Part shown: positions 1 to 64,000 of the stretch, in pieces
Position numbering within the stretch: position 1 is the first letter of the stretch
How the letters are laid out: each line of letters opens with the position of its first letter
Assembly (NCBI RefSeq): GCF_033954835.1
Contig: NZ_CP121471.1
Location: 3,838,501-3,902,500 of the forward strand
Direction of reading: 5' to 3'
DNA: 64,000 nucleotides
DNA from: Thiorhodovibrio frisius
Lineage (GTDB): Bacteria; Pseudomonadota; Gammaproteobacteria; Chromatiales; Chromatiaceae
Translations under genes and position numbers: made by a program
Notes under the pieces: generated by a model
Database searches by the model: none
What the model saw: the letters and a program-made list of their open reading frames with translations, nothing else
Told to the model about the DNA's origin: nothing

Positions 1-75
1 ATTCACGGCGCCCCAGTGACCGTCACCCGGCCCAGAACGACGCAAAACCTCAAAGGGTTTCGACATACCGTCCAA
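1..75. repeat. Direct repeat copy A flanking the efflux gene
   Basis: The first ~70 bases resemble 1540-1612 in the same orientation: both start attcac(g/a)gcgcccc, share the core cccagaacga, and continue into caaagggtttcg. By eye about 80 percent of positions agree with one 1-base gap. The copy may extend left of the window. No gene is seen in 1-118. Confidence 0.7.
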
Positions 76-118
76 TCAATAGTATCGACTTATCGATAGC
101 TCCCAAGGCCAAGCTGTC

Positions 119-1339
119 CTATTCCGAATCGCTCACTGAGGCGGCTATTCGGGGAGACGAAAATCGCGTACCCATAAGATAGCAACTGCCGCTCAGCAGG
201 CCGCTCAGGCCCATGCCGACGAGTAACGGCGTCGCGCTGCCATCGTGCAGGAGGCTGATCAGCGAACCGCTGAGCGCCCCTGCACCGAAGCGGACCGCGC
301 CGCCGAAGGCTGAGGCGGTGCCGGCCAGATCGGGAAAGTCAGCCATAAACCCGGCCATGGCATTGCCCATTACCAGCGCCGTCATGCCCAGATAGGCTCC
401 CGTTAGGGGTGCGATCAGCCACAGGCTCGGGTTGGGTACCTGAGTCAGCACCAGCATCAAGAGCGCGGCGAGCGCCTGCACGCCAAGCCCGATCTGCAGC
501 AGCCGCTCGGCACCAAAGCGCGGAATCAGTCGCGCGTTTAGCACGGACACCACCAACGCTGCTGCCACATTGGCTCCGAACAGCGGGCCGAAGACCTGCG
601 GCGAGATGCCGTGGAGCTCGATGTAGACGTAGGGCGAGCCGACGACAAAGCCCATAAGTCCGGCAAAGCTCGCCGAGGCCGTGCCCAGATAGGCCAGCGC
701 GCGGCGATGGCGCAGGATGCGCCCATATTGACGCAGCGGATCCGAGAACCTTAGCTGGCGCCGCGCCGGTAGCAGGGTTTCCGGCACCACACGCAAAAAC
801 AGCAGTGCCGTGACCAGAGTGATACCTAGCAGGGTGGCAAACACCCAGCGCCAGGAACCGACCAACAGCACCAGACTGCCAAGGCTCGGAGCGATCAATG
901 GTGCCAGCCCCATGACCAGCATCACCAGCGTCATCACCCGCGCATAATCGTCATGCGCAAAGCGATCACGCACCAATGCCGGGATGGTCACGGCAATGGC
1001 CGCGCCGCCGACTGCTTGTAAACTCCGGCTCACCAGCAGCCAGGTCATCGACGGGGCCAGCGCGCAGCCCAGGACGCCGAGGGCGAAAAGCGCTAGCCCG
1101 CCGCCGATCAGCGGTCGGCGCCCGCGCACATCCGACAAGGGCCCGAGCAGCAGCTGAGCGCTGGCGAAAAACCCCAGATACAGGGTGACGCTGAACTGCG
1201 CAAGCCAGATGTCGCTGCCCAGATCGCGCGCAAGCGTTGGCAAACTGGGCAGGTAGAGATCGATCGCGAAGGGCGTCAGGGCGGCCAGCGCCCCGAGGGT
1301 AATCAGCAGGCTAGGGTGTAGGTGTGCGCGGCGAATCAG
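119..1339 (-). CDS. MFS drug efflux transporter, Bcr/CflA type
   Basis: A 12-helix inner-membrane proton-driven exporter of the major facilitator superfamily. The first helix is followed by AIDLYLPSLP, typical of the Bcr/CflA (DHA1) group, and the loop-2/3 motif GPLSDVRGRRPLIG is present. The open frame continues upstream to an ATG at 1471, but those 44 extra residues are Arg/His/Ser-rich and unlike the family. An AAGGAG lies 5 nt before a CTG at 1337-1339, immediately ahead of IRRAHLHP, so I place the start there (about 406 aa, normal for the family). The start is inference: a CTG start is rare. The gene stands alone, divergent from uvrB, between two copies of a ~70-bp repeat. Substrate cannot be told from sequence. 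Confidence 0.85.
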   Translation of the reverse strand: MIRRAHLHPSLLITLGALAALTPFAIDLYLPSLPTLARDLGSDIWLAQFSVTLYLGFFASAQLLLGPLSDVRGRRPLIGGGLALFALGVLGCALAPSMTWLLVSRSLQAVGGAAIAVTIPALVRDRFAHDDYARVMTLVMLVMGLAPLIAPSLGSLVLLVGSWRWVFATLLGITLVTALLFLRVVPETLLPARRQLRFSDPLRQYGRILRHRRALAYLGTASASFAGLMGFVVGSPYVYIELHGISPQVFGPLFGANVAAALVVSVLNARLIPRFGAERLLQIGLGVQALAALLMLVLTQVPNPSLWLIAPLTGAYLGMTALVMGNAMAGFMADFPDLAGTASAFGGAVRFGAGALSGSLISLLHDGSATPLLVGMGLSGLLSGSCYLMGTRFSSPRIAASVSDSE

Positions 1340-1539
1340 TCTGTCTCCTTTACCGTGAATCAACAGGCTTAATCTTCCGGGTTGGCCATGACCATGAGCG
1401 TTAGGGTGGACTTGGCGAGCGGCTTGGCGCTTCCCGCTCGACCAATGCCGCGAGGATACGCGGGATCGCAAGTGGTGGTGGGTTGCTTGGCCATCAGGCG
1501 GAATGTCCAGTCAAGCGTTCGCCGCGCCTCCATGGATGG

Positions 1540-1612
1540 ATTCACAGCGCCCCGTGGCCGTCATCCGACCCAGAACGAGCCAAAATCGCAAAGGGTTTCG
1601 GTATATCATCAT
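1540..1612. repeat. Direct repeat copy B, upstream of uvrB
   Basis: Second copy of the repeat at 1-75, same orientation, separated by about 1.47 kb that contains just the efflux gene. It ends about 70 bases before the uvrB start, so it may contain part of the uvrB promoter region. Confidence 0.7.
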
Positions 1613-1680
1613 GACACAGGGTAATAGAATGAGCCTCATAGCCCCACCACACGCCTTTGGATGCGCCAAGATTCCGCACC

Positions 1681-3696
1681 ATGACACAGACTAGAGCCTT
1701 CCAGCTCGAATGCGCCTTCCAGCCTGCCGGCGATCAACCAGCTGCGATTCGCGCGCTAGTTGAGGGGCTGACCGACGGCGAGGCCGGCATGACGCTGCTC
1801 GGCGTGACTGGCTCGGGCAAGACCTTCAGCATCGCCAATGTGATTGCCGAGCTGCAGCGCCCGGCTTTGATTCTGGCGCCCAACAAGACGCTCGCCGCTC
1901 AACTCTACGGGGAGATGAAGGACTTCTTCCCGCACAACGCGGTGGAATATTTCGTCTCTTACTACGACTACTATCAGCCGGAAGCCTATGTGCCGGCGAC
2001 CGATACCTATATCGAGAAAGACGCCTCGATCAACGAGCATATCGAGCAGATGCGCCTGTCCGCCACCAAGGCGCTGCTCGAGCGACCCGATGTCATCATC
2101 GTCGCGACGGTATCGTCGATTTATGGACTAGGCGATCCGCAGGCCTATTTGCGCATGGTGTTGCATCTCTCGCGCGGCGATCTGGTCGATCAGCGCGCCA
2201 TTTTGCGCCAGCTCGCCGCGCTGCAATACCGCCGCAACGAGATCGAGCTGTCTCGCGGCAGCTACCGGGTGCGCGGCGACATCATCGACATCTACCCGGC
2301 GGAGTCCGAGGACGAGGCGCTGCGGGTGGCGCTCTTCGATGACGAAATCGAAGAGTTGTCCCTGTTTGATCCGCTAACCGGCGAAGTGCAACGCAAGGTT
2401 CCACGCTTCACGGTGTTCCCGAAGACCCACTATGCCACCCCGCGCGAGGTCGTGCTCAACGCCATCGAGCAAATCAAGGTCGAGCTGCGCCAGCGCCTGA
2501 ACTGGCTGCGCGACAACAACAAGCTGATCGAGGCCCAGCGCCTGGAGCAGCGCACCATTCATGATCTGGAAATGATGCAGGAGGTCGGCTATTGCTCCGG
2601 CATCGAGAACTACTCGCGCTATCTCTCCGGGCGCGGTCCCGGCGAGCCGCCGCCGACGTTGTTTGACTATCTGCCCACCAACGCCATGGTGGTGGTCGAC
2701 GAGAGCCATGTCACGGTGCCTCAGCTCGGTGGCATGTACCGGGGGGATCGCTCGCGCAAGGAGAATCTGGTCGAGTATGGCTTCCGGCTGCCCTCGGCGC
2801 TCGATAACCGCCCGTTAAGGTTCGAGGAATTCCAGGCGCGCCAGCCGCAGACCATTTATGTCTCGGCCACCCCGCGCGACTATGAGATCGAACAGTCGGG
2901 CGCAGTGATTGAGCAAGTCGTGCGCCCGACCGGGCTGGTTGATCCTGAAGTGGAAGTCCGCCCGGCACTGAGTCAGGTCGATGATCTGCTATCTGAAATT
3001 CATCTGCGCGTCGCCGCCAACGAGCGGGTTCTGGCCACCACGCTAACCAAGCGCATGGCCGAGGATCTGACGGATTATCTGTCCGATCACGACGTGAAGG
3101 TGCGCTATCTGCACTCGGACATCGACACCGTCGAGCGGGTAGAAATTATCCGCGATCTGCGCCTGGGCGAATTCGACGTACTGGTCGGCATCAACCTGCT
3201 GCGCGAGGGCCTCGACATGCCCGAGGTGTCGCTAGTTGCGATTCTGGATGCCGACAAAGAGGGCTTTCTGCGCTCGACCGGGTCGCTCATCCAGACCATC
3301 GGCCGCGCCGCGCGCAACGCTCAGGGTAAGGCCATTCTCTATGCCGACAAAGTCACCCAGTCGATGCAGCGCGCAATTGAAGAGACCGAGCGCCGCCGCG
3401 CCAAACAGGTCGAGCACAATGAGGAGCACGGCATCACGCCCCAGACCATCCGCAAGGCGGTGGCCGAGGTGCTTGAAGGTGCCAGAGTGCCGGGAGCGCC
3501 TGCACCCAGCCGGCGCGGCAAACGCGACGACGCGGATGCCAGCCCCGTGGAGCACTTAACCCCGGCGCAACTCAGCAAAAAGATCAAAACCCTGGAAAAA
3601 CAAATGGTCCGCCACGCCCGCGAGCTGGAATTTGAGCAGGCGGCGGCGGTGCGCGATCAGCTCAAGGCGCTTAAGTCGCTGGCATTGGCGGCTTGA
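1681..3696 (+). CDS. uvrB: Excinuclease ABC subunit B
   Basis: UvrB, the damage-verifying helicase-like subunit of nucleotide excision repair; it takes over from UvrA at lesions and recruits UvrC. From the chosen ATG the protein is 671 aa, the usual length. Walker A GVTGSGKT is at residues 41-48; the beta-hairpin that clamps DNA is seen as [20 protein letters not shown]; the helicase motifs DESH and ATPRDYE follow; a C-terminal UVR (UvrC-binding) motif ends the protein around residues 625-665. An in-frame ATG at 1657 would add 8 residues not matched in the family. The 3' end overlaps the convergent transpeptidase gene by 26 nt. Confidence 0.98.
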
Positions 3697-4852
3697 CCGA
3701 GCCTGCCGCCTGTGACGCTGGCGATGCGCTGGCGTCACTGCCCGAGCCGCTTTGCTCGGCGGCACCCGAGGCGCTAGCGTCACTCGATGCATTGGCGTCG
3801 CCCGATACAGTGGCGTCACTCGATGATGCATTGGCGTCGCCCGATGCATTGGCGTCACTGGCGCTGTCGGTCTCAGTCGCACTCGGGCGCGCGGCAGGGC
3901 TATCGCCGCCTTCAGGCTCGCTACCGCTGCTGCTGGCCTTTGGCGGAAATTCCTCCCCGCGCAATGCTGCGATCTCAGCGTCAAGCCCGTCGAGCGGCTC
4001 GCCTTCCTGACTTGCCTTTGCCGCCGCGCGCCGTGCGCGAGCCTCGCCCTGGCGCGCTTTCACACGCTCGGCATAATTTCCGTAACTCGGCCCCTGAGAG
4101 CCGATCACGGTCACCCGGGCTCCCTCATCGACATGGTCAAAAAGCGCATCGGCCAGTTGAGCCGGCATGCGAATGCAGCCATGGGACGCTGGACTCCCGG
4201 GCCTGGGAATTGGCCCCGCATGCATGCCAACGCCATCGTAGGTCATACGCAGAAAATGGGGCATCCGGGCACCGACAAAGCGCCCACCTGCGGGAACGGC
4301 ATCGCGCCCTGCCTTCGCATTGCGCTTGACCAGCTTGCCCTCGCTATCATAGATGCGCCCGTAAAGATTGGAGCGCTTGTCCGACACTTTTTCGAGAATC
4401 GAAAACTCCCCCGTTGGGGTGCGATGACTGGAGACACCCGTGGCCACGTTGCTCCAGCCGACCAAGTCTTCGCCGGCGAAAAACCGCGCCTGCTGGGTAT
4501 CGGTGTCGATCACAATGCGACTGACGCGCCGCCCACCACCGCGCCACTCAAACATCTTGCCCACCGCCGCTGCCTCCTGTGGCTGCGGAATATCGCCATT
4601 GGCTGGCGGCCAGGGCAGTGGCTCGTCTGCTGGCTTGTCCGCCTCCGCCTCGGCAGCCGCAGCAGTCTCAGTCGCCTCGGCCTCGGGCGCCTCTTTGTCA
4701 GGGCGCTCCGGCAAACTTTGAGTACAGCCGCTGAGCAGCGCACCAAGCAGGCCGATATGCATCGCGTTAATGAGCCAAGCTCTTGGATTCAATGCGTCAG
4801 AGCGCAACTTCAAGGCAGCCATGGCAGGTAATTTGTTCATTTGTTTCATCAT
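3671..4852 (-). CDS. L,D-transpeptidase (YkuD) lipoprotein with Ser/Ala/Asp-rich tail
   Basis: A YkuD-fold L,D-transpeptidase: such enzymes use a Cys to form 3-3 peptidoglycan cross-links or attach proteins to peptidoglycan. The catalytic signature is seen as [10 protein letters not shown]...SHGCIRMP. The N-terminus has a hydrophobic stretch ending in LLSGC, a lipobox, so it is probably a lipoprotein facing the periplasm. An acidic Ala/Glu linker precedes the catalytic domain. The last ~75 residues are a low-complexity Ser/Ala/Asp/Asn tail encoded by short DNA repeats. The start is uncertain: ATGs at 4897, 4852 (weak GGA-TTTGGG upstream), 4840 and 4762 are all in frame. The 3' end overlaps uvrB. 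Confidence 0.85.
3715..3870. repeat. Degenerate short tandem repeats in transpeptidase tail
   Basis: Repeated units of the type gatgcattggcgtc(g/a)c, 15-18 bp long, occur at least five times between about 3720 and 3865. They encode the DANAS-type low-complexity tail of the transpeptidase on the minus strand. Such repeats can change copy number by slippage. Confidence 0.7.
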
Positions 4853-5053
4853 CCCAAATCCGATCACACTAACCGGAATCGCCACAATTGCGATCACCGC
4901 AACAAGGGCCCGAAACCACCACCGAACGCCAGCGAGGCCGCACGTTAACCCTTTAATCCCGCGAAATCAAAACAAAATTTCCAGGGTTTCATCATCTGCG
5001 CTGCCAGGCTGGGCAAACTCGCAACACCCTTGCGCTAAACCGTCTCCCGCAGC

Positions 5054-5242
5054 TCAAGAATTCTGATCGATATTCTTCAGCGCACCGCGCATGGCGTCGA
5101 TGATGAGTTGGTTGGCGCGTTTTTCGTCCAGCTCTGGGACCTCCCAGGCCATGATACGACAATATTTTTTGACCAGATGGCGCAAATCGTGCGCCAGCTC
5201 GTCGCGATAGCGCGACATTTCGATCTGTTCCAGCTCTGCCAT
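5054..5242 (-). CDS. Small conserved-looking protein, function unknown
   Basis: A 62-aa soluble, charged protein beginning MAELEQIEMSRYRDEL. No signal peptide or membrane segment. A GAGAGG sits about 9 nt before the ATG, and the composition (balanced Glu/Lys/Arg, helix-like) looks like a real protein rather than a chance frame. It stands alone between the transpeptidase and the protease genes. I do not recognise the family; regular charged/hydrophobic spacing suggests a helical bundle. Confidence 0.6.
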   Translation of the reverse strand: MAELEQIEMSRYRDELAHDLRHLVKKYCRIMAWEVPELDEKRANQLIIDAMRGALKNIDQNS

Positions 5243-5386
5243 CAGTATGACCTCTCACTGGCCCGGGAGTTTTGTTGGAACGCGCGAACCAGGAACATGA
5301 ATAATCGGTAATGCGGGAGAAAAAACGCGGCAAGGCTGCCATTATGACACTGTCACGACGAATTCACCCAACCGACGGAAATCGCG

Positions 5387-6961
5387 ATGAACACCATGCA
5401 TCAGACCCTTTCAAAGGCTGGCGCGCCCGAGCGACTGGCGAAGCATCAGCCTCCCGCCAAGCGCGAGGCCGTCAACCATCAGGTCATCTACCAGGCAGTG
5501 GCTGTGCTGTTCGGGCTCGGCCTGGCCATTCTCGCCGCCAGCATCCCGGGACATCTGAACGCCGCGCCTCAACCCGAGGCCGTCATGCGTACCACTGTGC
5601 CAGGGTCAGCAACCATGGCGCTACCAAGTTTTGCCAATATCGTCGAACGGGTGGTGGATGCCGTGGTGAATATCAATGTGGAGCAGTCAGTCCAAGCCGG
5701 GCAGTCCGGCCCCTCCATTCTGCCGCCCGGGCTGCCAGAAGACTCACCACTGTCGGAGTTCTTCCGCCGCTTTCATGCTGAGCCCGATTTCTCCAAGCCG
5801 CGCGAGGGCGAAGGCTCGGGCTTCATCATCGACCCGGCCGGCTTGATTGTCACCAATAACCATGTGGTCCAAGGCGCCGACCGCATTCGGGTGACCTTGA
5901 ACAACGGCGACGAATACCCGGCGCAGCTGCTCGGTCGCGACCCAAAAACCGACCTGGCACTGATCAAGATCGACGCACCAGCGCCCCTCACCGCCGTGCA
6001 GCTCGGCAGTGCCGAGGGCGCCAGGGTCGGCGACTGGGTGCTGGCAGTGGGCAATCCCTTCGGGCTTGGCGGCTCGGTCAGCGCCGGCATCATTTCGGCG
6101 CGCGGGCGCGACATCAACTCCGGCCCCTATGATGATTATCTGCAAATCGACGCACCCATCAACCGCGGCAATTCGGGCGGTCCGCTGTTCGACGCCAGCG
6201 GCCGGGTGATTGGTGTCAATACCGCCATCTTCTCACCGAGCGGCGGCAATATCGGTATCGGCTTTGCCATCCCGGCCGAGACGGTGGCAGATATTGTGAC
6301 CGAACTGCGCACCAAGGGGCGCGTGGACCGCGGCTGGCTGGGCGTGCAAATTCAGCCGGTGACTGATGAGGTCGCCTCAAGCCTTGGCCTGTCTGAGCGC
6401 CAGGGCGTGCTGGTGACCGAGGTTCTGCCCGAGGGACCGGCCGCCGCCGCAGGTCTGCGCGATGGGGACATCATCCTGCGCGTTGACGGTCAAGTCATGC
6501 AGGACTACCGGGACCTGACGCGCCTGATCGCCAGCCTGGATGCCGGCTCCCAGGTGCAAATTGCGCTGATACGCGGCGGCCAGGGACTGACACTACCGGT
6601 TACCATCGGCCAGATGCCGACCGAGCCCCAGCTCGCTGACTCAGGGCTGACCAACGACGGCGATCAGGCGCGCCTGGGTGTTTACCTGGCTCCCATCACG
6701 CCCGAGACACGGCGCGAGCTCAACCTGAGCCCCGGCACTGCGGGCGTGCTAGTGACCGACGTCGAGCCCAACAGCCCGGCCGCCCGGGCCGGCATTCGCG
6801 CTGGCGCGGTGATTTCGATGGTGGGCCAGCAACCAGTCAGCACCCCGGAACAGGCTATCAGCATGATTCGTGCCGCCGCCTCTCAGGGCCGGCCCTCGGT
6901 GCTGCTGCGCCTGGAACAGGACGGCCAGCAGCGCTTTGTGCCGGTTCCTTTCCAAGGCTGA
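5387..6961 (+). CDS. DegP/DegQ-type periplasmic serine protease
   Basis: An HtrA-family protease/chaperone that degrades or refolds envelope proteins. It has an N-terminal hydrophobic segment (about residues 33-52) acting as signal or anchor, a chymotrypsin-like domain with the full triad H159 (TNNHVV), D189 (KTDLAL) and S263 (GNSGGPLF), then two PDZ domains (about 310-400 and 430-520). The length of 524 aa is slightly over the usual 450-480 because of a long N-terminal leader; an ATG three codons further on is also possible. A glycosyltransferase starts 7 nt after the stop, so the two are likely cotranscribed. DegP, DegQ and MucD cannot be told apart from sequence alone. Confidence 0.93.
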   Translation: MNTMHQTLSKAGAPERLAKHQPPAKREAVNHQVIYQAVAVLFGLGLAILAASIPGHLNAAPQPEAVMRTTVPGSATMALPSFANIVERVVDAVVNINVEQSVQAGQSGPSILPPGLPEDSPLSEFFRRFHAEPDFSKPREGEGSGFIIDPAGLIVTNNHVVQGADRIRVTLNNGDEYPAQLLGRDPKTDLALIKIDAPAPLTAVQLGSAEGARVGDWVLAVGNPFGLGGSVSAGIISARGRDINSGPYDDYLQIDAPINRGNSGGPLFDASGRVIGVNTAIFSPSGGNIGIGFAIPAETVADIVTELRTKGRVDRGWLGVQIQPVTDEVASSLGLSERQGVLVTEVLPEGPAAAAGLRDGDIILRVDGQVMQDYRDLTRLIASLDAGSQVQIALIRGGQGLTLPVTIGQMPTEPQLADSGLTNDGDQARLGVYLAPITPETRRELNLSPGTAGVLVTDVEPNSPAARAGIRAGAVISMVGQQPVSTPEQAISMIRAAASQGRPSVLLRLEQDGQQRFVPVPFQG

Positions 6962-6968
6962 CCCATTG

Positions 6969-8129
6969 ATGAGCGAGCCTGCCCGGAACGCGCGCCTCGA
7001 CACCATTGCCCTGCTTGCATCCTTCTCGGGCAGCGGTGGCGTCGAGCGCATGCTGGTCAACCTGCTGTCAGCCCTCGACAGCCAGGGGGTGGCAATCGAC
7101 CTGCTGCTACTGCGCGCGGACTCGGCCTATCTGCGAGAACTGCCGCCCGGCATCCGTCAAATTCGACTCGCCGGGCGCCACAGCCAACTCGCCATTCCGG
7201 CCCTCGCCCGCTATTTGCGCCAGGCACAACCTGCCGCCCTGCTGGTGGCCAAGGACCGCGCCGGGCGCAGCGCGGTGATCGCGCGCGCACTGGCAAGGGT
7301 AAAGACCCCCATTGCACTGCGCCTCGGCACCCATCTGTCCACCGCCATGGCCGGGCGCTCGCCACCGGAGCGCTGGTTGAGATACAGCCTCATCCGCTGG
7401 CTCTACCCGCATCTCGAGGCCATCGTCGCAGTTTCGGCAGGCGTTGCCGATGATGTCGCAACCATTAGCGGCGTGCCCGCCAAGCGCATCCATGTGGTGC
7501 GCAACCCGGTCATCACATCGATGCTCGCCGCCCGCGCACGCGCGCCCTGTCATCATCCCTGGCTAGAGCGCGACGACAACGACCGCATCCAACCACCGGT
7601 AATCCTGGCCGTCGGGCGCCTACAGCGACAAAAAGACTTCCCGACCCTGATCCGCGCCTTTGCCCAGCTACACCAGCAGCGTGAGTGCCGACTGATCATC
7701 CTCGGCGAGGGCGGGAACCGCCCGGGACTGGAGCAACTGGTGGCCGAACGCGGGCTGAACGACGCGGTCAGTCTTCCGGGGTTTGTCGCCAATCCCTACC
7801 CCTTTATGGCGCGCGCCAGCCTGTTCGCCCTGTCATCGGCCTGGGAGGGCTCGCCCAATGTGCTGACCGAAGCCCTGGCCCTAGGCACGCCAGCGGTTGC
7901 GACCGACTGCCCGAGCGGTCCGGCCGAAATTCTTCAGCGAGGACGTTTCGGCTCTCTGGTGCCGGTGGGCGATGCCGAGGCGCTCGCCACCGCCATGGCG
8001 GCGACGCTGGATGCCCCCTTGCCCGCCGACACCCTGCGCGCTGCGGTCAGCGAATACCAGGCCGAGCGCAGCGCCTGTCGCTATCTGGACCTGCTGGGAC
8101 AGATCGCTCAATCATCCTCGCGACGATAG
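6969..8129 (+). CDS. GT4-type glycosyltransferase
   Basis: A 386-aa GT-B fold retaining glycosyltransferase of the GT4 (group 1) type. The N-terminal half has the acceptor-domain glycine-rich loop (FSGSGGVERML); the C-terminal half has the nucleotide-sugar site with AVGRLQRQKDF and the E-x7-E region in WEGSPNVLTEALALG. The ATG is 7 nt after the protease stop. The frame is open further upstream inside the protease gene, but homology begins here. It is far from the EPS locus at the right end, so it may serve LPS or another glycan. Sugar specificity cannot be read. The 3' end overlaps the convergent fxsA by 22 nt. Confidence 0.9.
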   Translation: MSEPARNARLDTIALLASFSGSGGVERMLVNLLSALDSQGVAIDLLLLRADSAYLRELPPGIRQIRLAGRHSQLAIPALARYLRQAQPAALLVAKDRAGRSAVIARALARVKTPIALRLGTHLSTAMAGRSPPERWLRYSLIRWLYPHLEAIVAVSAGVADDVATISGVPAKRIHVVRNPVITSMLAARARAPCHHPWLERDDNDRIQPPVILAVGRLQRQKDFPTLIRAFAQLHQQRECRLIILGEGGNRPGLEQLVAERGLNDAVSLPGFVANPYPFMARASLFALSSAWEGSPNVLTEALALGTPAVATDCPSGPAEILQRGRFGSLVPVGDAEALATAMAATLDAPLPADTLRAAVSEYQAERSACRYLDLLGQIAQSSSRR

Positions 8130-8545
8130 TCCGCATCGATGTATTCGCGCCGGCTGGTTCTGATCTCTACATCCCCGGCAGCTGGCTGCACGGCAAGGTA
8201 GCGGCGGATCAAGGCATGGCGCAGCGCTGGAATCAACAGCAGAAAGCCCAGGGCGTCAGTGACAAAACCCGGCAACAGCAGCGAGAAACCGCACAGCAGC
8301 AAAATGGCACCATCGAGCATCTCGAACGCAGGCACCTCGCCCCGGTCGACCATGCTGCGCACCCGCATCAGCACCGACAGGCCCTGCTCGCGCACCAGAT
8401 ACCCGCCAAGGGCTGCGGTGAAAATCGACAGCAGAATGGTCGGCAACGCCCCGATGATGGTGCCGACCTTGAGCAGAAAATACAACTCAATCAGCGGCGT
8501 ACCGACAAAAATCAACAGAAACCAAAGCACAATAGGAACTCGCAA
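8108..8545 (-). CDS. fxsA: FxsA-family membrane protein
   Basis: A small inner-membrane protein of the FxsA family, named for suppression of F-plasmid exclusion of phage T7; its cellular role is unclear. Signature features: start of type RVPIVLWFLL, then GTPLIELYFLLKVG, the cytoplasmic segment GGYLVREQGL, and LLPGFVTDALGFLLLIP. Four hydrophobic segments are seen. A TTG at 8545 aligns with the usual family start, giving 145 aa; an ATG at 8608 would add 21 residues not typical of the family. Neither has a clear Shine-Dalgarno. A hydrophilic C-terminal tail rich in Arg follows the last helix. Confidence 0.88.
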   Translation of the reverse strand: MRVPIVLWFLLIFVGTPLIELYFLLKVGTIIGALPTILLSIFTAALGGYLVREQGLSVLMRVRSMVDRGEVPAFEMLDGAILLLCGFSLLLPGFVTDALGFLLLIPALRHALIRRYLAVQPAAGDVEIRTSRREYIDADYRREDD

Positions 8546-8735
8546 GGCAGTGGATTGAAGAAAGAAATTATCGCCACCAGAACCAAGATGGATCCGAGCA
8601 GCGATCACTGATCGGCGACCTTAGACCGGGCAGCCGGCAAGTGCAATCCCCGCGCCCGCGCAGCGGCGATGCTTTGGTCTAAAATAACCGGCTCAGGCAC
8701 CCAGATTCATCAAGCCGCCCGAGGGAGTCCGCCCG

Positions 8736-9062
8736 ATGTCAACGCCGCCCTGCATTGCCTACTGCACCTGTCCCGACAGCGACTGCGCCGAGCGTCTCGC
8801 CGCCATGCTAGTCAACGAGGGCCTGGCCGCCTGCGTATCACTGCTGCCCGGCGCGAAATCCTGCTACCGCTGGGACGGACAACTGTGCCAGGATGCCGAG
8901 GTGCTGATGATGATCAAAACCACGCAGGCGCGCCTGCGCGAACTCGAATCACGCATCCTTAAGGAACACCCCTACGAGGTACCCGAGTTCATTGTCGTGC
9001 CTGTTATCGCGGGATCGGATCAGTATTTGAAATGGATTGACACATGCACCCAAAGCTCGTGA
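8736..9062 (+). CDS. cutA: Divalent-cation tolerance protein CutA
   Basis: CutA1-family trimeric ferredoxin-like protein of 108 aa, linked to copper/divalent cation tolerance. Signature stretches visible: LAACVSLLPGAKSCYRWDG and KTTQARL, then HPYEVPEFIVVP and YLKWI. A GAGGGAG lies 8-10 nt before the ATG. The 3' end overlaps the dsbD start by 19 nt. A cutA-dsbD order is common in gammaproteobacteria (the old cutA locus name covered both), which supports both calls. Confidence 0.95.
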   Translation: MSTPPCIAYCTCPDSDCAERLAAMLVNEGLAACVSLLPGAKSCYRWDGQLCQDAEVLMMIKTTQARLRELESRILKEHPYEVPEFIVVPVIAGSDQYLKWIDTCTQSS

Positions 9063-11452
9063 AAACCCACCCACAGTCGCACCAGAGCAAATCAGCACTG
9101 CCCGCGCGCAGATCAGCGCCACCAGGCTGGCTGAGTCCCTGGCTGCTGCTCGCGGGGCTGATCTGCCTGCTGGGCGGGCCGGCGCGAGCGGACTTCCTGC
9201 CCGTTGAGCAGGCCTTCCAGCCCGAGGTCGCGGCCCTGAGCGCGAATGAACTAGTCGTGCGCTGGCAGATCGCACCCGGGTATTACCTCTACCAGAACAA
9301 ACTGCGTTTTCGCACCGAGACACCCGGAGTCACGCTGGGTCAGCCGCAGCTGCCGCCGGCTGAGGTCAGGCAGGATCAGTTCTTTGGCCAGGTCGACATC
9401 TATCGGGATCAGCTTGAAGTGCGGATTCCCGTTGAGCGCGGCGAGAACACCGCTGCCCCCCTGACCCTGCTCGCCCGCTTCCAGGGCTGCGCCGATGCCG
9501 GCTTCTGCTATCCGCCACAAGAGGTCGCGCTCGAAGTCGCCCTGCCGGCGATGAGTCCGGTCATGAGTCCGACTGTCAGTCCGGCGACCAGCCCGGACGC
9601 CAATAAAGTCGCTGCCTCAAATCTGCGCGCGGCACTCGGCACCAGCACTCGCCAAAGCTTAGGGCTTGACGACGACATTCTTCCTGCCGCAGAAGCCTTC
9701 GTTTTTTCCGCCGACATCAAGTCGCCCAACCTGCTCGAGCTGCGCTGGACTATCGCACCCGAGACCTTCATGTACCGCGACATGATCGCGCTTAGGCTGT
9801 CCCCTGAGCGGGCCGAAGCTGCGGGCGTGCAACTTGGCAAGCTGAAGCTGCCAGAGGCCGAGATCAAAGCCAACACCGTGCGCCCGGATGGCAGCATCGG
9901 CGATGTCGCCATCTACCATGGCCTGGTGACGGGCGAAATTCCGCTGCTGCGCTCTCGCGTCGAAGCAGCCGAGATTGAACTCATCGCGACCTTCCAGGGC
10001 TGTGCCGAACGCGGCATCTGCTATCCGCCGGTGACCAAAACCGTCACCCTGGCCCTGCCGCCAACCGATAGACTGGTCGACGCGCAAACCCTGGCTGCCA
10101 CTCAGCAGGTTGCAGCCGCTGAACCCACAGCAGGCGAGGCGCGAGTATCCGAGCAGGACCAAATTGCCGCACGGCTCGCGAAAGCCGGCATCTTCGGCGC
10201 TTTGGCGCTGTTCTTCGGTCTGGGGCTGTTGCTGGCCTTTACCCCCTGCGTCTTCCCGATGATTCCCATTCTCTCCGGCATCATCGCCGGACAGGGTCAG
10301 GGCATCACCACCCGACAGGCGTTCATGCTGTCCCTAGCCTATGTGCTGGCGATGGCGCTGACCTACGCCATCGTCGGCGTGATCGCCGGACTCTTTGGCG
10401 CCAACTTGCAGGCCGCGTTCCAAAATCCTTGGATACTGACGCTTTTTGCCGGCATTTTCGTCGCCCTGGCGCTGTCCATGTTCGGCTTCTACGAGCTGCA
10501 ACTGCCAAGCAGCCTGCAAACCCGGCTGACCGAACTCAGTAACCAACAACAGGGCGGCACTCTGATCGGCGCGGCCATCATGGGCGCCCTCTCGGCGCTG
10601 ATCGTCGGCCCCTGTGTCGCCCCGCCGCTGATGGGTGCGCTGATCTTCATCGGCAAGACCGGCGATGCAGTACTCGGCTTTTTCGCCCTGCTCGGACTCG
10701 GGCTCGGCATGGGCGCACCCCTGCTGCTGATCGGCACCTCGGCCGGCAAGCTGCTACCGCGCGCGGGCGCCTGGATGGATGCGGTCAAGGCGGTCTTTGG
10801 CGTGCTGCTACTGGCGGTGGCGGTGCTGCTGCTTGAGCGCATTCTACCGGTGGCCATTGCGCTGCTGTTCTGGGGGCTGCTGCTGATTGCCTCGGCGGTT
10901 TATCTAGGGGCGCTCGAGCCCCTGCCCGCCCAGGCCAGCGGCTGGCGCAAGCTATGGAAAGGCCTGGGCGTTGCGCTAATGGTCTATGGCGCCCTGATGC
11001 TGGTCGGCGCCGCCGCCGGCGGGCGCGATACCCTGCAACCACTGCGCGGGCTAATGCCTGCCGGTGGCGCGCAGAGCAGCGCCCATGCCGAATTCAAGCG
11101 CATCAAGACGGTTACCGATCTCGAACGTGAGCTCGCAGCCGCAGCCACCCAGGGCCAGCCTGTGATGCTCGACTTCTACGCCGACTGGTGCGTATCCTGC
11201 AAAGAAATGGAGCGCTACACCTTCCCCGAACCCGCGGTCCAAAGCGCCATGGCGGATTTCATCCTGCTCCAGGCCGATGTCACCGCCAACGATGCCGAGG
11301 ACAGGGCACTGATGCAGGAGCGCTTCGGCATTCCCGGTCCGCCGGCCATGCTGTTTTTTGATACCTCGGGCACAGAGCTGCGCGGTTTCCGCTTGGTCGG
11401 CTTCGTGCCGCCGGAGGAGTTCGCCGCCCATCTGCAGGAGATCCAGCCATGA
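9044..11452 (+). CDS. dsbD: Thiol:disulfide interchange protein DsbD with two sensor domains
   Basis: Inner-membrane electron carrier that passes reducing power from cytoplasmic thioredoxin to periplasmic DsbC/TlpA-type proteins. Order seen: signal segment (about 28-49), first alpha domain with C149/C155 (GCADAGFCYPP), a short Met/Ser/Pro linker, a second alpha domain with C320/C326 (GCAERGICYPP), the 8-helix beta domain with its Cys pair (C402 in FTPCVFP and a second in VGPCVAPP), and a C-terminal thioredoxin domain with C716-C719 (DWCVSCKE). The well-known enterobacterial form has one alpha domain; the duplication raises the length to 802 aa. A TlpA-like gene follows after 10 nt. Confidence 0.96.
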   Translation: MHPKLVKTHPQSHQSKSALPARRSAPPGWLSPWLLLAGLICLLGGPARADFLPVEQAFQPEVAALSANELVVRWQIAPGYYLYQNKLRFRTETPGVTLGQPQLPPAEVRQDQFFGQVDIYRDQLEVRIPVERGENTAAPLTLLARFQGCADAGFCYPPQEVALEVALPAMSPVMSPTVSPATSPDANKVAASNLRAALGTSTRQSLGLDDDILPAAEAFVFSADIKSPNLLELRWTIAPETFMYRDMIALRLSPERAEAAGVQLGKLKLPEAEIKANTVRPDGSIGDVAIYHGLVTGEIPLLRSRVEAAEIELIATFQGCAERGICYPPVTKTVTLALPPTDRLVDAQTLAATQQVAAAEPTAGEARVSEQDQIAARLAKAGIFGALALFFGLGLLLAFTPCVFPMIPILSGIIAGQGQGITTRQAFMLSLAYVLAMALTYAIVGVIAGLFGANLQAAFQNPWILTLFAGIFVALALSMFGFYELQLPSSLQTRLTELSNQQQGGTLIGAAIMGALSALIVGPCVAPPLMGALIFIGKTGDAVLGFFALLGLGLGMGAPLLLIGTSAGKLLPRAGAWMDAVKAVFGVLLLAVAVLLLERILPVAIALLFWGLLLIASAVYLGALEPLPAQASGWRKLWKGLGVALMVYGALMLVGAAAGGRDTLQPLRGLMPAGGAQSSAHAEFKRIKTVTDLERELAAAATQGQPVMLDFYADWCVSCKEMERYTFPEPAVQSAMADFILLQADVTANDAEDRALMQERFGIPGPPAMLFFDTSGTELRGFRLVGFVPPEEFAAHLQEIQP

Positions 11453-11462
11453 GTGCGCGGTT

Positions 11463-12092
11463 ATGAGTGTATTGAAAGTCCTGTTCGTCACCCTACTGGC
11501 CGGCACACTCAGTATCAGCGTGGCGCTCTTCGGTCAGCACTGGATCGACGACCATCCGGATCTCACCTTCGGCAGCCAGCGCGACCGATCAGGCACCGAG
11601 GTGCTCCCGGATCTGCGTCTGTCCACTCCCGACGGTCGCTTGGTCAGCAGCCACAATTGGGCTGGTAAAGTGGTGGTGATGCACTTCTGGGCAAGCTGGT
11701 GCACCCCCTGTCTGGCGCAGATCGGTCCGCTTGAGCGCCTGCAAGACCGCTATGGACCAGGCTTGCTGCAAGTGGTGAGCATCGCCATCGACACGCCCGA
11801 GGACGTCCAAGCCTTCCTCAACGCACGCACGCTCAATTACCAGGTGCTGCTCGGCGGTCAGCCGGAGATAGCGCTTGCCGCCCGCTTTGGCAATCGCACC
11901 CAGGCCCTGCCCTTCACTGTGCTTTTCGATCACCGTGGCCGGGCGGTTTTCGCTCAACCAGGGTTGCTGGGCGAAGACCAATTACGGACTGAAGTCAGCG
12001 CCCTGCTGCCAGACACAGCCGAGCAGGCCGCCGATTCTGGTACAACGGATTCCGGCACAACCCTTCCGGGGGCAGCAGCGGCAGGGCTGTAA
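11463..12092 (+). CDS. TlpA-like periplasmic thioredoxin
   Basis: A 209-aa membrane-tethered thioredoxin-fold protein: one N-terminal hydrophobic segment (about 4-20), then a TlpA/ResA-like domain with active site WCTPC and a cis-proline region ALPFTVLFD. Such proteins reduce specific periplasmic disulfides, for example in cytochrome c maturation. It starts 10 nt after dsbD, which would be its electron donor; the pairing supports a shared reducing pathway. The Ala/Ser/Thr-rich tail of about 25 residues looks disordered. Earlier in-frame ATGs lie inside dsbD and are not used. Confidence 0.9.
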   Translation: MSVLKVLFVTLLAGTLSISVALFGQHWIDDHPDLTFGSQRDRSGTEVLPDLRLSTPDGRLVSSHNWAGKVVVMHFWASWCTPCLAQIGPLERLQDRYGPGLLQVVSIAIDTPEDVQAFLNARTLNYQVLLGGQPEIALAARFGNRTQALPFTVLFDHRGRAVFAQPGLLGEDQLRTEVSALLPDTAEQAADSGTTDSGTTLPGAAAAGL

Positions 12093-12277
12093 CATGCAAG
12101 GGCACCGCCCGGCGCGGATTTTTGTAAATCGGCGCACTTTCCTTTACCCTTGTCACATTCGAGTCAAACGGCTATTTTTGCGACCGTTGCCGCCCGTTAG
12201 GCACAGTTACCGGCGTGTAGGCTCAGATTTCTCGCACTGATCGGCCGGTTCACCGGTCAAGGAACTCAGCACAGCCT

Positions 12278-12751
12278 ATGTCGGCCATTCTCTGCCTGAA
12301 CGGCCCCAACCTGAACCTGCTCGGCCAGCGCGAGCCTGGGACCTATGGCCAGATTACACTTGCGCAGATCGAGCAGCGCCTGCGCGACGCAGCCCAACAG
12401 GCCGGAGTGGCTTTACTGTTCGCGCAGAGCAATGCCGAGCATGCATTGATCGAGCACATCCACCGAGCACCAGCCGATGATGTGGCCTTTATGATTTTTA
12501 ATCCGGCGGCTTTCACCCATACCAGCGTCGCGCTGCGAGATGCCATTCTGGCCGTCGGCTTGCCCTTTATTGAGGTGCACTTGTCCAACATTCATGCGCG
12601 TGAAGCCTTCCGGGCGCATTCCTATTTTTCTGACATTGCCGCCGGCGTGATCAGCGGCCTGGGCGCCCATGGCTATGAGTTGGCACTGACCGCCGCGATG
12701 CATCGCTTAGCCTCTGGCGGCAGCCAGCCATCTGCCCCGGCCGCGCAATGA
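12278..12751 (+). CDS. aroQ: 3-dehydroquinate dehydratase, type II
   Basis: Type II dehydroquinase (157 aa), third step of the shikimate pathway. Seen: [16 protein letters not shown] with the catalytic Tyr, the substrate-binding NPAAFTHTS, and [17 protein letters not shown]. It starts a new unit after a 185-bp gap; a weak TTGTCA (12150) with CTATTT 16 nt later is a possible promoter. AccB and accC follow 169 bp downstream, the same neighbourhood as in many gammaproteobacteria. Confidence 0.97.
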
Positions 12752-12815
12752 CCACCTAGAACGACCAAATGCCTGACCGAGCACCAAAGCTGCCCTGATC
12801 AGCCCCCGATTACTG

Positions 12816-12832
12816 TGAATCAGACGGATTCA
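12816..12832. repeat. Small inverted repeat before accB
   Basis: TGAATC-N5-GATTCA, perfect 6-base arms, in the 169-bp gap between aroQ and accB. It could be part of the accB control region or a weak hairpin after aroQ; no T-run follows. Confidence 0.35.
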
Positions 12833-12920
12833 TTACCCTGGGTGATCGGGACCATGAAGGTTAGAACGACTTAGAACTACTAAAAACTACTGAGCCAGCC
12901 CATCGAGAGACCCAAGCCGC

Positions 12921-13382
12921 ATGGACATCCGTAAGGTCAAAAAGCTTATCGAGTTACTCGAAGAATCGAACGTCGCTGAAATCGAGATTCACGAGGGCGA
13001 AGAGTCAGTGCGCATCAGCCGTCAGGGCCATGCCGCGCCAAGTTTCTTCATGCCCGCAGGTGCGCCGCCTCCCGCTGCCCCGAGCAGCCCGCCAGCACCC
13101 ATACCTGCAACTGCGGAGACGCCCGCCGCCGAAAGCGAAATCGAAGACGGCACCCTGGTGCGCTCGCCCATGGTCGGCACTTTTTATCGCTCGCCCTCCC
13201 CCGGCACCAAGCCCTTTGTCGAGGAAGGCTCCGAGGTCAAGCTTGGCGATACCCTGTGCATCATCGAGGCGATGAAAATCCTCAACCAGATTGAGGCGGA
13301 CATCGCCGGTCGCGTCAAGCGCATCCTGGTCGAAAATGGCCAGCCCGTGGAATACAACCAGCCACTCTTTATCATCACATGA
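12921..13382 (+). CDS. accB: Biotin carboxyl carrier protein of acetyl-CoA carboxylase
   Basis: BCCP (153 aa), which carries the biotin that is carboxylated by AccC and delivered to AccAD for malonyl-CoA synthesis. N-terminal helix region (1-35), a Pro/Ala-rich flexible linker (about 40-72), then the biotinyl domain with EAMK, the biotinylated lysine being K119. The last four bases overlap the accC start (ATGA), so translation is coupled. Confidence 0.98.
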
Positions 13383-14719
13383 TCGAGAAGGTCCTTATCG
13401 CCAACCGCGGCGAGATTGCGCTGCGCATTCAGCGCGCCTGTCGCGAGCTTGGCATTAAAACCGTGGCGGTGCATTCCGATGCCGACCGCGATCTTAAACA
13501 CGTCCTGCTCGCCGATGAATCCGTCTGCATCGGCCCGGCCCCGTCGCGCGACAGCTATCTGCATATCCCGTCCATTATCAGCGCAGCTGAGGTGACAGAT
13601 ACTGTCGCCATTCACCCCGGCTATGGTTTTCTGTCCGAGAACGCCGACTTTGCCGAACGCGTCGAGCGCAGCGGCTTTGTGTTTATCGGCCCCAAGCCAG
13701 AAACGATCCGCCTGATGGGCGATAAGGTCTCGGCCATCAAGGCGATGCAAGCCGCTGGGGTACCCTGCGTGCCGGGCTCCGACGGCCCACTCGGCGACGA
13801 CCCCAATCGGCTGCTGGAGCTAGCCCATAACATCGGCTATCCGGTCATCATCAAGGCCGCTGGCGGCGGCGGTGGGCGCGGCATGCGTGTGGTGCATTCG
13901 GATGCCGCGCTGCTCAATGCCGTCTCCCTGACCAAGGCCGAGGCCGGGGCAGCCTTCGGCAACGACGTGGTCTACATGGAGAAGTACCTCGAGAACCCGC
14001 GCCACGTCGAGTTCCAGATGCTGGCCGACAACCACGGCCATGCTGTTCACTTGGGCGAGCGCGACTGCTCCATGCAGCGCCGTCACCAAAAGGTGGTCGA
14101 AGAAGCCCCGGCACCCGGCATCACCGCCGAACAGCGCCAGCGCATTGGTGATCGCTGCGCCGAGGCCTGCGTGCGCATTGGCTATCGCGGCCTTGGCACC
14201 TTCGAGTTTTTGTATCAGGACGGCGAGTTCTATTTCATCGAAATGAACACCCGCGTTCAGGTCGAACATCCAGTCACCGAGATGGTGACTGGCATTGATA
14301 TCGTCAAAGCGCAGATCCTGGTCGCTTCCGGCGAGCCACTGCAATTCAAGCAGGACGACATCGAACTGCGCGGTCATGCCATCGAGTGCCGCATCAATGC
14401 CGAGCATCCGGAGACCTTCATGCCTAGCCCTGGGCGCATTGAGGACTTTCACGCCCCCGGTGGCCCCGGCATTCGCATGGATACCCATATTTACTCAGGC
14501 TACGTGGTGCCGCCCTACTACGACTCCATGATCGGCAAACTGATCGCCCATGGCGAGAATCGCGACTGCGCCATCGCGCGCATGAACAACGCGCTGCGCG
14601 AGACAGTGATCGAGGGCATTCAAACCAACATCCCGCTGCATCGCCAGATCATGAAAGACGCCGCCTTCCAGGCCGGCGGCGCCAATATTCATTATCTGGA
14701 GAAAAAGCTCGGGCTTTGA
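13379..14719 (+). CDS. accC: Biotin carboxylase of acetyl-CoA carboxylase
   Basis: ATP-grasp biotin carboxylase (446 aa), normal length. Visible landmarks: N-terminal [21 protein letters not shown], the glycine-rich ATP loop [11 protein letters not shown], the catalytic [12 protein letters not shown], and [14 protein letters not shown]. Overlaps accB by four bases; prmA follows 39 nt after the stop. Confidence 0.98.
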
Positions 14720-14758
14720 GCCACAAGCGCCCCAAACCGCCAGCTCCCTGAATCCATC

Positions 14759-15709
14759 ATGCCCTGGTTGCAACTCGCCCTGATCAGCGCCCGCGAGCAG
14801 GTTCCGCTGATCGAAGCCGTGCTTGAGAATGCCGGCGCCCTGGCGGTGACCCTGGATGATCCCGAGGATTGCGGCCAGACGCCCACCCAAACCGACCTGA
14901 GCCTGCTCGAACCCGCACCGGGCGCCATGCCGCTATGGGCGTTGGTGCGACTCACCGCGCTCTTTGAAGACACGCCCGAGGCAGGCGAGCGCGCGCAGCA
15001 ATGCGCCGCCCAATTGCAGGACGCACTGGCCGCACCCCCGCACCTGGAGCCCCTTGCCGATCAGGTCTGGGAGCGCGCCTGGCTCGCGCACTGGCAACCG
15101 CGTCGCTTCGGGCGCCGGCTGTGGGTTTGCCCGTGCGATCAGGATCCCGCGACCGATGCCGCCGCTGGCATCCAACCCGATGACGTCATTCTCGCGCTCG
15201 ATCCGGGGCTCGCCTTCGGCACCGGCTCGCACCCCACCACCGCCCTGTGCCTGGAATGGCTGGACGGTCTGGATCTGACCGGCAAGACGCTGATCGACTA
15301 CGGCTGCGGCTCCGGCATTCTGGCCATTGCCGCGCTCAAGCTTGGCGCGGCCCATGCCATTGCCATTGACCATGACCCACAGGCCCTGATCGCTACTGCG
15401 GCTAATGCCGCCAACAATGGCGTGGCCGCGCGCCTGAGCTGTCACAGCCCCGAGGACTTTGCCGCTAAAACCCGCCCCAGGCCGCAAGCGGATGTGCTGG
15501 TGGCCAACATTCTCGCCGGCATCCTGATCGAGCTCGCCCCCCAGCTGAGCCGGCTCTGCGCGCCCGGAGCCCAGGTGGCACTCTCCGGCATTCTCGACCC
15601 CCAGGTTCCGGCGGTGTGCGCGGCCTATGGCGCACATCTCGTCTTGTCTGAGCCTATCCTGCGCGACCAGTGGGCCCTGCTGAGCGGACATAGCGCCCAG
15701 ACAGCTTGA
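14759..15709 (+). CDS. prmA: Ribosomal protein L11 methyltransferase
   Basis: SAM-dependent methyltransferase that trimethylates ribosomal protein L11. N-terminal L11-recognition domain, then the Rossmann methyltransferase domain with GLAFGTGSHPTT, the SAM loop DYGCGSGIL, and the catalytic NILAGIL. At 316 aa it is about 20 residues longer than the E. coli enzyme. It sits directly after accC, the usual order in this class. Confidence 0.96.
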   Translation: MPWLQLALISAREQVPLIEAVLENAGALAVTLDDPEDCGQTPTQTDLSLLEPAPGAMPLWALVRLTALFEDTPEAGERAQQCAAQLQDALAAPPHLEPLADQVWERAWLAHWQPRRFGRRLWVCPCDQDPATDAAAGIQPDDVILALDPGLAFGTGSHPTTALCLEWLDGLDLTGKTLIDYGCGSGILAIAALKLGAAHAIAIDHDPQALIATAANAANNGVAARLSCHSPEDFAAKTRPRPQADVLVANILAGILIELAPQLSRLCAPGAQVALSGILDPQVPAVCAAYGAHLVLSEPILRDQWALLSGHSAQTA

Positions 15710-15860
15710 AGGGTTCCCGTATCAATACGCAGCGCGACAGCAAGCGCGGACGTGCGGTGCAGTGCTTTGTGATGCAGCACCCAGCGCGCGTCGGCCGCTA
15801 GCTCTAAAATCAAACCCAGCCCAGACCCGAGTTCATCCCCGCCCATCCAAGCCGACCCTG

Positions 15861-15890
15861 CCGAGAACAACATGCCGAGAACAACATGCC
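15861..15890. repeat. 14-bp tandem duplication at dusB start
   Basis: The 14-mer gccgagaacaacat occurs twice in a row just upstream of the dusB ATG, so the start region contains a recent small duplication that also creates an extra ATG. Confidence 0.6.
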
Positions 15891-16944
15891 GGAATCCGTC
15901 CCCATGTCCAGCGTTGCCAATCGGCTGAAATTGCCGCTGCGAATCGGCTCACTCGAACTCCCCTCGCGAGTATTCCTCGCGCCCATGGCCAGCATTACCG
16001 ACCGGCCCTTCCGCCGCCTGTGTCGAGAATTCGGTGCCGGGCTTGCCTTCTCCGAGATGCTGAGCGCCAACCCGGCGCTGCGCCACACCCGCACCAGCGC
16101 TGAGCGCCTGGACCATCAAGGCGAGCCACGTCCCTTCGCGGTACAAATCGCCGGTGCTAACCCCGAGGACATGGCCGACTTTGCCCGCCATGCCGTCGAT
16201 CAGGGCGCGGACCTGATCGACATCAACCTTGGTTGTCCAGCGAAAAAGGTCTGCCGCCAGGCAGCCGGTTCCGCACTGCTACGCGACGAGCCCCTGGTCG
16301 CACGCATCATGGAGCAAGTCGTGCGGGCGGTGAATGTTCCTGTCAGCGTCAAAACGCGCACCGGCTGGTCACCACAAGAAAAGAATCTCGCGCAAATTGC
16401 ACAAATTGCACAAAACTCCGGAATCGCCATGTTAACAGTGCATGGACGTACGCGCGCTTGTGGTTACAACGGCCAAGCTGAGCATAACAGCTTGTCAGCG
16501 CTGCGCGAGCAGATCACCATTCCCCTTGTTGCTAATGGCGACATCGACACGGCAGAAACAGCACATAAAGTGCTTGAACAGACCGGTGCAGATGCTGTTA
16601 TGATTGGTCGCGCAGCCTTGGGAAAGCCATGGATTTTTGCTCGCATCGAGCGCTTTCTGGCCACCGGCGAGCAGACCGGGCCACCTGACCCAGCAGTAAA
16701 TCCGGAACGCAATCCGGACCAAATCCGCGACATTCTGCTTTCCCATCTGGCAGCCCTCCATGATTTCTATGGTGAAGCGCGCGGTCTGCGCGTTGCGCGC
16801 AAGCACATCATCTGGTACTGCCAGGATCTGCCCGGCTTTAAGCAGGCCAGCGGGGCACTTTTAATGGCCACATCAGCCGCAATCCAGCACCGCTTGGTGC
16901 AAAGTTATTTTGCCAATCTGATGACAGGGGAGACTGACACATGA
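15886..16944 (+). CDS. dusB: tRNA-dihydrouridine synthase B
   Basis: FMN enzyme that reduces uridine in the tRNA D-loop. TIM-barrel landmarks: VFLAPMASITDRPFRRL, the catalytic Cys in NLGCPAKKV, VKTRTGW, HGRTR and NGDI, and AVMIGRAALGKPW near the phosphate site. Length 352 aa from the first ATG; a start at 15904 is also possible. Overlaps fis by four bases. The dusB-fis pair is conserved widely in gammaproteobacteria, where fis is made from the dusB promoter. Confidence 0.96.
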   Translation: MPESVPMSSVANRLKLPLRIGSLELPSRVFLAPMASITDRPFRRLCREFGAGLAFSEMLSANPALRHTRTSAERLDHQGEPRPFAVQIAGANPEDMADFARHAVDQGADLIDINLGCPAKKVCRQAAGSALLRDEPLVARIMEQVVRAVNVPVSVKTRTGWSPQEKNLAQIAQIAQNSGIAMLTVHGRTRACGYNGQAEHNSLSALREQITIPLVANGDIDTAETAHKVLEQTGADAVMIGRAALGKPWIFARIERFLATGEQTGPPDPAVNPERNPDQIRDILLSHLAALHDFYGEARGLRVARKHIIWYCQDLPGFKQASGALLMATSAAIQHRLVQSYFANLMTGETDT

Positions 16945-17294
16945 GGATCGACGCGGCTTTAATTGCCGAGCCAGATGCCTGCCAAAATGTCCGTTGCCAG
17001 CATCGCCCATCCTTCCCCATCAGCCAGTCGGCAGAAGACAACGGCATCCCCCTGCACGATTGCGTGCGCACGGCCTTGCAATCCTATCTTGCACGCATGG
17101 GCGATCATCAGATAGACAACCTGTATCGGTTCGTCCTCGATGAGGTCGAGCGACCACTGATCGAGAGTGTTCTCCATCACGCCAGTGGCAATCAGACGCT
17201 TGCCGCCCGCATCCTTGGCGTCAGCCGGGGAACGCTGCGCAAGAAGGTCTCGCAGTATGGGTTGATGTCGGCCAACGACCCCAGCAACGCCTAA
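16941..17294 (+). CDS. fis: Nucleoid protein / transcription factor Fis
   Basis: Fis, a homodimeric DNA-bending protein affecting rRNA transcription, recombination and nucleoid structure. The C-terminal HTH is clear: NQTLAARILGVSRGTLRKK. The 117-aa length exceeds the 98 aa of E. coli Fis because of an N-terminal extension of about 35 residues of unknown use. Starts within the dusB stop (ATGA). Confidence 0.95.
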   Translation: MRIDAALIAEPDACQNVRCQHRPSFPISQSAEDNGIPLHDCVRTALQSYLARMGDHQIDNLYRFVLDEVERPLIESVLHHASGNQTLAARILGVSRGTLRKKVSQYGLMSANDPSNA

Positions 17295-17345
17295 GTAGCA
17301 ACGCCTAAGTAGCATCGCCTAAGCAGCAGCTCCTAAATAGCCCCT
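17288..17345. repeat. Short tandem repeats overlapping fis stop
   Basis: Four degenerate units of about 14 bp of the type (a)cgcctaagtagca, beginning in the last fis codons and running into the gap before purH. The first unit contains the fis stop codon, so gain or loss of units need not change the protein. Confidence 0.65.
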
Positions 17346-17396
17346 CACCTAACCAGCAATCCTGAATCATTGCACCACCACGCCCCAGCTGACCCC

Positions 17397-18995
17397 ATGC
17401 AACCCATTCGCCGCGCCCTGATCAGTGTCTCCGACAAATCCGGCCTACCGGAACTCGCCGCCGCCCTCGCCCACCACGGGGTCGAGATCCTTTCCACTGG
17501 AGGCACGGCTGCGCTGTTACGCAAAGCGGGCCTCAAAGTCACCGAGGTCGCCGAGCACACCGGCTTTCCCGAAATGATGGACGGGCGCGTCAAGACCCTG
17601 CACCCGAAAATTCACGGCGGCATTCTCGGGCGCCGCGGTCAGGATGAGGCGGTAATGCAAGCCCATGGCATCGACCCCATCGATCTGGTGGTGGTCAATC
17701 TCTATCCCTTCGAGCAGACAACCGCCGATCCCAACTGCCCGCTTGAGGAGGCGATTGAACAAATCGACATCGGCGGGCCAACCCTGATCCGCGCGGCAGC
17801 GAAGAATCATGCCGCAGTCGCAGTGCTGGTTGAGCCGGGCGATTATCCGCGCCTGACCGCCGAGCTTGAGGCGCATCAGGGCAGCATCAGTGCGGCGCTG
17901 CGCTTCGATCTCGCGACACGCGCCTTCGAGCACACTGCCCGTTATGACGCGGCCATCGCCAATGAGTTGGGCCGCCGGCTGGAACTGGCAAGCGCCTCGC
18001 CCGATGACAAACCCGATGACAAACAGGAACACCCCTTCGCGCGCACCCTGAGCTTTCAGGTGCGCCGCCAGCAAGCCCTGCGTTATGGCGAGAATCCGCA
18101 TCAGCAGGCGGCCTTTTATGTCGAGCCCAGGATCCAGGACGGCAGCATCGCCAGCGCCCGCCAGCACCAGGGCAAGGAGTTGTCGTACAACAACATCGCC
18201 GACACCGACGCGGCACTCGAATGCGTCAAGCAATTCAACGATGTCCCCACCTGCGTGATCGTCAAGCACGCCAACCCCTGCGGCGTGGCCGAGGGCGAGA
18301 GCCTGCTGAAAGCCTATGATCGCGCCTTCAGCACCGACCCGGAATCGGCCTTTGGCGGCATTATCGCGTTCAATCAGGAGTTGGACGCCGCCACTGTGAG
18401 CGCTGTGGTCGAGCGCCAATTTGTCGAGGTGATGATCGCCCCCAAAATCAGCCCTGAGGCACTGGAAGCGGCCAAGACCAAAAAAAATCTGCGCCTGCTA
18501 AGCTGCGGCGACTGGACGGTCGCCGGCCCCACCACCACCCTTGACTTCAAGCGCGTGACCGGCGGGCTGCTTGTGCAGAGCACTGATCGGCTCATCGCCG
18601 CCGAACTGCGCCAGGTGAGCGCCCGCGCGCCCACTCAGGCGGAAATGGCTGATCTGCTGTTTAGCTGGCGGGTGGCAAAGTTCGTCAAATCCAACGCCAT
18701 TGTCTACGCGCGCGCGCGCATGACCATTGGCGTCGGTGCCGGCCAGATGAGCCGGGTGAACTCGGCACGCATTGCGGCCATCAAGGCCGAGCAGGCAGGG
18801 CTCGCGGTTAAGGGCGCGGTCATGGCCTCAGATGCGTTCTTTCCTTTCCGCGATGGGCTCGATCAGGCCGCAGAAGTCGGCATCACGGCGGTGATTCAAC
18901 CCGGCGGCTCGATGCGGGACCAGGAAGTCATAGCCGCCGCTGATGAGCATGGCATCGCGATGATCTTCACCGGCACTCGGCATTTCCGCCATTGA
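17397..18995 (+). CDS. purH: Bifunctional AICAR transformylase / IMP cyclohydrolase
   Basis: Last two steps of IMP synthesis. N-terminal MGS-like cyclohydrolase domain ([34 protein letters not shown]), then the AICAR transformylase domain with [20 protein letters not shown] and the C-terminal [16 protein letters not shown] start at the ATG before QPIRRAL (532 aa) instead of 17370, nine residues upstream, because the extra MHHHAPADP has no counterpart in the family. Confidence 0.97.
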
Positions 18996-19043
18996 TCGCA
19001 TAACACATTGACTCGCCTCGGCTGAATCGCACCATCGCCGGCC

Positions 19044-19841
19044 ATGAGCATCCACCCCACTGCCATTATCGCCGCCGACGCGGAGATTCACCCGAGCGTC
19101 ACCATCGGTCCCTATTCCATCATCGAGGCCGGCGTGCAGCTCGGCGAGGGCTGCGTGATCGACAGCCATGTGCTCATTTCCGGTGCGGCCCAACTCGGCC
19201 CCGGCAATCGCGTCTGCCACGGCGCCACCCTGGGCACGGAGCCGCAGGATATCGGCTTCAGGCCGGAGCACTCAAAGCCACTCATCATAGGCGCGCATAA
19301 CCATTTCAAGGAGTGCGTCAATATCAGTCGTGGCATCAAGACCGATGCCGGCACCCGCATTGGCGATCACAACTATCTGATGGCCTTCTCGCACATCGGC
19401 CATGACTGCCTGGTTGGCAACCACAACACCCTGGCCAACACCGCCACCCTTGCCGGTCATGTCTCCTTGGGCGATGGTAACTTTCTCGCCGGCCATGTTG
19501 CTGTGCATCAGTTTTGCCGCATCGGCGACCTGTGCATGATCGGCGGCATCACCGGCGTTGCACAGGACATCCCGCCTTTCGCACTGGCCAACGGGCAGCG
19601 CGCGCGGATTCTTGGGCTCAATACCGTCGGCCTGCGCCGGGCTGGTTTCGACTCCAAGGCGCGCGGGCACATCAAGGCGGTGTATCGGCTGCTGTTCCGC
19701 TCCGGCCTGCGCTTGAGCCAGGCCATGGAGGAGGCCGCAGCCGCCTATCCAGGCGCGGAAACCGAGCGCATCCTCGCTTTCATCCGCGCTGGCGACTCAG
19801 GCCGCGGCATCGCCGCCTTCGGCGGAGAGCGAAAACCCTAA
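19044..19841 (+). CDS. lpxA: UDP-N-acetylglucosamine acyltransferase
   Basis: First enzyme of lipid A synthesis, a left-handed beta-helix trimer. The hexapeptide repeats run through residues 1-190, with the catalytic His region in AFSHIGHDC and the family signature [18 protein letters not shown], followed by a C-terminal helical part. The length of 265 aa is typical. Unusually it is not within a fabZ-lpxB cluster but between two purine genes, purH and purD. Confidence 0.95.
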
Positions 19842-19950
19842 CCTGAAGCAACCGCTTCGTCCTCCGGGCTGGTGACTCACTCTGAGCACCAGCTTGCAGG
19901 TTTCCACCAACCCCTAGTCAGTCTTCACTACCCACGATTCCCGAAACACC

Positions 19951-21252
19951 ATGAATCTGCTCATCATCGGCGGCGGCGGGCGCGAACATGCCCTCGCCTG
20001 GAAAGTCCGGCAATCGCCCCTAGCCGATCAGGTCTGGGTCGCACCCGGCAATGGCGGCACAGCGCGCGAGCCCGGCATCGAGAATGTCGACATCGACGCC
20101 GAGGACATCCCGCGTCTGATCACCTTTGCGCGCGACCATGGCGTCGAGCTGACCATCGTCGGCCCGGAAGCACCTCTGGTGGCCGGCGTGGTCGATGCCT
20201 TCGCGGCGGCCGGGCTGCGCTGTTTCGGCCCCACGGCGGCGGCGGCACAGCTCGAAGGTTCAAAGCAGTTCACCAAAGACTTTCTCGCCCGCCATAACAT
20301 CCCGACGGCCAACTACCAAAGCTTTAGTGATCAGGCGAGTGCGTTTAAATACCTGGAGGCCATCGCCAATGGCGCAGGCAGTCGTTCACCCTTTCCCTTG
20401 GTCATCAAAGCCGACGGACTCGCCGCCGGCAAAGGTGTGGTGATCGCCGAGACTCTGGACAGCGCGCGCGCGACCGTTCAGGCCATGCTCAGCGACGGCC
20501 AGTTCGGCGCCGCCGGTCAGCGGGTGGTGATTGAGGAGTTTCTCACCGGTGAGGAGGCCAGCTTCATCGCCCTGGTCGATGGCGAAACCATTGTGCCGCT
20601 GGCCAGCTCCCAGGACCACAAGGCGCGCGATGACGGTGATCGCGGCCCCAACACCGGCGGCATGGGTGCCTACTCCCCCGCCCCAGTGGTCACCGCCGAG
20701 TTGCACGAGCGCATCATGGCCGAGGTGATGCGCCCGAGCGTGCGCGGCCTGGCGGTCGAGGGCTTGTATTACCGGGGCTTTTTATACGCCGGGCTAATGA
20801 TCGGCGAGGATGGCGTGCCTCGGGTGCTGGAATTCAACTGCCGCTTGGGCGACCCCGAGGCCCAGCCGCTTTTAATGCGCCTGCAAAGCGATCTGGTGCA
20901 GCTCTGCCTGGATGCCTGCGACGGACACCTAGACGAGAACCAACTCGCCTGGGACCCGCGCGTCGCTCTGGGCGTGGTGATGGCCGCTGCGGGCTATCCT
21001 GATTCGCCACGCAAGGGCGACGAGATTCAGGGACTGGAAACTGCGGATACCGCCGAGTGCAAGGTCTTCCATGCCGGCACCCGAGTGCAAAAGGGAAAAA
21101 CCCTCACCAGCGGCGGGCGCGTGCTCTGCGTCACCGCGCTTGGCCCTGATATCGCCAAAGCTCAGGAGCTTGCCTATGCTGGTGTCGCGCGCATCCAGTT
21201 TCATGGCGGATTCTACCGCCGCGATATCGGCCATCGCGCGCTTGGGCGCTAA
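19951..21252 (+). CDS. purD: Phosphoribosylamine-glycine ligase (GARS)
   Basis: Second step of purine synthesis, an ATP-grasp ligase of 433 aa. Seen: GGGGREHALAWK at the N-terminus, KADGLAAGKGV in the ATP site, DHKARDDGDRGPNTGGMGAYSP and EFNCRLGDPE. Together with purH upstream it forms a purine pair with lpxA in between. Confidence 0.97.
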   Translation: MNLLIIGGGGREHALAWKVRQSPLADQVWVAPGNGGTAREPGIENVDIDAEDIPRLITFARDHGVELTIVGPEAPLVAGVVDAFAAAGLRCFGPTAAAAQLEGSKQFTKDFLARHNIPTANYQSFSDQASAFKYLEAIANGAGSRSPFPLVIKADGLAAGKGVVIAETLDSARATVQAMLSDGQFGAAGQRVVIEEFLTGEEASFIALVDGETIVPLASSQDHKARDDGDRGPNTGGMGAYSPAPVVTAELHERIMAEVMRPSVRGLAVEGLYYRGFLYAGLMIGEDGVPRVLEFNCRLGDPEAQPLLMRLQSDLVQLCLDACDGHLDENQLAWDPRVALGVVMAAAGYPDSPRKGDEIQGLETADTAECKVFHAGTRVQKGKTLTSGGRVLCVTALGPDIAKAQELAYAGVARIQFHGGFYRRDIGHRALGR

Positions 21253-21302
21253 CGCTCGCTCAAAATCCGCGGGGCCTGATGGGGACATGCAACAAGCCCG
21301 GC

Positions 21303-21866
21303 TCAGTCGCCCACCAAACGCCGATAGAGCGATCTTGGCTCCAGAAAGCTGAATTCATAGCGCCCGAAAGCCAGCAGCCAACCGTCGTGAAGCTCCTTGA
21401 ACTGCTCGCCGAGCGGCTCGCCATTGAGCCGGGTGCCATTCTTGGAGCCGCAATCGCGCATGAAATACCCTTGCGCGCGAATCTCAATCAGTGCGTGCTT
21501 CTTGGAAATGGCCAAGTCAGGAATCACCAGATCATTCCCACTGATGCGCCCAATCGCGAAAATGTTCTCGGCCCGAATGGCATCCGGGGCCTTGATCAGA
21601 GGGTAGACGGCATGCTTGAGCACATCGGATAAGGATGCCTCACCAGAAGACGCGGTCATCTGACACACCAGCGTGGCATTCGGGTCGCGCGCTTTTTTGT
21701 CCTGCGGATCCACCACCATCCCCTCCCGCACCGACGAGCCCGCCAGCACCGGACGCTTAATGAAACGGGTAAAATCCCTGCTATCGCAGGACTTTGCAAA
21801 ACGCGCCAGAGATGTCAGATTGACCCGACCAGAGGGCGTCAACAGGGCTTCAATGACTCCGGTCAA
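21303..21866 (-). CDS. FHA-domain protein
   Basis: A 187-aa soluble protein with a C-terminal forkhead-associated (phosphothreonine-binding) domain: IGRISGNDLVIPDLAISKKHA and GSKNGTRLNG are textbook FHA loops (Gly-Arg, Ser-x-x-His, Asn-Gly). The N-terminal ~100 residues match no family I recognise. The frame is open to 22079, but a GGAG lies 7 nt before a TTG at 21866 and the upstream residues look non-coding, so I start there. The divergent neighbour also has an FHA domain; the pair probably shares control. No Ser/Thr kinase is seen in the window. Confidence 0.8.
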   Translation of the reverse strand: MTGVIEALLTPSGRVNLTSLARFAKSCDSRDFTRFIKRPVLAGSSVREGMVVDPQDKKARDPNATLVCQMTASSGEASLSDVLKHAVYPLIKAPDAIRAENIFAIGRISGNDLVIPDLAISKKHALIEIRAQGYFMRDCGSKNGTRLNGEPLGEQFKELHDGWLLAFGRYEFSFLEPRSLYRRLVGD

Positions 21867-22045
21867 ATTCGTTCTCCATCGCGACTGGTCTGCGATTCTA
21901 GGATATCTTATTGATGCGCCAATAGTCCTCAGCACGCCAGGTCCTGAGCAACCTTCGCGCTTGCGCTCAGACGCTCCGACAGTCAAAGATAGTAGCAGAA
22001 CCAACTGACAACCGGTGACGCGGCCCTGCCGTGCAGCAGACGCTT

Positions 22046-22071
22046 GATGGTCAGGGGTGGTCGGGACCATC
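22046..22071. promoter_or_regulatory. Inverted repeat between divergent FHA genes
   Basis: GATGGTC-N12-GACCATC, perfect 7-base arms, in the ~300-bp gap between the two divergent FHA genes. A candidate operator by position and symmetry only. Confidence 0.35.
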
Positions 22072-22171
22072 CGCGTCACCCTGAATCACCCGGATTTAAC
22101 CACCTGAGGTGGCAGGAAACATGGTCTTCAGAGCAACCATCACGCTCGATTCACGCTAAGCAGGTAACGTT

Positions 22172-23281
22172 ATGTCCAGAAGCAGCTGGTACCTCGAAGG
22201 TTATGTCGGCGAATCCAAGCGCCTGAGACGCGTGCATCTGTATCAGTTCCCCTTCCAGGTCGGCCGCCATCAGCAATGCGAGCTGACGCTCGACAGCACC
22301 GAAGTCTCCCGCCGCCATGCCGAACTCGACATGGCCGAGGACCAGCTGCTGCTGCGCGACCTTGGCTCGACCAATGGCTCTTTCATCAACCACCAGCGCA
22401 TCGACAAAGAGCAGGCTCTGCTCGCGGGTGACGTGATTCACTTTGCCGACCAGGAATACCGTCTGATCGAGAAAGCTCCGGACAACGAACACCTGTTCGA
22501 CCGCACCAATGTGCGCGTTGGCTCCCTGCCGGCGAACCTGCCACGCGGGGCGCGCGAATTTCAGATACTGTTGCTCAAGGGCGCCGTCACCGCGGCCTTT
22601 CAGCCCATTGTCGACGCCAATGGAAACCCCTTCGCACACGAGATGCTTGGACGCGGCGCCACGGAGGATCTACCCACCGCACCCTTGCCACTGTTTCAGA
22701 TTGCCGAAAGCCTGGAACAGGAAGTGCATCTCAGCGAAATGTTTCGCCAAAAAGGCCTGGAGATTGCCCATCGCCAGCATCCCAACGGGCTTTTTTTCTT
22801 CAACATCCACCCACGCGAGCTTGCCGATCCGGAGCGCCTGCTGCGCTGCGTCGAGAGCATCCGCACACACTTTCCAGCACTCAGACTTGTGTTTGAGATG
22901 CACGAGGCCGCAGTAACCAAACCAGCACTGATCCGACGCATTCGCGATGACCTACAGGCGATGAACGTGGGCCTCGCCTACGATGACTTTGGCGCCGGCC
23001 AGGCGCGGCTGATCGAACTGACCGAAGTCCCACCCGACTATGTCAAATTCGATATCGCCTTAGTGCGCGACATCGACAGCGCACCCGAAGCCAAGCGGCA
23101 GATGCTCGATATGTTCCAGCGCTTCCTGCTCGACATGGGAATCGCAACCCTCGCCGAGGGGGTGGAAACCGCAGCGGAATTTCAGGTTCTGCACGACCTT
23201 GGCGTGCAGTATTATCAAGGCTATTACTTTGGCAAGCCGAGCCCGGACATCGACACCAGCGCCAGAATGCCGGCTAGTTGA
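22172..23281 (+). CDS. FHA-EAL protein, probable c-di-GMP phosphodiesterase
   Basis: A 369-aa soluble protein. N-terminal FHA domain (about 20-95: VGRHQQCELTL, SRRHAEL, GSTNGSFIN) followed by an EAL domain (about 130-360). The EAL motif reads HEMLGRG, keeping the Glu; Asn in FNIHP, Glu in FEMHE, the metal pair in YDDFGAGQ, Lys in VKFD and Glu in EGVET are all present, so hydrolysis of c-di-GMP is plausible. The FHA module suggests docking to a phosphothreonine protein. FHA-EAL fusion is uncommon but known. Confidence 0.88.
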   Translation: MSRSSWYLEGYVGESKRLRRVHLYQFPFQVGRHQQCELTLDSTEVSRRHAELDMAEDQLLLRDLGSTNGSFINHQRIDKEQALLAGDVIHFADQEYRLIEKAPDNEHLFDRTNVRVGSLPANLPRGAREFQILLLKGAVTAAFQPIVDANGNPFAHEMLGRGATEDLPTAPLPLFQIAESLEQEVHLSEMFRQKGLEIAHRQHPNGLFFFNIHPRELADPERLLRCVESIRTHFPALRLVFEMHEAAVTKPALIRRIRDDLQAMNVGLAYDDFGAGQARLIELTEVPPDYVKFDIALVRDIDSAPEAKRQMLDMFQRFLLDMGIATLAEGVETAAEFQVLHDLGVQYYQGYYFGKPSPDIDTSARMPAS

Positions 23282-23326
23282 ACATCCCCCTCAACGCGAG
23301 CCCGAGTCATGCACCGGTTCTTCTTG

Positions 23327-23354
23327 CTTGAAGAATCCACCCATCCGCCCTAAT
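23327..23354 (+). promoter_or_regulatory. Candidate sigma-32 heat-shock promoter for clpB
   Basis: CTTGAAG at 23327-23333 and CCCTAAT at 23348-23354, spaced by 14 nt, resemble the sigma-32 consensus CTTGAAA / CCCCATnT. The match lies 36 bp before the clpB start, and clpB is a classic heat-shock gene. No transcript evidence. Confidence 0.5.
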
Positions 23355-23389
23355 TCCGGAATAACCTTAATGATTACCGGAGAACCCTC

Positions 23390-25993
<2,604 letters not shown>

Positions 25994-26006
25994 AATCCAT
26001 GGGGTC

Positions 26007-26043
26007 AGGAAGAACACGCGATACTTGTTCGCTGCTTCTTCCT
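26007..26043. terminator. Stem-loop after clpB
   Basis: AGGAAGAA and TTCTTCCT form perfect 8-base arms, with an inner GCGA/TCGC stem, 14 nt after the clpB stop. It could end clpB transcripts; it lacks a T-run, so factor-independent termination is not certain. Confidence 0.45.
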
Positions 26044-26130
26044 AGCTTCGCGGGCTCTCACCCCGAGCCAATTCCAAGCGATGGCTCTTCTTCTCCGGTA
26101 ATATCCATTTCAACTTCAGCCCCCCAGAGA

Positions 26131-28068
26131 ATGACCTTGTTCAGCTACAGATTTCTCAGACAGATTACCTTTGTCTTGCTGATGCCATGCCTCGCGGGCG
26201 CCTCCCTCGCGCAGAATCAGCCACCCCCGCATGATGTGCCCGGCGCCCGCGCTGCTACCACAGCAGTCCCGCCCGCAGCCTCAGGCACACTCGCCAGCAT
26301 CACGGCAAGGGAGACCGCCGAGGCCAATGGCAACGACACCGCCGGAGACAACATCCCCTCGAACCCGCTCAACGATCTGGTGCGCATCCTGGCTGGACTC
26401 AGGGTAAGCGAGCAATCCCGCTACGCCGATCTAATGGACTCTGCCGCCTGGCAAAATTATCACCAGCGGATTCAACAAACCTGGCAGCGCTACGATACAC
26501 AACAGCATGAAAAGGTCGAAGCCTTCCGCGACCAATGGCTTCCGCCCGAGACCCACCAGGGCCGCGACCTGCTCTACCCCTTCGCCGGGGCCGATTTTCT
26601 CTATGCCGATCTATTCTTCCCGCAGGCCACCAACATTTACATGTTCGGCCTTGAGCCGCTCGGTGAAATCCCCGGGCGCGAGCGCCTCAACAGTGCTTAT
26701 TACAATGGCGTTATTCGCTCCACCGAGGATCTCTTGCGCCTGACCTTTTTCCGCACCAAGGCCATGCGCGAGGACTTTCGCCACAATGGCACAGTCCCAT
26801 TGCTGAGTTACTTCATCGTCCATCGCGGACATAGCATCCAGGACATCACCTATCTGCGCCTCGATGAAACCGGCATGCCTTACCAGGCCCAACCACAGGA
26901 CGCCAGCGGCGCGCGCATCGCCTTTTACGACGCACGCAGTTCACGCATGCGCTACATCTGGTACTGGCGCGGAGACCTCAGCAATCAGGGCCTGGCCAGC
27001 ACTCCCGGCCTTGCCGCCTACATCACCGGATTGCCGCCATCGAATCTCTACATGAAAGCAGCAAGCTATCTCTGCCATCACCAAGGTTTTGAGAACGCCT
27101 GCACCCTGTTTCGGGATCGCGCACTGCTGAGCCTGCAAGAAGACTCCGGCATGCCGCTGCGTTTCTTCCCCGAGGAGGACTGGAACCAAACCTTCTTTGG
27201 CCAATACCGCGACCCGATCTCCGTCTTTACCGACGGTCTCTACCGCCAGAACAACGCGCTCAGAAACGCCTTCGCCACCGCTGATCGCGTCCATGACCTG
27301 CCCTTCCCGCTCGGCTACCACGCCTCAGCCCGCGCTGATAATCTGATGCTGGCAGTGCGCAGGGATCAAGCGAACGAAGCGACACCAGACTCAGCACCAG
27401 CTAAAGAACGGGTTCCCGAGCAGGAAGTCGCGCCTCAAATCACAGACCAGGCACCCGCCGCGACACCGCGACCGGCTGACACCCAGGAAGCACCCGCGCT
27501 CCCGAGCCCAGAGCAGCCACCCGTCGCTGCAGCAGCTCCAAAGCCAACAACAATTCCAGCCCCTGAGCCAACCGTCGCTGCAACACCTCCAAAGCCGAGC
27601 CAAGAAACCCGTCCTGAGATTCAGCCGGTCGTCGCCAACGCTCCCCATCAAGACAAAGCCGTCAATTTGCAGCAACAACTTGATGCCGCCGGCATTACCT
27701 ACAAGATCAACGAAAGCGGCACCATCTGGCTGATTCAGCCCGTCGACAACAGCCGCACCCAACTCACCTTTCTTGCGCCAGACCCCAAACCCGTTGGCGG
27801 GCTCGCAATGCGCGACATCTGGTCCGTAGGCTACCTGTCGGAGGACGATGCCTTGTCTGTCGACACGACCACGCAGCTACTCAAAGACAACGCCGCCACC
27901 GATGAAGGCGCCTGGGAACTCGGACGTTTCCTTGGCAAAGCCGCTGGTATCTTCCGCACCCGAATCCCCGCCGATGCTGACTGGCAGACAATCTCCCAAA
28001 CCTTGCGCATTGTCGCGACCACCGCTGATCGCAAAGAGCGCGTCCTGATGGGCAACGACAACCTCTAA
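26131..28068 (+). CDS. Exported protein of unknown function with Pro-rich linker
   Basis: From the chosen ATG, 645 aa: a signal peptide (FVLLMPCLAGASLAQ), a low-complexity Ala/Pro segment, a globular domain of about 350 residues rich in Tyr/Trp/Phe (contains YPFAGADFLYADLFFP and MFGLEPLGEIP), a Pro/Ala-rich linker of ~100 residues, and a C-terminal ~130-residue domain. The first domain resembles a conserved uncharacterised family I remember only by the 'YPF-GADF-Y' pattern; no catalytic motif is obvious. It probably acts in the periplasm. The upstream frame to 25999 has no signal-like start. Neighbours (clpB, HD-GYP) give no clear function. Confidence 0.72.
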   Translation: MTLFSYRFLRQITFVLLMPCLAGASLAQNQPPPHDVPGARAATTAVPPAASGTLASITARETAEANGNDTAGDNIPSNPLNDLVRILAGLRVSEQSRYADLMDSAAWQNYHQRIQQTWQRYDTQQHEKVEAFRDQWLPPETHQGRDLLYPFAGADFLYADLFFPQATNIYMFGLEPLGEIPGRERLNSAYYNGVIRSTEDLLRLTFFRTKAMREDFRHNGTVPLLSYFIVHRGHSIQDITYLRLDETGMPYQAQPQDASGARIAFYDARSSRMRYIWYWRGDLSNQGLASTPGLAAYITGLPPSNLYMKAASYLCHHQGFENACTLFRDRALLSLQEDSGMPLRFFPEEDWNQTFFGQYRDPISVFTDGLYRQNNALRNAFATADRVHDLPFPLGYHASARADNLMLAVRRDQANEATPDSAPAKERVPEQEVAPQITDQAPAATPRPADTQEAPALPSPEQPPVAAAAPKPTTIPAPEPTVAATPPKPSQETRPEIQPVVANAPHQDKAVNLQQQLDAAGITYKINESGTIWLIQPVDNSRTQLTFLAPDPKPVGGLAMRDIWSVGYLSEDDALSVDTTTQLLKDNAATDEGAWELGRFLGKAAGIFRTRIPADADWQTISQTLRIVATTADRKERVLMGNDNL

Positions 28069-28150
28069 CCGCCGCAAGCCCCCAGCCCGCATCCTGGGCC
28101 GCCTGGGCCCACCTGGATGTTCCAATCATGACATGCCCACCGCGCTAATG

Positions 28151-28170
28151 ATGGCGGGTAGTCCCGCCAT
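28151..28170. repeat. Hairpin after exported-protein gene
   Basis: ATGGCGGG-TAGT-CCCGCCAT, perfect 8-bp stem with a 4-base loop, about 80 bp after the preceding stop. No T-run. It may terminate or stabilise the upstream transcript. The rest of 28069-28360 is AT-richer toward its right end and probably holds the promoter of the HD-GYP gene. Confidence 0.5.
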
Positions 28171-28360
28171 GGCTGCTATCCGGGCAAACACAATAAAAAC
28201 AATAGCTGCTCACATCCAAAAAGCTCTTAAATTAGATTGGTGAATCTCTGATATATTGCCACTTCGTGACAGGATGCCAATCATCAAATATTAGCGCCAG
28301 AGCGAAGGGGCCTCTCAAGGGGCAGTCGCGCCACTATCGCACCAGCTTGAGCTTCCCGCT

Positions 28361-29602
28361 ATGCTCAAAAAGATTCATGTTGATCAACTAACCGCAGGAA
28401 TGTTTCTCAAGGAACTCTGCGGTTCCTGGATGGAGCACCCTTTCTGGCGCTCCAGCTTTCTGCTGACTGACGACACAGACATCCAGACCCTGCGCACCAG
28501 CAGCATCCGAGAAGTCTGGATCGATACCAGCAAGGGCTTGGACGTCCCAGACGGAGTGGAAGCAGTCAACGAGGCCGAGAACAAAGCCAAGGTCGAGCGG
28601 AGCATCCAGCAGGCGGCTTTCAAAACTGGCGAGAAGGAATCCACACCCATTAGCGAAGAATTGAACCGGGCTGCGAAGATCTGCGAGCGTTCAAAAAAAG
28701 CTGTCACAGAAATGTTCTCTGACGTCCGCATGGGAAAAGCAGTGGATGCCGCTCAGGTTCGGGTTCTGGTCGAGGAAATATCTGAATCGGTTAACCGCAA
28801 CAGCGCGGCATTGCTGAGCCTGGCGCGTCTGAAAACCGCAGACGACTACACCTATATGCACTCGGTCGCCGTCTGCGCACTGATGATGGCCCTTGGTCGA
28901 CAAATGGGCCTGAACGATAAGCAAGTCCGCCTCGCAGGCATGGCTGGTCTGCTTCACGATCTCGGCAAGGCTAAAATGCCGCTGGAAGTGCTCAACAAAC
29001 CGGGCAAGCTGACCGACGAAGAATTCGCCATCATGAAAAGCCACCCGGTTGAAGGTCATCGCATGCTGCTGAAAGCGGCCGAGTCCATCGACGCTATCAC
29101 GCTAGATGTTTGTCTCCACCACCATGAAAAAACAAACGGCTCCGGTTACCCGGACAAGCTGACCGATAAGAAGATTAGCCTGTTTGCAAAAATGGGCGCC
29201 GTCTGCGATGTCTATGATGCCATCACCTCCAACCGGCCCTATAAAAGCGGCTGGGACCCAGCCGAGTCCATTCGCAAGATGGCCGAGTGGGCTGATGGGC
29301 ATTTTGATCCGCGCGTGTTCCAAGCCTTTGTCAAGAGCCTGGGGATTTATCCAGTTGGCTCCCTGGTGAGGCTCGCCTCCGGAAAACTGGGCGTGGTCAT
29401 AGAGCAGTCTCAGGCATCCCTGCTCAAACCCAAAATAAAGGCGTTCTACTCAACCAAATCCCGTGCCCGCATTGCGCCCAAGATCATCGATCTGTCGCAA
29501 GCTCATTGCAACGACAGCATCCAATCCCGCGAGGATCCTGCCGAGTGGGATTTCCCGGATCTCATCGAACTCTGGTCTGGTATGTCCGGACATACCGGCT
29601 AA
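28361..29602 (+). CDS. HD-GYP c-di-GMP phosphodiesterase
   Basis: A 413-aa cytoplasmic protein. The N-terminal ~60 residues (VDQLTAGMFLKELCGSW...FLLTD) match the DUF3391 module that often precedes HD-GYP. The HD-GYP domain (about 160-340) keeps HDLGKAKMP (HD), HHEKTNGSGYP (the GYP motif) and the metal-site residues around CDVYDAITSNRPYK. It should hydrolyse c-di-GMP to pGpG or GMP. It is the second probable c-di-GMP hydrolase within 7 kb; a PilZ receptor gene follows convergently. Confidence 0.93.
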   Translation: MLKKIHVDQLTAGMFLKELCGSWMEHPFWRSSFLLTDDTDIQTLRTSSIREVWIDTSKGLDVPDGVEAVNEAENKAKVERSIQQAAFKTGEKESTPISEELNRAAKICERSKKAVTEMFSDVRMGKAVDAAQVRVLVEEISESVNRNSAALLSLARLKTADDYTYMHSVAVCALMMALGRQMGLNDKQVRLAGMAGLLHDLGKAKMPLEVLNKPGKLTDEEFAIMKSHPVEGHRMLLKAAESIDAITLDVCLHHHEKTNGSGYPDKLTDKKISLFAKMGAVCDVYDAITSNRPYKSGWDPAESIRKMAEWADGHFDPRVFQAFVKSLGIYPVGSLVRLASGKLGVVIEQSQASLLKPKIKAFYSTKSRARIAPKIIDLSQAHCNDSIQSREDPAEWDFPDLIELWSGMSGHTG

Positions 29603-29694
29603 GCCGACAACAGGCACCGCCAAACCAACAAGTCACGCCAACAAGTCACAGCGGTAGTCTTTTGGTATAAAAACGCAGGGCTGGCGCCTTTGCT

Positions 29695-30378
29695 TTACCA
29701 AATGGCCTTGATGTCATCCATGAGCTGATCGATCACCAACTGTTGGTTCTGATCCAGGCTCTCAAACATCACGCCGCATTTCGGGCTCTTTTCTTTCGTC
29801 ATGCTCTTGATCCTCCCCGGCACCGTCTGACTGCCTGCGGTTGCGGTTGAGATATCCAGCGAGATCTCGCGCTCAAGCCCGACTCCGAGCTCGGCTGCAT
29901 CCCCGCCTTTACTGAAGGCGATGCGACAACCGCCCGAGGACAGATCCGTGATGACCACCTCGCGACGCAACTCATTGCAGATCAAACCCGCGTTCAAGAA
30001 ACAAGGGACTCGTTCGTGAACTCGCAGCTTGACTGATTTCACATCCTCCGGCCATTTGACGAAGACGATCGACGGGTTCTCCAGGGTGCCCAAAATTGGC
30101 GACTTGAACCCATAAACGTTGCCTTCAGCAGCGAAGCGCATGATCACATCAGGCCAGTTGTCGCGGATATCTTTGAAGATATCGCTCGGCGCCACCCGCA
30201 CCATGACAACCTCACCTTCGCTCACGCCGACGATGCGGCCCATCACACGTTCCGAATCGTTTGAAATCTGAATCGTCGAGCGAATACCGCAAGAGACAGA
30301 AAAATCCTGATCACCCTTTTCAGAGCCAGACGCGCTTTCGAGCCTCGCCAGACGATTATGCTGAGCACCAGCACTCAT
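29695..30378 (-). CDS. PilZ-domain c-di-GMP receptor
   Basis: A 227-aa protein with a YcgR-like N-terminal beta domain and a C-terminal PilZ domain. The c-di-GMP contacts are visible: the Arg pair in RVHERVP and the DLSSGGCRI motif. YcgR-type proteins slow flagella or adjust surface-growth machinery when c-di-GMP is high. Start: an AGGT directly precedes the ATG at 30378, while a TTG four codons upstream is also possible. Convergent with the HD-GYP gene. Confidence 0.88.
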   Translation of the reverse strand: MSAGAQHNRLARLESASGSEKGDQDFSVSCGIRSTIQISNDSERVMGRIVGVSEGEVVMVRVAPSDIFKDIRDNWPDVIMRFAAEGNVYGFKSPILGTLENPSIVFVKWPEDVKSVKLRVHERVPCFLNAGLICNELRREVVITDLSSGGCRIAFSKGGDAAELGVGLEREISLDISTATAGSQTVPGRIKSMTKEKSPKCGVMFESLDQNQQLVIDQLMDDIKAIW

Positions 30379-30628
30379 ACCTGCACCCAATGTGGTTTTT
30401 TTATCTGCTCGGGATCATAGCAGGGATTCAACACATAGCGCACGTCCATGTCGGCCGGCCATAGAATTAACCCGGCAGGAAATAGACAAGAGCGACCGAA
30501 AAGGCCGTTGCCTGACCGGACCCGTCCAGAGTGATTTTTCTGCACTCGGCGTAGCGCTAGAGATGAAGCGCCGTGATCGATCTTGGAGTAGCGCGGCCGG
30601 GGAGGAAGGAGAGAGATATAAGGGGGGG

Positions 30629-30653
30629 GGCGCGACTGGAACTCAGTCGCGCC
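30629..30653. repeat. Perfect 10-bp hairpin
   Basis: GGCGCGACTG-GAACT-CAGTCGCGCC: 10-bp perfect stem, 5-base loop, directly after the G9 run. No T-run on either side. Confidence 0.6.
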
Positions 30654-30700
30654 TGCCGGTAATACTTGCCACCCTCAGGCTTACGCCAGCTGGTGTGAAG

Positions 30701-30720
30701 GCCGTGCATCCATGCACGGC
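30701..30720. repeat. Perfect 9-bp palindrome
   Basis: GCCGTGCAT-CC-ATGCACGGC, 9-bp arms around two bases, 40 bp from the stop of the next minus-strand gene. Could be a terminator hairpin of that gene or a protein-binding site. Confidence 0.55.
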
Positions 30721-30759
30721 ATCAAGGGTTATCTACCCAAAGAACTTGAGGGAATAACT

Positions 30760-31014
30760 TTAGCGCAAACCCGCAGGCAACCAAGCGGAAACGCGGTCGC
30801 GTTCTTCGCTGACGTCGATGTCGAAATGTTGGTTTAGCACGTCCAGTGCTTCGTCGAGATCGGAACAGCCCCACTCGTCCATCACGACGTGGTTGTCACA
30901 GTCCTCAACATGGTAGCAGTGCTCAGGGTCGACCGCGTCGTAACGCAGGCGAAAGCCGGAGCCTGAGGGTTGGTCCCACTTATAGCGGACCACTTCGTTT
31001 TGTTCGTCGTACAT
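30760..31014 (-). CDS. Small acidic protein, function unknown
   Basis: An 84-aa acidic, Asp/Glu/His/Cys-containing protein starting MYDEQNEVVRYKWDQ. I start at the ATG at 31014, preceded by GAGAGACC, instead of the frame start at 31059. It has no signal or membrane segment. Tyr/Trp content and regular charge suggest a folded domain. Cysteines in HCYHVEDCD may bind metal, but only two are there. Not recognised. Confidence 0.6.
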   Translation of the reverse strand: MYDEQNEVVRYKWDQPSGSGFRLRYDAVDPEHCYHVEDCDNHVVMDEWGCSDLDEALDVLNQHFDIDVSEERDRVSAWLPAGLR

Positions 31015-31525
31015 TGTTGGTCTCTCGAATTCGGTCAGTGGCAAAAGCGTGATTGGCACTCGGGGCTTTGCCTGGGTTGCGTTACGGCGATGATTTGGTG
31101 CTGATTTCTGGCCTTAGCTCCAAAGCTGACGGGCAAACCTGAAACGGTACCCCGACACTAGCCCAGTGCACGACCTGAAACGGACACAGGCAACCAAAAC
31201 GTCAGACTGTCTCCATCGAACCCAGTTAGCAACCTAGGGAAGACCCCAATCGGGCAAGCCCCAAGTGGCGAAACCGACAATGTTGCATCGAGGTAACATC
31301 GCGATCTCATGGCTTAAGTTTAGACCGGACCACCGACCTTGACAACAGGGAAAAAGCTCAAACTGCGAAGAAAATCGCAGTCAGTATGGCACCCGATAGC
31401 TGTCCAGGAAAAAGCCTGATGCCTGTCGCAAAAAGGGCACAACTTTTGAAAAAATGCGACTACTCACCTGCGCAGACACTAGCAACCCAGGTGAGGCACC
31501 CAACCTGCCGCATACGGGGCGATGA
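31015..31525. other. Intergenic region with a small inverted repeat
   Basis: About 510 bases with no supported gene. It holds a near-palindrome ATGTTGC-N6-GTAACAT (31280-31299) and a TTGACA (31339) with no fitting -10 partner. It must carry the promoter of the small acidic-protein gene (minus strand) and the end of the metA transcript. Confidence 0.5.
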
Positions 31526-32596
31526 TCAGCTCACCAGCTTGAGCGGATCGCTAGGGTCCACGCTGTCCATGAAGGGGATGCATCTGTCGTTGTGTGTCAC
31601 CCGATAGATCAGCCCCATCCAGTTGCCCACCACGCCCTCAGCACTGTCGTGCCAGGTATTATCGAGTCCGGCGGCAATGCGCGCCTCGGGGAACTCAGGC
31701 GGAGAGCGACCACGGTCCAGATAACGATCAACCAGATCGCGATGCTCGCGCAGGATGGCTTTGGCCTTGAGGTTAAAGAAATGCTCCGGGAAGGGCGGAT
31801 AGTCCTTGCGCGCACCGCTGATGTAGCGCCCCACCTCGCGCTTGTATTCCTTAAGCAGGGAGATGAGGTCGTATTCCGGATGGCCTTGGAACATCACCAG
31901 CCGAAAGCCGTCTTCGCTCACTGCCAGATGCACCCCGGCCTCCGGGCTTTCGACCAGCACCCGACAGCCGGCCGCATCGAACTGGGCACGGCTGATCTCA
32001 TTAAAGCGGGAGTGCGGCACATCAAACAGGGTATTCACCGAGCTGACCAACGGGTGGGCGCGCTCGACCACCCGATGGGCATAGACACCCCAGCATTTCT
32101 CCGGCAGGCGCTGACGGCGCTGGTTGTGGCGGAACTGCATCACCGCATGGGTCGCCAGGCAGGAGCAGAGGGTGGAGGTGACATGTTCACTGGCCCAATC
32201 CATGACTTCAATCAGTGGTCCCCAAAAAGGCTCATCGGCCAGATTGGGCCCGGTGACATTGGCACCGGTGACGATCAGGCCGTCGAGGCCCTCGGCTTTC
32301 AGCTGACTGAAAGGCTCGTAGTAGCGTTCGATGTACGCCGACGCATCAGCAGAGCGCTTGAGTCCATCGAGGGTGAAAGGATGCACATAGAACTGAGCGA
32401 TCTGATTGCTCTGGCCAATCAGGCGCAGGAATTGGCGCTCGGTCGCGCGCAGGGCGGCGTCCGGCATCATGTTGAGCAGGCCGATGTGCAGCTCGCGAAT
32501 GTCCTGCGCCACCGCGTGCTCGGCTGGCAGAATGTTCTGGCCTTCTTCGCGCAGGCGGGCAAAAGCTGGCAGGTCGTTATGGGCAACCAGGGGCAT
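31526..32596 (-). CDS. metA: Homoserine O-acyltransferase (MetA/HTS family)
   Basis: Activates homoserine with succinyl- or acetyl-CoA for methionine synthesis. The MetA fold is recognisable by IGLLNMMPDAALRATERQFLRLIG at the N-terminus, the nucleophile Cys (C146 in LCSCLATHA, where classic MetA has a Cys-Trp-Gly), and H239/E241 in GHPEYD. The segment around the nucleophile departs from classic enterobacterial MetA, so acyl-CoA preference is open. Length 356 aa, some 45 longer than E. coli MetA. It lies 11 nt after a P-loop gene with which it must be cotranscribed. Confidence 0.87.
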   Translation of the reverse strand: MPLVAHNDLPAFARLREEGQNILPAEHAVAQDIRELHIGLLNMMPDAALRATERQFLRLIGQSNQIAQFYVHPFTLDGLKRSADASAYIERYYEPFSQLKAEGLDGLIVTGANVTGPNLADEPFWGPLIEVMDWASEHVTSTLCSCLATHAVMQFRHNQRRQRLPEKCWGVYAHRVVERAHPLVSSVNTLFDVPHSRFNEISRAQFDAAGCRVLVESPEAGVHLAVSEDGFRLVMFQGHPEYDLISLLKEYKREVGRYISGARKDYPPFPEHFFNLKAKAILREHRDLVDRYLDRGRSPPEFPEARIAAGLDNTWHDSAEGVVGNWMGLIYRVTHNDRCIPFMDSVDPSDPLKLVS

Positions 32597-32607
32597 AGGC
32601 GGGCACC

Positions 32608-33489
32608 TCAGTTGTCGAGTGGATCGGGGTCGGCATCGGGCTGGACCGGCTTGCGGGCGATGGCGGTGGCGAGCAGCTCGATGAAGTCTGGCTCGTCGCG
32701 CACTTGCGCGACCTCCTTAGACGTCACGGTGTAGCCATGGGGCCGGGCGATGGCCTCGTAGCGCGGCACCCGCGAGTGGAACAGCCGTGGGAAGACCCAG
32801 CGGGTGAAGTCGTTGGGGGCGATGTCGGCGACATAGTCGAGACCATGCTCGGCAAGGTAGTCCTTGACCGCCGAGAGCAGAAAATCCGGGCGAAAGTACA
32901 ACGGCTTGGGATCAGCCTGGGCGCGCTCAATGAGTTTAATTTCGTCCTCCTGCGGCACCTGGATGTAGAGAATCAGCGTATGGCGCGCCAGCAGCTCGAT
33001 GATCTCGGGCTCCTCGAGTTCGCACAGGCTGCCGCCGACATCGTTGACAAAGTGCTGATAGCCGTAGATTTCCTCCGCCTTGTCGATAAAGCTCGGCACA
33101 TCGCGCATGGCCTGAATCTCGGCCTCACGATAAAGCGCTTGGCGGCGGGTGAATTCCTTCAGGCCCATACCGCCTTTTTCCGGATCGCCAAGCTGGCCGA
33201 CAAAGCTCAACACCGGCCCCAGATCAGAGATCTTGATGTTGTTCTTAATCGCAATCCAGTCGCGCCGCAGCAGATCGCGCAAAAAGGGCACCTGCATGGC
33301 CTGGCTTTTAATCAGGTCCAGAATAGGTTCGTCGAGATAACGGGTGCCGATGCGGTAGTCGCCTGAGTAGTGAAACCAGTCATTGCGGCGCAACAGGGCG
33401 GAGAGATAGGTCTTGCCAACGCCAGACATGCCGAGCAGGGTCACCCGCCGGTTGGGCCATTGGAGAAAAGAGTCGGGGGTAAATTTCAC
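32608..33489 (-). CDS. P-loop NTPase of unknown function, paired with metA
   Basis: A 293-aa protein with an N-terminal Walker A, GMSGVGKTYLS (about 20-30), and a later acidic Walker-B-like segment near LILYIQVP. It resembles small nucleotide-binding or kinase-like ATPases but I cannot name the substrate. The tight spacing to metA (11 nt) and to uup (57 nt) suggests the three form one unit. A role in methionine metabolism is inference from position only. Confidence 0.78.
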   Translation of the reverse strand: MKFTPDSFLQWPNRRVTLLGMSGVGKTYLSALLRRNDWFHYSGDYRIGTRYLDEPILDLIKSQAMQVPFLRDLLRRDWIAIKNNIKISDLGPVLSFVGQLGDPEKGGMGLKEFTRRQALYREAEIQAMRDVPSFIDKAEEIYGYQHFVNDVGGSLCELEEPEIIELLARHTLILYIQVPQEDEIKLIERAQADPKPLYFRPDFLLSAVKDYLAEHGLDYVADIAPNDFTRWVFPRLFHSRVPRYEAIARPHGYTVTSKEVAQVRDEPDFIELLATAIARKPVQPDADPDPLDN

Positions 33490-33546
33490 GTCGAAAGTCC
33501 TGGGGCAATAGTCAGTGTTTGCGAGTCAGTGTTTGGAAGTCCGTGG

Positions 33547-35463
33547 TCAGTCCGGGTTGCAGGCGGCCTGTTTTTCTTCCAGCAGCACCCAGCGTTCGTA
33601 ACATTGGGCCAGTTCCTGGCCGACCGCATCCATGCGCGCGCTGGCCTCGGCGACGCGGGTCTGGGCATCGCCAAGCTGATAGAGGACCGGATCGGCGAGC
33701 TGTTGTTCCAGCGCCTGCTGTTCCTGCTCCAGTGCCTCGATCTGGGCCGGCAGGGCGTCGAGTTCGCGCTGGTCCTTGTAGCCGAGCTTGGTCGGCGCGC
33801 GCTTGGCTGGCGCTTTGGGCGCGACCGGGGGCTTGTCCGCTGATTGCGCACTGGCGGGCGCTGCCGACGCCGGGCGCTGGCGCAGCCAGTCCTGATAGCC
33901 GCCGACGGACTCGACCACCCGCCCTGGGGCCTCGAACACCAGACTGGAGGTGACCAGATTATCCAGCAGCTCGCGGTCGTGACTGACGATCAGCAGGGTG
34001 CCGTCGAAGGCGTATAGGCGCTCTTCGAGCAGCTCCAGCGTCTCGGCGTCCAGGTCGTTGGTGGGTTCGTCGAGCACCAAGAGATTGGCCGGCAGGGTGA
34101 ACAGCTTGGCCAACAGCAGGCGGTTGCGCTCTCCACCGGACAGGGCGCCGACCGGTTGGCGCGCGCGCTCGGGCTCGAACAGAAAATCCTTCAGATAGCC
34201 CAGCACATGCTGGCTGCTGCCGGCGATCTCGATACGCTCACGCCCGCCGGCGAGGTTGTCGCAAACACTCAGATTGGGGTCGAGCTGCGCGCGCAGTTGA
34301 TCGAAATAGGCCACCTGCAGCCGGGTGCCGCGACGAATCTGTCCGCTATCGGGTTCCAGCTCGCCGAGCAGCAGCTTCAGCAGGGTGGTTTTGCCGACAC
34401 CGTTGGGCCCGATCAGACCAACCCGGTCGCCGCGCAAAATCGTGGTATCCAGCCCAGTGACGATGGGTCGATCCCCGAAGGCGAAGCTTAAGTCCTGGGT
34501 CTCGACCACCAGCCGTCCGCTGCGCTCTCCGCTGTCGATGCGCAGACGCGCCTGACCGCCGCGCTCGCGTCTTTGCTGGCGCTCTTGGCGCAGGGCTTCC
34601 AGTGCACGCACCCGTCCCTCGTTGCGGGTACGCCGCGCCTGCACGCCTTGGCGAATCCAGACCTCCTCGGCGGCGAGTTTTTTGTCAAAACGCGCGCGCT
34701 CCAAGTCCTCGGCATGCCAGCGCTCCTCGCGCCGGCGCAGATAATTGGCATAGTCGCCTGGCCAGTCAGTCAGCCGACCGCGGTCGAGTTCCAGAATGCG
34801 CGTCGCCAGCCGTCTGAGAAAGCGCCGGTCATGGGTGATGAACAGCAGCGCGCCGCGATAGCTCAGCAAAAAATCTTCCAGCCACTCGATGGCCTCGATG
34901 TCCAGATGGTTGGTAGGCTCGTCGAGCAGCAGCAGATCCGGCTCGCGCACCAGTGCCTGGGCCAGCAGCACCCGCCGTCGCCAGCCGCCGGACAGAGACG
35001 CGTAGCGTGCCTCGGCATCCAGCCCCAGGCGGGTGATGACCCGCTCGGCGCGCTGTTCCAGCTCCCAGCCGCCCTCGGCTTCCAGTCGCTGTTGCACCAC
35101 CGCCAGGCGCTCCAACTCGCCCGCGCTGGCGCCCTGACCGACCCGCTGGCTTAAGCGATGGTATTCCCCGGCCAGAGCCCCCAGATCACCCAAGCCGGCG
35201 GCGACCACCTCCAGCACATTTTCCTCGCCACCGGGCGGTGCCTCCTGCGCCAAACGCGCGACCCGCTGTCCGGGGCCGAGACGCATCTCGCCGCTATCGG
35301 CCTGAATCTCGCCCGCGATGATGCGCATCAGGGTGGATTTTCCGGCGCCATTGCGCCCGAGCAGACACACCCGCTCGCCGGTCTCGATATCGAGATCGAC
35401 GCCATCGAGCAGTGGCTCGGCGCCATAGGCCAGGGACAGGGCGCGCAGGGATAAAATGGGCAT
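33547..35463 (-). CDS. uup: ABC-F ATPase Uup
   Basis: A soluble ABC-F protein with two fused ATP-binding domains and no membrane part. Domain 1: GRNGAGKST, LSGGWRRRV, LDEPTNHLD; domain 2: GPNGVGKTT, LSGGERNRL, LDEPTNDLD. The Arg-rich inter-domain linker follows domain 1, and the C-terminal coiled coil after about residue 560 (ELDALPAQIEALEQEQ) is the Uup-specific DNA-binding tail. Family members act on ribosomes or on transposon precise excision. Length 638 aa is typical. Confidence 0.94.
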   Translation of the reverse strand: MPILSLRALSLAYGAEPLLDGVDLDIETGERVCLLGRNGAGKSTLMRIIAGEIQADSGEMRLGPGQRVARLAQEAPPGGEENVLEVVAAGLGDLGALAGEYHRLSQRVGQGASAGELERLAVVQQRLEAEGGWELEQRAERVITRLGLDAEARYASLSGGWRRRVLLAQALVREPDLLLLDEPTNHLDIEAIEWLEDFLLSYRGALLFITHDRRFLRRLATRILELDRGRLTDWPGDYANYLRRREERWHAEDLERARFDKKLAAEEVWIRQGVQARRTRNEGRVRALEALRQERQQRRERGGQARLRIDSGERSGRLVVETQDLSFAFGDRPIVTGLDTTILRGDRVGLIGPNGVGKTTLLKLLLGELEPDSGQIRRGTRLQVAYFDQLRAQLDPNLSVCDNLAGGRERIEIAGSSQHVLGYLKDFLFEPERARQPVGALSGGERNRLLLAKLFTLPANLLVLDEPTNDLDAETLELLEERLYAFDGTLLIVSHDRELLDNLVTSSLVFEAPGRVVESVGGYQDWLRQRPASAAPASAQSADKPPVAPKAPAKRAPTKLGYKDQRELDALPAQIEALEQEQQALEQQLADPVLYQLGDAQTRVAEASARMDAVGQELAQCYERWVLLEEKQAACNPD

Positions 35464-35743
35464 GGGCGTCAGTCAGAGCTTTTTGGGTGGCGGGTTCCGC
35501 GCCTTCGCGACAATCCACCATGATAGCGCAGGATGACACCCATGCCTGACAACAGCAGCGGCAAAATCCGTTACACTTCTGCCCAAGCACCCGGCCGGCG
35601 AGCCAGCAACCACCAAATTGCAATGACAGGACGCATTGCCAGCCTCGGCTGACCACAAAACCAAGTAACACATCCTCCGGGATGGCAAGGCGCCATGAGC
35701 GATGGCACCATTATCCAACACCAATACAGGGGCCGTGACCCGC

Positions 35744-36451
35744 ATGAGCAAGCCCATCACCTTTCACGAAGCCTGGGCCGGAGAGGCCGACTGCCGCAGC
35801 TGCGCCCTGCGGGAGTCGGTGCTCTTTGCCGGATTGCAAGAAACAGACTTCGAGACCATTCACGAGCCGATCGAACAATCCAGCATTAAACCCGGCACCA
35901 CCCTGTACCAGACCGGCGATCAGGGCGAATTCATGTTCACCGTGCGCTCGGGCGCGCTCAAACTGGTACAGTATCTGGCCGACGGCAGCCAGCGCATCGT
36001 GCGCATCGTGCGCGCCACCGATGTACTCGGTCTGGAGGCGCTGCTGGGCGAGGGCTACCAGCACGACGCCATCGCGCTGCAACCGACCGAACTCTGCCGC
36101 TTCCCGACCCGCACCGTGCAGAAGCTCTCGCAAGACAACCCCAGCCTGCATCGCGAACTCATGGCGCGCTGGCAGCATGCCCTGAACGAGGCCGATGCCT
36201 GGCTGACAGAACTCTCCACCGGCTCCGCCCGGCAACGCGTCGCCCGCCTGCTGCTGCGTCTGGTGCGTGATCGCGAATCGAGCGAGTGCCAGTTGTTCAG
36301 CCGCGAGGACATGGGCGCCATGCTCGGCATCACCACCGAGACCGCCAGCCGCACCATCGCCGCCTTCAAGCGCGAGAGCCTGATCGTCGAGTCGCGCATC
36401 AACAACTTCCTGCTCGACATCGCCAATCTGCGCCGCATTGCCGAGGATTGA
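35744..36451 (+). CDS. Crp/Fnr-family transcription regulator
   Basis: A 235-aa regulator: N-terminal CRADCRSC-like Cys pair (C17, C20), cyclic-nucleotide-binding beta-roll (about 30-140), long dimer helix, and a C-terminal HTH with SREDMGAMLGITTETASRTIAAFKRE. The Glu-x-x-Ser-Arg recognition-helix pattern is Fnr-like. Only part of the four-Cys cluster set of true FNR is obvious, so oxygen sensing is not proven. I start at MSKPITF; an ATG 14 codons upstream is less likely. It is divergent from uup and followed by two small genes. Confidence 0.88.
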   Translation: MSKPITFHEAWAGEADCRSCALRESVLFAGLQETDFETIHEPIEQSSIKPGTTLYQTGDQGEFMFTVRSGALKLVQYLADGSQRIVRIVRATDVLGLEALLGEGYQHDAIALQPTELCRFPTRTVQKLSQDNPSLHRELMARWQHALNEADAWLTELSTGSARQRVARLLLRLVRDRESSECQLFSREDMGAMLGITTETASRTIAAFKRESLIVESRINNFLLDIANLRRIAED

Positions 36452-36581
36452 TCCGCCCAGCGGCGAGCATTGCGCCTTTTCAATGCGGCCCTTCGCGCCG
36501 AGCGCTAATCTGCGCCGAACGCCCCATGCGCGAGATTGCCACTCAGCGTTAACGCCCCCCCCGCTGACCAGGGACCACCCC

Positions 36582-36647
36582 ATGACCACCGCCTCCCCAA
36601 TCGTCGGCAATCTGCTGGTGCCTATCGGCGGCGTGCCACACGTCTGA
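36582..36647 (+). CDS. Candidate 21-aa peptide gene
   Basis: ATG at 36582 gives a 21-residue peptide (MTTASPIVGNLLVPIGGVPHV) and stops at 36647, with GGGA 8 nt upstream. It is hydrophobic, without charged residues. It may be a leader-like peptide between the Crp gene and the next gene, or chance. Confidence 0.25.
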   Translation: MTTASPIVGNLLVPIGGVPHV

Positions 36648-36721
36648 ACACCATTGTTAAAACCACTCAGAAAGCCACGGGCTGCCACAGCGCTCTCCCG
36701 GGCGCAGGACGCACACAGGCG

Positions 36722-37147
36722 ATGAAACACCAATTACTATTCGAAAAATATCCGCTCTTCGTGATGGAAATCGGCCGCGACGAGACCGACTTCGACTCTG
36801 TCGACGCCATCTGCGACTACCTGCACGAGCGCATCGAGGCGCACCGCTGCGCGCATTTCATCGCCGTTTTCGATCACTACGCCCATACCTGCCGCCTGCC
36901 AGAAGGCCAGGTCGACAGCGACATCCTGGCCGCCAAGAACGTCATCTTCTGCTTCGGCCTCGCCCTGCCCTGCCCCGAGGTCCTGGCCGTGCGCCCACGC
37001 TCCATCGGCGTAGCCGAAACCACCCGAGGCTTCATGATCAGCTTTATGGAAACCCCCATGCCAATCGCCAACACCGCCATGGAAGACTGGGCCGAAGGAC
37101 TCCGCCGCGCCGACTCCGACAACCCCAACCCCCAGCAGGCCGCCTAA
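36722..37147 (+). CDS. Small protein of the DUF6858-like type
   Basis: A 141-aa soluble protein beginning MKHQLLFEKYPLFVMEIGRDET. Features: LHERIEAHRCAHFIAVFDHYAHT and a Cys-containing KNVIFCFGLALPCPEVLAVRPR. I recall similar proteins only as conserved hypotheticals next to NifX-family genes. The start follows no strong Shine-Dalgarno. The stop codon overlaps the next gene's ATG by one base, so the pair is translationally coupled. Confidence 0.75.
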   Translation: MKHQLLFEKYPLFVMEIGRDETDFDSVDAICDYLHERIEAHRCAHFIAVFDHYAHTCRLPEGQVDSDILAAKNVIFCFGLALPCPEVLAVRPRSIGVAETTRGFMISFMETPMPIANTAMEDWAEGLRRADSDNPNPQQAA

Positions 37148-37494
37148 TGCGTATCGCCGTCAGCAGTCAGAACTTCCGCACCATCACCAGCCATGCGGGG
37201 AAAAGCCGCCGCTTCATCCTGTTCGACATCAGCCCCGACGGCACCATCACAGAGCGCGATCGCCTTGACCTGCCCAAAGGCGAAAGCCTGCACGACACCA
37301 GAGGACCGGAACACCCGCTATTCGAACAGGGCCTCACCCACCTACTAACCGGCGGCGCTGGCGAGCGCTTCATCGAACGCATGGCCACCCAGGGCATTAC
37401 CGTCATCCAAACCAGCGAGACCGAGATCGACAAAGCGCTAAGCGCACTGGCCGCAGGCCAACCCCTCCCAGCCGCCGCGCCACACGAGCACTAA
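37147..37494 (+). CDS. NifX/NifB-type iron-molybdenum cofactor-binding domain protein
   Basis: A 115-aa protein of the dinitrogenase FeMo-cofactor biosynthesis (NifX/NifB C-terminal, PF02579-type) fold: IAVSSQNFRTITSHAGKSRRFILFDI at the N-terminus and the glycine-rich LLTGGAGERFIERM then ITVIQTSETEIDKALSAL. Members bind Fe-S/Mo clusters or, in sulfate/sulfur organisms, act outside nitrogen fixation. There are no nif genes in the window, so the function is open. Coupled to the preceding small gene. Confidence 0.87.
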   Translation: MRIAVSSQNFRTITSHAGKSRRFILFDISPDGTITERDRLDLPKGESLHDTRGPEHPLFEQGLTHLLTGGAGERFIERMATQGITVIQTSETEIDKALSALAAGQPLPAAAPHEH

Positions 37495-37524
37495 ATCGCG
37501 CCAGCGAGGGAAGCGAGCAGTTTC

Positions 37525-37561
37525 TATGCAAATTGGCAATTCAATTGACAATCTGCATAAA
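37525..37561 (+). promoter_or_regulatory. Palindrome and candidate promoter between NifX-type gene and fic
   Basis: ATGCAAATTG (37526-37535) and CAATCTGCAT (37549-37558) are near-perfect inverted arms (9 of 10). Within it TTGGCA (37533) and CATAAA (37556) are 17 nt apart, a plausible -35/-10 for fic expression. The region is clearly more AT-rich than its neighbours. Confidence 0.4.
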
Positions 37562-37696
37562 TCCGCCTTGCCAATTCCATTCGACGCTAGCTGCGAAGCC
37601 GCCAACGTCCACAGCCCCAGACTTTTAAGAAACACTGCAAGATGCTGCCGCATTGGCCGGCGTAGCCCAAGTCCGGCTATCGCTCATGACGCGCGC

Positions 37697-37730
37697 TATA
37701 ATGATCGATAAACAGCACGGTTTTCGATCA
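37697..37730 (+). promoter_or_regulatory. TATAAT box and inverted repeat at the fic start
   Basis: TATAAT at 37697-37702 abuts TGATCGA (37702-37708), whose exact inverted partner TCGATCA (37724-37730) ends on the first base of the fic ATG. A repressor bound here would block transcription and start-codon access. No good -35 was found for this box. Confidence 0.5.
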
Positions 37731-38869
37731 TGGCTTGGAACTGGCAGCACGCGGATTGGCCAAACTTTGCTTGGACGCAGGACAAACTGCTCCGGGCTGA
37801 AAGGCTCTTTGCCGAGGGCGCAGGGATAATGATCGGCGCATCTCGACACCTCAGCCCGGAGGGCCGTGATGCGCTCGTTGTCGATGTTCTAAGCAGCGAC
37901 GCCGTAGACACATCGGCGATCGAAGGCGAAGTGCTCGACCGGGACAGCGTCCAATCATCGATACGCCGACAATTCGGTCTTGCAAGCGATCAGCGCAAGT
38001 CGGGCGCCGCAGAGGCCGGCATCGCCGAGATGATGGGCTCCTTGTATCGCTCCCTCGCTGATCCACTCGATCAAGCTTGCCTTTGTGACTGGCACCGCAT
38101 GCTGATGAATGGCCGGCGCGATCTGGGAACCATCGGCCCATACCGCACCCACCCTGATCCGATGCGCATCGTTTCGGGAGCCGTCTATGCGCCAAGAGTG
38201 CATTTTGAAGCACCGCCTTCGGACCGGGTTCCCATGGAGATGGAGCGCTTTCTCGCGTGGCTCCGGAACACGGAGGTGGGCGGAGCCTATCTCCAACCGG
38301 TCACGCGCGCCGGCATTGCGCACCTGTGGTTCGAGAGCATCCATCCATTTGAGGACGGCAACGGTCGTATCGGCCGGGCCATCGCCGAGAAGATTCTCTC
38401 ATCCGGAACCTCCGAACCAGCGCTGGTTCCGCTTGCCAGCACACTGTTGACGCACAGGAAGGCCTATTACGCCGCGCTTGAAGCCGCCAGCCGAAGCCTG
38501 GAAATCACCGACTGGCTGTTATGGTTTGCCGCAAAGGTGATTGAAGCGCAACGGCGGAGCCTCGCGCTGGTTGAATTCACCATCGCGAAAACGCGGCTGT
38601 TTGATCGCGTGCAAGGTCAGTTGAATCCACGCCAGGAAAAAGCCGTGCTCCGCCTTTTTGCCGCCGGCCCCGATGGGTTCACTGGGGGACTCAGTGCGGG
38701 AAACTATCGCCGCATAACAGGTGCCACGACCGCCACGGCGACACGCGATCTGGCTGATCTCGTCGCCCTGGATGTGTTGAGCCGAACTGGTGAGCGCAAA
38801 TCAACCCGTTACCACCTTAAGGTACCAATACAGCCGGTGCGACCGATAACAATCGCCGATATCACATGA
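37730..38869 (+). CDS. Fic-domain protein with N-terminal inhibitory motif and C-terminal HTH
   Basis: A 379-aa Fic (AMPylase-type) protein. The N-terminal inhibitory helix motif (T/S)xxxE(G/N) is TSAIEG at 61-66; the catalytic motif HPFEDGNGR is at 205-213; the beta-hairpin flap precedes it. The C-terminal ~100 residues form a winged-helix (about 310-370), typical of the class that pairs with DNA control. With both inhibitory motif and catalytic motif intact, the protein is probably self-inhibited. It is monocistronic, without a separate antitoxin, and AT-rich control sequences with palindromes precede it. Confidence 0.9.
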   Translation: MAWNWQHADWPNFAWTQDKLLRAERLFAEGAGIMIGASRHLSPEGRDALVVDVLSSDAVDTSAIEGEVLDRDSVQSSIRRQFGLASDQRKSGAAEAGIAEMMGSLYRSLADPLDQACLCDWHRMLMNGRRDLGTIGPYRTHPDPMRIVSGAVYAPRVHFEAPPSDRVPMEMERFLAWLRNTEVGGAYLQPVTRAGIAHLWFESIHPFEDGNGRIGRAIAEKILSSGTSEPALVPLASTLLTHRKAYYAALEAASRSLEITDWLLWFAAKVIEAQRRSLALVEFTIAKTRLFDRVQGQLNPRQEKAVLRLFAAGPDGFTGGLSAGNYRRITGATTATATRDLADLVALDVLSRTGERKSTRYHLKVPIQPVRPITIADIT

Positions 38870-38890
38870 GTGTCCTATTATTGAATGGAA

Positions 38891-38906
38891 AATAGTCAAG
38901 ACTATT
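38891..38906. repeat. 16-bp palindrome after fic
   Basis: AATAGTC-AA-GACTATT, perfect 7-base arms, in the 257-bp gap between fic and the next gene. Either the fic transcript end or an operator for the next gene. Confidence 0.45.
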
Positions 38907-39126
38907 CATCGGTCCACTGGAAGATAGTGAGGCCCAATACTGGCACCCGCGCCATCGGCCGACGCCTGATCAGCACCAACCAAAAAACCACCGCCCTCAC
39001 GGGGAACAACCACGACCGTCGGAACTTTTTCTTGGTATCCTGCTTCACCGTCCCGCTAGCGACTGATTGATAAACAATGCGTTGGATGGCTCGCGGGGAC
39101 ATCCGGTTGTACGCCCACCAATCTGC

Positions 39127-40962
39127 ATGAGCGCGAAACAATTGGAACTTGACGAATCACAGTTTCAGGCTCCTGAGGAACGGATGCCGCACTATCAGCC
39201 CAGCGATGGTGATAGAGACCTGCTCAGGAACCTGGTAGCAAACATCCGTCAAGCTGGCGAATTTTCATCGCTGGCGGACGTAGATTCGCTGTTTGCTAGC
39301 TCCAACTTTCCCAAGCGCTATCGCCAACTCACCTTGGTGCTCTATGCCCCCGGCCACAGCCGGATTCTCGTCAGCCGCAGCGCGACAAACATCGGCCCAC
39401 CGTTATTTTCAAACGTTTTCAGCCGGCTTCTGAATCACCCCCGACTGCCTTTATTAGCAGATTCTGAATTCCGGCTGCAAATAGACTTCACGATCAAACC
39501 ACCCCGCCCTGTCGATATATACCGCGTCGGCATGGCCCAAAGCGGCGACCGGCATTTCGAGATTGGCCTGGACGGCTTACTGTTCAAAGACAATCAAGGC
39601 AAAGCCCAGATTTTTCTGCCCGGAGACGCCTATGTGCGCTCCATCATGGGCATGGGGCAACTGCGCGATTATCTTCGCCTGTCGCACAGCGAGGAGCACC
39701 TGCGCCGCACCAAGTTTCTGCGCTTCCGGACCGAAAGTTATGTGTCCTGCCACTCAGGCGAGCACTGGCTGCGCCTGTATCGCGGCTATCCGCTGGTCGG
39801 GCCGCTGACCAAGGACAAGGTCGAGCATGCGTTGCAACTGGCGATTAAGCACATCAAGCACACCCAACAGCCGGACGGGCGCTTTCTTTACTACTACGAT
39901 GCCGCCCGCGACTCGCGCCGCGACCACGAGCACCCCAAACGCGACCCGGACAAAAATCCCTTCTACAACATCCTCAGACACGCCGGCGGCGGTCTGACCT
40001 GTATCTATCACGAGAAAGCCAACAAGACCGGCGACACCCTGCCGAATATCGTGCGCGCGCTCGACTACCTGGTCGCCAGCACCCGGTTTGCCGAATACGA
40101 AGGCAAAACCGGCGCCTTTATCTTCAGCGAGAAAAAGGCCAAGCTCGGCGGGACCGGCATCGCCCTCTATCTCGCCAGCGAATACCAACTACTCACAGGC
40201 GACACCCGATACCAAGGCTGGATTCATCAGCTCGCCTGGCACCTGCTGCACCAGATTACCGAGACCGGCGAGTTCATCTACTACAACATCTACCTCGACC
40301 GCCCCGTCACGCCCGCAGACAACCATCAGTACTTCTCGTTTTATTACCCGGGAGAAGCCGTCTGTGGTCTAGCCAAATACCTGCACCTCGCCGCGCCGAA
40401 AGACCGCGAGCCGTTCTTCAGCGGACTGCGCAAGGCACTCCATTACCTGCTTGTCATCCGCCCGCGCGAGCGCGCCGAGGAATACACAGCCGTCCCGTCC
40501 GACTCCTGGCTGATGATGGGCATCATGGAGCTGTGGGACTTCCCGCAGATGCGCAATGCCTCTTACGCCGAGTTCGTCTTTGCCGACGCGCGCAAAATGG
40601 TCGACCGGCTCTACACTGTAAAAGACGCACCCTACCCCGACTACGCCGGCGCCTTTTACTACCAATTCGGCGACTACCCATACTCCGACGGCGCCCGCTG
40701 CGAAGGATTGCTCGGCGCCTACGAACTCGCCGTCAAAATTGGCGAGGACGCACTCGCGCGTCACCTCTGGATTGCCATCCAACTCGCCGCCTGGTCGGTC
40801 ATGCACCTGGTCAACACCGAAGACGCCATCTACTCCGCCCCCAACCCCAGCCTGGCACTTGGCGGCATCCGCTTCAAATACACCCGGCAGTGGTTCCGCA
40901 TCGACACCATTCAGCATGTCGCCTGCTTTTATGCCAAGCTGCTGCCACATTGGCCAAACTAG
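39127..40962 (+). CDS. AMMECR1-like domain fused to an alpha/alpha-toroid
   Basis: A 611-aa soluble protein. The N-terminal ~190 residues resemble the AMMECR1 fold: a segment with PRLPLLADSEFRLQIDF, then EIGLDGLLFKD and QIFLPGD in the place of AMMECR1's LEIGRHGL...FLPQ core. From about residue 230 onward repeated helical hairpins (QPDGRFLYYYD, GAFIFSEKKAKLGGTG, GEFIYYNIYLD, ADNHQYFSFYYPGEAVCGL) suggest an (alpha/alpha)6 toroid of the kind found in glucuronyl epimerases, lyases and six-hairpin glycosidases. No signal peptide is seen. Function unknown. A TTG at 39067 would add 20 residues. Confidence 0.75.
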   Translation: MSAKQLELDESQFQAPEERMPHYQPSDGDRDLLRNLVANIRQAGEFSSLADVDSLFASSNFPKRYRQLTLVLYAPGHSRILVSRSATNIGPPLFSNVFSRLLNHPRLPLLADSEFRLQIDFTIKPPRPVDIYRVGMAQSGDRHFEIGLDGLLFKDNQGKAQIFLPGDAYVRSIMGMGQLRDYLRLSHSEEHLRRTKFLRFRTESYVSCHSGEHWLRLYRGYPLVGPLTKDKVEHALQLAIKHIKHTQQPDGRFLYYYDAARDSRRDHEHPKRDPDKNPFYNILRHAGGGLTCIYHEKANKTGDTLPNIVRALDYLVASTRFAEYEGKTGAFIFSEKKAKLGGTGIALYLASEYQLLTGDTRYQGWIHQLAWHLLHQITETGEFIYYNIYLDRPVTPADNHQYFSFYYPGEAVCGLAKYLHLAAPKDREPFFSGLRKALHYLLVIRPRERAEEYTAVPSDSWLMMGIMELWDFPQMRNASYAEFVFADARKMVDRLYTVKDAPYPDYAGAFYYQFGDYPYSDGARCEGLLGAYELAVKIGEDALARHLWIAIQLAAWSVMHLVNTEDAIYSAPNPSLALGGIRFKYTRQWFRIDTIQHVACFYAKLLPHWPN

Positions 40963-41017
40963 TCATCAGGACGGCCCCCGCAACACACCGCAACCAAACC
41001 GCCCGCTTGCCGGCTAT

Positions 41018-41339
41018 TCAATCGGGAATGAACCGCCCTAACTCCGGCACCGCCAGCGCCGCAAACTCCCGCAACCGCCGGTCGCCGTCTTGCCAATCCT
41101 CCCAAGGCTGAACCGCCGTGGTCAGCCGCACCAACGCCCCATCGGTGCGATTGCGGGTTAGCGCGTCCCAGAACAAGAACCACTTCACGGCATATTCATT
41201 AGTCAGCACCCGGCCGCGCTGCTGGAACCAAAAATACACCAGCTGCTTATCTTCGCCGCGCCAAAGGACCGATTCTGCCGGAAACGTCCACACCAGCACG
41301 GTTAGCAGCAGAATCAGCGAGACATGCACCACCAGGTAT
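41018..41339 (-). pseudogene. Scrambled remnant of the exosortase-EpsI gene
   Basis: The frame encodes a C-terminus nearly identical to that of the intact exosortase at 42382-43950 (RGEDKQLVY(F/Y)[11 protein letters not shown] to GRFIPD). The DNA shows three pieces of the intact gene joined together: about 42382-42632, a ~25-bp piece from near 43085-43108, and about 43612-43671. The missing stretches of roughly 455 and 505 bp remove the catalytic residues. It is therefore a broken second copy, not a gene. Confidence 0.88.
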
Positions 41340-41477
41340 CATCATGCCGTTGTCATTCAGTGACCTGGTGTCGCGGGAATCGCGGTTAACCTTGAGGACC
41401 AGCGCGACACCGAGCAAAAGCGCGCGGCGCTGTCACACCGCTGAATCCTGTCATGGTCGCGAGCACTGTCAAAGGCG

Positions 41478-41990
41478 CTAGGGCCGGACAAGCCGGCGCG
41501 CGTCCTTGAGGAGCAAAATGAGTTGTCGGTGTTGCAATGGCGTTGGCTCGAAACCGAACCGGCGATAAAAAGCATCGGCCCGAGCATTGATGGGGTGTGT
41601 CAGCAGCGCCCGAATCCCAGCATGTTCAGCGACAGCAATTGTACGAATGATAGCGTCTTGCAGCAGGCTATAACCCAAACCCCGCTTCTGATAATCCAAA
41701 TCCACGGCGAGCCTCGCCAAAATGATCAAGGGAATTGGGTACTGCCCCATACCACGACGAATCCGCTCGGGAGCTTCCAGCGTGTCAATCTGGCCGACAG
41801 TCAGGCTATAGTAGCCAGCCACCCGATCTTGATCGCAAGCGACAAAGGTTCTCGCCGATCCGCTCCCTTGGGCCTGGCGCGCATATTGGCGCAGCCATGT
41901 CGTGAGGGCGGGCTGCCCGCAATCAAACGCCTCCAGCCGATGCGCCACACCCAACGGCTGAGGCGCCGACAAACTCAAGTATCGGCCCAC
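41478..41990 (-). CDS. GNAT-type toxin (TacT/AtaT-like)
   Basis: A 170-aa GNAT acetyltransferase of the type that acts as a toxin by acetylating aminoacyl-tRNA. Seen: LEAFDCGQPALTTWLRQYA at the N-terminus, VAGYYSLTVG, and the acetyl-CoA loop LAVDLDYQKRGLGYSLL with Q/R-x-x-G-x-G/A, then DAFYRRFGFEP. GTG start, overlapping the antitoxin end by 16 nt, the standard antitoxin-first order. tRNA target cannot be told. Confidence 0.9.
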   Translation of the reverse strand: MGRYLSLSAPQPLGVAHRLEAFDCGQPALTTWLRQYARQAQGSGSARTFVACDQDRVAGYYSLTVGQIDTLEAPERIRRGMGQYPIPLIILARLAVDLDYQKRGLGYSLLQDAIIRTIAVAEHAGIRALLTHPINARADAFYRRFGFEPTPLQHRQLILLLKDARRLVRP

Positions 41991-42262
41991 ACCGGACGGC
42001 GTGAAAGCAGATCCGCCAATCGTTGATTGTCCGTCTCGGGCCGATCCAACATGTCCAAGAGTGCCTGGTACTGGTTGCCCGAAACCATGAAGAGGCGTTG
42101 ATCGAGCAGGGTTTGCTCCGCCGCCTGGTAGGCTGCGTCAAGAATGAAGTCGGTCAGCGACTTGTGGGCGACTTCAGCGGCGCGCCGCAGCACGGCCTCC
42201 TGTGCGGGGGTGGCGCGCAAGCCAAGACGGGAAGATCGGGCCGATGCGATGACAGAGGGCAT
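41975..42262 (-). CDS. DUF1778 antitoxin (TacA/AtaR-like)
   Basis: A 95-aa antitoxin: N-terminal ribbon-helix-helix with RLGLRATPAQEAVLRRAAEVAHKSLTDFILDAA, and a C-terminal toxin-binding tail starting after about residue 55. The frame is open to 42328, but the RHH start and a GGGA upstream support the ATG at 42262. Such pairs repress their own promoter. A near-palindrome TTGAC-N9-GTACAA at about 42286-42304 is a candidate operator. Confidence 0.9.
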   Translation of the reverse strand: MPSVIASARSSRLGLRATPAQEAVLRRAAEVAHKSLTDFILDAAYQAAEQTLLDQRLFMVSGNQYQALLDMLDRPETDNQRLADLLSRRPVWADT

Positions 42263-42381
42263 GTCAAGAGTCCCAAAAGCAAACAATTGACGACATGTTA
42301 GTACAATCGGCAAACGCCCGTCCACCAACGAAAGACTCTCGGCTCTCGCGACTTTAATGGTCGCGTGAAATGCCTCTCCAA

Positions 42382-43950
42382 TCAGTCCGGAATAAACCGC
42401 CCCAACTCGGGCACCGCCAAAGCCGCAAACTCACGCAACCGCCGATCGCCATCGGCCCAGTCTTCCCACGGCTGAATCACCGTTGTCAGCCGCACCAGCG
42501 CCCCATCGGTGCGATTTCGCGTCAGCGCATCCCAGAACAGGAACCACTTCACCGCATATTCATTCGTCAGCACCCGACCGCGCTGCTGGAACCAATAATA
42601 CACCAGCTGCTTATCCTCACCGCGCTGAATCTTTAGCCGGTTGACCCGCAACGGCTGCCCCGTCACGAACAAGCCATCCAGGCTGATCCGCTGCAAGTCC
42701 TCGATTCTCCAACCGCCGCCCGGGATGCACGAGCGCGGCGAATGGGCCGATTCCCCAGCCCCTTGAGAATCATAGAAGGCGGCGTAAAAATTCACCCGCC
42801 GATCACCGCCACCGATGAAATCCCCGATAAAATAATCGGTCAGATCCAGGCTCTTGAGGATGTTGTCCTGCAAGATCTCCGGAGTCCCCTCCCACTGGCC
42901 AATTTCCTCGGGAAACACCGTCAGCGATTCCCGCGCCAACGACTCCACCGGACGCGCCTGCAGAAAAGGCATGGTCGCAGCCGTCAGCGCCAACAGCGCC
43001 ACGGCCGCCCAGAAGGGTTTAGGCACCGAGCGCTCGGACGGCACAAAACCCGCCGGCAACGGCTCCGGCCAGTCCAGCGCTAGCGCCGCGCCAAAAGACC
43101 GACTCTCCCGGAAATGCCCGCTGAAGCGCACGAACAGCCACACCTCCGCCAACAACAGCGCCGTGCACGCCATAAAGATAATCCAGCCCTCAAAATCGTG
43201 CAGAAAGCCCTCGGCGGCGCCGATGCCAAAATACTCCACCAGCAGCCCCGTCACCCCGATTCGGAAACTGTTCATCGCCACCGTAATAGGCACGGTTGAA
43301 GCAAAGACGATCACCCGCTGCCACCAAGGCGCCCTGAAGAAGTAAGCAATCAAAAACCCAAAGCTCATCAATGGGAACAGATAGCGCAGGCCGCTGCACG
43401 CATCCACCACCTGCAACTGATAACTGCCCAGGTCGATCACATTGCCCTCAAGGAACACCGAGATGCCGAACAGCCGGATAAACCAAACGCCGATCTCGGA
43501 GGACAGCAACTGCAAGCCCAGCGACATCTGGTTATGCAAAAACGGCGGAAAGGGGATCATGAACACCAGGTAGATCAGCGGCACCCAGAGGATGCGCATC
43601 GCCCCTAGCCCAGTAAACGCCCACACCAGCCCGGTTAGCAGCAGAATCAGTGAGACATGCACCACCAGGTAAATGGTGCTCAGCTGGCCGATCAGCAGCA
43701 ACAAGAGCGCCACGATAACCAGGCCCAGGCCGTTCCAAGAGCCAGAAAAGCGCAGCTGTGCCAGCGTTGGCCATTGTTGCCAAACCAGCATAAGGCTGAC
43801 CAGGGGGATGAAATAGCCGTGGCTGTATTCTTCGCGGGAGCTCCAGTCGCGCAGCAGTTCGGCGATGCCTGGCCAGTAGAGGATCGCGATTGCCAGCAGG
43901 GCAGCCCCGAGGGCAATCGCAAAATGTGGTAAAAAGCGCGCGTTCTTCAT
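42382..43950 (-). CDS. Exosortase with fused EpsI domain
   Basis: A membrane cysteine protease-transpeptidase of the exosortase family, which cleaves CTERM sorting signals of exported proteins and couples them to EPS production. 522 aa: about nine transmembrane helices (10-290), catalytic C185 (VDACSGLRY), R230 (NSFRIG) and H251 (GFLHDFEGW), then a periplasmic EpsI domain (from about 330) whose sequence continues to RFIPD. GAGGA precedes the ATG. The closest described groups by memory are XrtA and XrtD types; I cannot separate them here. No protein with a PEP-CTERM-like tail was seen in the window. It is the 3' end of the EPS locus. Confidence 0.92.
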   Translation of the reverse strand: MKNARFLPHFAIALGAALLAIAILYWPGIAELLRDWSSREEYSHGYFIPLVSLMLVWQQWPTLAQLRFSGSWNGLGLVIVALLLLLIGQLSTIYLVVHVSLILLLTGLVWAFTGLGAMRILWVPLIYLVFMIPFPPFLHNQMSLGLQLLSSEIGVWFIRLFGISVFLEGNVIDLGSYQLQVVDACSGLRYLFPLMSFGFLIAYFFRAPWWQRVIVFASTVPITVAMNSFRIGVTGLLVEYFGIGAAEGFLHDFEGWIIFMACTALLLAEVWLFVRFSGHFRESRSFGAALALDWPEPLPAGFVPSERSVPKPFWAAVALLALTAATMPFLQARPVESLARESLTVFPEEIGQWEGTPEILQDNILKSLDLTDYFIGDFIGGGDRRVNFYAAFYDSQGAGESAHSPRSCIPGGGWRIEDLQRISLDGLFVTGQPLRVNRLKIQRGEDKQLVYYWFQQRGRVLTNEYAVKWFLFWDALTRNRTDGALVRLTTVIQPWEDWADGDRRLREFAALAVPELGRFIPD

Positions 43951-44008
43951 GCTTGGTCCTCTAACGTATGATCAGGATTCAATCGAAACGCGGATGACGA
44001 CTCAGCCA

Positions 44009-45226
44009 TTAGGTCGGCGCCTTGGTCTCGAAAACACAATCATAGGACGCCAGGAGTTTTGGGGCTTCATAGTCCCATGCGAGTTCGTTTTCGATGCGCG
44101 CCATGCCAAAGGCCCCCATCCGCTCCCGCGCATGCGGATCATCCAGCAGTTGGCGGATTTTTAATGCAAAATCCTCGATATCATTCGGTTTCGCATACCA
44201 AGAGGCATCCAGTGCCGAACGTCGCCCCTCGGTCAGATCGTACTGAACTATCGGTTTGCCAAGCGCCATATACTCCATGATTTTATTCATGGTCGACTTG
44301 TCATTCATCGCGTTGGCTATATCCGGATTCACGCAGATATCCGCTGTGTTCAAGGCTTCCAGCAATGTTTTGTCGGGCACCCGCCCCGTGAACGTCACAA
44401 AGGAACCAACGTCAAGCTCCCCCGCCATGGCCTTGAGCGAATCCAATTCAGTCCCGCCGCCTACAATCACAAAATGCACATCCTCCCGGCCGAGATCCGC
44501 CACCAAATGCCGCACCGCGCGCAACAGATGATCAATGCCCTCCTGTTTGCCGATGACACCCACATAGCCCACCAAATAACGCCGCCCATTCTTCCAAGAC
44601 GGCACGGGTGGCAACCGCTTCAGCCGTGACACATCCGGCCCGCTGCGCACCACGAAGACCCGCTCTGGATTCATGCCGCCGCGCGAAATGGCGATCTCTC
44701 GATAGGATTCGTTGGTCGCGATCGAGACATCGGCGGTGCGAAAAGTCCAGCGCTCCAACAATAGCATCAGACGATAAAAAACGTCACGCCGGTTAAACTT
44801 CGCTTCGTACAACTCCGGGTTGATATCGTGATGATCGAACAGAAACCGCTTGCCGAAAAGCTTAAAGAACCCGCCAATCAGAAAAATGGTATCCGGCGGA
44901 TTGCAGGCATGGATCACATCAAAGCCGTGACGAAAAAGCACCTTGAGACTGAGATAAAATTCCCAAAAGAGCGCGCTCCCATACTCCAGCGCATACCCTA
45001 GCGCCCCATCGGCCTCGAGCGGCAGCGCATGGCGATAAATCCACACCCCATCAATCCGCTCCTCGCGTTGCTCATAACCCTCGCCAATCGGACAAATAAT
45101 GGCAACCTGATAGCCCGCGCGCTGCAGGGTGGTGGCCTCTTGCCAAACACGCCGATCAAAAGGCGATGGCAGATTCTCAACGATCATCAAAACGCGCCGC
45201 TGACGCTGCTTCGGTTCCTCGCGCAT
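44009..45226 (-). CDS. GT4-type glycosyltransferase
   Basis: A 405-aa GT-B glycosyltransferase. N-terminal VLMIVENLPSPFDRRVWQEA is typical of EPS-locus GT4 enzymes; the donor half has GYVGVIGKQEG, and the E-x7-E-like NKIMEYMALGKP. An ATG at 45226 with GGAG 7 nt upstream is better than the one at 45244. In the EPS operon between a nucleotide-sugar dehydrogenase and the exosortase. Confidence 0.91.
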   Translation of the reverse strand: MREEPKQRQRRVLMIVENLPSPFDRRVWQEATTLQRAGYQVAIICPIGEGYEQREERIDGVWIYRHALPLEADGALGYALEYGSALFWEFYLSLKVLFRHGFDVIHACNPPDTIFLIGGFFKLFGKRFLFDHHDINPELYEAKFNRRDVFYRLMLLLERWTFRTADVSIATNESYREIAISRGGMNPERVFVVRSGPDVSRLKRLPPVPSWKNGRRYLVGYVGVIGKQEGIDHLLRAVRHLVADLGREDVHFVIVGGGTELDSLKAMAGELDVGSFVTFTGRVPDKTLLEALNTADICVNPDIANAMNDKSTMNKIMEYMALGKPIVQYDLTEGRRSALDASWYAKPNDIEDFALKIRQLLDDPHARERMGAFGMARIENELAWDYEAPKLLASYDCVFETKAPT

Positions 45227-45264
45227 CTTACGTCTCCGAGACAACGCCCATAAGGCGCCAGCTT

Positions 45265-46578
45265 TTACCAGCAGATACCGTCATAGGAGGCCACATCGCT
45301 GCGGCCATCGCTGATCCGCACCAGATCCACAACCACCTGATCCGGCTTGAGTTGACCGAGCACCCCTTGAAACTCCGCCGAGCCATTTCCGACAATCAAC
45401 ACCTCGCCATGCGCAAGAATGTCGGAGAGGTCCTTCACCATCAAGCGCGCAATATGCGGAATGCGATTAAGGATATAGTCACGATTCGCGCCAACCAAAC
45501 TCGCGAGATTCACATTCTTGTCGTAGATTTTCAGCTCATAGCCCTTGCCCAGCAAGCGCTCGATCAGCTCCACCACCGGACTCTCGCGCAGATCATCGGT
45601 CCCCGCCTTAAAGGAAAAACCCAGGATGCCAACCTTCTTACGGCCCTTGGCCACCACCATGTCAAACGCTTTCTTCACCTGCAGCGCATTGCTCGGCAGA
45701 ATCGCATCCAGGATGGGCACCGGAATATCCATGCTACGTGCCTTGTAGGTCAAGGCGCGCACATCCTTCGGCAAACAGGAGCCGCCGAAGGCAAACCCCG
45801 GCTTCATGTAATAGGGAGAAAGATTCAGCTTAGTATCCTGACAAAAAATGTCCATCAACCGATGCCCATCAATCTCCAACGCCTTGCAGATGTTGCCAAT
45901 CTCGTTGGCGAAACCCACCTTCAGGGCGTGCCAGACATTGTCCGTATATTTCACCATCTCCGCCGTTTCAATATCGGTGCGAATCAAAGGCCCCGGGAGA
46001 TGCCCGTAGAGTTCCGCCAGGATATCGCCGCTGCGCGTATCCAGCTCGCCGATCACCGTTTTTGGCGGCTGATAAAAATCCTTTACAGCGGTGCCTTCGC
46101 GAAGAAACTCCGGATTGTGGCAAATACCAAAGTCCTCACCCGCGCGTTTGCCGGAATATTCCTCTAGCGTCGGAATCACAATCTGGCGTATGGTCCCAGG
46201 CAAAATGGTGCTGCGAATCACCACGGCATGAAAACCATCCTTCCGGCGCAAGGACTCGCCAATCTGCTCACACACCGTCCGCACATGCGAGAGATCCAAG
46301 CTGCCGTTCAGTTGGCTCGGTGTCCCGACACAGACAATTGAGACATCTGTCTGCTCGATGGCTGACGCGAAATCCATGGTCGCGCTAAGCTGCCCCTTCT
46401 CAACCGATTCCTGAATCAGTGTTCCGATCTCCGCCTCAATGACCGGCGTTTGACCCGCGTTAATCAGCTCGACCTTGGTCGCGGAAGGATCGACGCCAAT
46501 CACTCGATGCCCATCGTGTGCCAGGCAGCCCGCCGACACAGCGCCGACATAGCCGAGTCCAAAAATATCAATATTCAT
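45265..46578 (-). CDS. UDP-glucose/GDP-mannose 6-dehydrogenase, AlgD-like
   Basis: Makes a sugar-uronic acid nucleotide by two NAD-dependent oxidations. N-terminal Rossmann start MNIDIFGLGYVGAV, catalytic Cys at C268 in FGGSCLPKD, and a C-terminal SAM-fold binding part with GFSFKAGTDDLRESP. The segments around MKPGFAFGG and ARSMDIPVPILD look closer to GDP-mannose dehydrogenase (AlgD) than to UDP-glucose dehydrogenase, and C268 matches the AlgD numbering. So GDP-mannuronate is the more likely product, by inference. Confidence 0.92.
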   Translation of the reverse strand: MNIDIFGLGYVGAVSAGCLAHDGHRVIGVDPSATKVELINAGQTPVIEAEIGTLIQESVEKGQLSATMDFASAIEQTDVSIVCVGTPSQLNGSLDLSHVRTVCEQIGESLRRKDGFHAVVIRSTILPGTIRQIVIPTLEEYSGKRAGEDFGICHNPEFLREGTAVKDFYQPPKTVIGELDTRSGDILAELYGHLPGPLIRTDIETAEMVKYTDNVWHALKVGFANEIGNICKALEIDGHRLMDIFCQDTKLNLSPYYMKPGFAFGGSCLPKDVRALTYKARSMDIPVPILDAILPSNALQVKKAFDMVVAKGRKKVGILGFSFKAGTDDLRESPVVELIERLLGKGYELKIYDKNVNLASLVGANRDYILNRIPHIARLMVKDLSDILAHGEVLIVGNGSAEFQGVLGQLKPDQVVVDLVRISDGRSDVASYDGICW

Positions 46579-46623
46579 GAATGACTTCCCAAGGATAGTC
46601 GAAGCAAGAGAGCCGAATGCAAA

Positions 46624-48498
46624 TTAAGTGTCTAGCAAATTGATCGCAGAAGTCACGCCTTGTTGGGGAATGCGACCAACCCAGGAAATGCGCGTGGCCG
46701 GCAGTTTTATACCAAAACGAGGGGAAATCCAGCCTCCACCCTCGCCGAGCTCTCCGCCCTGCGCTAAACAGAGATCGCCAGGCGTATCAAAGGCCACTGT
46801 GGCAATGTCACGCCCGGCGCGCCTGATCAGGATCGCGTCCCCAACGCTGCGCGCCTCGCAGTCCATCGCCAGTTGAAACACGATTTCCGCCCGCCGCGCT
46901 GGCGCGATCAGGCCGCCCTCCAGTCGATCATGAATGGCAAAGCCCTGATCGGTCGCGGACAGGGTGCGGCGGTGGAGAACGCCAAAGGGCTTGCGATAGC
47001 CGTCATGGGCAGCAGTGATCGACCAATCGGCTCCGTCGCGTGCGGACTCCAGCCTCGCGCGCGCCTTGTGCGACCAGTTGAACGGCCCGCTGATGCGACT
47101 CTGATCCACACCGTCGACATTAACCGTGTTGTGCGCACGGGTACCGCGAAACCAATCCCGCCAGGCGCCACCGGAATGATACAAATAGGTGCCCGGATCA
47201 ACGAACAGCGGCTTGCCATCGAGCGTGACAAGAATCGCCAGCGCATCAGCATGGCCATGGGCGGCGATGGTCAAATAACCCAGGGGCCCGTGATCGAAGA
47301 GCAACGCCAGCCTATGCCCGGCGCGTTGCTCGCGAACAACGGTGTAGCCGCCCTCGGTAAAGGTATGAAGACCTGTTGGCGACGTAGCCGCTGGCAGGGC
47401 GAAGCGCCGGCAAACGCTGACCGGATAAGACGGCTCGGCGGCATCCAGCCACAGCACCCGACCTTCATCGTCATCACCGATTGCCGGTACTTGGCCCTCG
47501 GCATCCTGCAGCCAGGCGATGAACTCGGCGAAAGCGGCCAGGCGCGCATCGACGACGGCCGGCAGGGGGCGCCCAGCAGCGCTCGCCGACGCTTGCGCGC
47601 ACCACAGCAACTCGGCACTGAAGGCGCCATAGGTGGGCGACTGTTCCGCCGGTACGCCATCGGCATGGAACTGACGCTCGGCCTCGCGTGCCAATACCCG
47701 GCGATGGCGTGCTTCCAGAGTGGCCGCCTGCGGCCACTCTGGCAGCGCGAGGGCGATCAGAAATTCCCCGGCTGCCTCGGCGATGCGATGATTATTCGCC
47801 GAGGAAAAACGCGACGGATAGCGCCCCAGCCACAGCGCATGGGCGCGCAGCAGCGCGCGCAGCCGCGCCACCGTCGGCTCGGAGAGATGCGACCCGCACA
47901 AGCTCGCCGTGATCAGCAGCGTAATGGCGCGCAGCGCCAGCTCAATGCCAGAATTCCAGCCCAGCCCGCGAAAGGGCGGATTGGCCTCATACCAACTCGC
48001 AATGGCCTGTTCGATGGCCGCCAGGGCCTGGGGATCTCCGGTGCGCGCCACCTGCGCCGCCAGGGTTTGGAGAAACTGGAGCCGGTTGATTTCCCAGACG
48101 TATTTGATGTCGCCCAAGCGGCGCTCATGGCGATAGGGAATATCGAAGCAATACGCATCGGCCCCGGGCCAGGAGGCACCGGTCACCGGATCCAGTCGCC
48201 ACAGCTCCGCAGGGAACAGGCATCCGGGCGCTCGTGGCGGCCAGGTTTGACCGAGGGCGGTGAATTCACCCGCCAGCAGCGCGGTGGTTCTGGCGTTTAA
48301 ATCGTGCTCCGGCACAGCGCGCGCTAGGCTGTCCCAGGGGCCGGGCAGCATAGGCACGGGGCCAGGATTGGCATAGCGCTCCCAGCCCTCCAGGGTGCCC
48401 CGTGCGGTCGATTTCCTAACCTTTTCCACCACCCGATGGGCGATCTCGGGTGGACTCATGGCGCGCAGGCGATGGAGTTTCCAAAAGAAATTGTTCAT
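46624..48498 (-). CDS. Heparinase II/III family protein
   Basis: A 624-aa polysaccharide-lyase-like protein. N-terminal alpha/alpha toroid with SANNHRIAEAAGEFLIAL and RHVLAREAERQFHADGVPAEQSPTYG-like core, then the antiparallel beta-sandwich with TEGGYTVVREQ, the His motif AAHGHADAL, DPGTYLYHSGG and RGTRAHNTVNVDG. Members lyse uronic-acid polymers; next to an AlgD-like enzyme it may trim or release the polymer made here. No clear signal peptide. The ATG lies 45 bp from the dehydrogenase on the 5' side of the operon order. Confidence 0.9.
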   Translation of the reverse strand: MNNFFWKLHRLRAMSPPEIAHRVVEKVRKSTARGTLEGWERYANPGPVPMLPGPWDSLARAVPEHDLNARTTALLAGEFTALGQTWPPRAPGCLFPAELWRLDPVTGASWPGADAYCFDIPYRHERRLGDIKYVWEINRLQFLQTLAAQVARTGDPQALAAIEQAIASWYEANPPFRGLGWNSGIELALRAITLLITASLCGSHLSEPTVARLRALLRAHALWLGRYPSRFSSANNHRIAEAAGEFLIALALPEWPQAATLEARHRRVLAREAERQFHADGVPAEQSPTYGAFSAELLWCAQASASAAGRPLPAVVDARLAAFAEFIAWLQDAEGQVPAIGDDDEGRVLWLDAAEPSYPVSVCRRFALPAATSPTGLHTFTEGGYTVVREQRAGHRLALLFDHGPLGYLTIAAHGHADALAILVTLDGKPLFVDPGTYLYHSGGAWRDWFRGTRAHNTVNVDGVDQSRISGPFNWSHKARARLESARDGADWSITAAHDGYRKPFGVLHRRTLSATDQGFAIHDRLEGGLIAPARRAEIVFQLAMDCEARSVGDAILIRRAGRDIATVAFDTPGDLCLAQGGELGEGGGWISPRFGIKLPATRISWVGRIPQQGVTSAINLLDT

Positions 48499-48618
48499 TT
48501 TGTATGCTCTATGAAAGGCGCCAACCCATCAAGACGGGAAAGGCCCCTTCAGTGATCGCGGCGCAGTTTGGCCAGCCAGGCTTCGATGGTGGCTGCACCA
48601 AGCCCAATGCCGTCAACT

Positions 48619-49859
48619 TTAGACGACCCGCTTGTACGGGATATGGTATCCCGCCTTGCGCTGCCCGGGAGTGTGGCGCGGGAAACTCCGCCCCGGGCGC
48701 ACTTGCTCAGTGGTTTGTGACAAGCGTTGGATGATCCGTGTGATCAGCTCCGCGCAGCCGCTTGGTGAGGCGTAGAGGAGATCAAACAACTGATCGCTCA
48801 GGTGGGACAAGGCGCTGGTCATGCGCACCTTGTAGTCAAACCGGCGTGTCTCGTACAGGCGCTTTGCCACCAACTGGGCCACCGCGCGCAGCATGGCCGC
48901 CAGATTCATCGCCAGCACCTTCGCATGCATGTCCTGGCGCACCGCCAGCGACGTGCGCCCGGAGAGATTCTCCATCTCCGCGCGCACCTTGGTGACCTTA
49001 TAGCCCCCTTCTTCCACTCCCCAACGCCGGTGGTAGAGGTCTTTGAACAACCGTGCCGGCAGCCGCGTCTCCTCCAGTACCGATCGGGTTCGGCCCCCTG
49101 GTCGCGGCACGCGCGCGCTTGTTGCGCGGAGGGATGCAAGGTGATCAGCGCACTGGGCGCATCACTGTGCCAAAACGGCTCGGCTTCCTTGAACTGTTTG
49201 CGCGCCAAGCGCATCACGCAGTCGACCCCCAAGGTCCGGTGCAAAGCAAACAGCCAAAGCGCCGGATACCCGCGATCATAAATGACCAAATCCCCCGGCG
49301 CGGTCGCCTTGAGATGATCGACCGCCAGCTCAAGTTCACTGACACAGTAGGCCGCCACGGCGAAGTCCAGAACCATCTCCAGATCCAGGTCATAGAGCAG
49401 CGAACCGCGGGCCAGCACCGGTCCGCTAGACTGAGCCCCAAAAAACCGTTCAATGTCCTCGCCATCGGGCAGGCGAAAGGTCGTCCCATCCACCGCCCGC
49501 AAGCGGAACCCATGCCAGGTTGGGCGACCGAAACCAGAGAAAAACCCCGCCACGGCCTGGCGGTTGAGCGCCTCGAACACCGACGCGGCCAGCCCCTTGC
49601 GCGCCTTACTCACCGCCGAGCGCGTCGGCACCTCCGAGGCCACGGCTTCGCCCTCAATCGCGGCGAAAAAACTCGCCAGTTCGGTCTCGGTGCTCCGCGC
49701 GCGGGGTTTCATCAGGAAGGCCACCAAGCGTTCGAAGGGAAGATCGCGTTGGCGGGTGAAGGCGCCCGCTTTCAGGCGGTGCTCCGCGACAAAATCGGCG
49801 CTGGAAAGTGAACCATTAATCCCAGTGTACACATTTTGGAATACACTTTGTATGCGCAA
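48619..49859 (-). mobile_element. IS4-type transposase, frameshifted
   Basis: Two overlapping frames together encode one DDE transposase: the first (49859-48906) gives VDGTTF (first D) and YDRGYP (second D) and then falls out of frame; the second (49110-48619) gives LYHRRWGVEEGGYK with the catalytic E and runs to the natural C-terminus. The break at about 49095-49115 also seems to lack about a dozen residues, so it is a decayed gene and not a programmed shift. It sits inside the EPS operon between the lyase and a sulfotransferase. Terminal inverted repeats were not found. Confidence 0.88.
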
Positions 49860-49876
49860 CTTCAGCTGGCTTTAGC

Positions 49877-50071
49877 TCAATTTGTGTGTGGCGCTTCATT
49901 GGTTGTACTCCATTGGTTGAAAATAGGGAATCGAGGCGATAATTTTAGCAAAATCAGCGCGATGGCGCTTAAGTCAACGACATTGGCACCAAGCCCCCGG
50001 CGCCGATCCTCGGAATCAAACCGCTTGAGAATCGCTTCGGGATCGTTACGGATAGCCTCGTCGATGACCAT
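49877..50071 (-). CDS. Possible small ORF of 64 aa
   Basis: Starts 15 nt after the sulfotransferase stop with GGAGAG just before the ATG. Encodes MVIDEAIRNDPEAILKRFDSE followed by a hydrophobic stretch. The spacing is operon-like, but the sequence has no family resemblance I can name and lies next to an IS, so it may be a relic. Confidence 0.3.
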   Translation of the reverse strand: MVIDEAIRNDPEAILKRFDSEDRRRGLGANVVDLSAIALILLKLSPRFPIFNQWSTTNEAPHTN

Positions 50072-50086
50072 CTCTCCGTCTCGCGC

Positions 50087-50923
50087 CTACCTATAGCCCC
50101 AGGCCAAAAGCGTATCACTTAGATCAGATTCTATCTCTTCTATGACTCGAGGTGGTATTTCACTTTTCCAGGAATCAATCCTGCCTTTTCTGAATGTATG
50201 CTTACCTTCACCAAAAAGCTTATCTGCAACAGAATCAAAAGAATCTAGTGTTATGCCAATATGAGCACAAATATCAGAGATAGTTTTGATTTGATCACTA
50301 TCGTTACCACCACCTTTCGACCCAATTAGATCTTCAAACTTCACAAGCAACACATCCTCATGAAAAACCCAACCTTGAATTGCATTACAGCGAACACTCA
50401 TCGACTGGTAGTTTAAATTCAGACGATGGACCCCTTTCAATGCTGCTCTATACCTGTCTTCTTCAGCAATCGAAGTATAGTATTTATAGAGAATATGCCT
50501 CTCTCTACGCATGACGAATGGCACGAGAGACGCGATGACTGCCCTTGGATCTCTAATCACGACAATAGGCCTGATACCGTTATCCAGGCAAAGATTGAGA
50601 ATGTCATCAGTATAACCCAAATGACCAGTGCAATATGTGGTACCGGACATTGAAAGCAACCTGTTCTGGACAACCTTCCGTGACATTTCAACAGGAGAAT
50701 CTAGACCTACAAGGTAACCTTGCTGCAAGCGAGCACCCCAAAGGACTCTCCTAAGCTTAGCGGCTATAGATTTCTGCAATACCGCGCTCGAAGAAAGCGA
50801 AAATATCTTATTGGTTGTAGACTCGGTCACAGGAGAATAACCGATTATATCAAGACACTTCGCAACTAAATTCGTACCTGATTTCGGCAGAGAATTGATA
50901 AGAACCGGCATTGATTTGTTCAT
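50087..50923 (-). CDS. Sulfotransferase, EPS locus copy 1
   Basis: A 278-aa soluble sulfotransferase fold protein that moves sulfate from PAPS. The 5'-phosphosulfate loop is PKSGTNL near residue 14; the 3'-phosphate site is VIRDPRAV. Its ending TFRKGRIDSWKSEIPP is closely similar to the ending of the sulfotransferase at 61453-62259, so the two are paralogues. The gene is clearly more AT-rich than its neighbours, suggesting separate arrival. Confidence 0.87.
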   Translation of the reverse strand: MNKSMPVLINSLPKSGTNLVAKCLDIIGYSPVTESTTNKIFSLSSSAVLQKSIAAKLRRVLWGARLQQGYLVGLDSPVEMSRKVVQNRLLSMSGTTYCTGHLGYTDDILNLCLDNGIRPIVVIRDPRAVIASLVPFVMRRERHILYKYYTSIAEEDRYRAALKGVHRLNLNYQSMSVRCNAIQGWVFHEDVLLVKFEDLIGSKGGGNDSDQIKTISDICAHIGITLDSFDSVADKLFGEGKHTFRKGRIDSWKSEIPPRVIEEIESDLSDTLLAWGYR

Positions 50924-50942
50924 TATCTTGACACGAATTCCC

Positions 50943-52289
50943 TTAGAGCCTCCTCAATGATTTATAGGCAAACATAAAATGCAAGACGGAAACGTGAGTC
51001 CATATCCCACAGTATTTATGAGCGTAGAACAATGACAACAAGTTATGAATCAACTTTGCGAGTGACGCAGCTATCGCAGCGCCAAGTATTCCGAAATACT
51101 GGATCAAAACTACCCCGAATAGCACGCTGATCAAACCACTGGAAAAGGTAATTTTCATCAATATGTTATGATAGCCATACATCAATAAAATCTTACCGCA
51201 TGAGCCTGTTAAAACATTCGCCAACGCCCCGATAGAAAGCATTAGCAGAACAGACGATGCCGAAGCATATTCCTTTCCGTATACAATCGTCATAGCCAGA
51301 TCACCGAAAAAAACAAACACTGTCAGAACGATTAAAGCTGGCAAACCCACCAAAGAGGAAATCCCTCTGACGATTTTTTCCGTCCGCTCATGATCTCCCG
51401 TCGCTTTTAACTCACTAATGAATGGGGGTATCACCAAGTTCACAATCAGAAGTGGCATAGCTACCAAGTTGACCAGCTTCTGAGCTGCCGCAAACAACGC
51501 AACATTCTCGGATCCCATGAGATTCCCGACCAGCCATATCATTGATTGGGCTAAAGCAAAGACAGACAGGTCGGTCACATATAGAACCATGGCTGCTGAC
51601 ATCAGCGAAGGCTTATCGTCGTGATCGACATCCACCGAATCAGAACCCTGTCCAGACGTTGACAATGGAACAGGAAGGAGCACGGCGGATACCAAAAAAT
51701 TTATCGCGTAGACACCCAATACCAGAAACAGAATGAATGCTAGGGTCAGCGACGAATATAGTATCATTAGGATTACCAAGGCAGCCATCAATACGACATT
51801 TGTGAAAACACTATCAAATAACGTCGCTTTGAAAATATCACCTAAACCACGATAAATCTCGATAATCACCAATCGGAAAGCCATCAGCGCGATCCATACG
51901 GGCATCACGACAGACAAATCTACTTCGGACAGGGAGGAAAAAAACAAATGCGTCACGACATCATCGATTAAAAACACCCACAGTAAAGCAAGCACAAGTG
52001 ATGCGATGAAAACTATCTTGCCCGCGAAGGCTATTACACGGTTAATACAGTGATATTGTTTTTTGGATGAATAATCTGCAACCCATCTCAGCACAGCCTG
52101 TTTCAGGCCAACTTGACCCAACAGACCCAGAAATAGCGCCAGACTTAAGATCAGCAGATAGTTACCGTATTCTTCGGGTGTCAACAGTCGGGCCAGTGCG
52201 CCATGCACGACCATCCCCGAAAGCATTGCGAGCATCTTTCCGATTAATGCCCATACACCTCCTTTTAATAATCTAGATTTTAGAGACAT
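50943..52289 (-). CDS. Polysaccharide flippase (Wzx/PST type)
   Basis: An inner-membrane lipid-linked oligosaccharide exporter with about 12-14 hydrophobic helices. N-terminus SRLLKGGVWALIGKMLAM and the early LARLLTPEEYGNYLL are the hallmark of the MATE-like/PST flippases. 448 aa from the second ATG; the first at 52322 lacks support. AT-rich like the sulfotransferase 20 nt downstream, so they probably moved in together. Confidence 0.91.
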   Translation of the reverse strand: MSLKSRLLKGGVWALIGKMLAMLSGMVVHGALARLLTPEEYGNYLLILSLALFLGLLGQVGLKQAVLRWVADYSSKKQYHCINRVIAFAGKIVFIASLVLALLWVFLIDDVVTHLFFSSLSEVDLSVVMPVWIALMAFRLVIIEIYRGLGDIFKATLFDSVFTNVVLMAALVILMILYSSLTLAFILFLVLGVYAINFLVSAVLLPVPLSTSGQGSDSVDVDHDDKPSLMSAAMVLYVTDLSVFALAQSMIWLVGNLMGSENVALFAAAQKLVNLVAMPLLIVNLVIPPFISELKATGDHERTEKIVRGISSLVGLPALIVLTVFVFFGDLAMTIVYGKEYASASSVLLMLSIGALANVLTGSCGKILLMYGYHNILMKITFSSGLISVLFGVVLIQYFGILGAAIAASLAKLIHNLLSLFYAHKYCGIWTHVSVLHFMFAYKSLRRL

Positions 52290-52297
52290 AGTATTAA

Positions 52298-52879
52298 TCA
52301 ACGGTGTCCGGTTCCTTTGCACAGGTACGCATTTAATAATCTCTGCAATTTATCCTCATAAAGCGCAGGAGACGCCGGAGAGAGAAAGGAATGTTTGAAT
52401 AACCTCAGCACCTGACGGCTAATCTTAGATGTATAGCGAAACGGCGGGGCCGTCCAGGCCGGACGCCCGCTGCCATCGGGTGCACCGGTGGCTTTGCGCT
52501 GAAGCTGGTCCTGTGCGCATTGCCTTGTGATCACGCGCGCCCCCGGCACCGAACTGGCGGTGCAGCAAGAGCGTTACGAGCACATGGGTGATAATTGGCA
52601 ATGAGACTTGATTATCGATAACCACCAGGCTTTTGCCCCACGCATTGACATGGGCAAAATCATTTTCCAGGTGTCAATGCATTTTTCCTCATTCAATCTG
52701 CGGACAAAGAGAAACGGGATAACGCCAGCCAAAAGACGGATATCATGGGTAAAAAACTCCAAGCGTCGGTTCTGGCGCGTGCGAAAGGTGATCAACCGAC
52801 ACTCCTGGGAGGAACTAAACAAGGTGATGCGCTCATCGCCCAGCACGCTGGCAAACTCCTGCGTCTTGACCATGGGCAT
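52298..52879 (-). mobile_element. Decayed IS4-like transposase remnant
   Basis: Three frames are needed to recover the C-terminal half of a transposase: RLITFRTRQNRRLEFFTHDIRLL (the fold's beta part), then RRLNEEKCIDTWKND in the place of the YRRRWEIEK-type catalytic-E helix, then SRQVLRLFKHSFLSPASPALYED. Multiple frameshifts mean it is dead. It abuts the flippase gene start. Confidence 0.7.
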
Positions 52880-52881
52880 GG

Positions 52882-53339
52882 CTACGCGAGCCCCCCCACC
52901 AGATTGAACTTCATGCGTGTGATCAGGGTGCTGCCCAGGGTGCGTTTGTTGCGGTCCCTGGAGGAAGCATCACTGAGGCCGTGATGAAGAGGCATCGCCT
53001 TGGCAAAGGTGACGATCAACGCATCCATCAGATTGGAGTAGACAACTGTTCGCGCGTGCCCACGACCCCGGAACCCGCGTGGTCTCGCTACGACCCTCGG
53101 AACGTATCCGCAGCAGCTTGGCCTGCAAGTAAGCTTCGTACGGTAAAAAAGTACAGATGGCGCCACTGTCGAGTCTCGGTAGCATGCACCGGTTGGCGCT
53201 CGGCCTCGCAGTGCGGGCAGGCAAAGCGCGCCCCACGCCGATAGCCAAGCTCCAAGTGCCCCGTGGCGGGGTCGATGGGCACACCCCTTACCGAATAGTA
53301 CCTCGCACCGGATTTGATCCAGATAACCAAGGCCAGCAA
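52882..53339 (-). mobile_element. Decayed ISL3-type transposase N-terminus
   Basis: The first frame (53339-53088) reads GHLELGYRRGARFACPHCEAERQ and then WRHLYFF, the zinc-binding N-terminus of ISL3 transposases. Other frames continue with YEAYLQAKLLRI, a VPRV.ARPRG segment and LMDALIVTFAKAMPL, again in ISL3 order. Several frameshifts; the catalytic DDE part is missing. Confidence 0.72.
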
Positions 53340-53664
53340 ACCTACTGATTTATTGACACTTTGGGTCGATCAGATTATCCAGGACATTATCGGCGCGCGG
53401 TCCTAGGTCGCGGACAAGCCAACGGCAGCAGAGAAAAGCGACGTCGTTTCCGTCATCATGCCTCATAATTCTGTGGATAGGCGGACGCGTGCTGCGGGCC
53501 GGCACGAGCCCCGCTCCGCTGGGCGTCGCGCCCACATTGTCCCCAAAAACCTGTTACAAGGTAGATACTATTATCTGCGGGGAGGTGATGCCGGGCGCAT
53601 CGGCTGTCAAGCTGGAGCCCATAGAAGACGTAGGAGACCCATGAGCGTTTCCTAACAAGAGCTC
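53340..53664. other. Gene-free gap beside IS remnants
   Basis: About 325 bases between the ISL3 remnant and the glycosidase gene. No supported reading frame, promoter or hairpin found. Composition switches from GC-rich to AT-rich at its right end. Confidence 0.5.
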
Positions 53665-55209
53665 CTAATTGACTAGTCTCAGACTACTCGGGCTGGATAG
53701 TGAGTTTTCGTTTTTTAACTCTAGTAATGTTAAGGAGTATGGCGCAATCTCGACATCTGATAAAGATTTTGGCGTTTCATCGACAACTCTGACCCCAGAT
53801 CCAATCACTAAAACGGTGCGCTGCCTTACAATAGTTCGAGGCTTCGAATCAGTAAAATCATAAGATGCCAGTGAATATGGAGTCGCATCACCATTTAAAA
53901 CTACCACGTCATGATTTTCGGAAGCTGCCTTAATAAATGTTGCAGCCAAAACGCGATGGCTTTCTGAATCAGCCTCAGCACCTGTGGTAATCACTGCTTC
54001 AAGAGGCATTACATTCGCGGACACGCCTTCCTTAACCCCTGAAGCCTCTCCAAGAAGCCCAAATATGGTCTGAAATGCGTCCGCTGCATAAAAACTCTTG
54101 ACGTCATCCGTCATCCACAGAAGGCTGTGATAATTTGCATAGCCTATAGAAGGCTCAAGCAACATGTTTAAAAGACCTGCAGATGCAAAAAGCGCAGCAA
54201 AACTGCTTTGCTCAAAATTTGACTCTATCTTGGTTCCCGAAACCCCCCACTCCGTTACCCAAATATCTTTTTTCTCGTCACCTAGTGCAGTCAGATAATT
54301 AACCGCTAGTTTGAAACGTGCTTGAAAATAATCGAAAGATCGTTCAAATGCCGTCTGGTGGGACATCAGGTCAGTACCGTCCCAGCCTGTTTGCGCCTGG
54401 CTATACCAATGCACAACAAGCCCGTCGGCCAATTCAAAATCCGCAGCAAAGTTATCGAATGCCGTGTCATCGGTGGACCACCAATCAGGTGGTGTGCCGT
54501 CTGCGTTCGGTAAACTGTTTGCATTGAAGTTTAATGCTGATACTAGAAGCCCTATTTTCGTGTCCGGTAACTCAGCCCTAATTTTAGGCGCGATCTCTGC
54601 GACGATTTCAGAATAAGCTTTCGCATCTGGGACCAAAAACTTCCATCTGTCATAATAAAGTTCGTTCCCGAGTTCAATCAACGCTGGCGACGATCGTTCT
54701 GCTTTCAGGCGACGAAGCAGATCAAGCGTCTTTTGCTCTTCCTCACATGCGATATTGAGGACGTAGCTGTATGACAACCTTGAATTTTCGACGACCGCCA
54801 GGAAGTCTGACAAAGAATATTCATCTTGATCGTTTTCCGCAGGGGAATTAATTTTTGCGGAGTTATTATATTTATCTATGGATTCCTGAATGTCTGCACC
54901 CAAGGGCTTATTGCATCCAAACAGTCCAGTTTCTGCTAAATAGTAATTTCCCAAATTTCCGCCAGGAAATCTGATAAACTTTATCGCGCTCGACTCTATA
55001 GTGTTCGCAACCTCGTTATTGCGGAAGTGGCTAGATGCCCACAGAATTTCACCGTTCACACCAAACTTGTTTTTATTTACCGGTATTGCGACTTCATCGC
55101 CCCCCCGTAACGAAAGTTGATCAGCGCCAAGCAGCGACTGGGAACCTAGTAACCCACAAAAGGTAATGAATGCAGCGCTCTGAGATAAGAATCTTGATGA
55201 GATGCTCAT
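53665..55209 (-). CDS. Secreted clan-A glycoside hydrolase (arabinofuranosidase-like)
   Basis: From the ATG with GGAG 8 nt upstream (55209), 514 aa: a signal peptide ending near SLLGA, then a (beta/alpha)8 barrel. RFPGGNLGNYY resembles GH51/GH39-type enzymes; the acid/base Glu is in ELGNELYY and the nucleophile Glu in WVTEWGVSG, so it can be catalytic. A beta-sandwich of about 130 residues ends the protein. It probably trims the EPS outside the cell. The gene is AT-rich compared with the rest of the locus. Confidence 0.8.
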   Translation of the reverse strand: MSISSRFLSQSAAFITFCGLLGSQSLLGADQLSLRGGDEVAIPVNKNKFGVNGEILWASSHFRNNEVANTIESSAIKFIRFPGGNLGNYYLAETGLFGCNKPLGADIQESIDKYNNSAKINSPAENDQDEYSLSDFLAVVENSRLSYSYVLNIACEEEQKTLDLLRRLKAERSSPALIELGNELYYDRWKFLVPDAKAYSEIVAEIAPKIRAELPDTKIGLLVSALNFNANSLPNADGTPPDWWSTDDTAFDNFAADFELADGLVVHWYSQAQTGWDGTDLMSHQTAFERSFDYFQARFKLAVNYLTALGDEKKDIWVTEWGVSGTKIESNFEQSSFAALFASAGLLNMLLEPSIGYANYHSLLWMTDDVKSFYAADAFQTIFGLLGEASGVKEGVSANVMPLEAVITTGAEADSESHRVLAATFIKAASENHDVVVLNGDATPYSLASYDFTDSKPRTIVRQRTVLVIGSGVRVVDETPKSLSDVEIAPYSLTLLELKNENSLSSPSSLRLVN

Positions 55210-55485
55210 TATATAATCTCCACTCTCAAATGTTAGCTCTTTCATACGTTTCACAACGGAAGCGCCCGCAAACACGCAGGTTATCAAATCGTACAACCCT
55301 TAAAATAGAGCCACTACAAATTAGTCACAATTGAAAATTTAGTCATAGAATTGGGGCGACTTCCTTGTACAAGGCACCTGGACGAGAGCCTGCCTCCTCC
55401 AGCCAAGTCTACGGCTAATGACAATACTGCGCTCAAGCAGTTCCCCCGTCAAGCTTCGGGGGCGAGGTCACTCCAACGCACCCGC

Positions 55486-55698
55486 TCAACAATGGGACTG
55501 TCGGCACTGGACTGTGAGCTTCCGTGACTTCAGACAATTATCGCTGAACGGCAACTCCAGATTGGCAAAAAAGAGATCGGCCTCACCCAGGGCTAATGCA
55601 AGTTCGGGCGCATAAAGACCGCCGCCCGCCTTAAGCTGTCGCCCCGGACTTTCCACAAGCATGACATCACCGCCGAAAACTAAGTTTAAGTCGCCCAT
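55486..55698 (-). pseudogene. Truncated CapA-type gene
   Basis: The first ~52 residues (LVFGGDVMLVE..., ending in FFANLELPFSD) match the N-terminus of CapA/PGA_cap metallophosphatase-like capsule proteins; the frame then leaves homology and stops after 70 residues (full length is usually over 350). The ATG overlaps the stop of the preceding gene by one base, so it was once a coupled member of the operon. Confidence 0.78.
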
Positions 55699-57107
55699 CA
55701 GCCAGCGGCCTCGACTTGCTGGATAAACAGTTTGGTCTTTCCGGAGCGTGTCACCGGGATATCAGTCACCACCTGGCCAATGAGCGCCAGGAACTTACCA
55801 TCCATGCGCTTGCGAATCTCGGTCACAAAGCCCGCCACAGCTTGCTCGCCACTGACCCCGTTTGCAGGCATAACATTGACATGCAGGCTTCCCGGCGCAT
55901 TCTGCACACACTGCAGCTTGTAAACCAGCCCCCAGGTACGGCCATGGATGCCTGCGAGCAGGTTATGGAAGGGCACGCGCTCGCCATTGGCAAGCAACAC
56001 AAATTCCTCGGCGCGGCCCATGATCTTTCTCAACATCAGAAAGTTACGCCCGCATTCACAACCGTGGGCCCCGCGCACGGCGAAATCCCGGGTTCGGTAG
56101 CGGATCAACGGCATGACGAGATTGTCAAACCCCGTGGCGATTATCTCGCCTTCCTCGCCCTCGGCGGCCGGGCTGCCATCCTCTCGAATCACTTCGATAT
56201 GTCCGTATTCTGGATGGATATGATATTCATCGCATAACCGGCAGTTACCGCCGAACACCAGGCGTTCCGTATGCCCGTAGTAATGGCATACAGGACAGCC
56301 GAGAAACTCCTGGATAGTACGGCGGTGATCCTCATAGATGTTTTCTGATTCCAGTATCACGCATTTCAGTCGGAACGGCTCAATCCGATGCTGGATCATC
56401 AACTGGACCAGTTTGAAAACCATAAAGGGATAACCCCGGATCGCCGCCGGCTTCAGTCTCCTGATCCGCTCGCAGGAGGCCACCACAGTCGCGTCGGACA
56501 GCCGGTAGGAGGACAGGATCAAGTTGCAGTCCACTGGATCGTAATACCAGGGACGGTCTCCATCGATCACCTCGCCTCGCAACACAACGACTCGATCACC
56601 CTTGCGGAAGCCGAAATCGCGGAAAAGGTCATGCAGAAAGGCGCGCTCCTTGGGCCGGGTTACATCCTTATGGTGGTAGAGTTCGAGCGGGACGCCGCTC
56701 GAACCACTAGTTGATGTGTACAACCGCTCGTCCTCCGACAGGTTGTCGGCCAGCATATCGGTCTGGTGATTCTTGATCTGTTCGCGGGTAAGGGGGGGGA
56801 ATTTTTGCAAATCAGCAAGCGACCGGAAATCGTCCGGGGAGACACCCGCAGCCCGGTATGTTTCGCGATAGAAAGACGCATGGCTATAGGCATGCTCCAG
56901 TAGCTGCTTCAGCTTGCGGAACTGGTATTCATCATGCTCCTCCCGATTCCAGCCACGGGCGCTAGCTGCAAGTCTGCGGTAAACATCGAAGTTCCTGCCA
57001 TAGCGAACCCGGTAAGGTAGCATGCCATAGCAGGCCCCGACCGTCTGCTTTACCCAGGGCGGCGACTTCTTGTACAACCCGAGAAACCTGTAAAGTCCGT
57101 CTTCCAC
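55698..57107 (-). CDS. CapK/PaaK-like adenylate-forming enzyme
   Basis: A 469-aa member of the phenylacetate-CoA ligase (PaaK) superfamily of the CapK type found in capsule loci. ATP loop TSTSGSSGVPL, GYPFMVFKLV, the motif GHTERLVFGGNC and a YRTRDFA loop are visible; the C-terminal small domain carries the conserved Lys in RSGKTKLF. GTG start overlapping the upstream stop (TAGTG). Substrate unknown; it may activate an acid used to decorate the polymer. Confidence 0.85.
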   Translation of the reverse strand: MEDGLYRFLGLYKKSPPWVKQTVGACYGMLPYRVRYGRNFDVYRRLAASARGWNREEHDEYQFRKLKQLLEHAYSHASFYRETYRAAGVSPDDFRSLADLQKFPPLTREQIKNHQTDMLADNLSEDERLYTSTSGSSGVPLELYHHKDVTRPKERAFLHDLFRDFGFRKGDRVVVLRGEVIDGDRPWYYDPVDCNLILSSYRLSDATVVASCERIRRLKPAAIRGYPFMVFKLVQLMIQHRIEPFRLKCVILESENIYEDHRRTIQEFLGCPVCHYYGHTERLVFGGNCRLCDEYHIHPEYGHIEVIREDGSPAAEGEEGEIIATGFDNLVMPLIRYRTRDFAVRGAHGCECGRNFLMLRKIMGRAEEFVLLANGERVPFHNLLAGIHGRTWGLVYKLQCVQNAPGSLHVNVMPANGVSGEQAVAGFVTEIRKRMDGKFLALIGQVVTDIPVTRSGKTKLFIQQVEAAG

Positions 57108-58294
57108 TAACGCCCCCCACCGATAAAGCTCTCTATCAGTCCGGAAATCTCATCGGCCCGGAAATACCAGGTATCCCCTCTGACCTTCTCGACCCTCTGG
57201 CGTTCTCGCTCCGGCGAATTGTTCGCCAGTTCCTGTTCCAACTTGTCGACAAATTCATCCGGCGTGGCCGCGATCGCAACCACATCGCCCATTGTATTAA
57301 CAACCTCGGGAATCGGCACCGAAACCACCGGCTTGCCCATGGCCAGGTACTCCTTAGCCTTGACCGGATTACAATATTGCATCCATTCGTTCATCACCCA
57401 GTTCATGATGCATACATCGAAATGCTTTCCGTAGGCAGGTATCTCCCCGAGTTCCTTCTTGCCCAGGAAGTGCATATTCGGATACTGCTCGAGCCGCGAA
57501 TAATCAGACACTACCTGACCGATCAGGACCACATTCCATTCCGGGTGCTTTTTAAGAATCGCTTCAAGAATATCCTTGTCATTCGACTCGGTAACGCTTC
57601 CGAAGTAGCCAATGACCGGTTTGCGGATATCGCGCATATCCTCAGGCAGCGGCAGTTCATCAGTAACAGCCGTGTGGAAAAGCTCGAAATTACTGCCATG
57701 TGGGACATAATAGCAACGAGGGTTATCGTTAATATAAGCCGCCTGAATCTCTTTTGACACGCAGACCAACAAGTCGGCGGTCGACACCATCATGCTATCC
57801 ATCGGGGAGATCAGGTTACTGCCAGCGATATCACGAAATTTATCGAACTTGTCGCACAGGTAATATACGATCACCCTGACCTTGCTCTTTAAGACAGGCA
57901 ACACCAGCGCCGCAGCCGGGGTTGAGGAGATCACCACGGGCTTCTTGCCTTTCCAGCCGATTGTTCTCATAGCAAAGCGGATCTGCCAAAGCAACAAGCG
58001 TTCATTAATATACTGTATCTGCTGATGACCAAATCCGGGTATGGTGATGGGCGTCAGCACCCAGATGTTGTCTTCCGCCTGCTTCAGAAACTTGGCATAA
58101 CTCTTGAACTTGTTTCTATACCTGCACCAGCTCCCGCTCTTGCCCGGTTTCGGCATCCGCAACGGCACGGAGTTCACGTAAAGCGCCTGATTACCACTGG
58201 CGACCATCTCCCGCAGCAACTGAATCCCCGATGATGGATTGTGATACCACCAGTCGCTCCCGCCGAAAAACAGTATATTTTTTCCCTGCATCAT
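57107..58294 (-). CDS. GT4-like glycosyltransferase, EPS locus
   Basis: A 395-aa GT-B glycosyltransferase: N-terminal ILFFGGSDWWYHNPSSG, middle CVSKEIQAAY and the donor-site half with GYFGSVTESND and CNPVKAKEYLAMGKPVV. Cys/Asn pattern fits the GT4 group that adds hexoses to lipid-linked EPS. Stop overlaps the next start by one base; the deacetylase stop lies 1 nt upstream of its start. Confidence 0.88.
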   Translation of the reverse strand: MMQGKNILFFGGSDWWYHNPSSGIQLLREMVASGNQALYVNSVPLRMPKPGKSGSWCRYRNKFKSYAKFLKQAEDNIWVLTPITIPGFGHQQIQYINERLLLWQIRFAMRTIGWKGKKPVVISSTPAAALVLPVLKSKVRVIVYYLCDKFDKFRDIAGSNLISPMDSMMVSTADLLVCVSKEIQAAYINDNPRCYYVPHGSNFELFHTAVTDELPLPEDMRDIRKPVIGYFGSVTESNDKDILEAILKKHPEWNVVLIGQVVSDYSRLEQYPNMHFLGKKELGEIPAYGKHFDVCIMNWVMNEWMQYCNPVKAKEYLAMGKPVVSVPIPEVVNTMGDVVAIAATPDEFVDKLEQELANNSPERERQRVEKVRGDTWYFRADEISGLIESFIGGGR

Positions 58295-58295
58295 G

Positions 58296-59084
58296 TCAGG
58301 TCAGCTCTTTGTATAGCCTTTCCAAGGTGGAAAACTCGCAGCCCTCGTCACGAAACATTCTGAGCGCATCGGCAATCAGCTGCATATGCTCGGGACGGCG
58401 GTGGTAACGGTGATGAACGGTCACGCCGATAACTGTCTGGCCGGTCGCACGGATCCTGTCCAGCCGCTCCTTCAGGTAATCAAGCGTCGGAAACTCGCAG
58501 TCGTCATCCGAGAAATAGCGCTTGATCAGGCTCATGCTCATGGAAATATCCATTAGGCCCGAGCCAGGTATGCGCTGCATGTGGTGGGACACCCGCTTAC
58601 CCAGCAGGTGGGTGCGGCGAAGCAGGTGGCCGACACCGTAGAGAATCTTGTTCTTAGCGTATACGTTGTGATAAGAGGAAAAGACCTTGTAACCGGTTTC
58701 ATCCATACAGCGGATGGTCGCCTGGTTATGTCCTCCGCGCGGACAGGTAAACGCGGCAAAAAAATCGTCCCCGAAGTTTTTGTCCATGAGTTCGCGGCCC
58801 GCGCGGACATCTTTTATCTGATCCTCGTAGGTGCGCCCACCGAACTCGCCCATACCAGGGACCTTGTCGACATGGTCGTAGCCATGGGTGATGATCGAGA
58901 TCTGATCGGGATGGTTCTGCTTCAGTTCGCGCAGCCAGCTCACGGTCTCCGCCACCACGTTGGCAGGCTCCACCGCCATGTCCGCACAGGCCCGGTTTTC
59001 GCAAACAATTCGCCAGAACTCTAGGAGTTCCGCATCCAGGTTGTTTACATCATCGTTTCTCAAAAAAATCTTCACAGCTGACAT
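58296..59084 (-). CDS. Polysaccharide deacetylase-like protein
   Basis: A 262-aa NodB-fold protein. Seen: FLRNDDVNNLD with the metal Asp pair, HGYDHVDKV (metal His), and a typical GYKVFSSYHN. The Pro-Arg in CPRGGHN also fits. The usual third metal ligand is altered, so deacetylation is likely but not certain. The start at 59084 is set by GGGAG 8 nt upstream; an ATG at 59090 is too close to it. It is placed 35 nt from a GT2 gene. Confidence 0.82.
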   Translation of the reverse strand: MSAVKIFLRNDDVNNLDAELLEFWRIVCENRACADMAVEPANVVAETVSWLRELKQNHPDQISIITHGYDHVDKVPGMGEFGGRTYEDQIKDVRAGRELMDKNFGDDFFAAFTCPRGGHNQATIRCMDETGYKVFSSYHNVYAKNKILYGVGHLLRRTHLLGKRVSHHMQRIPGSGLMDISMSMSLIKRYFSDDDCEFPTLDYLKERLDRIRATGQTVIGVTVHHRYHRRPEHMQLIADALRMFRDEGCEFSTLERLYKELT

Positions 59085-59119
59085 ATGCATGTCTCCCGAC
59101 GAGTCGCAGCTGGCAGGCC

Positions 59120-60001
59120 TTAGTGTTGCAGATGATATTGAATGTAACGTTTTAAGAAACCGCCCGCGGTCCTGGCCAAATCCAGCAACAGGTGCTGTGG
59201 GATCAAGAGTCTCGGACAATGCCTGAACGTCAAGCGCCACTTGATGATCAGATTGTTCGGCGAGCGCCTGGAAAACAGCGACCTGAAGAACTCGCCCAGC
59301 ACCGGCCGCGTGTGGCGGGTCCCGATCCCGGTAGCCTTGTAATCACTTAGCACCCGGCCATCGAAGTTCAGCAGCACCTCGTAACCCGCATTGGCGGCGC
59401 GCATGGAAAAATCCTCGTCCGCTGCATAATGCGGAAATGCATGGCGGTCGTAGACCCCGATATTCCGGAACACCGTTACCGGTATCAGCACTCCCTTACC
59501 GCACAGCTTCGGCACGGACGTTAGCCCGTGATGACGGTCTGTAACCGGCTCGCCGAACCTGTTGGCGTAACCTTTTTTCGCCGTGGTCCAGTTATGCACC
59601 GACTCGGCGGTCTCAATCCGCCCGGGATCATCCTTGAACACGACCATAGAACCGATCAGCGCCCTGGGCCGCGCATGGTGCGCCTCAATCATGCGGTCAA
59701 GGAATTCAGGACCAACCACGACATCGTTATTAAGGGTGAGCACCAAGTCTTCATCAGCCGCCAGGGGCAGGATATATTCCAGGCAGCGGTTGATGCCGCC
59801 AGTCCACCACAGCTGCCCGTCGCCTCGCAGTACCTTCACATCAGGATGATGTTCGGCCAAATACTCACCGGTGCCATCGGTAGACCCGTCATCGCAGATG
59901 ACAATCTCAAAATCCCGAAAAGCCGAGCGTTCCAGTGACTCGACGCATTCCCTGGTCTGCTCCAGTCGGTTGAATACAGGAATTGCGATAAATAGCTTCA
60001 T
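59120..60001 (-). CDS. GT2-type glycosyltransferase
   Basis: A 293-aa GT-A enzyme. N-terminal FIAIPVFNRLEQTRECVESL, the nucleotide site ICDDGSTDGT, the DxD-like LTLNNDVV, and later the acceptor ADEDFSMRAANAGYE (general base region). The ATG at 60001 begins MKLFIAIPVFN; the frame upstream is non-homologous. No membrane segments. Confidence 0.91.
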   Translation of the reverse strand: MKLFIAIPVFNRLEQTRECVESLERSAFRDFEIVICDDGSTDGTGEYLAEHHPDVKVLRGDGQLWWTGGINRCLEYILPLAADEDLVLTLNNDVVVGPEFLDRMIEAHHARPRALIGSMVVFKDDPGRIETAESVHNWTTAKKGYANRFGEPVTDRHHGLTSVPKLCGKGVLIPVTVFRNIGVYDRHAFPHYAADEDFSMRAANAGYEVLLNFDGRVLSDYKATGIGTRHTRPVLGEFFRSLFSRRSPNNLIIKWRLTFRHCPRLLIPQHLLLDLARTAGGFLKRYIQYHLQH

Positions 60002-60032
60002 GGTCTTGCCCGGGAGAGAATTCTTGTGAAAT

Positions 60033-61448
60033 TTACCCACCAACATCGCTGGTTGCATTGGGTTTTCGCTGTTGTTCAGCAGCCGTCGCCAGACCAATGA
60101 GGTAGACACCGGCCAGCATCCAGAATACGAAAGACGTCCGGAAATATGTGAAAGTGGCATTCATCAGATCGATAACGAACAGCATGATCATCGTCAGCAA
60201 AAAGCGGTGCTTGTCTGCATCGCCCACAGCATTACGGAGCCTCTTGCTAACCCCCCCCCTGAACAGCACTCCCCGGATTAGCAGGGCCAGCCCCGCACCT
60301 ATTGCGCCCTCCTTCGCCAGCAGGCGCATGACAAAATTATGCGGGGACCACTGCATGCCTTCATTGTCTTCCTGAACCGCCGCCACGATATCGATGGGAC
60401 GAGCCACCCCTACTCCGAGCACCGGGTTCTTCAGGAAGGTCTCGAAGGATATCTTCCACATGATTTCGCGCCGCGAAACATTAAGATCTTCGGTATTGAA
60501 GGTATCGGAGTAGCGGGTCACCACCTGCCCCAGATAATCCGGCTTGACGAAACTCACGACGGTTATCGACACCGTTGTCAGCATCAGCATGCCGATGGAC
60601 CCAAGCACCACCCGGCTGACCGCGCCACGCCGCAATAGGATAACCAGCGCGTAGAACAATACCAACAGCAGGGCCACGAAGGCCGAGCGGTACTGGGTCA
60701 TTACCATGCCCGCGATCATATAGGCGATCACCAACATATTCATTGCATTGAACCGGAAACCGACCAGATGATAGATGATCACCAGCATGTAGAGAATGTT
60801 GGCACCGATAAAGAAAGTGCGCTCGGTGCCCGAACTGGTATACCAGACTGCGCCGCTTGCCAGCATATAAACCTGGAACAGAGGCAGAACCAGCACCAGG
60901 ATGTAGGCAAAGCGGGCGAATTTCGCCAGCCGAGCACGATCGAAATACAAAAAGATATAGAACATGTAGATGCATACCAGGTATTTCACGCCCTCGCGCA
61001 CCACGGTATCGATCGGCACGCCTGTAAAAGCACACCACAGCATCTGACCTAACTGATAAAGGGAAAAAACCGCCACCAATTTGCCGAGCGTGTTATTCAG
61101 GGCGCGCCGGAAGGCAATCGGCCTGGTCAACATCCCCAGCCCGATCAACAGGGCAAACATGGCAAAGAACAGATCGTTCGGTGTTACATTTACCGAACCT
61201 ACTGAGAGCTTGTATGCCTCGACCTTGTCTCCGATGTGCGGCAAATACATCGTCCATTGATAAAAAAAGAACCCCCAAAGCAGTGAAGCAGGAAACAATA
61301 GAAAGACAATGCCTACCAGCATTCCAGCCACGATCATGGCTGGCTTGATCACAACACCTATGCCTGCCAGCACCACGGCCAGCCCCACTAGAACTCCTCC
61401 GATTATCGGCGGCACATCGATATTTCTCCTGTTCAGCAGAAACTTACT
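60033..61448 (-). CDS. O-antigen/EPS polymerase (Wzy/ligase type)
   Basis: A 471-aa polytopic membrane protein with about 11 helices. The segment NPVLGVGVARPID...WSPHNFVMRLLAKEGAIG in the late periplasmic loop carries the H-N motif used by O-antigen ligases and polymerases. Start set by GAGGAAT 5 nt before the ATG at 61448. Lies in the flippase/polymerase-dependent EPS locus, so polymerisation is likely; ligase activity cannot be excluded. Confidence 0.87.
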   Translation of the reverse strand, partial: SKFLLNRRNIDVPPIIGGVLVGLAVVLAGIGVVIKPAMIVAGMLVGIVFLLFPASLLWGFFFYQWTMYLPHIGDKVEAYKLSVGSVNVTPNDLFFAMFALLIGLGMLTRPIAFRRALNNTLGKLVAVFSLYQLGQMLWCAFTGVPIDTVVREGVKYLVCIYMFYIFLYFDRARLAKFARFAYILVLVLPLFQVYMLASGAVWYTSSGTERTFFIGANILYMLVIIYHLVGFRFNAMNMLVIAYMIAGMVMTQYRSAFVALLLVLFYALVILLRRGAVSRVVLGSIGMLMLTTVSITVVSFVKPDYLGQVVTRYSDTFNTEDLNVSRREIMWKISFETFLKNPVLGVGVARPIDIVAAVQEDNEGMQWSPHNFVMRLLAKEGAIGAGLALLIRGVLFRGGVSKRLRNAVGDADKHRFLLTMIMLFVIDLMNATFTYFRTSFVFWMLAGVYLIGLATAAEQQRKPNATSDVGG

Positions 61449-61452
61449 CATG

Positions 61453-62259
61453 CTATTCCTCGTATCCCATTTCCGGCAGTAATGGGCCAAGGCTGTCATT
61501 CAGCATCGCCAGGTGCTGCGGCGGCAGTTCGCTGCGCCAGCTGTCGATCCGCCCCTTGCGAAAGGTGCTGGTCGAACCGAAGATGCTCGCCTGGACGTGC
61601 GCGGCGAGTGCCGCGTCCTCACCGTGCCCCAGAAACCCCAGCGTCTCCTTGATCGCAATGCGCTGCCGGTCCGCGCAGCCGCCGCCCTTTTCTCCGACCA
61701 GGTCCTCGAACCGCACCATCAGCGCACTGCCGGACTCTTTCCAGTCAAGGTACTCGCGGTAGCGATCCGCCAGCGAGCGCAGTGTATACGGCCCAAGCTG
61801 GCCACCGAGGATGGACATCTTCAGGCGTTCATTGTCATCCCCCAGCGCCATGAAAAATGGGTGAAAGAAATGACGCGGAGTTCGCTTAATGTAATCTAGG
61901 TGCGACACCGCAATCGAACGCGGATCCCGCAGCATGCAGACCACAGAGACATCACTGGCCGCCAGCAGCCGGCGGATCGGCTGGGAATAAAGGCAGTGCG
62001 CGCCGAACACAGCGCCGTCCGGCAACTTGTCGAGCCTGCGGCGTAGCCAGTTGACGCCGATCTCGACCGGCACCTCGCTCCCGATGGTGATCCGCTCCCG
62101 CGCAAAACCACCGCGCGTCACACGTCGCAGTAGCTCGAATCTTCCACGAATGAGATCGGCACCGATCCAAAACGGGTTTTCCTCGAACCCAGCCAACGAA
62201 ATGAGCCTAAATAGCAGATGCGTTCCACCTTTGGGTATCGAGTTCGCCATTACCTTCAT
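61453..62259 (-). CDS. Sulfotransferase, EPS locus copy 2
   Basis: A 268-aa paralogue of the protein at 50087-50923. PAPS 5' loop PKGGTHL at residue 9, 3' loop LRDPRSIAVS, and the shared ending TFRKGRIDSWRSELPP. GC-rich like its neighbours, in contrast with copy 1. Tightly spaced (4 nt) before the polymerase gene. Confidence 0.9.
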   Translation of the reverse strand: MKVMANSIPKGGTHLLFRLISLAGFEENPFWIGADLIRGRFELLRRVTRGGFARERITIGSEVPVEIGVNWLRRRLDKLPDGAVFGAHCLYSQPIRRLLAASDVSVVCMLRDPRSIAVSHLDYIKRTPRHFFHPFFMALGDDNERLKMSILGGQLGPYTLRSLADRYREYLDWKESGSALMVRFEDLVGEKGGGCADRQRIAIKETLGFLGHGEDAALAAHVQASIFGSTSTFRKGRIDSWRSELPPQHLAMLNDSLGPLLPEMGYEE

Positions 62260-62289
62260 GCAACTCTCGTCCTGTTTCGTCCCAATGTC

Positions 62290-63261
62290 TCACCGGTGCG
62301 AATGCACACGAAACCAGCGTTTTGCGGTTCGCAGCTTGTAGGCGACAATCGCTGGCTCGAACAGGCAGTACACGATTCCGTACGTTCGCAGCAGTACATC
62401 CCAGCCCAGATTCTTCATCTGTTGCGGAATCGCATCCAGCTCCGCCATGATGCTATCGTGGTCATAGCCCATGGTGCTCAACCGCTCCGTACCGAGCCAG
62501 CGCAGGTAAGAACGTGCCCACTGCTTGCGGACCGGATTGCAGAATCCTTTTTTCCATTTACTCAGAGGCTCATCGCTCAGCGCAAAATATTGCCGAGTAC
62601 CGGTCGGATCGCCCATGCGGCCACTAAGCTTCACTTCCGGAAAGCTGTCAACCATTTCCTCTTCGAACGGCAGCTCAAGATATTCCATGATCGACCTAAA
62701 GGTCGCCTCCGGCTCGGAAACCATATCCTCGTAGCGTATCGAGAGGGCGCGGTTGGCATGAAGCTCATAGCAATCGACCAAATTCTCCAGACCGGTATAG
62801 AGATCTATCTTGTAGGCGTGCAGCTTCCAACGCCCGCCGCCCCAGGTCTCCATAATTGACGCGGCCACCGCCAACGGGTGACGCCACAGGAAAATGAACT
62901 TTCCGTCCGCAAACATCTCCACGATCTCCTCGGCCACCAGATGGTAGCGGGGCGTCTTGTCCAGGAAGTAGATCGCCTCCTTCCCCGCCGCCCGGCCATA
63001 GAGCCGACGAACAAACCCGGCCAACTCGACGCGATAGGCCGCTTCACCGCCCGGCAAAATTTCGCAAAAATCCTGGACTGCCTCGACTGTCCGGCCATGC
63101 CAGTATTCGGAAAACTGCCCTCGCTCCCTTAGCGTGTAGAGAAAGGGCAGCAGTAGCCACGGCTCGGACGCCGACGCCACCGCCGACGAACGCGTCAATA
63201 TGCGCTGCGCCAGCGTCGAGCCCGATCTCGGTAGCGAGAATATGAAAACCGGTTTCGTCAC
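62290..63261 (-). CDS. Sulfotransferase of another family, EPS locus copy 3
   Basis: A 323-aa protein of the Sulfotransfer_3-type: LPRSGSTLAQRIL gives the 5' loop, LWRHPLAVAAS the 3' phosphate site, DKTPRYH a conserved middle motif. A GGGAGG 6 nt before a GTG at 63261 sets the start; the frame continues upstream to 63345. It is the first gene of the minus-strand EPS locus. Confidence 0.88.
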   Translation of the reverse strand: MTKPVFIFSLPRSGSTLAQRILTRSSAVASASEPWLLLPFLYTLRERGQFSEYWHGRTVEAVQDFCEILPGGEAAYRVELAGFVRRLYGRAAGKEAIYFLDKTPRYHLVAEEIVEMFADGKFIFLWRHPLAVAASIMETWGGGRWKLHAYKIDLYTGLENLVDCYELHANRALSIRYEDMVSEPEATFRSIMEYLELPFEEEMVDSFPEVKLSGRMGDPTGTRQYFALSDEPLSKWKKGFCNPVRKQWARSYLRWLGTERLSTMGYDHDSIMAELDAIPQQMKNLGWDVLLRTYGIVYCLFEPAIVAYKLRTAKRWFRVHSHR

Positions 63262-63519
63262 ATCAGACCTCCCAAAATCGACCGGAATGAGGCCGCTATT
63301 TTGGATACTTGGACCCCAAATCACCGGGGGTTCCTCGTGCACCACTTAAAGCAAATCAGCTGCTTATGCGGTGCAATCTATCAACCAACTGCTCAACTTT
63401 CTGAATTATCTAATAAACTTAACAAGATAGAGTATTTTTAGAGACTCGACCTCGGAGGTCTGTACAAAAATACCTATTCACCTTCGTCCAGCCTGAAGCC
63501 GTCATCGTGCGCATACGAT
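63262..63519 (-). promoter_or_regulatory. AT-rich region upstream of the EPS locus
   Basis: About 260 bases, clearly AT-rich (for example the segment near 63395-63440), between the first EPS gene and a recombinase relic. By position it should hold the EPS promoter. GATAAT-like boxes occur but no well-spaced -35 was found, so no precise promoter is claimed. Confidence 0.35.
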
Positions 63520-63829
63520 TCGATGGTCGCAGATACTGTTCCGGCAGCCCGCCATTGCATGGCTCAGCTACTTGGGCCGTCTGTGCATCCCGGAACCAGA
63601 ATCGACGCCACAGCCGTTTGCCCCTCTCTTCGATGCTTTCGTTGAGGATTTGCAACACGGACGCGGGTTGTCGACAGCAACGGTGGCGAATTACCAGTGG
63701 CATGTTCAGCGCTTTTTCACTGACTTCAGCGCGCGACAGTGCGCCTTTGCAGACGTGCGCGTCGAGGATGTCGAGCCTTTCTTACCCGCCAAGGGGCGCA
63801 TTAGTGTCGCGTGTCGATCGCCAGAATAA
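63520..63829 (+). pseudogene. Truncated tyrosine-recombinase N-terminus
   Basis: In-frame from about 63520: AIAWLSYLGRLCIPEPES, then LFDAFVEDLQHGRGLSTATVANYQWHVQRFF and a segment ending VEDVEPFLPAKG. This is the SAM-like N-terminal domain of integrase/XerC-type recombinases. The frame stops right after, without the catalytic R-H-R-Y domain, so it is dead. It marks an old mobile element at the EPS locus edge. Confidence 0.72.
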
Positions 63830-64000
63830 TTAAAGGGTCCATATATGGTCCGCCCCGCGATGCAAGAGGAAAATCGCTGATCAGCAGAAGGAAACGTTGC
63901 AGCCATATATCCGGCATCGTTGAAGGATCATCGTCGAAGTCGATCCCGTGCCCTAATGGAATGCGCGTACCTCACCGTCCTCAATCAGGTTCTCAGTCTC

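Follow-up and report, generated by a model that had tools for sequence, protein, structure and literature searches.

A Sulfotransferase-Bearing XrtD Exosortase Locus in Thiorhodovibrio frisius Likely Directs the Synthesis of a Sulfated, Mannuronate-Bearing Exopolysaccharide

INTRODUCTION

The linkage between exosortases and exopolysaccharide (EPS) loci has been published since 2006 (PMC1569441), and sulfotransferases in an EPS cluster have been published since 2021 (PMC8205485). Like the PEP-CTERM/exosortase (EpsH) EPS loci (PMC1569441; XrtA and XrtD types), the locus analyzed here combines an exosortase with EpsI, the TPR protein PrsT and a priming transferase, and it holds an XrtA-like ATPase, a tyrosine kinase, Wzz and a CTERM-like protein in one locus. 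It departs from those loci in carrying three sulfotransferases together with an AlgD-like dehydrogenase, a lyase of the heparinase type and a secreted glycosidase that is rare; words starting with sulfo, heparin or lyase are absent from the main text of that report (PMC1569441).

The synechan xss cluster of Synechocystis, described in the latter report, is a precedent for sulfated EPS from a Wzx/Wzy system that includes sulfotransferases. The families PF00685, PF03567 and PF13469 were searched in that work, and the word exosortase is absent from its main text (PMC8205485). The locus described here is likewise a Wzx/Wzy EPS cluster, with three sulfotransferases where xss has two; the XssQ/R/S regulators are a feature of the cyanobacterial cluster, while the AlgD-like enzyme, the lyase and the glycosidase are features of the present locus. 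Alginate biosynthesis also uses a GDP-mannose 6-dehydrogenase (AlgD), but here the AlgD-like gene lies in a Wzx/Wzy locus with WcaJ. In the literature searched, we found no paper joining exosortase-EPS loci with sulfotransferases, and the pairing seems to be undescribed there.

RESULTS AND DISCUSSION

A minus-strand gene run with a complete Wzx/Wzy gene set

We analyzed a 64,000-nucleotide stretch of the T. frisius genome (the window). The minus-strand run at 42382-63345 contains all the gene classes that had been named in the original prediction, most of them with profile matches and some weakly assigned.

42382..43950, minus strand: XrtD exosortase fused to an EpsI (DUF3485) domain (TIGR04152, 572.8 bits, cut-off 400)
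44009..45244, minus strand: GT4 glycosyltransferase GT4a (PF00534, 87 bits)
45265..46578, minus strand: AlgD-like GDP-mannose 6-dehydrogenase (TIGR03026, 408.6 bits)
46624..48498, minus strand: heparinase II/III-type polysaccharide lyase (PF07940, 168.8 bits)
48619..49859, minus strand: broken DDE transposase, an insertion remnant (PF01609 DDE_Tnp_1, 26.2 and 23.2 bits, cut-off 23)
50087..50923, minus strand: sulfotransferase ST1 (PF00685, 32.1 bits)
50943..52322, minus strand: Wzx flippase (PF01943, 47.1 bits)
53665..55209, minus strand: secreted glycosidase, weakly assigned (signal peptide by eye; GNE and TEWG kept in the L096 homologue)
55698..57107, minus strand: CapK/PaaK-like adenylating enzyme (PF00501, 20.4 bits, below cut-off)
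57107..58294, minus strand: GT4 glycosyltransferase GT4b (PF13692, 36.5 bits)
58296..59240, minus strand: polysaccharide deacetylase-like protein, weak (PF01522, 24.5 bits, cut-off 23.1)
59120..60160, minus strand: GT2 glycosyltransferase (PF00535, 79.2 bits)
60033..61499, minus strand: Wzy-like polymerase (PF04932 Wzy_C, 54.7 bits)
61453..62259, minus strand: sulfotransferase ST2 (PF00685, 32.1 bits)
62290..63345, minus strand: sulfotransferase ST3 (PF13469, 110.1 bits)

The run exceeds the window by about 18 kb, and the whole locus spans about 40 kb. Outside the window, the same locus encodes WcaJ, PrsT, a VPIPA-tailed protein, a tyrosine kinase, Wzz and Wza, and the ATPase, the kinase and Wzz scored under the cut-offs of the corresponding XrtA-system models. 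A flippase, a polymerase, a priming transferase, Wzz/BY-kinase and Wza were thus all found within 40 kb, so that the Wzx/Wzy gene set is complete; the parts not in the run (WcaJ, Wzz, tyrosine kinase and Wza) adjoin the window, and the proposal of a Wzx/Wzy-dependent EPS stands. The Wzy-like protein may instead be a ligase, since its Pfam family carries the name O-antigen ligase. Scanning the whole window for Rfam families and tRNAs gave no matches. A 631-amino-acid protein encoded on the plus strand at 39067-40962 adjoins XrtD; it had no match in Pfam or NCBIfam and only a chance match in the PDB, and the searched loci yielded no homologue, so we excluded it from the system.

Among solved structures, the AlgD-like enzyme matched the GDP-mannose 6-dehydrogenase 1mfz over residues 1-437 at 566 bits against 227 bits for the runner-up, which rules out a UDP-glucose dehydrogenase. 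Mannuronate is probably a constituent of the polymer. The CapK/PaaK-like enzyme reached 149.8 bits with NF045666 (cut-off 300) and has no model above cut-off.

A protein-sorting role for XrtD is more likely than one in polymer synthesis

XrtD also matched PF09721 at 258.7 bits and is the sole match to that family in the genome. The Cys-Arg-His triad of its membrane domain was invariant in all 72 aligned sequences, comprising the window's XrtD and sequences from 71 of the 73 XrtD loci. XrtD is the VPLPA-CTERM exosortase, and its expected substrates are CTERM proteins. Candidate substrates with VPIPA tails include one protein within the locus and two about 13 kb past Wza; by eye, four VPIP-tailed proteins were recognized, of which three lie at distances of 30 to 54 kb from XrtD. 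No tail reached the TIGR03370 cut-off (the best E value was 0.002), and the same lax threshold gave matches in 7 of 14 control genomes.

An epsH disruption cited in the main text of PMC1569441 left methanolan production unaffected. This speaks against the idea that the exosortase builds the polymer, and XrtD is more likely to sort proteins. The original prediction that polymer assembly is linked to exosortase sorting was thus an overreach.

Sulfotransferases occur near some XrtD genes

The three predicted sulfotransferases were confirmed: PAPS-binding motifs are present in ST1, ST2 and ST3, all inside the Wzx/Wzy cluster. The motifs of ST1 are PKSGT, RDPR....S and FRKG.....W, and FRKGRIDSW is common to ST1 and ST2, which are 28% identical and have low family scores (32 bits each). 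A phmmer search of the PDB with ST1 returned chance matches only, with no solved relative by sequence. The best solved relatives of ST3 are the CurM sulfotransferase (4gbm, E 4.8e-14) and protein-tyrosine sulfotransferases, and its score with the NoeE model (52 bits) is under that model's cut-off. The genome also encodes an APS kinase (212 bits).

A sulfotransferase lies within 40 kb in at least 14 of 51 XrtD loci (50 genomes), where about 3.8 would be expected; among the comparison loci (priming transferase elsewhere), the figure is at least 4 of 76. The Fisher p value was 0.0006, or 0.001 without the window's own genome, with independence overstated in both, since Methylophaga accounts for 6 of the 14 positive genomes. 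At least 32 of the 50 genomes have any sulfotransferase match. The sample covered 50 of 73 XrtD loci, the 23 left out being the outlier L086 and 22 loci on contigs shorter than 19 kb; the search did not include L081, and 49 genomes plus the window's own made up the 50. Excluded were 13 sulfotransferase matches and 18 of 69 XrtD matches below cut-off and the last six, partial, priming-transferase matches, with some genes of the excluded sulfotransferase matches retained through another family. The PF13469 counts rest on the matches listed, many of the searched genomes have short contigs, and the match in Yoonia is weak (27.6 bits, partial). The counts lean low because the genome-search tables lack one sulfotransferase of the L096 locus (13019-13834).

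The combination of sulfotransferase and exosortase is therefore not unique, but the pairing does seem to be new to the searched literature. Among the matches listed and in the sequence available, as many as 37 of the 51 XrtD loci lack a sulfotransferase over the same 40 kb distance, so sulfation is not a general XrtD trait.

This number also favors an alternative that we consider unlikely, in which an ordinary XrtD-type locus makes a non-sulfated EPS and the sulfotransferases are cassette passengers acting on some other target, be it a glycolipid, a protein or a small molecule. Sulfotransferase acceptors do include lipids, proteins and small molecules; the best solved relatives of ST3 point the same way, and further sulfotransferases are plentiful in the genome (at least 17 PF13469, 13 PF00685 and 2 PF03567 matches). 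However, in the eight sulfotransferase-bearing XrtD loci where the priming transferase is also visible, all 12 listed sulfotransferases lie between the priming transferase and XrtD, and in the window three share one run with Wzx and Wzy.

A comparison of relatives also argues against passengers. In the XrtD locus of Rhabdochromatium marinum (L087-L089), both ends are kept at 70-90% identity, including a GT4a homologue adjoining XrtD (70%) and an AlgD-like homologue (85%), but the core is replaced. In place of the T. frisius core, it has a PF03567 sulfotransferase (72.8 bits), different glycosyltransferases and a secreted beta-helix-looking protein, with a CapK/PaaK-like homologue at 29%; no glycosidase homologue was found in that locus. 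Two otherwise similar frames thus carry different sulfotransferase families. A further XrtD locus, L096, has three sulfotransferases (homologues of ST1 at 39% and of ST3 at 44.7%), the rare glycosidase, Wzx and GT2 next to XrtD.

A proposed pathway for a sulfated EPS

We infer from the gene content and order that the locus likely makes a sulfated, mannuronate-bearing Wzx/Wzy EPS, with XrtD sorting CTERM (VPIPA-tailed) proteins alongside. The sulfated uronic-acid EPS proposed originally is the best reading of the locus, with sulfation its inferred part. WcaJ would load the first sugar onto undecaprenyl phosphate, and GT2, GT4a and GT4b would elongate the repeat, one of them using GDP-mannuronate from the AlgD-like enzyme. 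Two or three of the PAPS-dependent sulfotransferases would then sulfate the lipid-linked repeat in the cytoplasm, probably before flipping. Wzx would flip the repeat for polymerization by Wzy, Wzz and the tyrosine kinase would set chain length, and Wza would export the chain. Chains may be trimmed or released by the heparinase-type lyase and the secreted glycosidase. XrtD would process VPIPA-tailed proteins, which would probably join the same matrix, and the middle of the locus would be an exchangeable cassette.

In 6 of 73 XrtD loci, homologues of the heparinase-type lyase lie upstream of the exosortase gene. The glycosidase had no Pfam match, hence no family-level GH51/GH79 sequence match; phmmer found nothing in the PDB, a profile search gave matches only at E 0.13-2.1, and among 369 genomes of the class relatives were found in its own genome only. 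In Foldseek its structure model (pLDDT 45.3) best resembled GH51 and heparanase at a TM of about 0.27, and it is perhaps a distant, GH51/GH79-like member of clan GH-A.

In a special form of this reading, the polymer would be a sulfated polyuronide resembling glycosaminoglycans, and the deacetylase, the lyase and a heparanase-like glycosidase would all act on it. Consistent with this, a single run holds the three sulfotransferases with an AlgD-like enzyme, a heparinase-type lyase, a deacetylase-like protein and a GH51/GH79-like glycosidase, but the deacetylase match is weak, the glycosidase model is poor, and we identified no C5-epimerase in the set of proteins scanned; we regard this form as rather improbable.

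Tentatively, XrtD loci of marine and sulfur-oxidizing Proteobacteria may represent a source of sulfated uronic-acid (GAG-like) EPS that is widespread but has escaped description; sulfation would then be selected and kept through cassette exchange, with unrelated sulfotransferase families replacing one another in the interval from the priming transferase to XrtD. If so, sulfated EPS would be spread through the Proteobacteria with XrtD as a recognizable marker, the loci would supply novel sulfotransferases for carbohydrates along with lyases to match, and the role of sorted CTERM proteins in a sulfated matrix would become testable.

Mobile elements and base composition

The transposase remnant is split across two frames in overlapping ORFs, an IS110 element is located between ST3 and WcaJ, and a group II intron reverse transcriptase is located between Wzz and Wza. 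These elements and the low GC content (0.42-0.45) of the ST1, Wzx and glycosidase genes might suggest a degenerate locus, broken by insertions and foreign genes and making no polymer, but this is very unlikely: the biosynthetic ORFs are uninterrupted, the remnant is intergenic, and the motifs checked in XrtD, the three sulfotransferases and the glycosidase are intact. The low-GC patch and the transposase remnant could be compatible with a decaying cassette inside the run.

An exosortase exopolysaccharide locus that extends past the window

The product of this exosortase exopolysaccharide (EPS) locus is probably a sulfated polymer. All the gene classes named in the original prediction were found on the minus strand. 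The "AlgD-like" dehydrogenase, left undecided by NCBIfam alone, aligned along its full length to GDP-mannose 6-dehydrogenase (1mfz) with 566 bits, against 227 bits for the next solved relative, so the label holds. The locus is not complete in the window, which covers G000:C1:3838501-3902500 and whose end falls within the locus. Since Wza lies beyond that end, the EPS machinery extends over about 40 kb, from the XrtD exosortase (3880888) to Wza.

Features past the window end (from L002, a stretch beyond the window, onward)
L002 onward: IS110 element
L002 onward: WcaJ-type priming transferase, 519.4 bits
L002 onward, opposite strand: PrsT, 326.6 bits
L002 onward: TIGR03790 protein
L002 onward, inside the locus: VPIPA-tailed protein
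L002 onward: XrtA-like ATPase, below the cut-off of its XrtA-system model
L002 onward: tyrosine kinase, below the cut-off of its XrtA-system model
L002 onward: Wzz, below the cut-off of the XrtA-system model, above that of Pfam Wzz
L002 19200-20000 into the further stretch L003 1-474: group II intron reverse transcriptase, between Wzz and Wza
3920832: Wza, 80.2 bits

The exosortase and candidate sorted proteins

XrtD, with a fused EpsI domain, scored 572.8 bits (NCBIfam cut-off, 400) and was the sole PF09721 match in the 5.42-Mb, single-contig genome. Its closest relative returned was that of Rhabdochromatium marinum (90%), which makes the host a probable purple sulfur bacterium. Besides the VPIPA-tailed protein inside the locus, two more are encoded roughly 13 kb beyond Wza, at 3933814 and 3934707; a further tail, of the VPIP type, belongs to a protein at 1212614. 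Since all four tails score below the TIGR03370 cut-off and a lax threshold also gave matches in 7 of 14 control genomes, these assignments rest partly on reading by eye.

The link between exosortase/PEP-CTERM and exopolysaccharide is already well known; passages of PMC1569441 place EPS genes near 90% of EpsH homologues. The exosortase would act on proteins: despite this proximity, EpsH disruption in Methylobacillus left methanolan production unaffected, according to the same passages.

Just downstream of XrtD, a short ORF (41018-41332, minus strand) matches XrtD model positions 404 to 486, the EpsI end (92.4 bits; G000:C1:3879524-3879772), and may be a duplicated or left-over EpsI tail. Convergent with XrtD is a 631-aa protein (39067-40962, plus strand) with no Pfam or NCBIfam match; by eye, it looks AMMECR1-like towards the N terminus, and helical and toroid-like towards the C terminus. 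A Fic/DOC protein with an N-terminal DUF4172 lies at 37730-38869 (plus strand).

Sulfotransferases and sulfate supply

Each of the three sulfotransferases (ST1 to ST3) has a 5'-PSB-like sequence (PKSGT, PKGGT or PRSGS) and a 3'-PB-like one (R.P....S), by which it would bind PAPS. ST1 and ST2 share FRKGRIDSW. PAPS supply needs APS kinase, which is present in this genome and likewise in 11 of 14 control genomes. Since PAPS is cytosolic, sulfation should precede the Wzx step, and sulfate would be added before Wzx flips the repeat.

Elsewhere in the genome, a second cluster (L109, G000:C1:5086001-5106000) has four sulfotransferase matches within 10 kb and an HlyD-like protein; no Wzx or Wzy was found among the eight proteins tested there. 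Three further matches lie near 101 to 113 kb (L110, G000:C1:96001-116000), with a Wza-like gene at 81386, and this region is a possible second polysaccharide locus. Four similar-scoring PF00685 sulfotransferases (152 to 162 bits; open frames of 301 to 315 aa), at 3368236, 3659762, 3562441 and 2174525 of G000:C1, are perhaps a repeated or mobile gene.

Recurrence of sulfotransferases at XrtD loci

What this analysis adds is not the single locus but the finding that such loci recur and that two similar frames carry sulfotransferases of different families. The co-location sample held 51 XrtD loci in 50 genomes (49 reached via 73 loci, plus this genome). Among the matches listed, on which all these counts rest and which make them lean low, a sulfotransferase lay within 40 kb at 14 of the 51 loci, the nearest always within 16 kb, against about 3.8 loci expected from sulfotransferase density; the other 37 had none on the available sequence. 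Priming-transferase loci away from XrtD had one in 4 of 76 cases (Fisher P = 0.0006; 0.001 without this genome), P values that overstate independence, as six of the 14 positives are Methylophaga. The others are this genome, Rhabdochromatium, Thiohalocapsa, Thiodiazotropha, two gammaproteobacterial MAGs, one Cycloclasticus and one Yoonia (a weak hit). A priming transferase lay within 60 kb at 24 XrtD loci, eight with sulfotransferases among the matches listed, and all 12 listed sulfotransferases of those eight lay between it and XrtD. Heparinase-type lyases related to that of the window were found upstream of XrtD at 6 of the 73 loci.

The XrtD locus of a gammaproteobacterial MAG (L096) has homologues of ST1 (39%), ST3 (44.7%), the secreted glycosidase (27%), the glycosyltransferase GT2 (29%) and Wzx (31%), and a third sulfotransferase (65.8 bits) adjoins its Wzx. 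A search of 369 genomes from the class recovered the glycosidase in this genome alone, which makes a homologue at a second sulfotransferase-bearing XrtD locus telling. The glycosidase retains GNE and TEWG, presumably catalytic, and may resemble GH51 and heparanase, a likeness seen only through a poor model. Lyase and glycosidase would most likely release or trim the chain.

Synechan is the closest worked-out case, a Wzx/Wzy cluster with two sulfotransferases; according to PMC8205485, it has 2 sulfates per 8 sugars, and mutation of one of the two sulfotransferases little changed bloom formation and EPS amount. The word "exosortase" is absent from the main text of that paper. PEP-CTERM, sulfotransferase and polysaccharide were not found together in the literature searched, with subscription journals mostly outside its scope. 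PMC4189415 names Alteromonas infernus as a source of sulfated EPS, so sulfated EPS as such is already known from Gammaproteobacteria; producers are called limited in PMC13125312.

A replaceable core

The core of the locus appears, by sequence comparison, to be replaceable between the window and R. marinum. Kept at the XrtD-side end are XrtD (90%), the glycosyltransferase GT4a (70%) and the AlgD-like dehydrogenase (85%); at the WcaJ-side end, WcaJ (72%), PrsT (74 to 85%), TIGR03790 (75%), the VPIPA-tailed protein (77%, over a short stretch), the ATPase (76%), the kinase (85%) and Wzz (83%). Identity drops to 34% in the lyase, 29% in the CapK-like enzyme and 24% in Wzx, and the R. marinum locus gave no match to ST1 to ST3, the glycosidase, the glycosyltransferases GT4b and GT2, the deacetylase or Wzy. 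The replaced core there again encodes a sulfotransferase, this one from a different family (PF03567, 72.8 bits). It also contains an insertion sequence and encodes a secreted protein, beta-helix-looking by eye. The GC content is 0.42 to 0.45 in ST1, Wzx and the glycosidase of the window and 0.34 in the R. marinum sulfotransferase, against 0.61 in window positions 1 to 42000.
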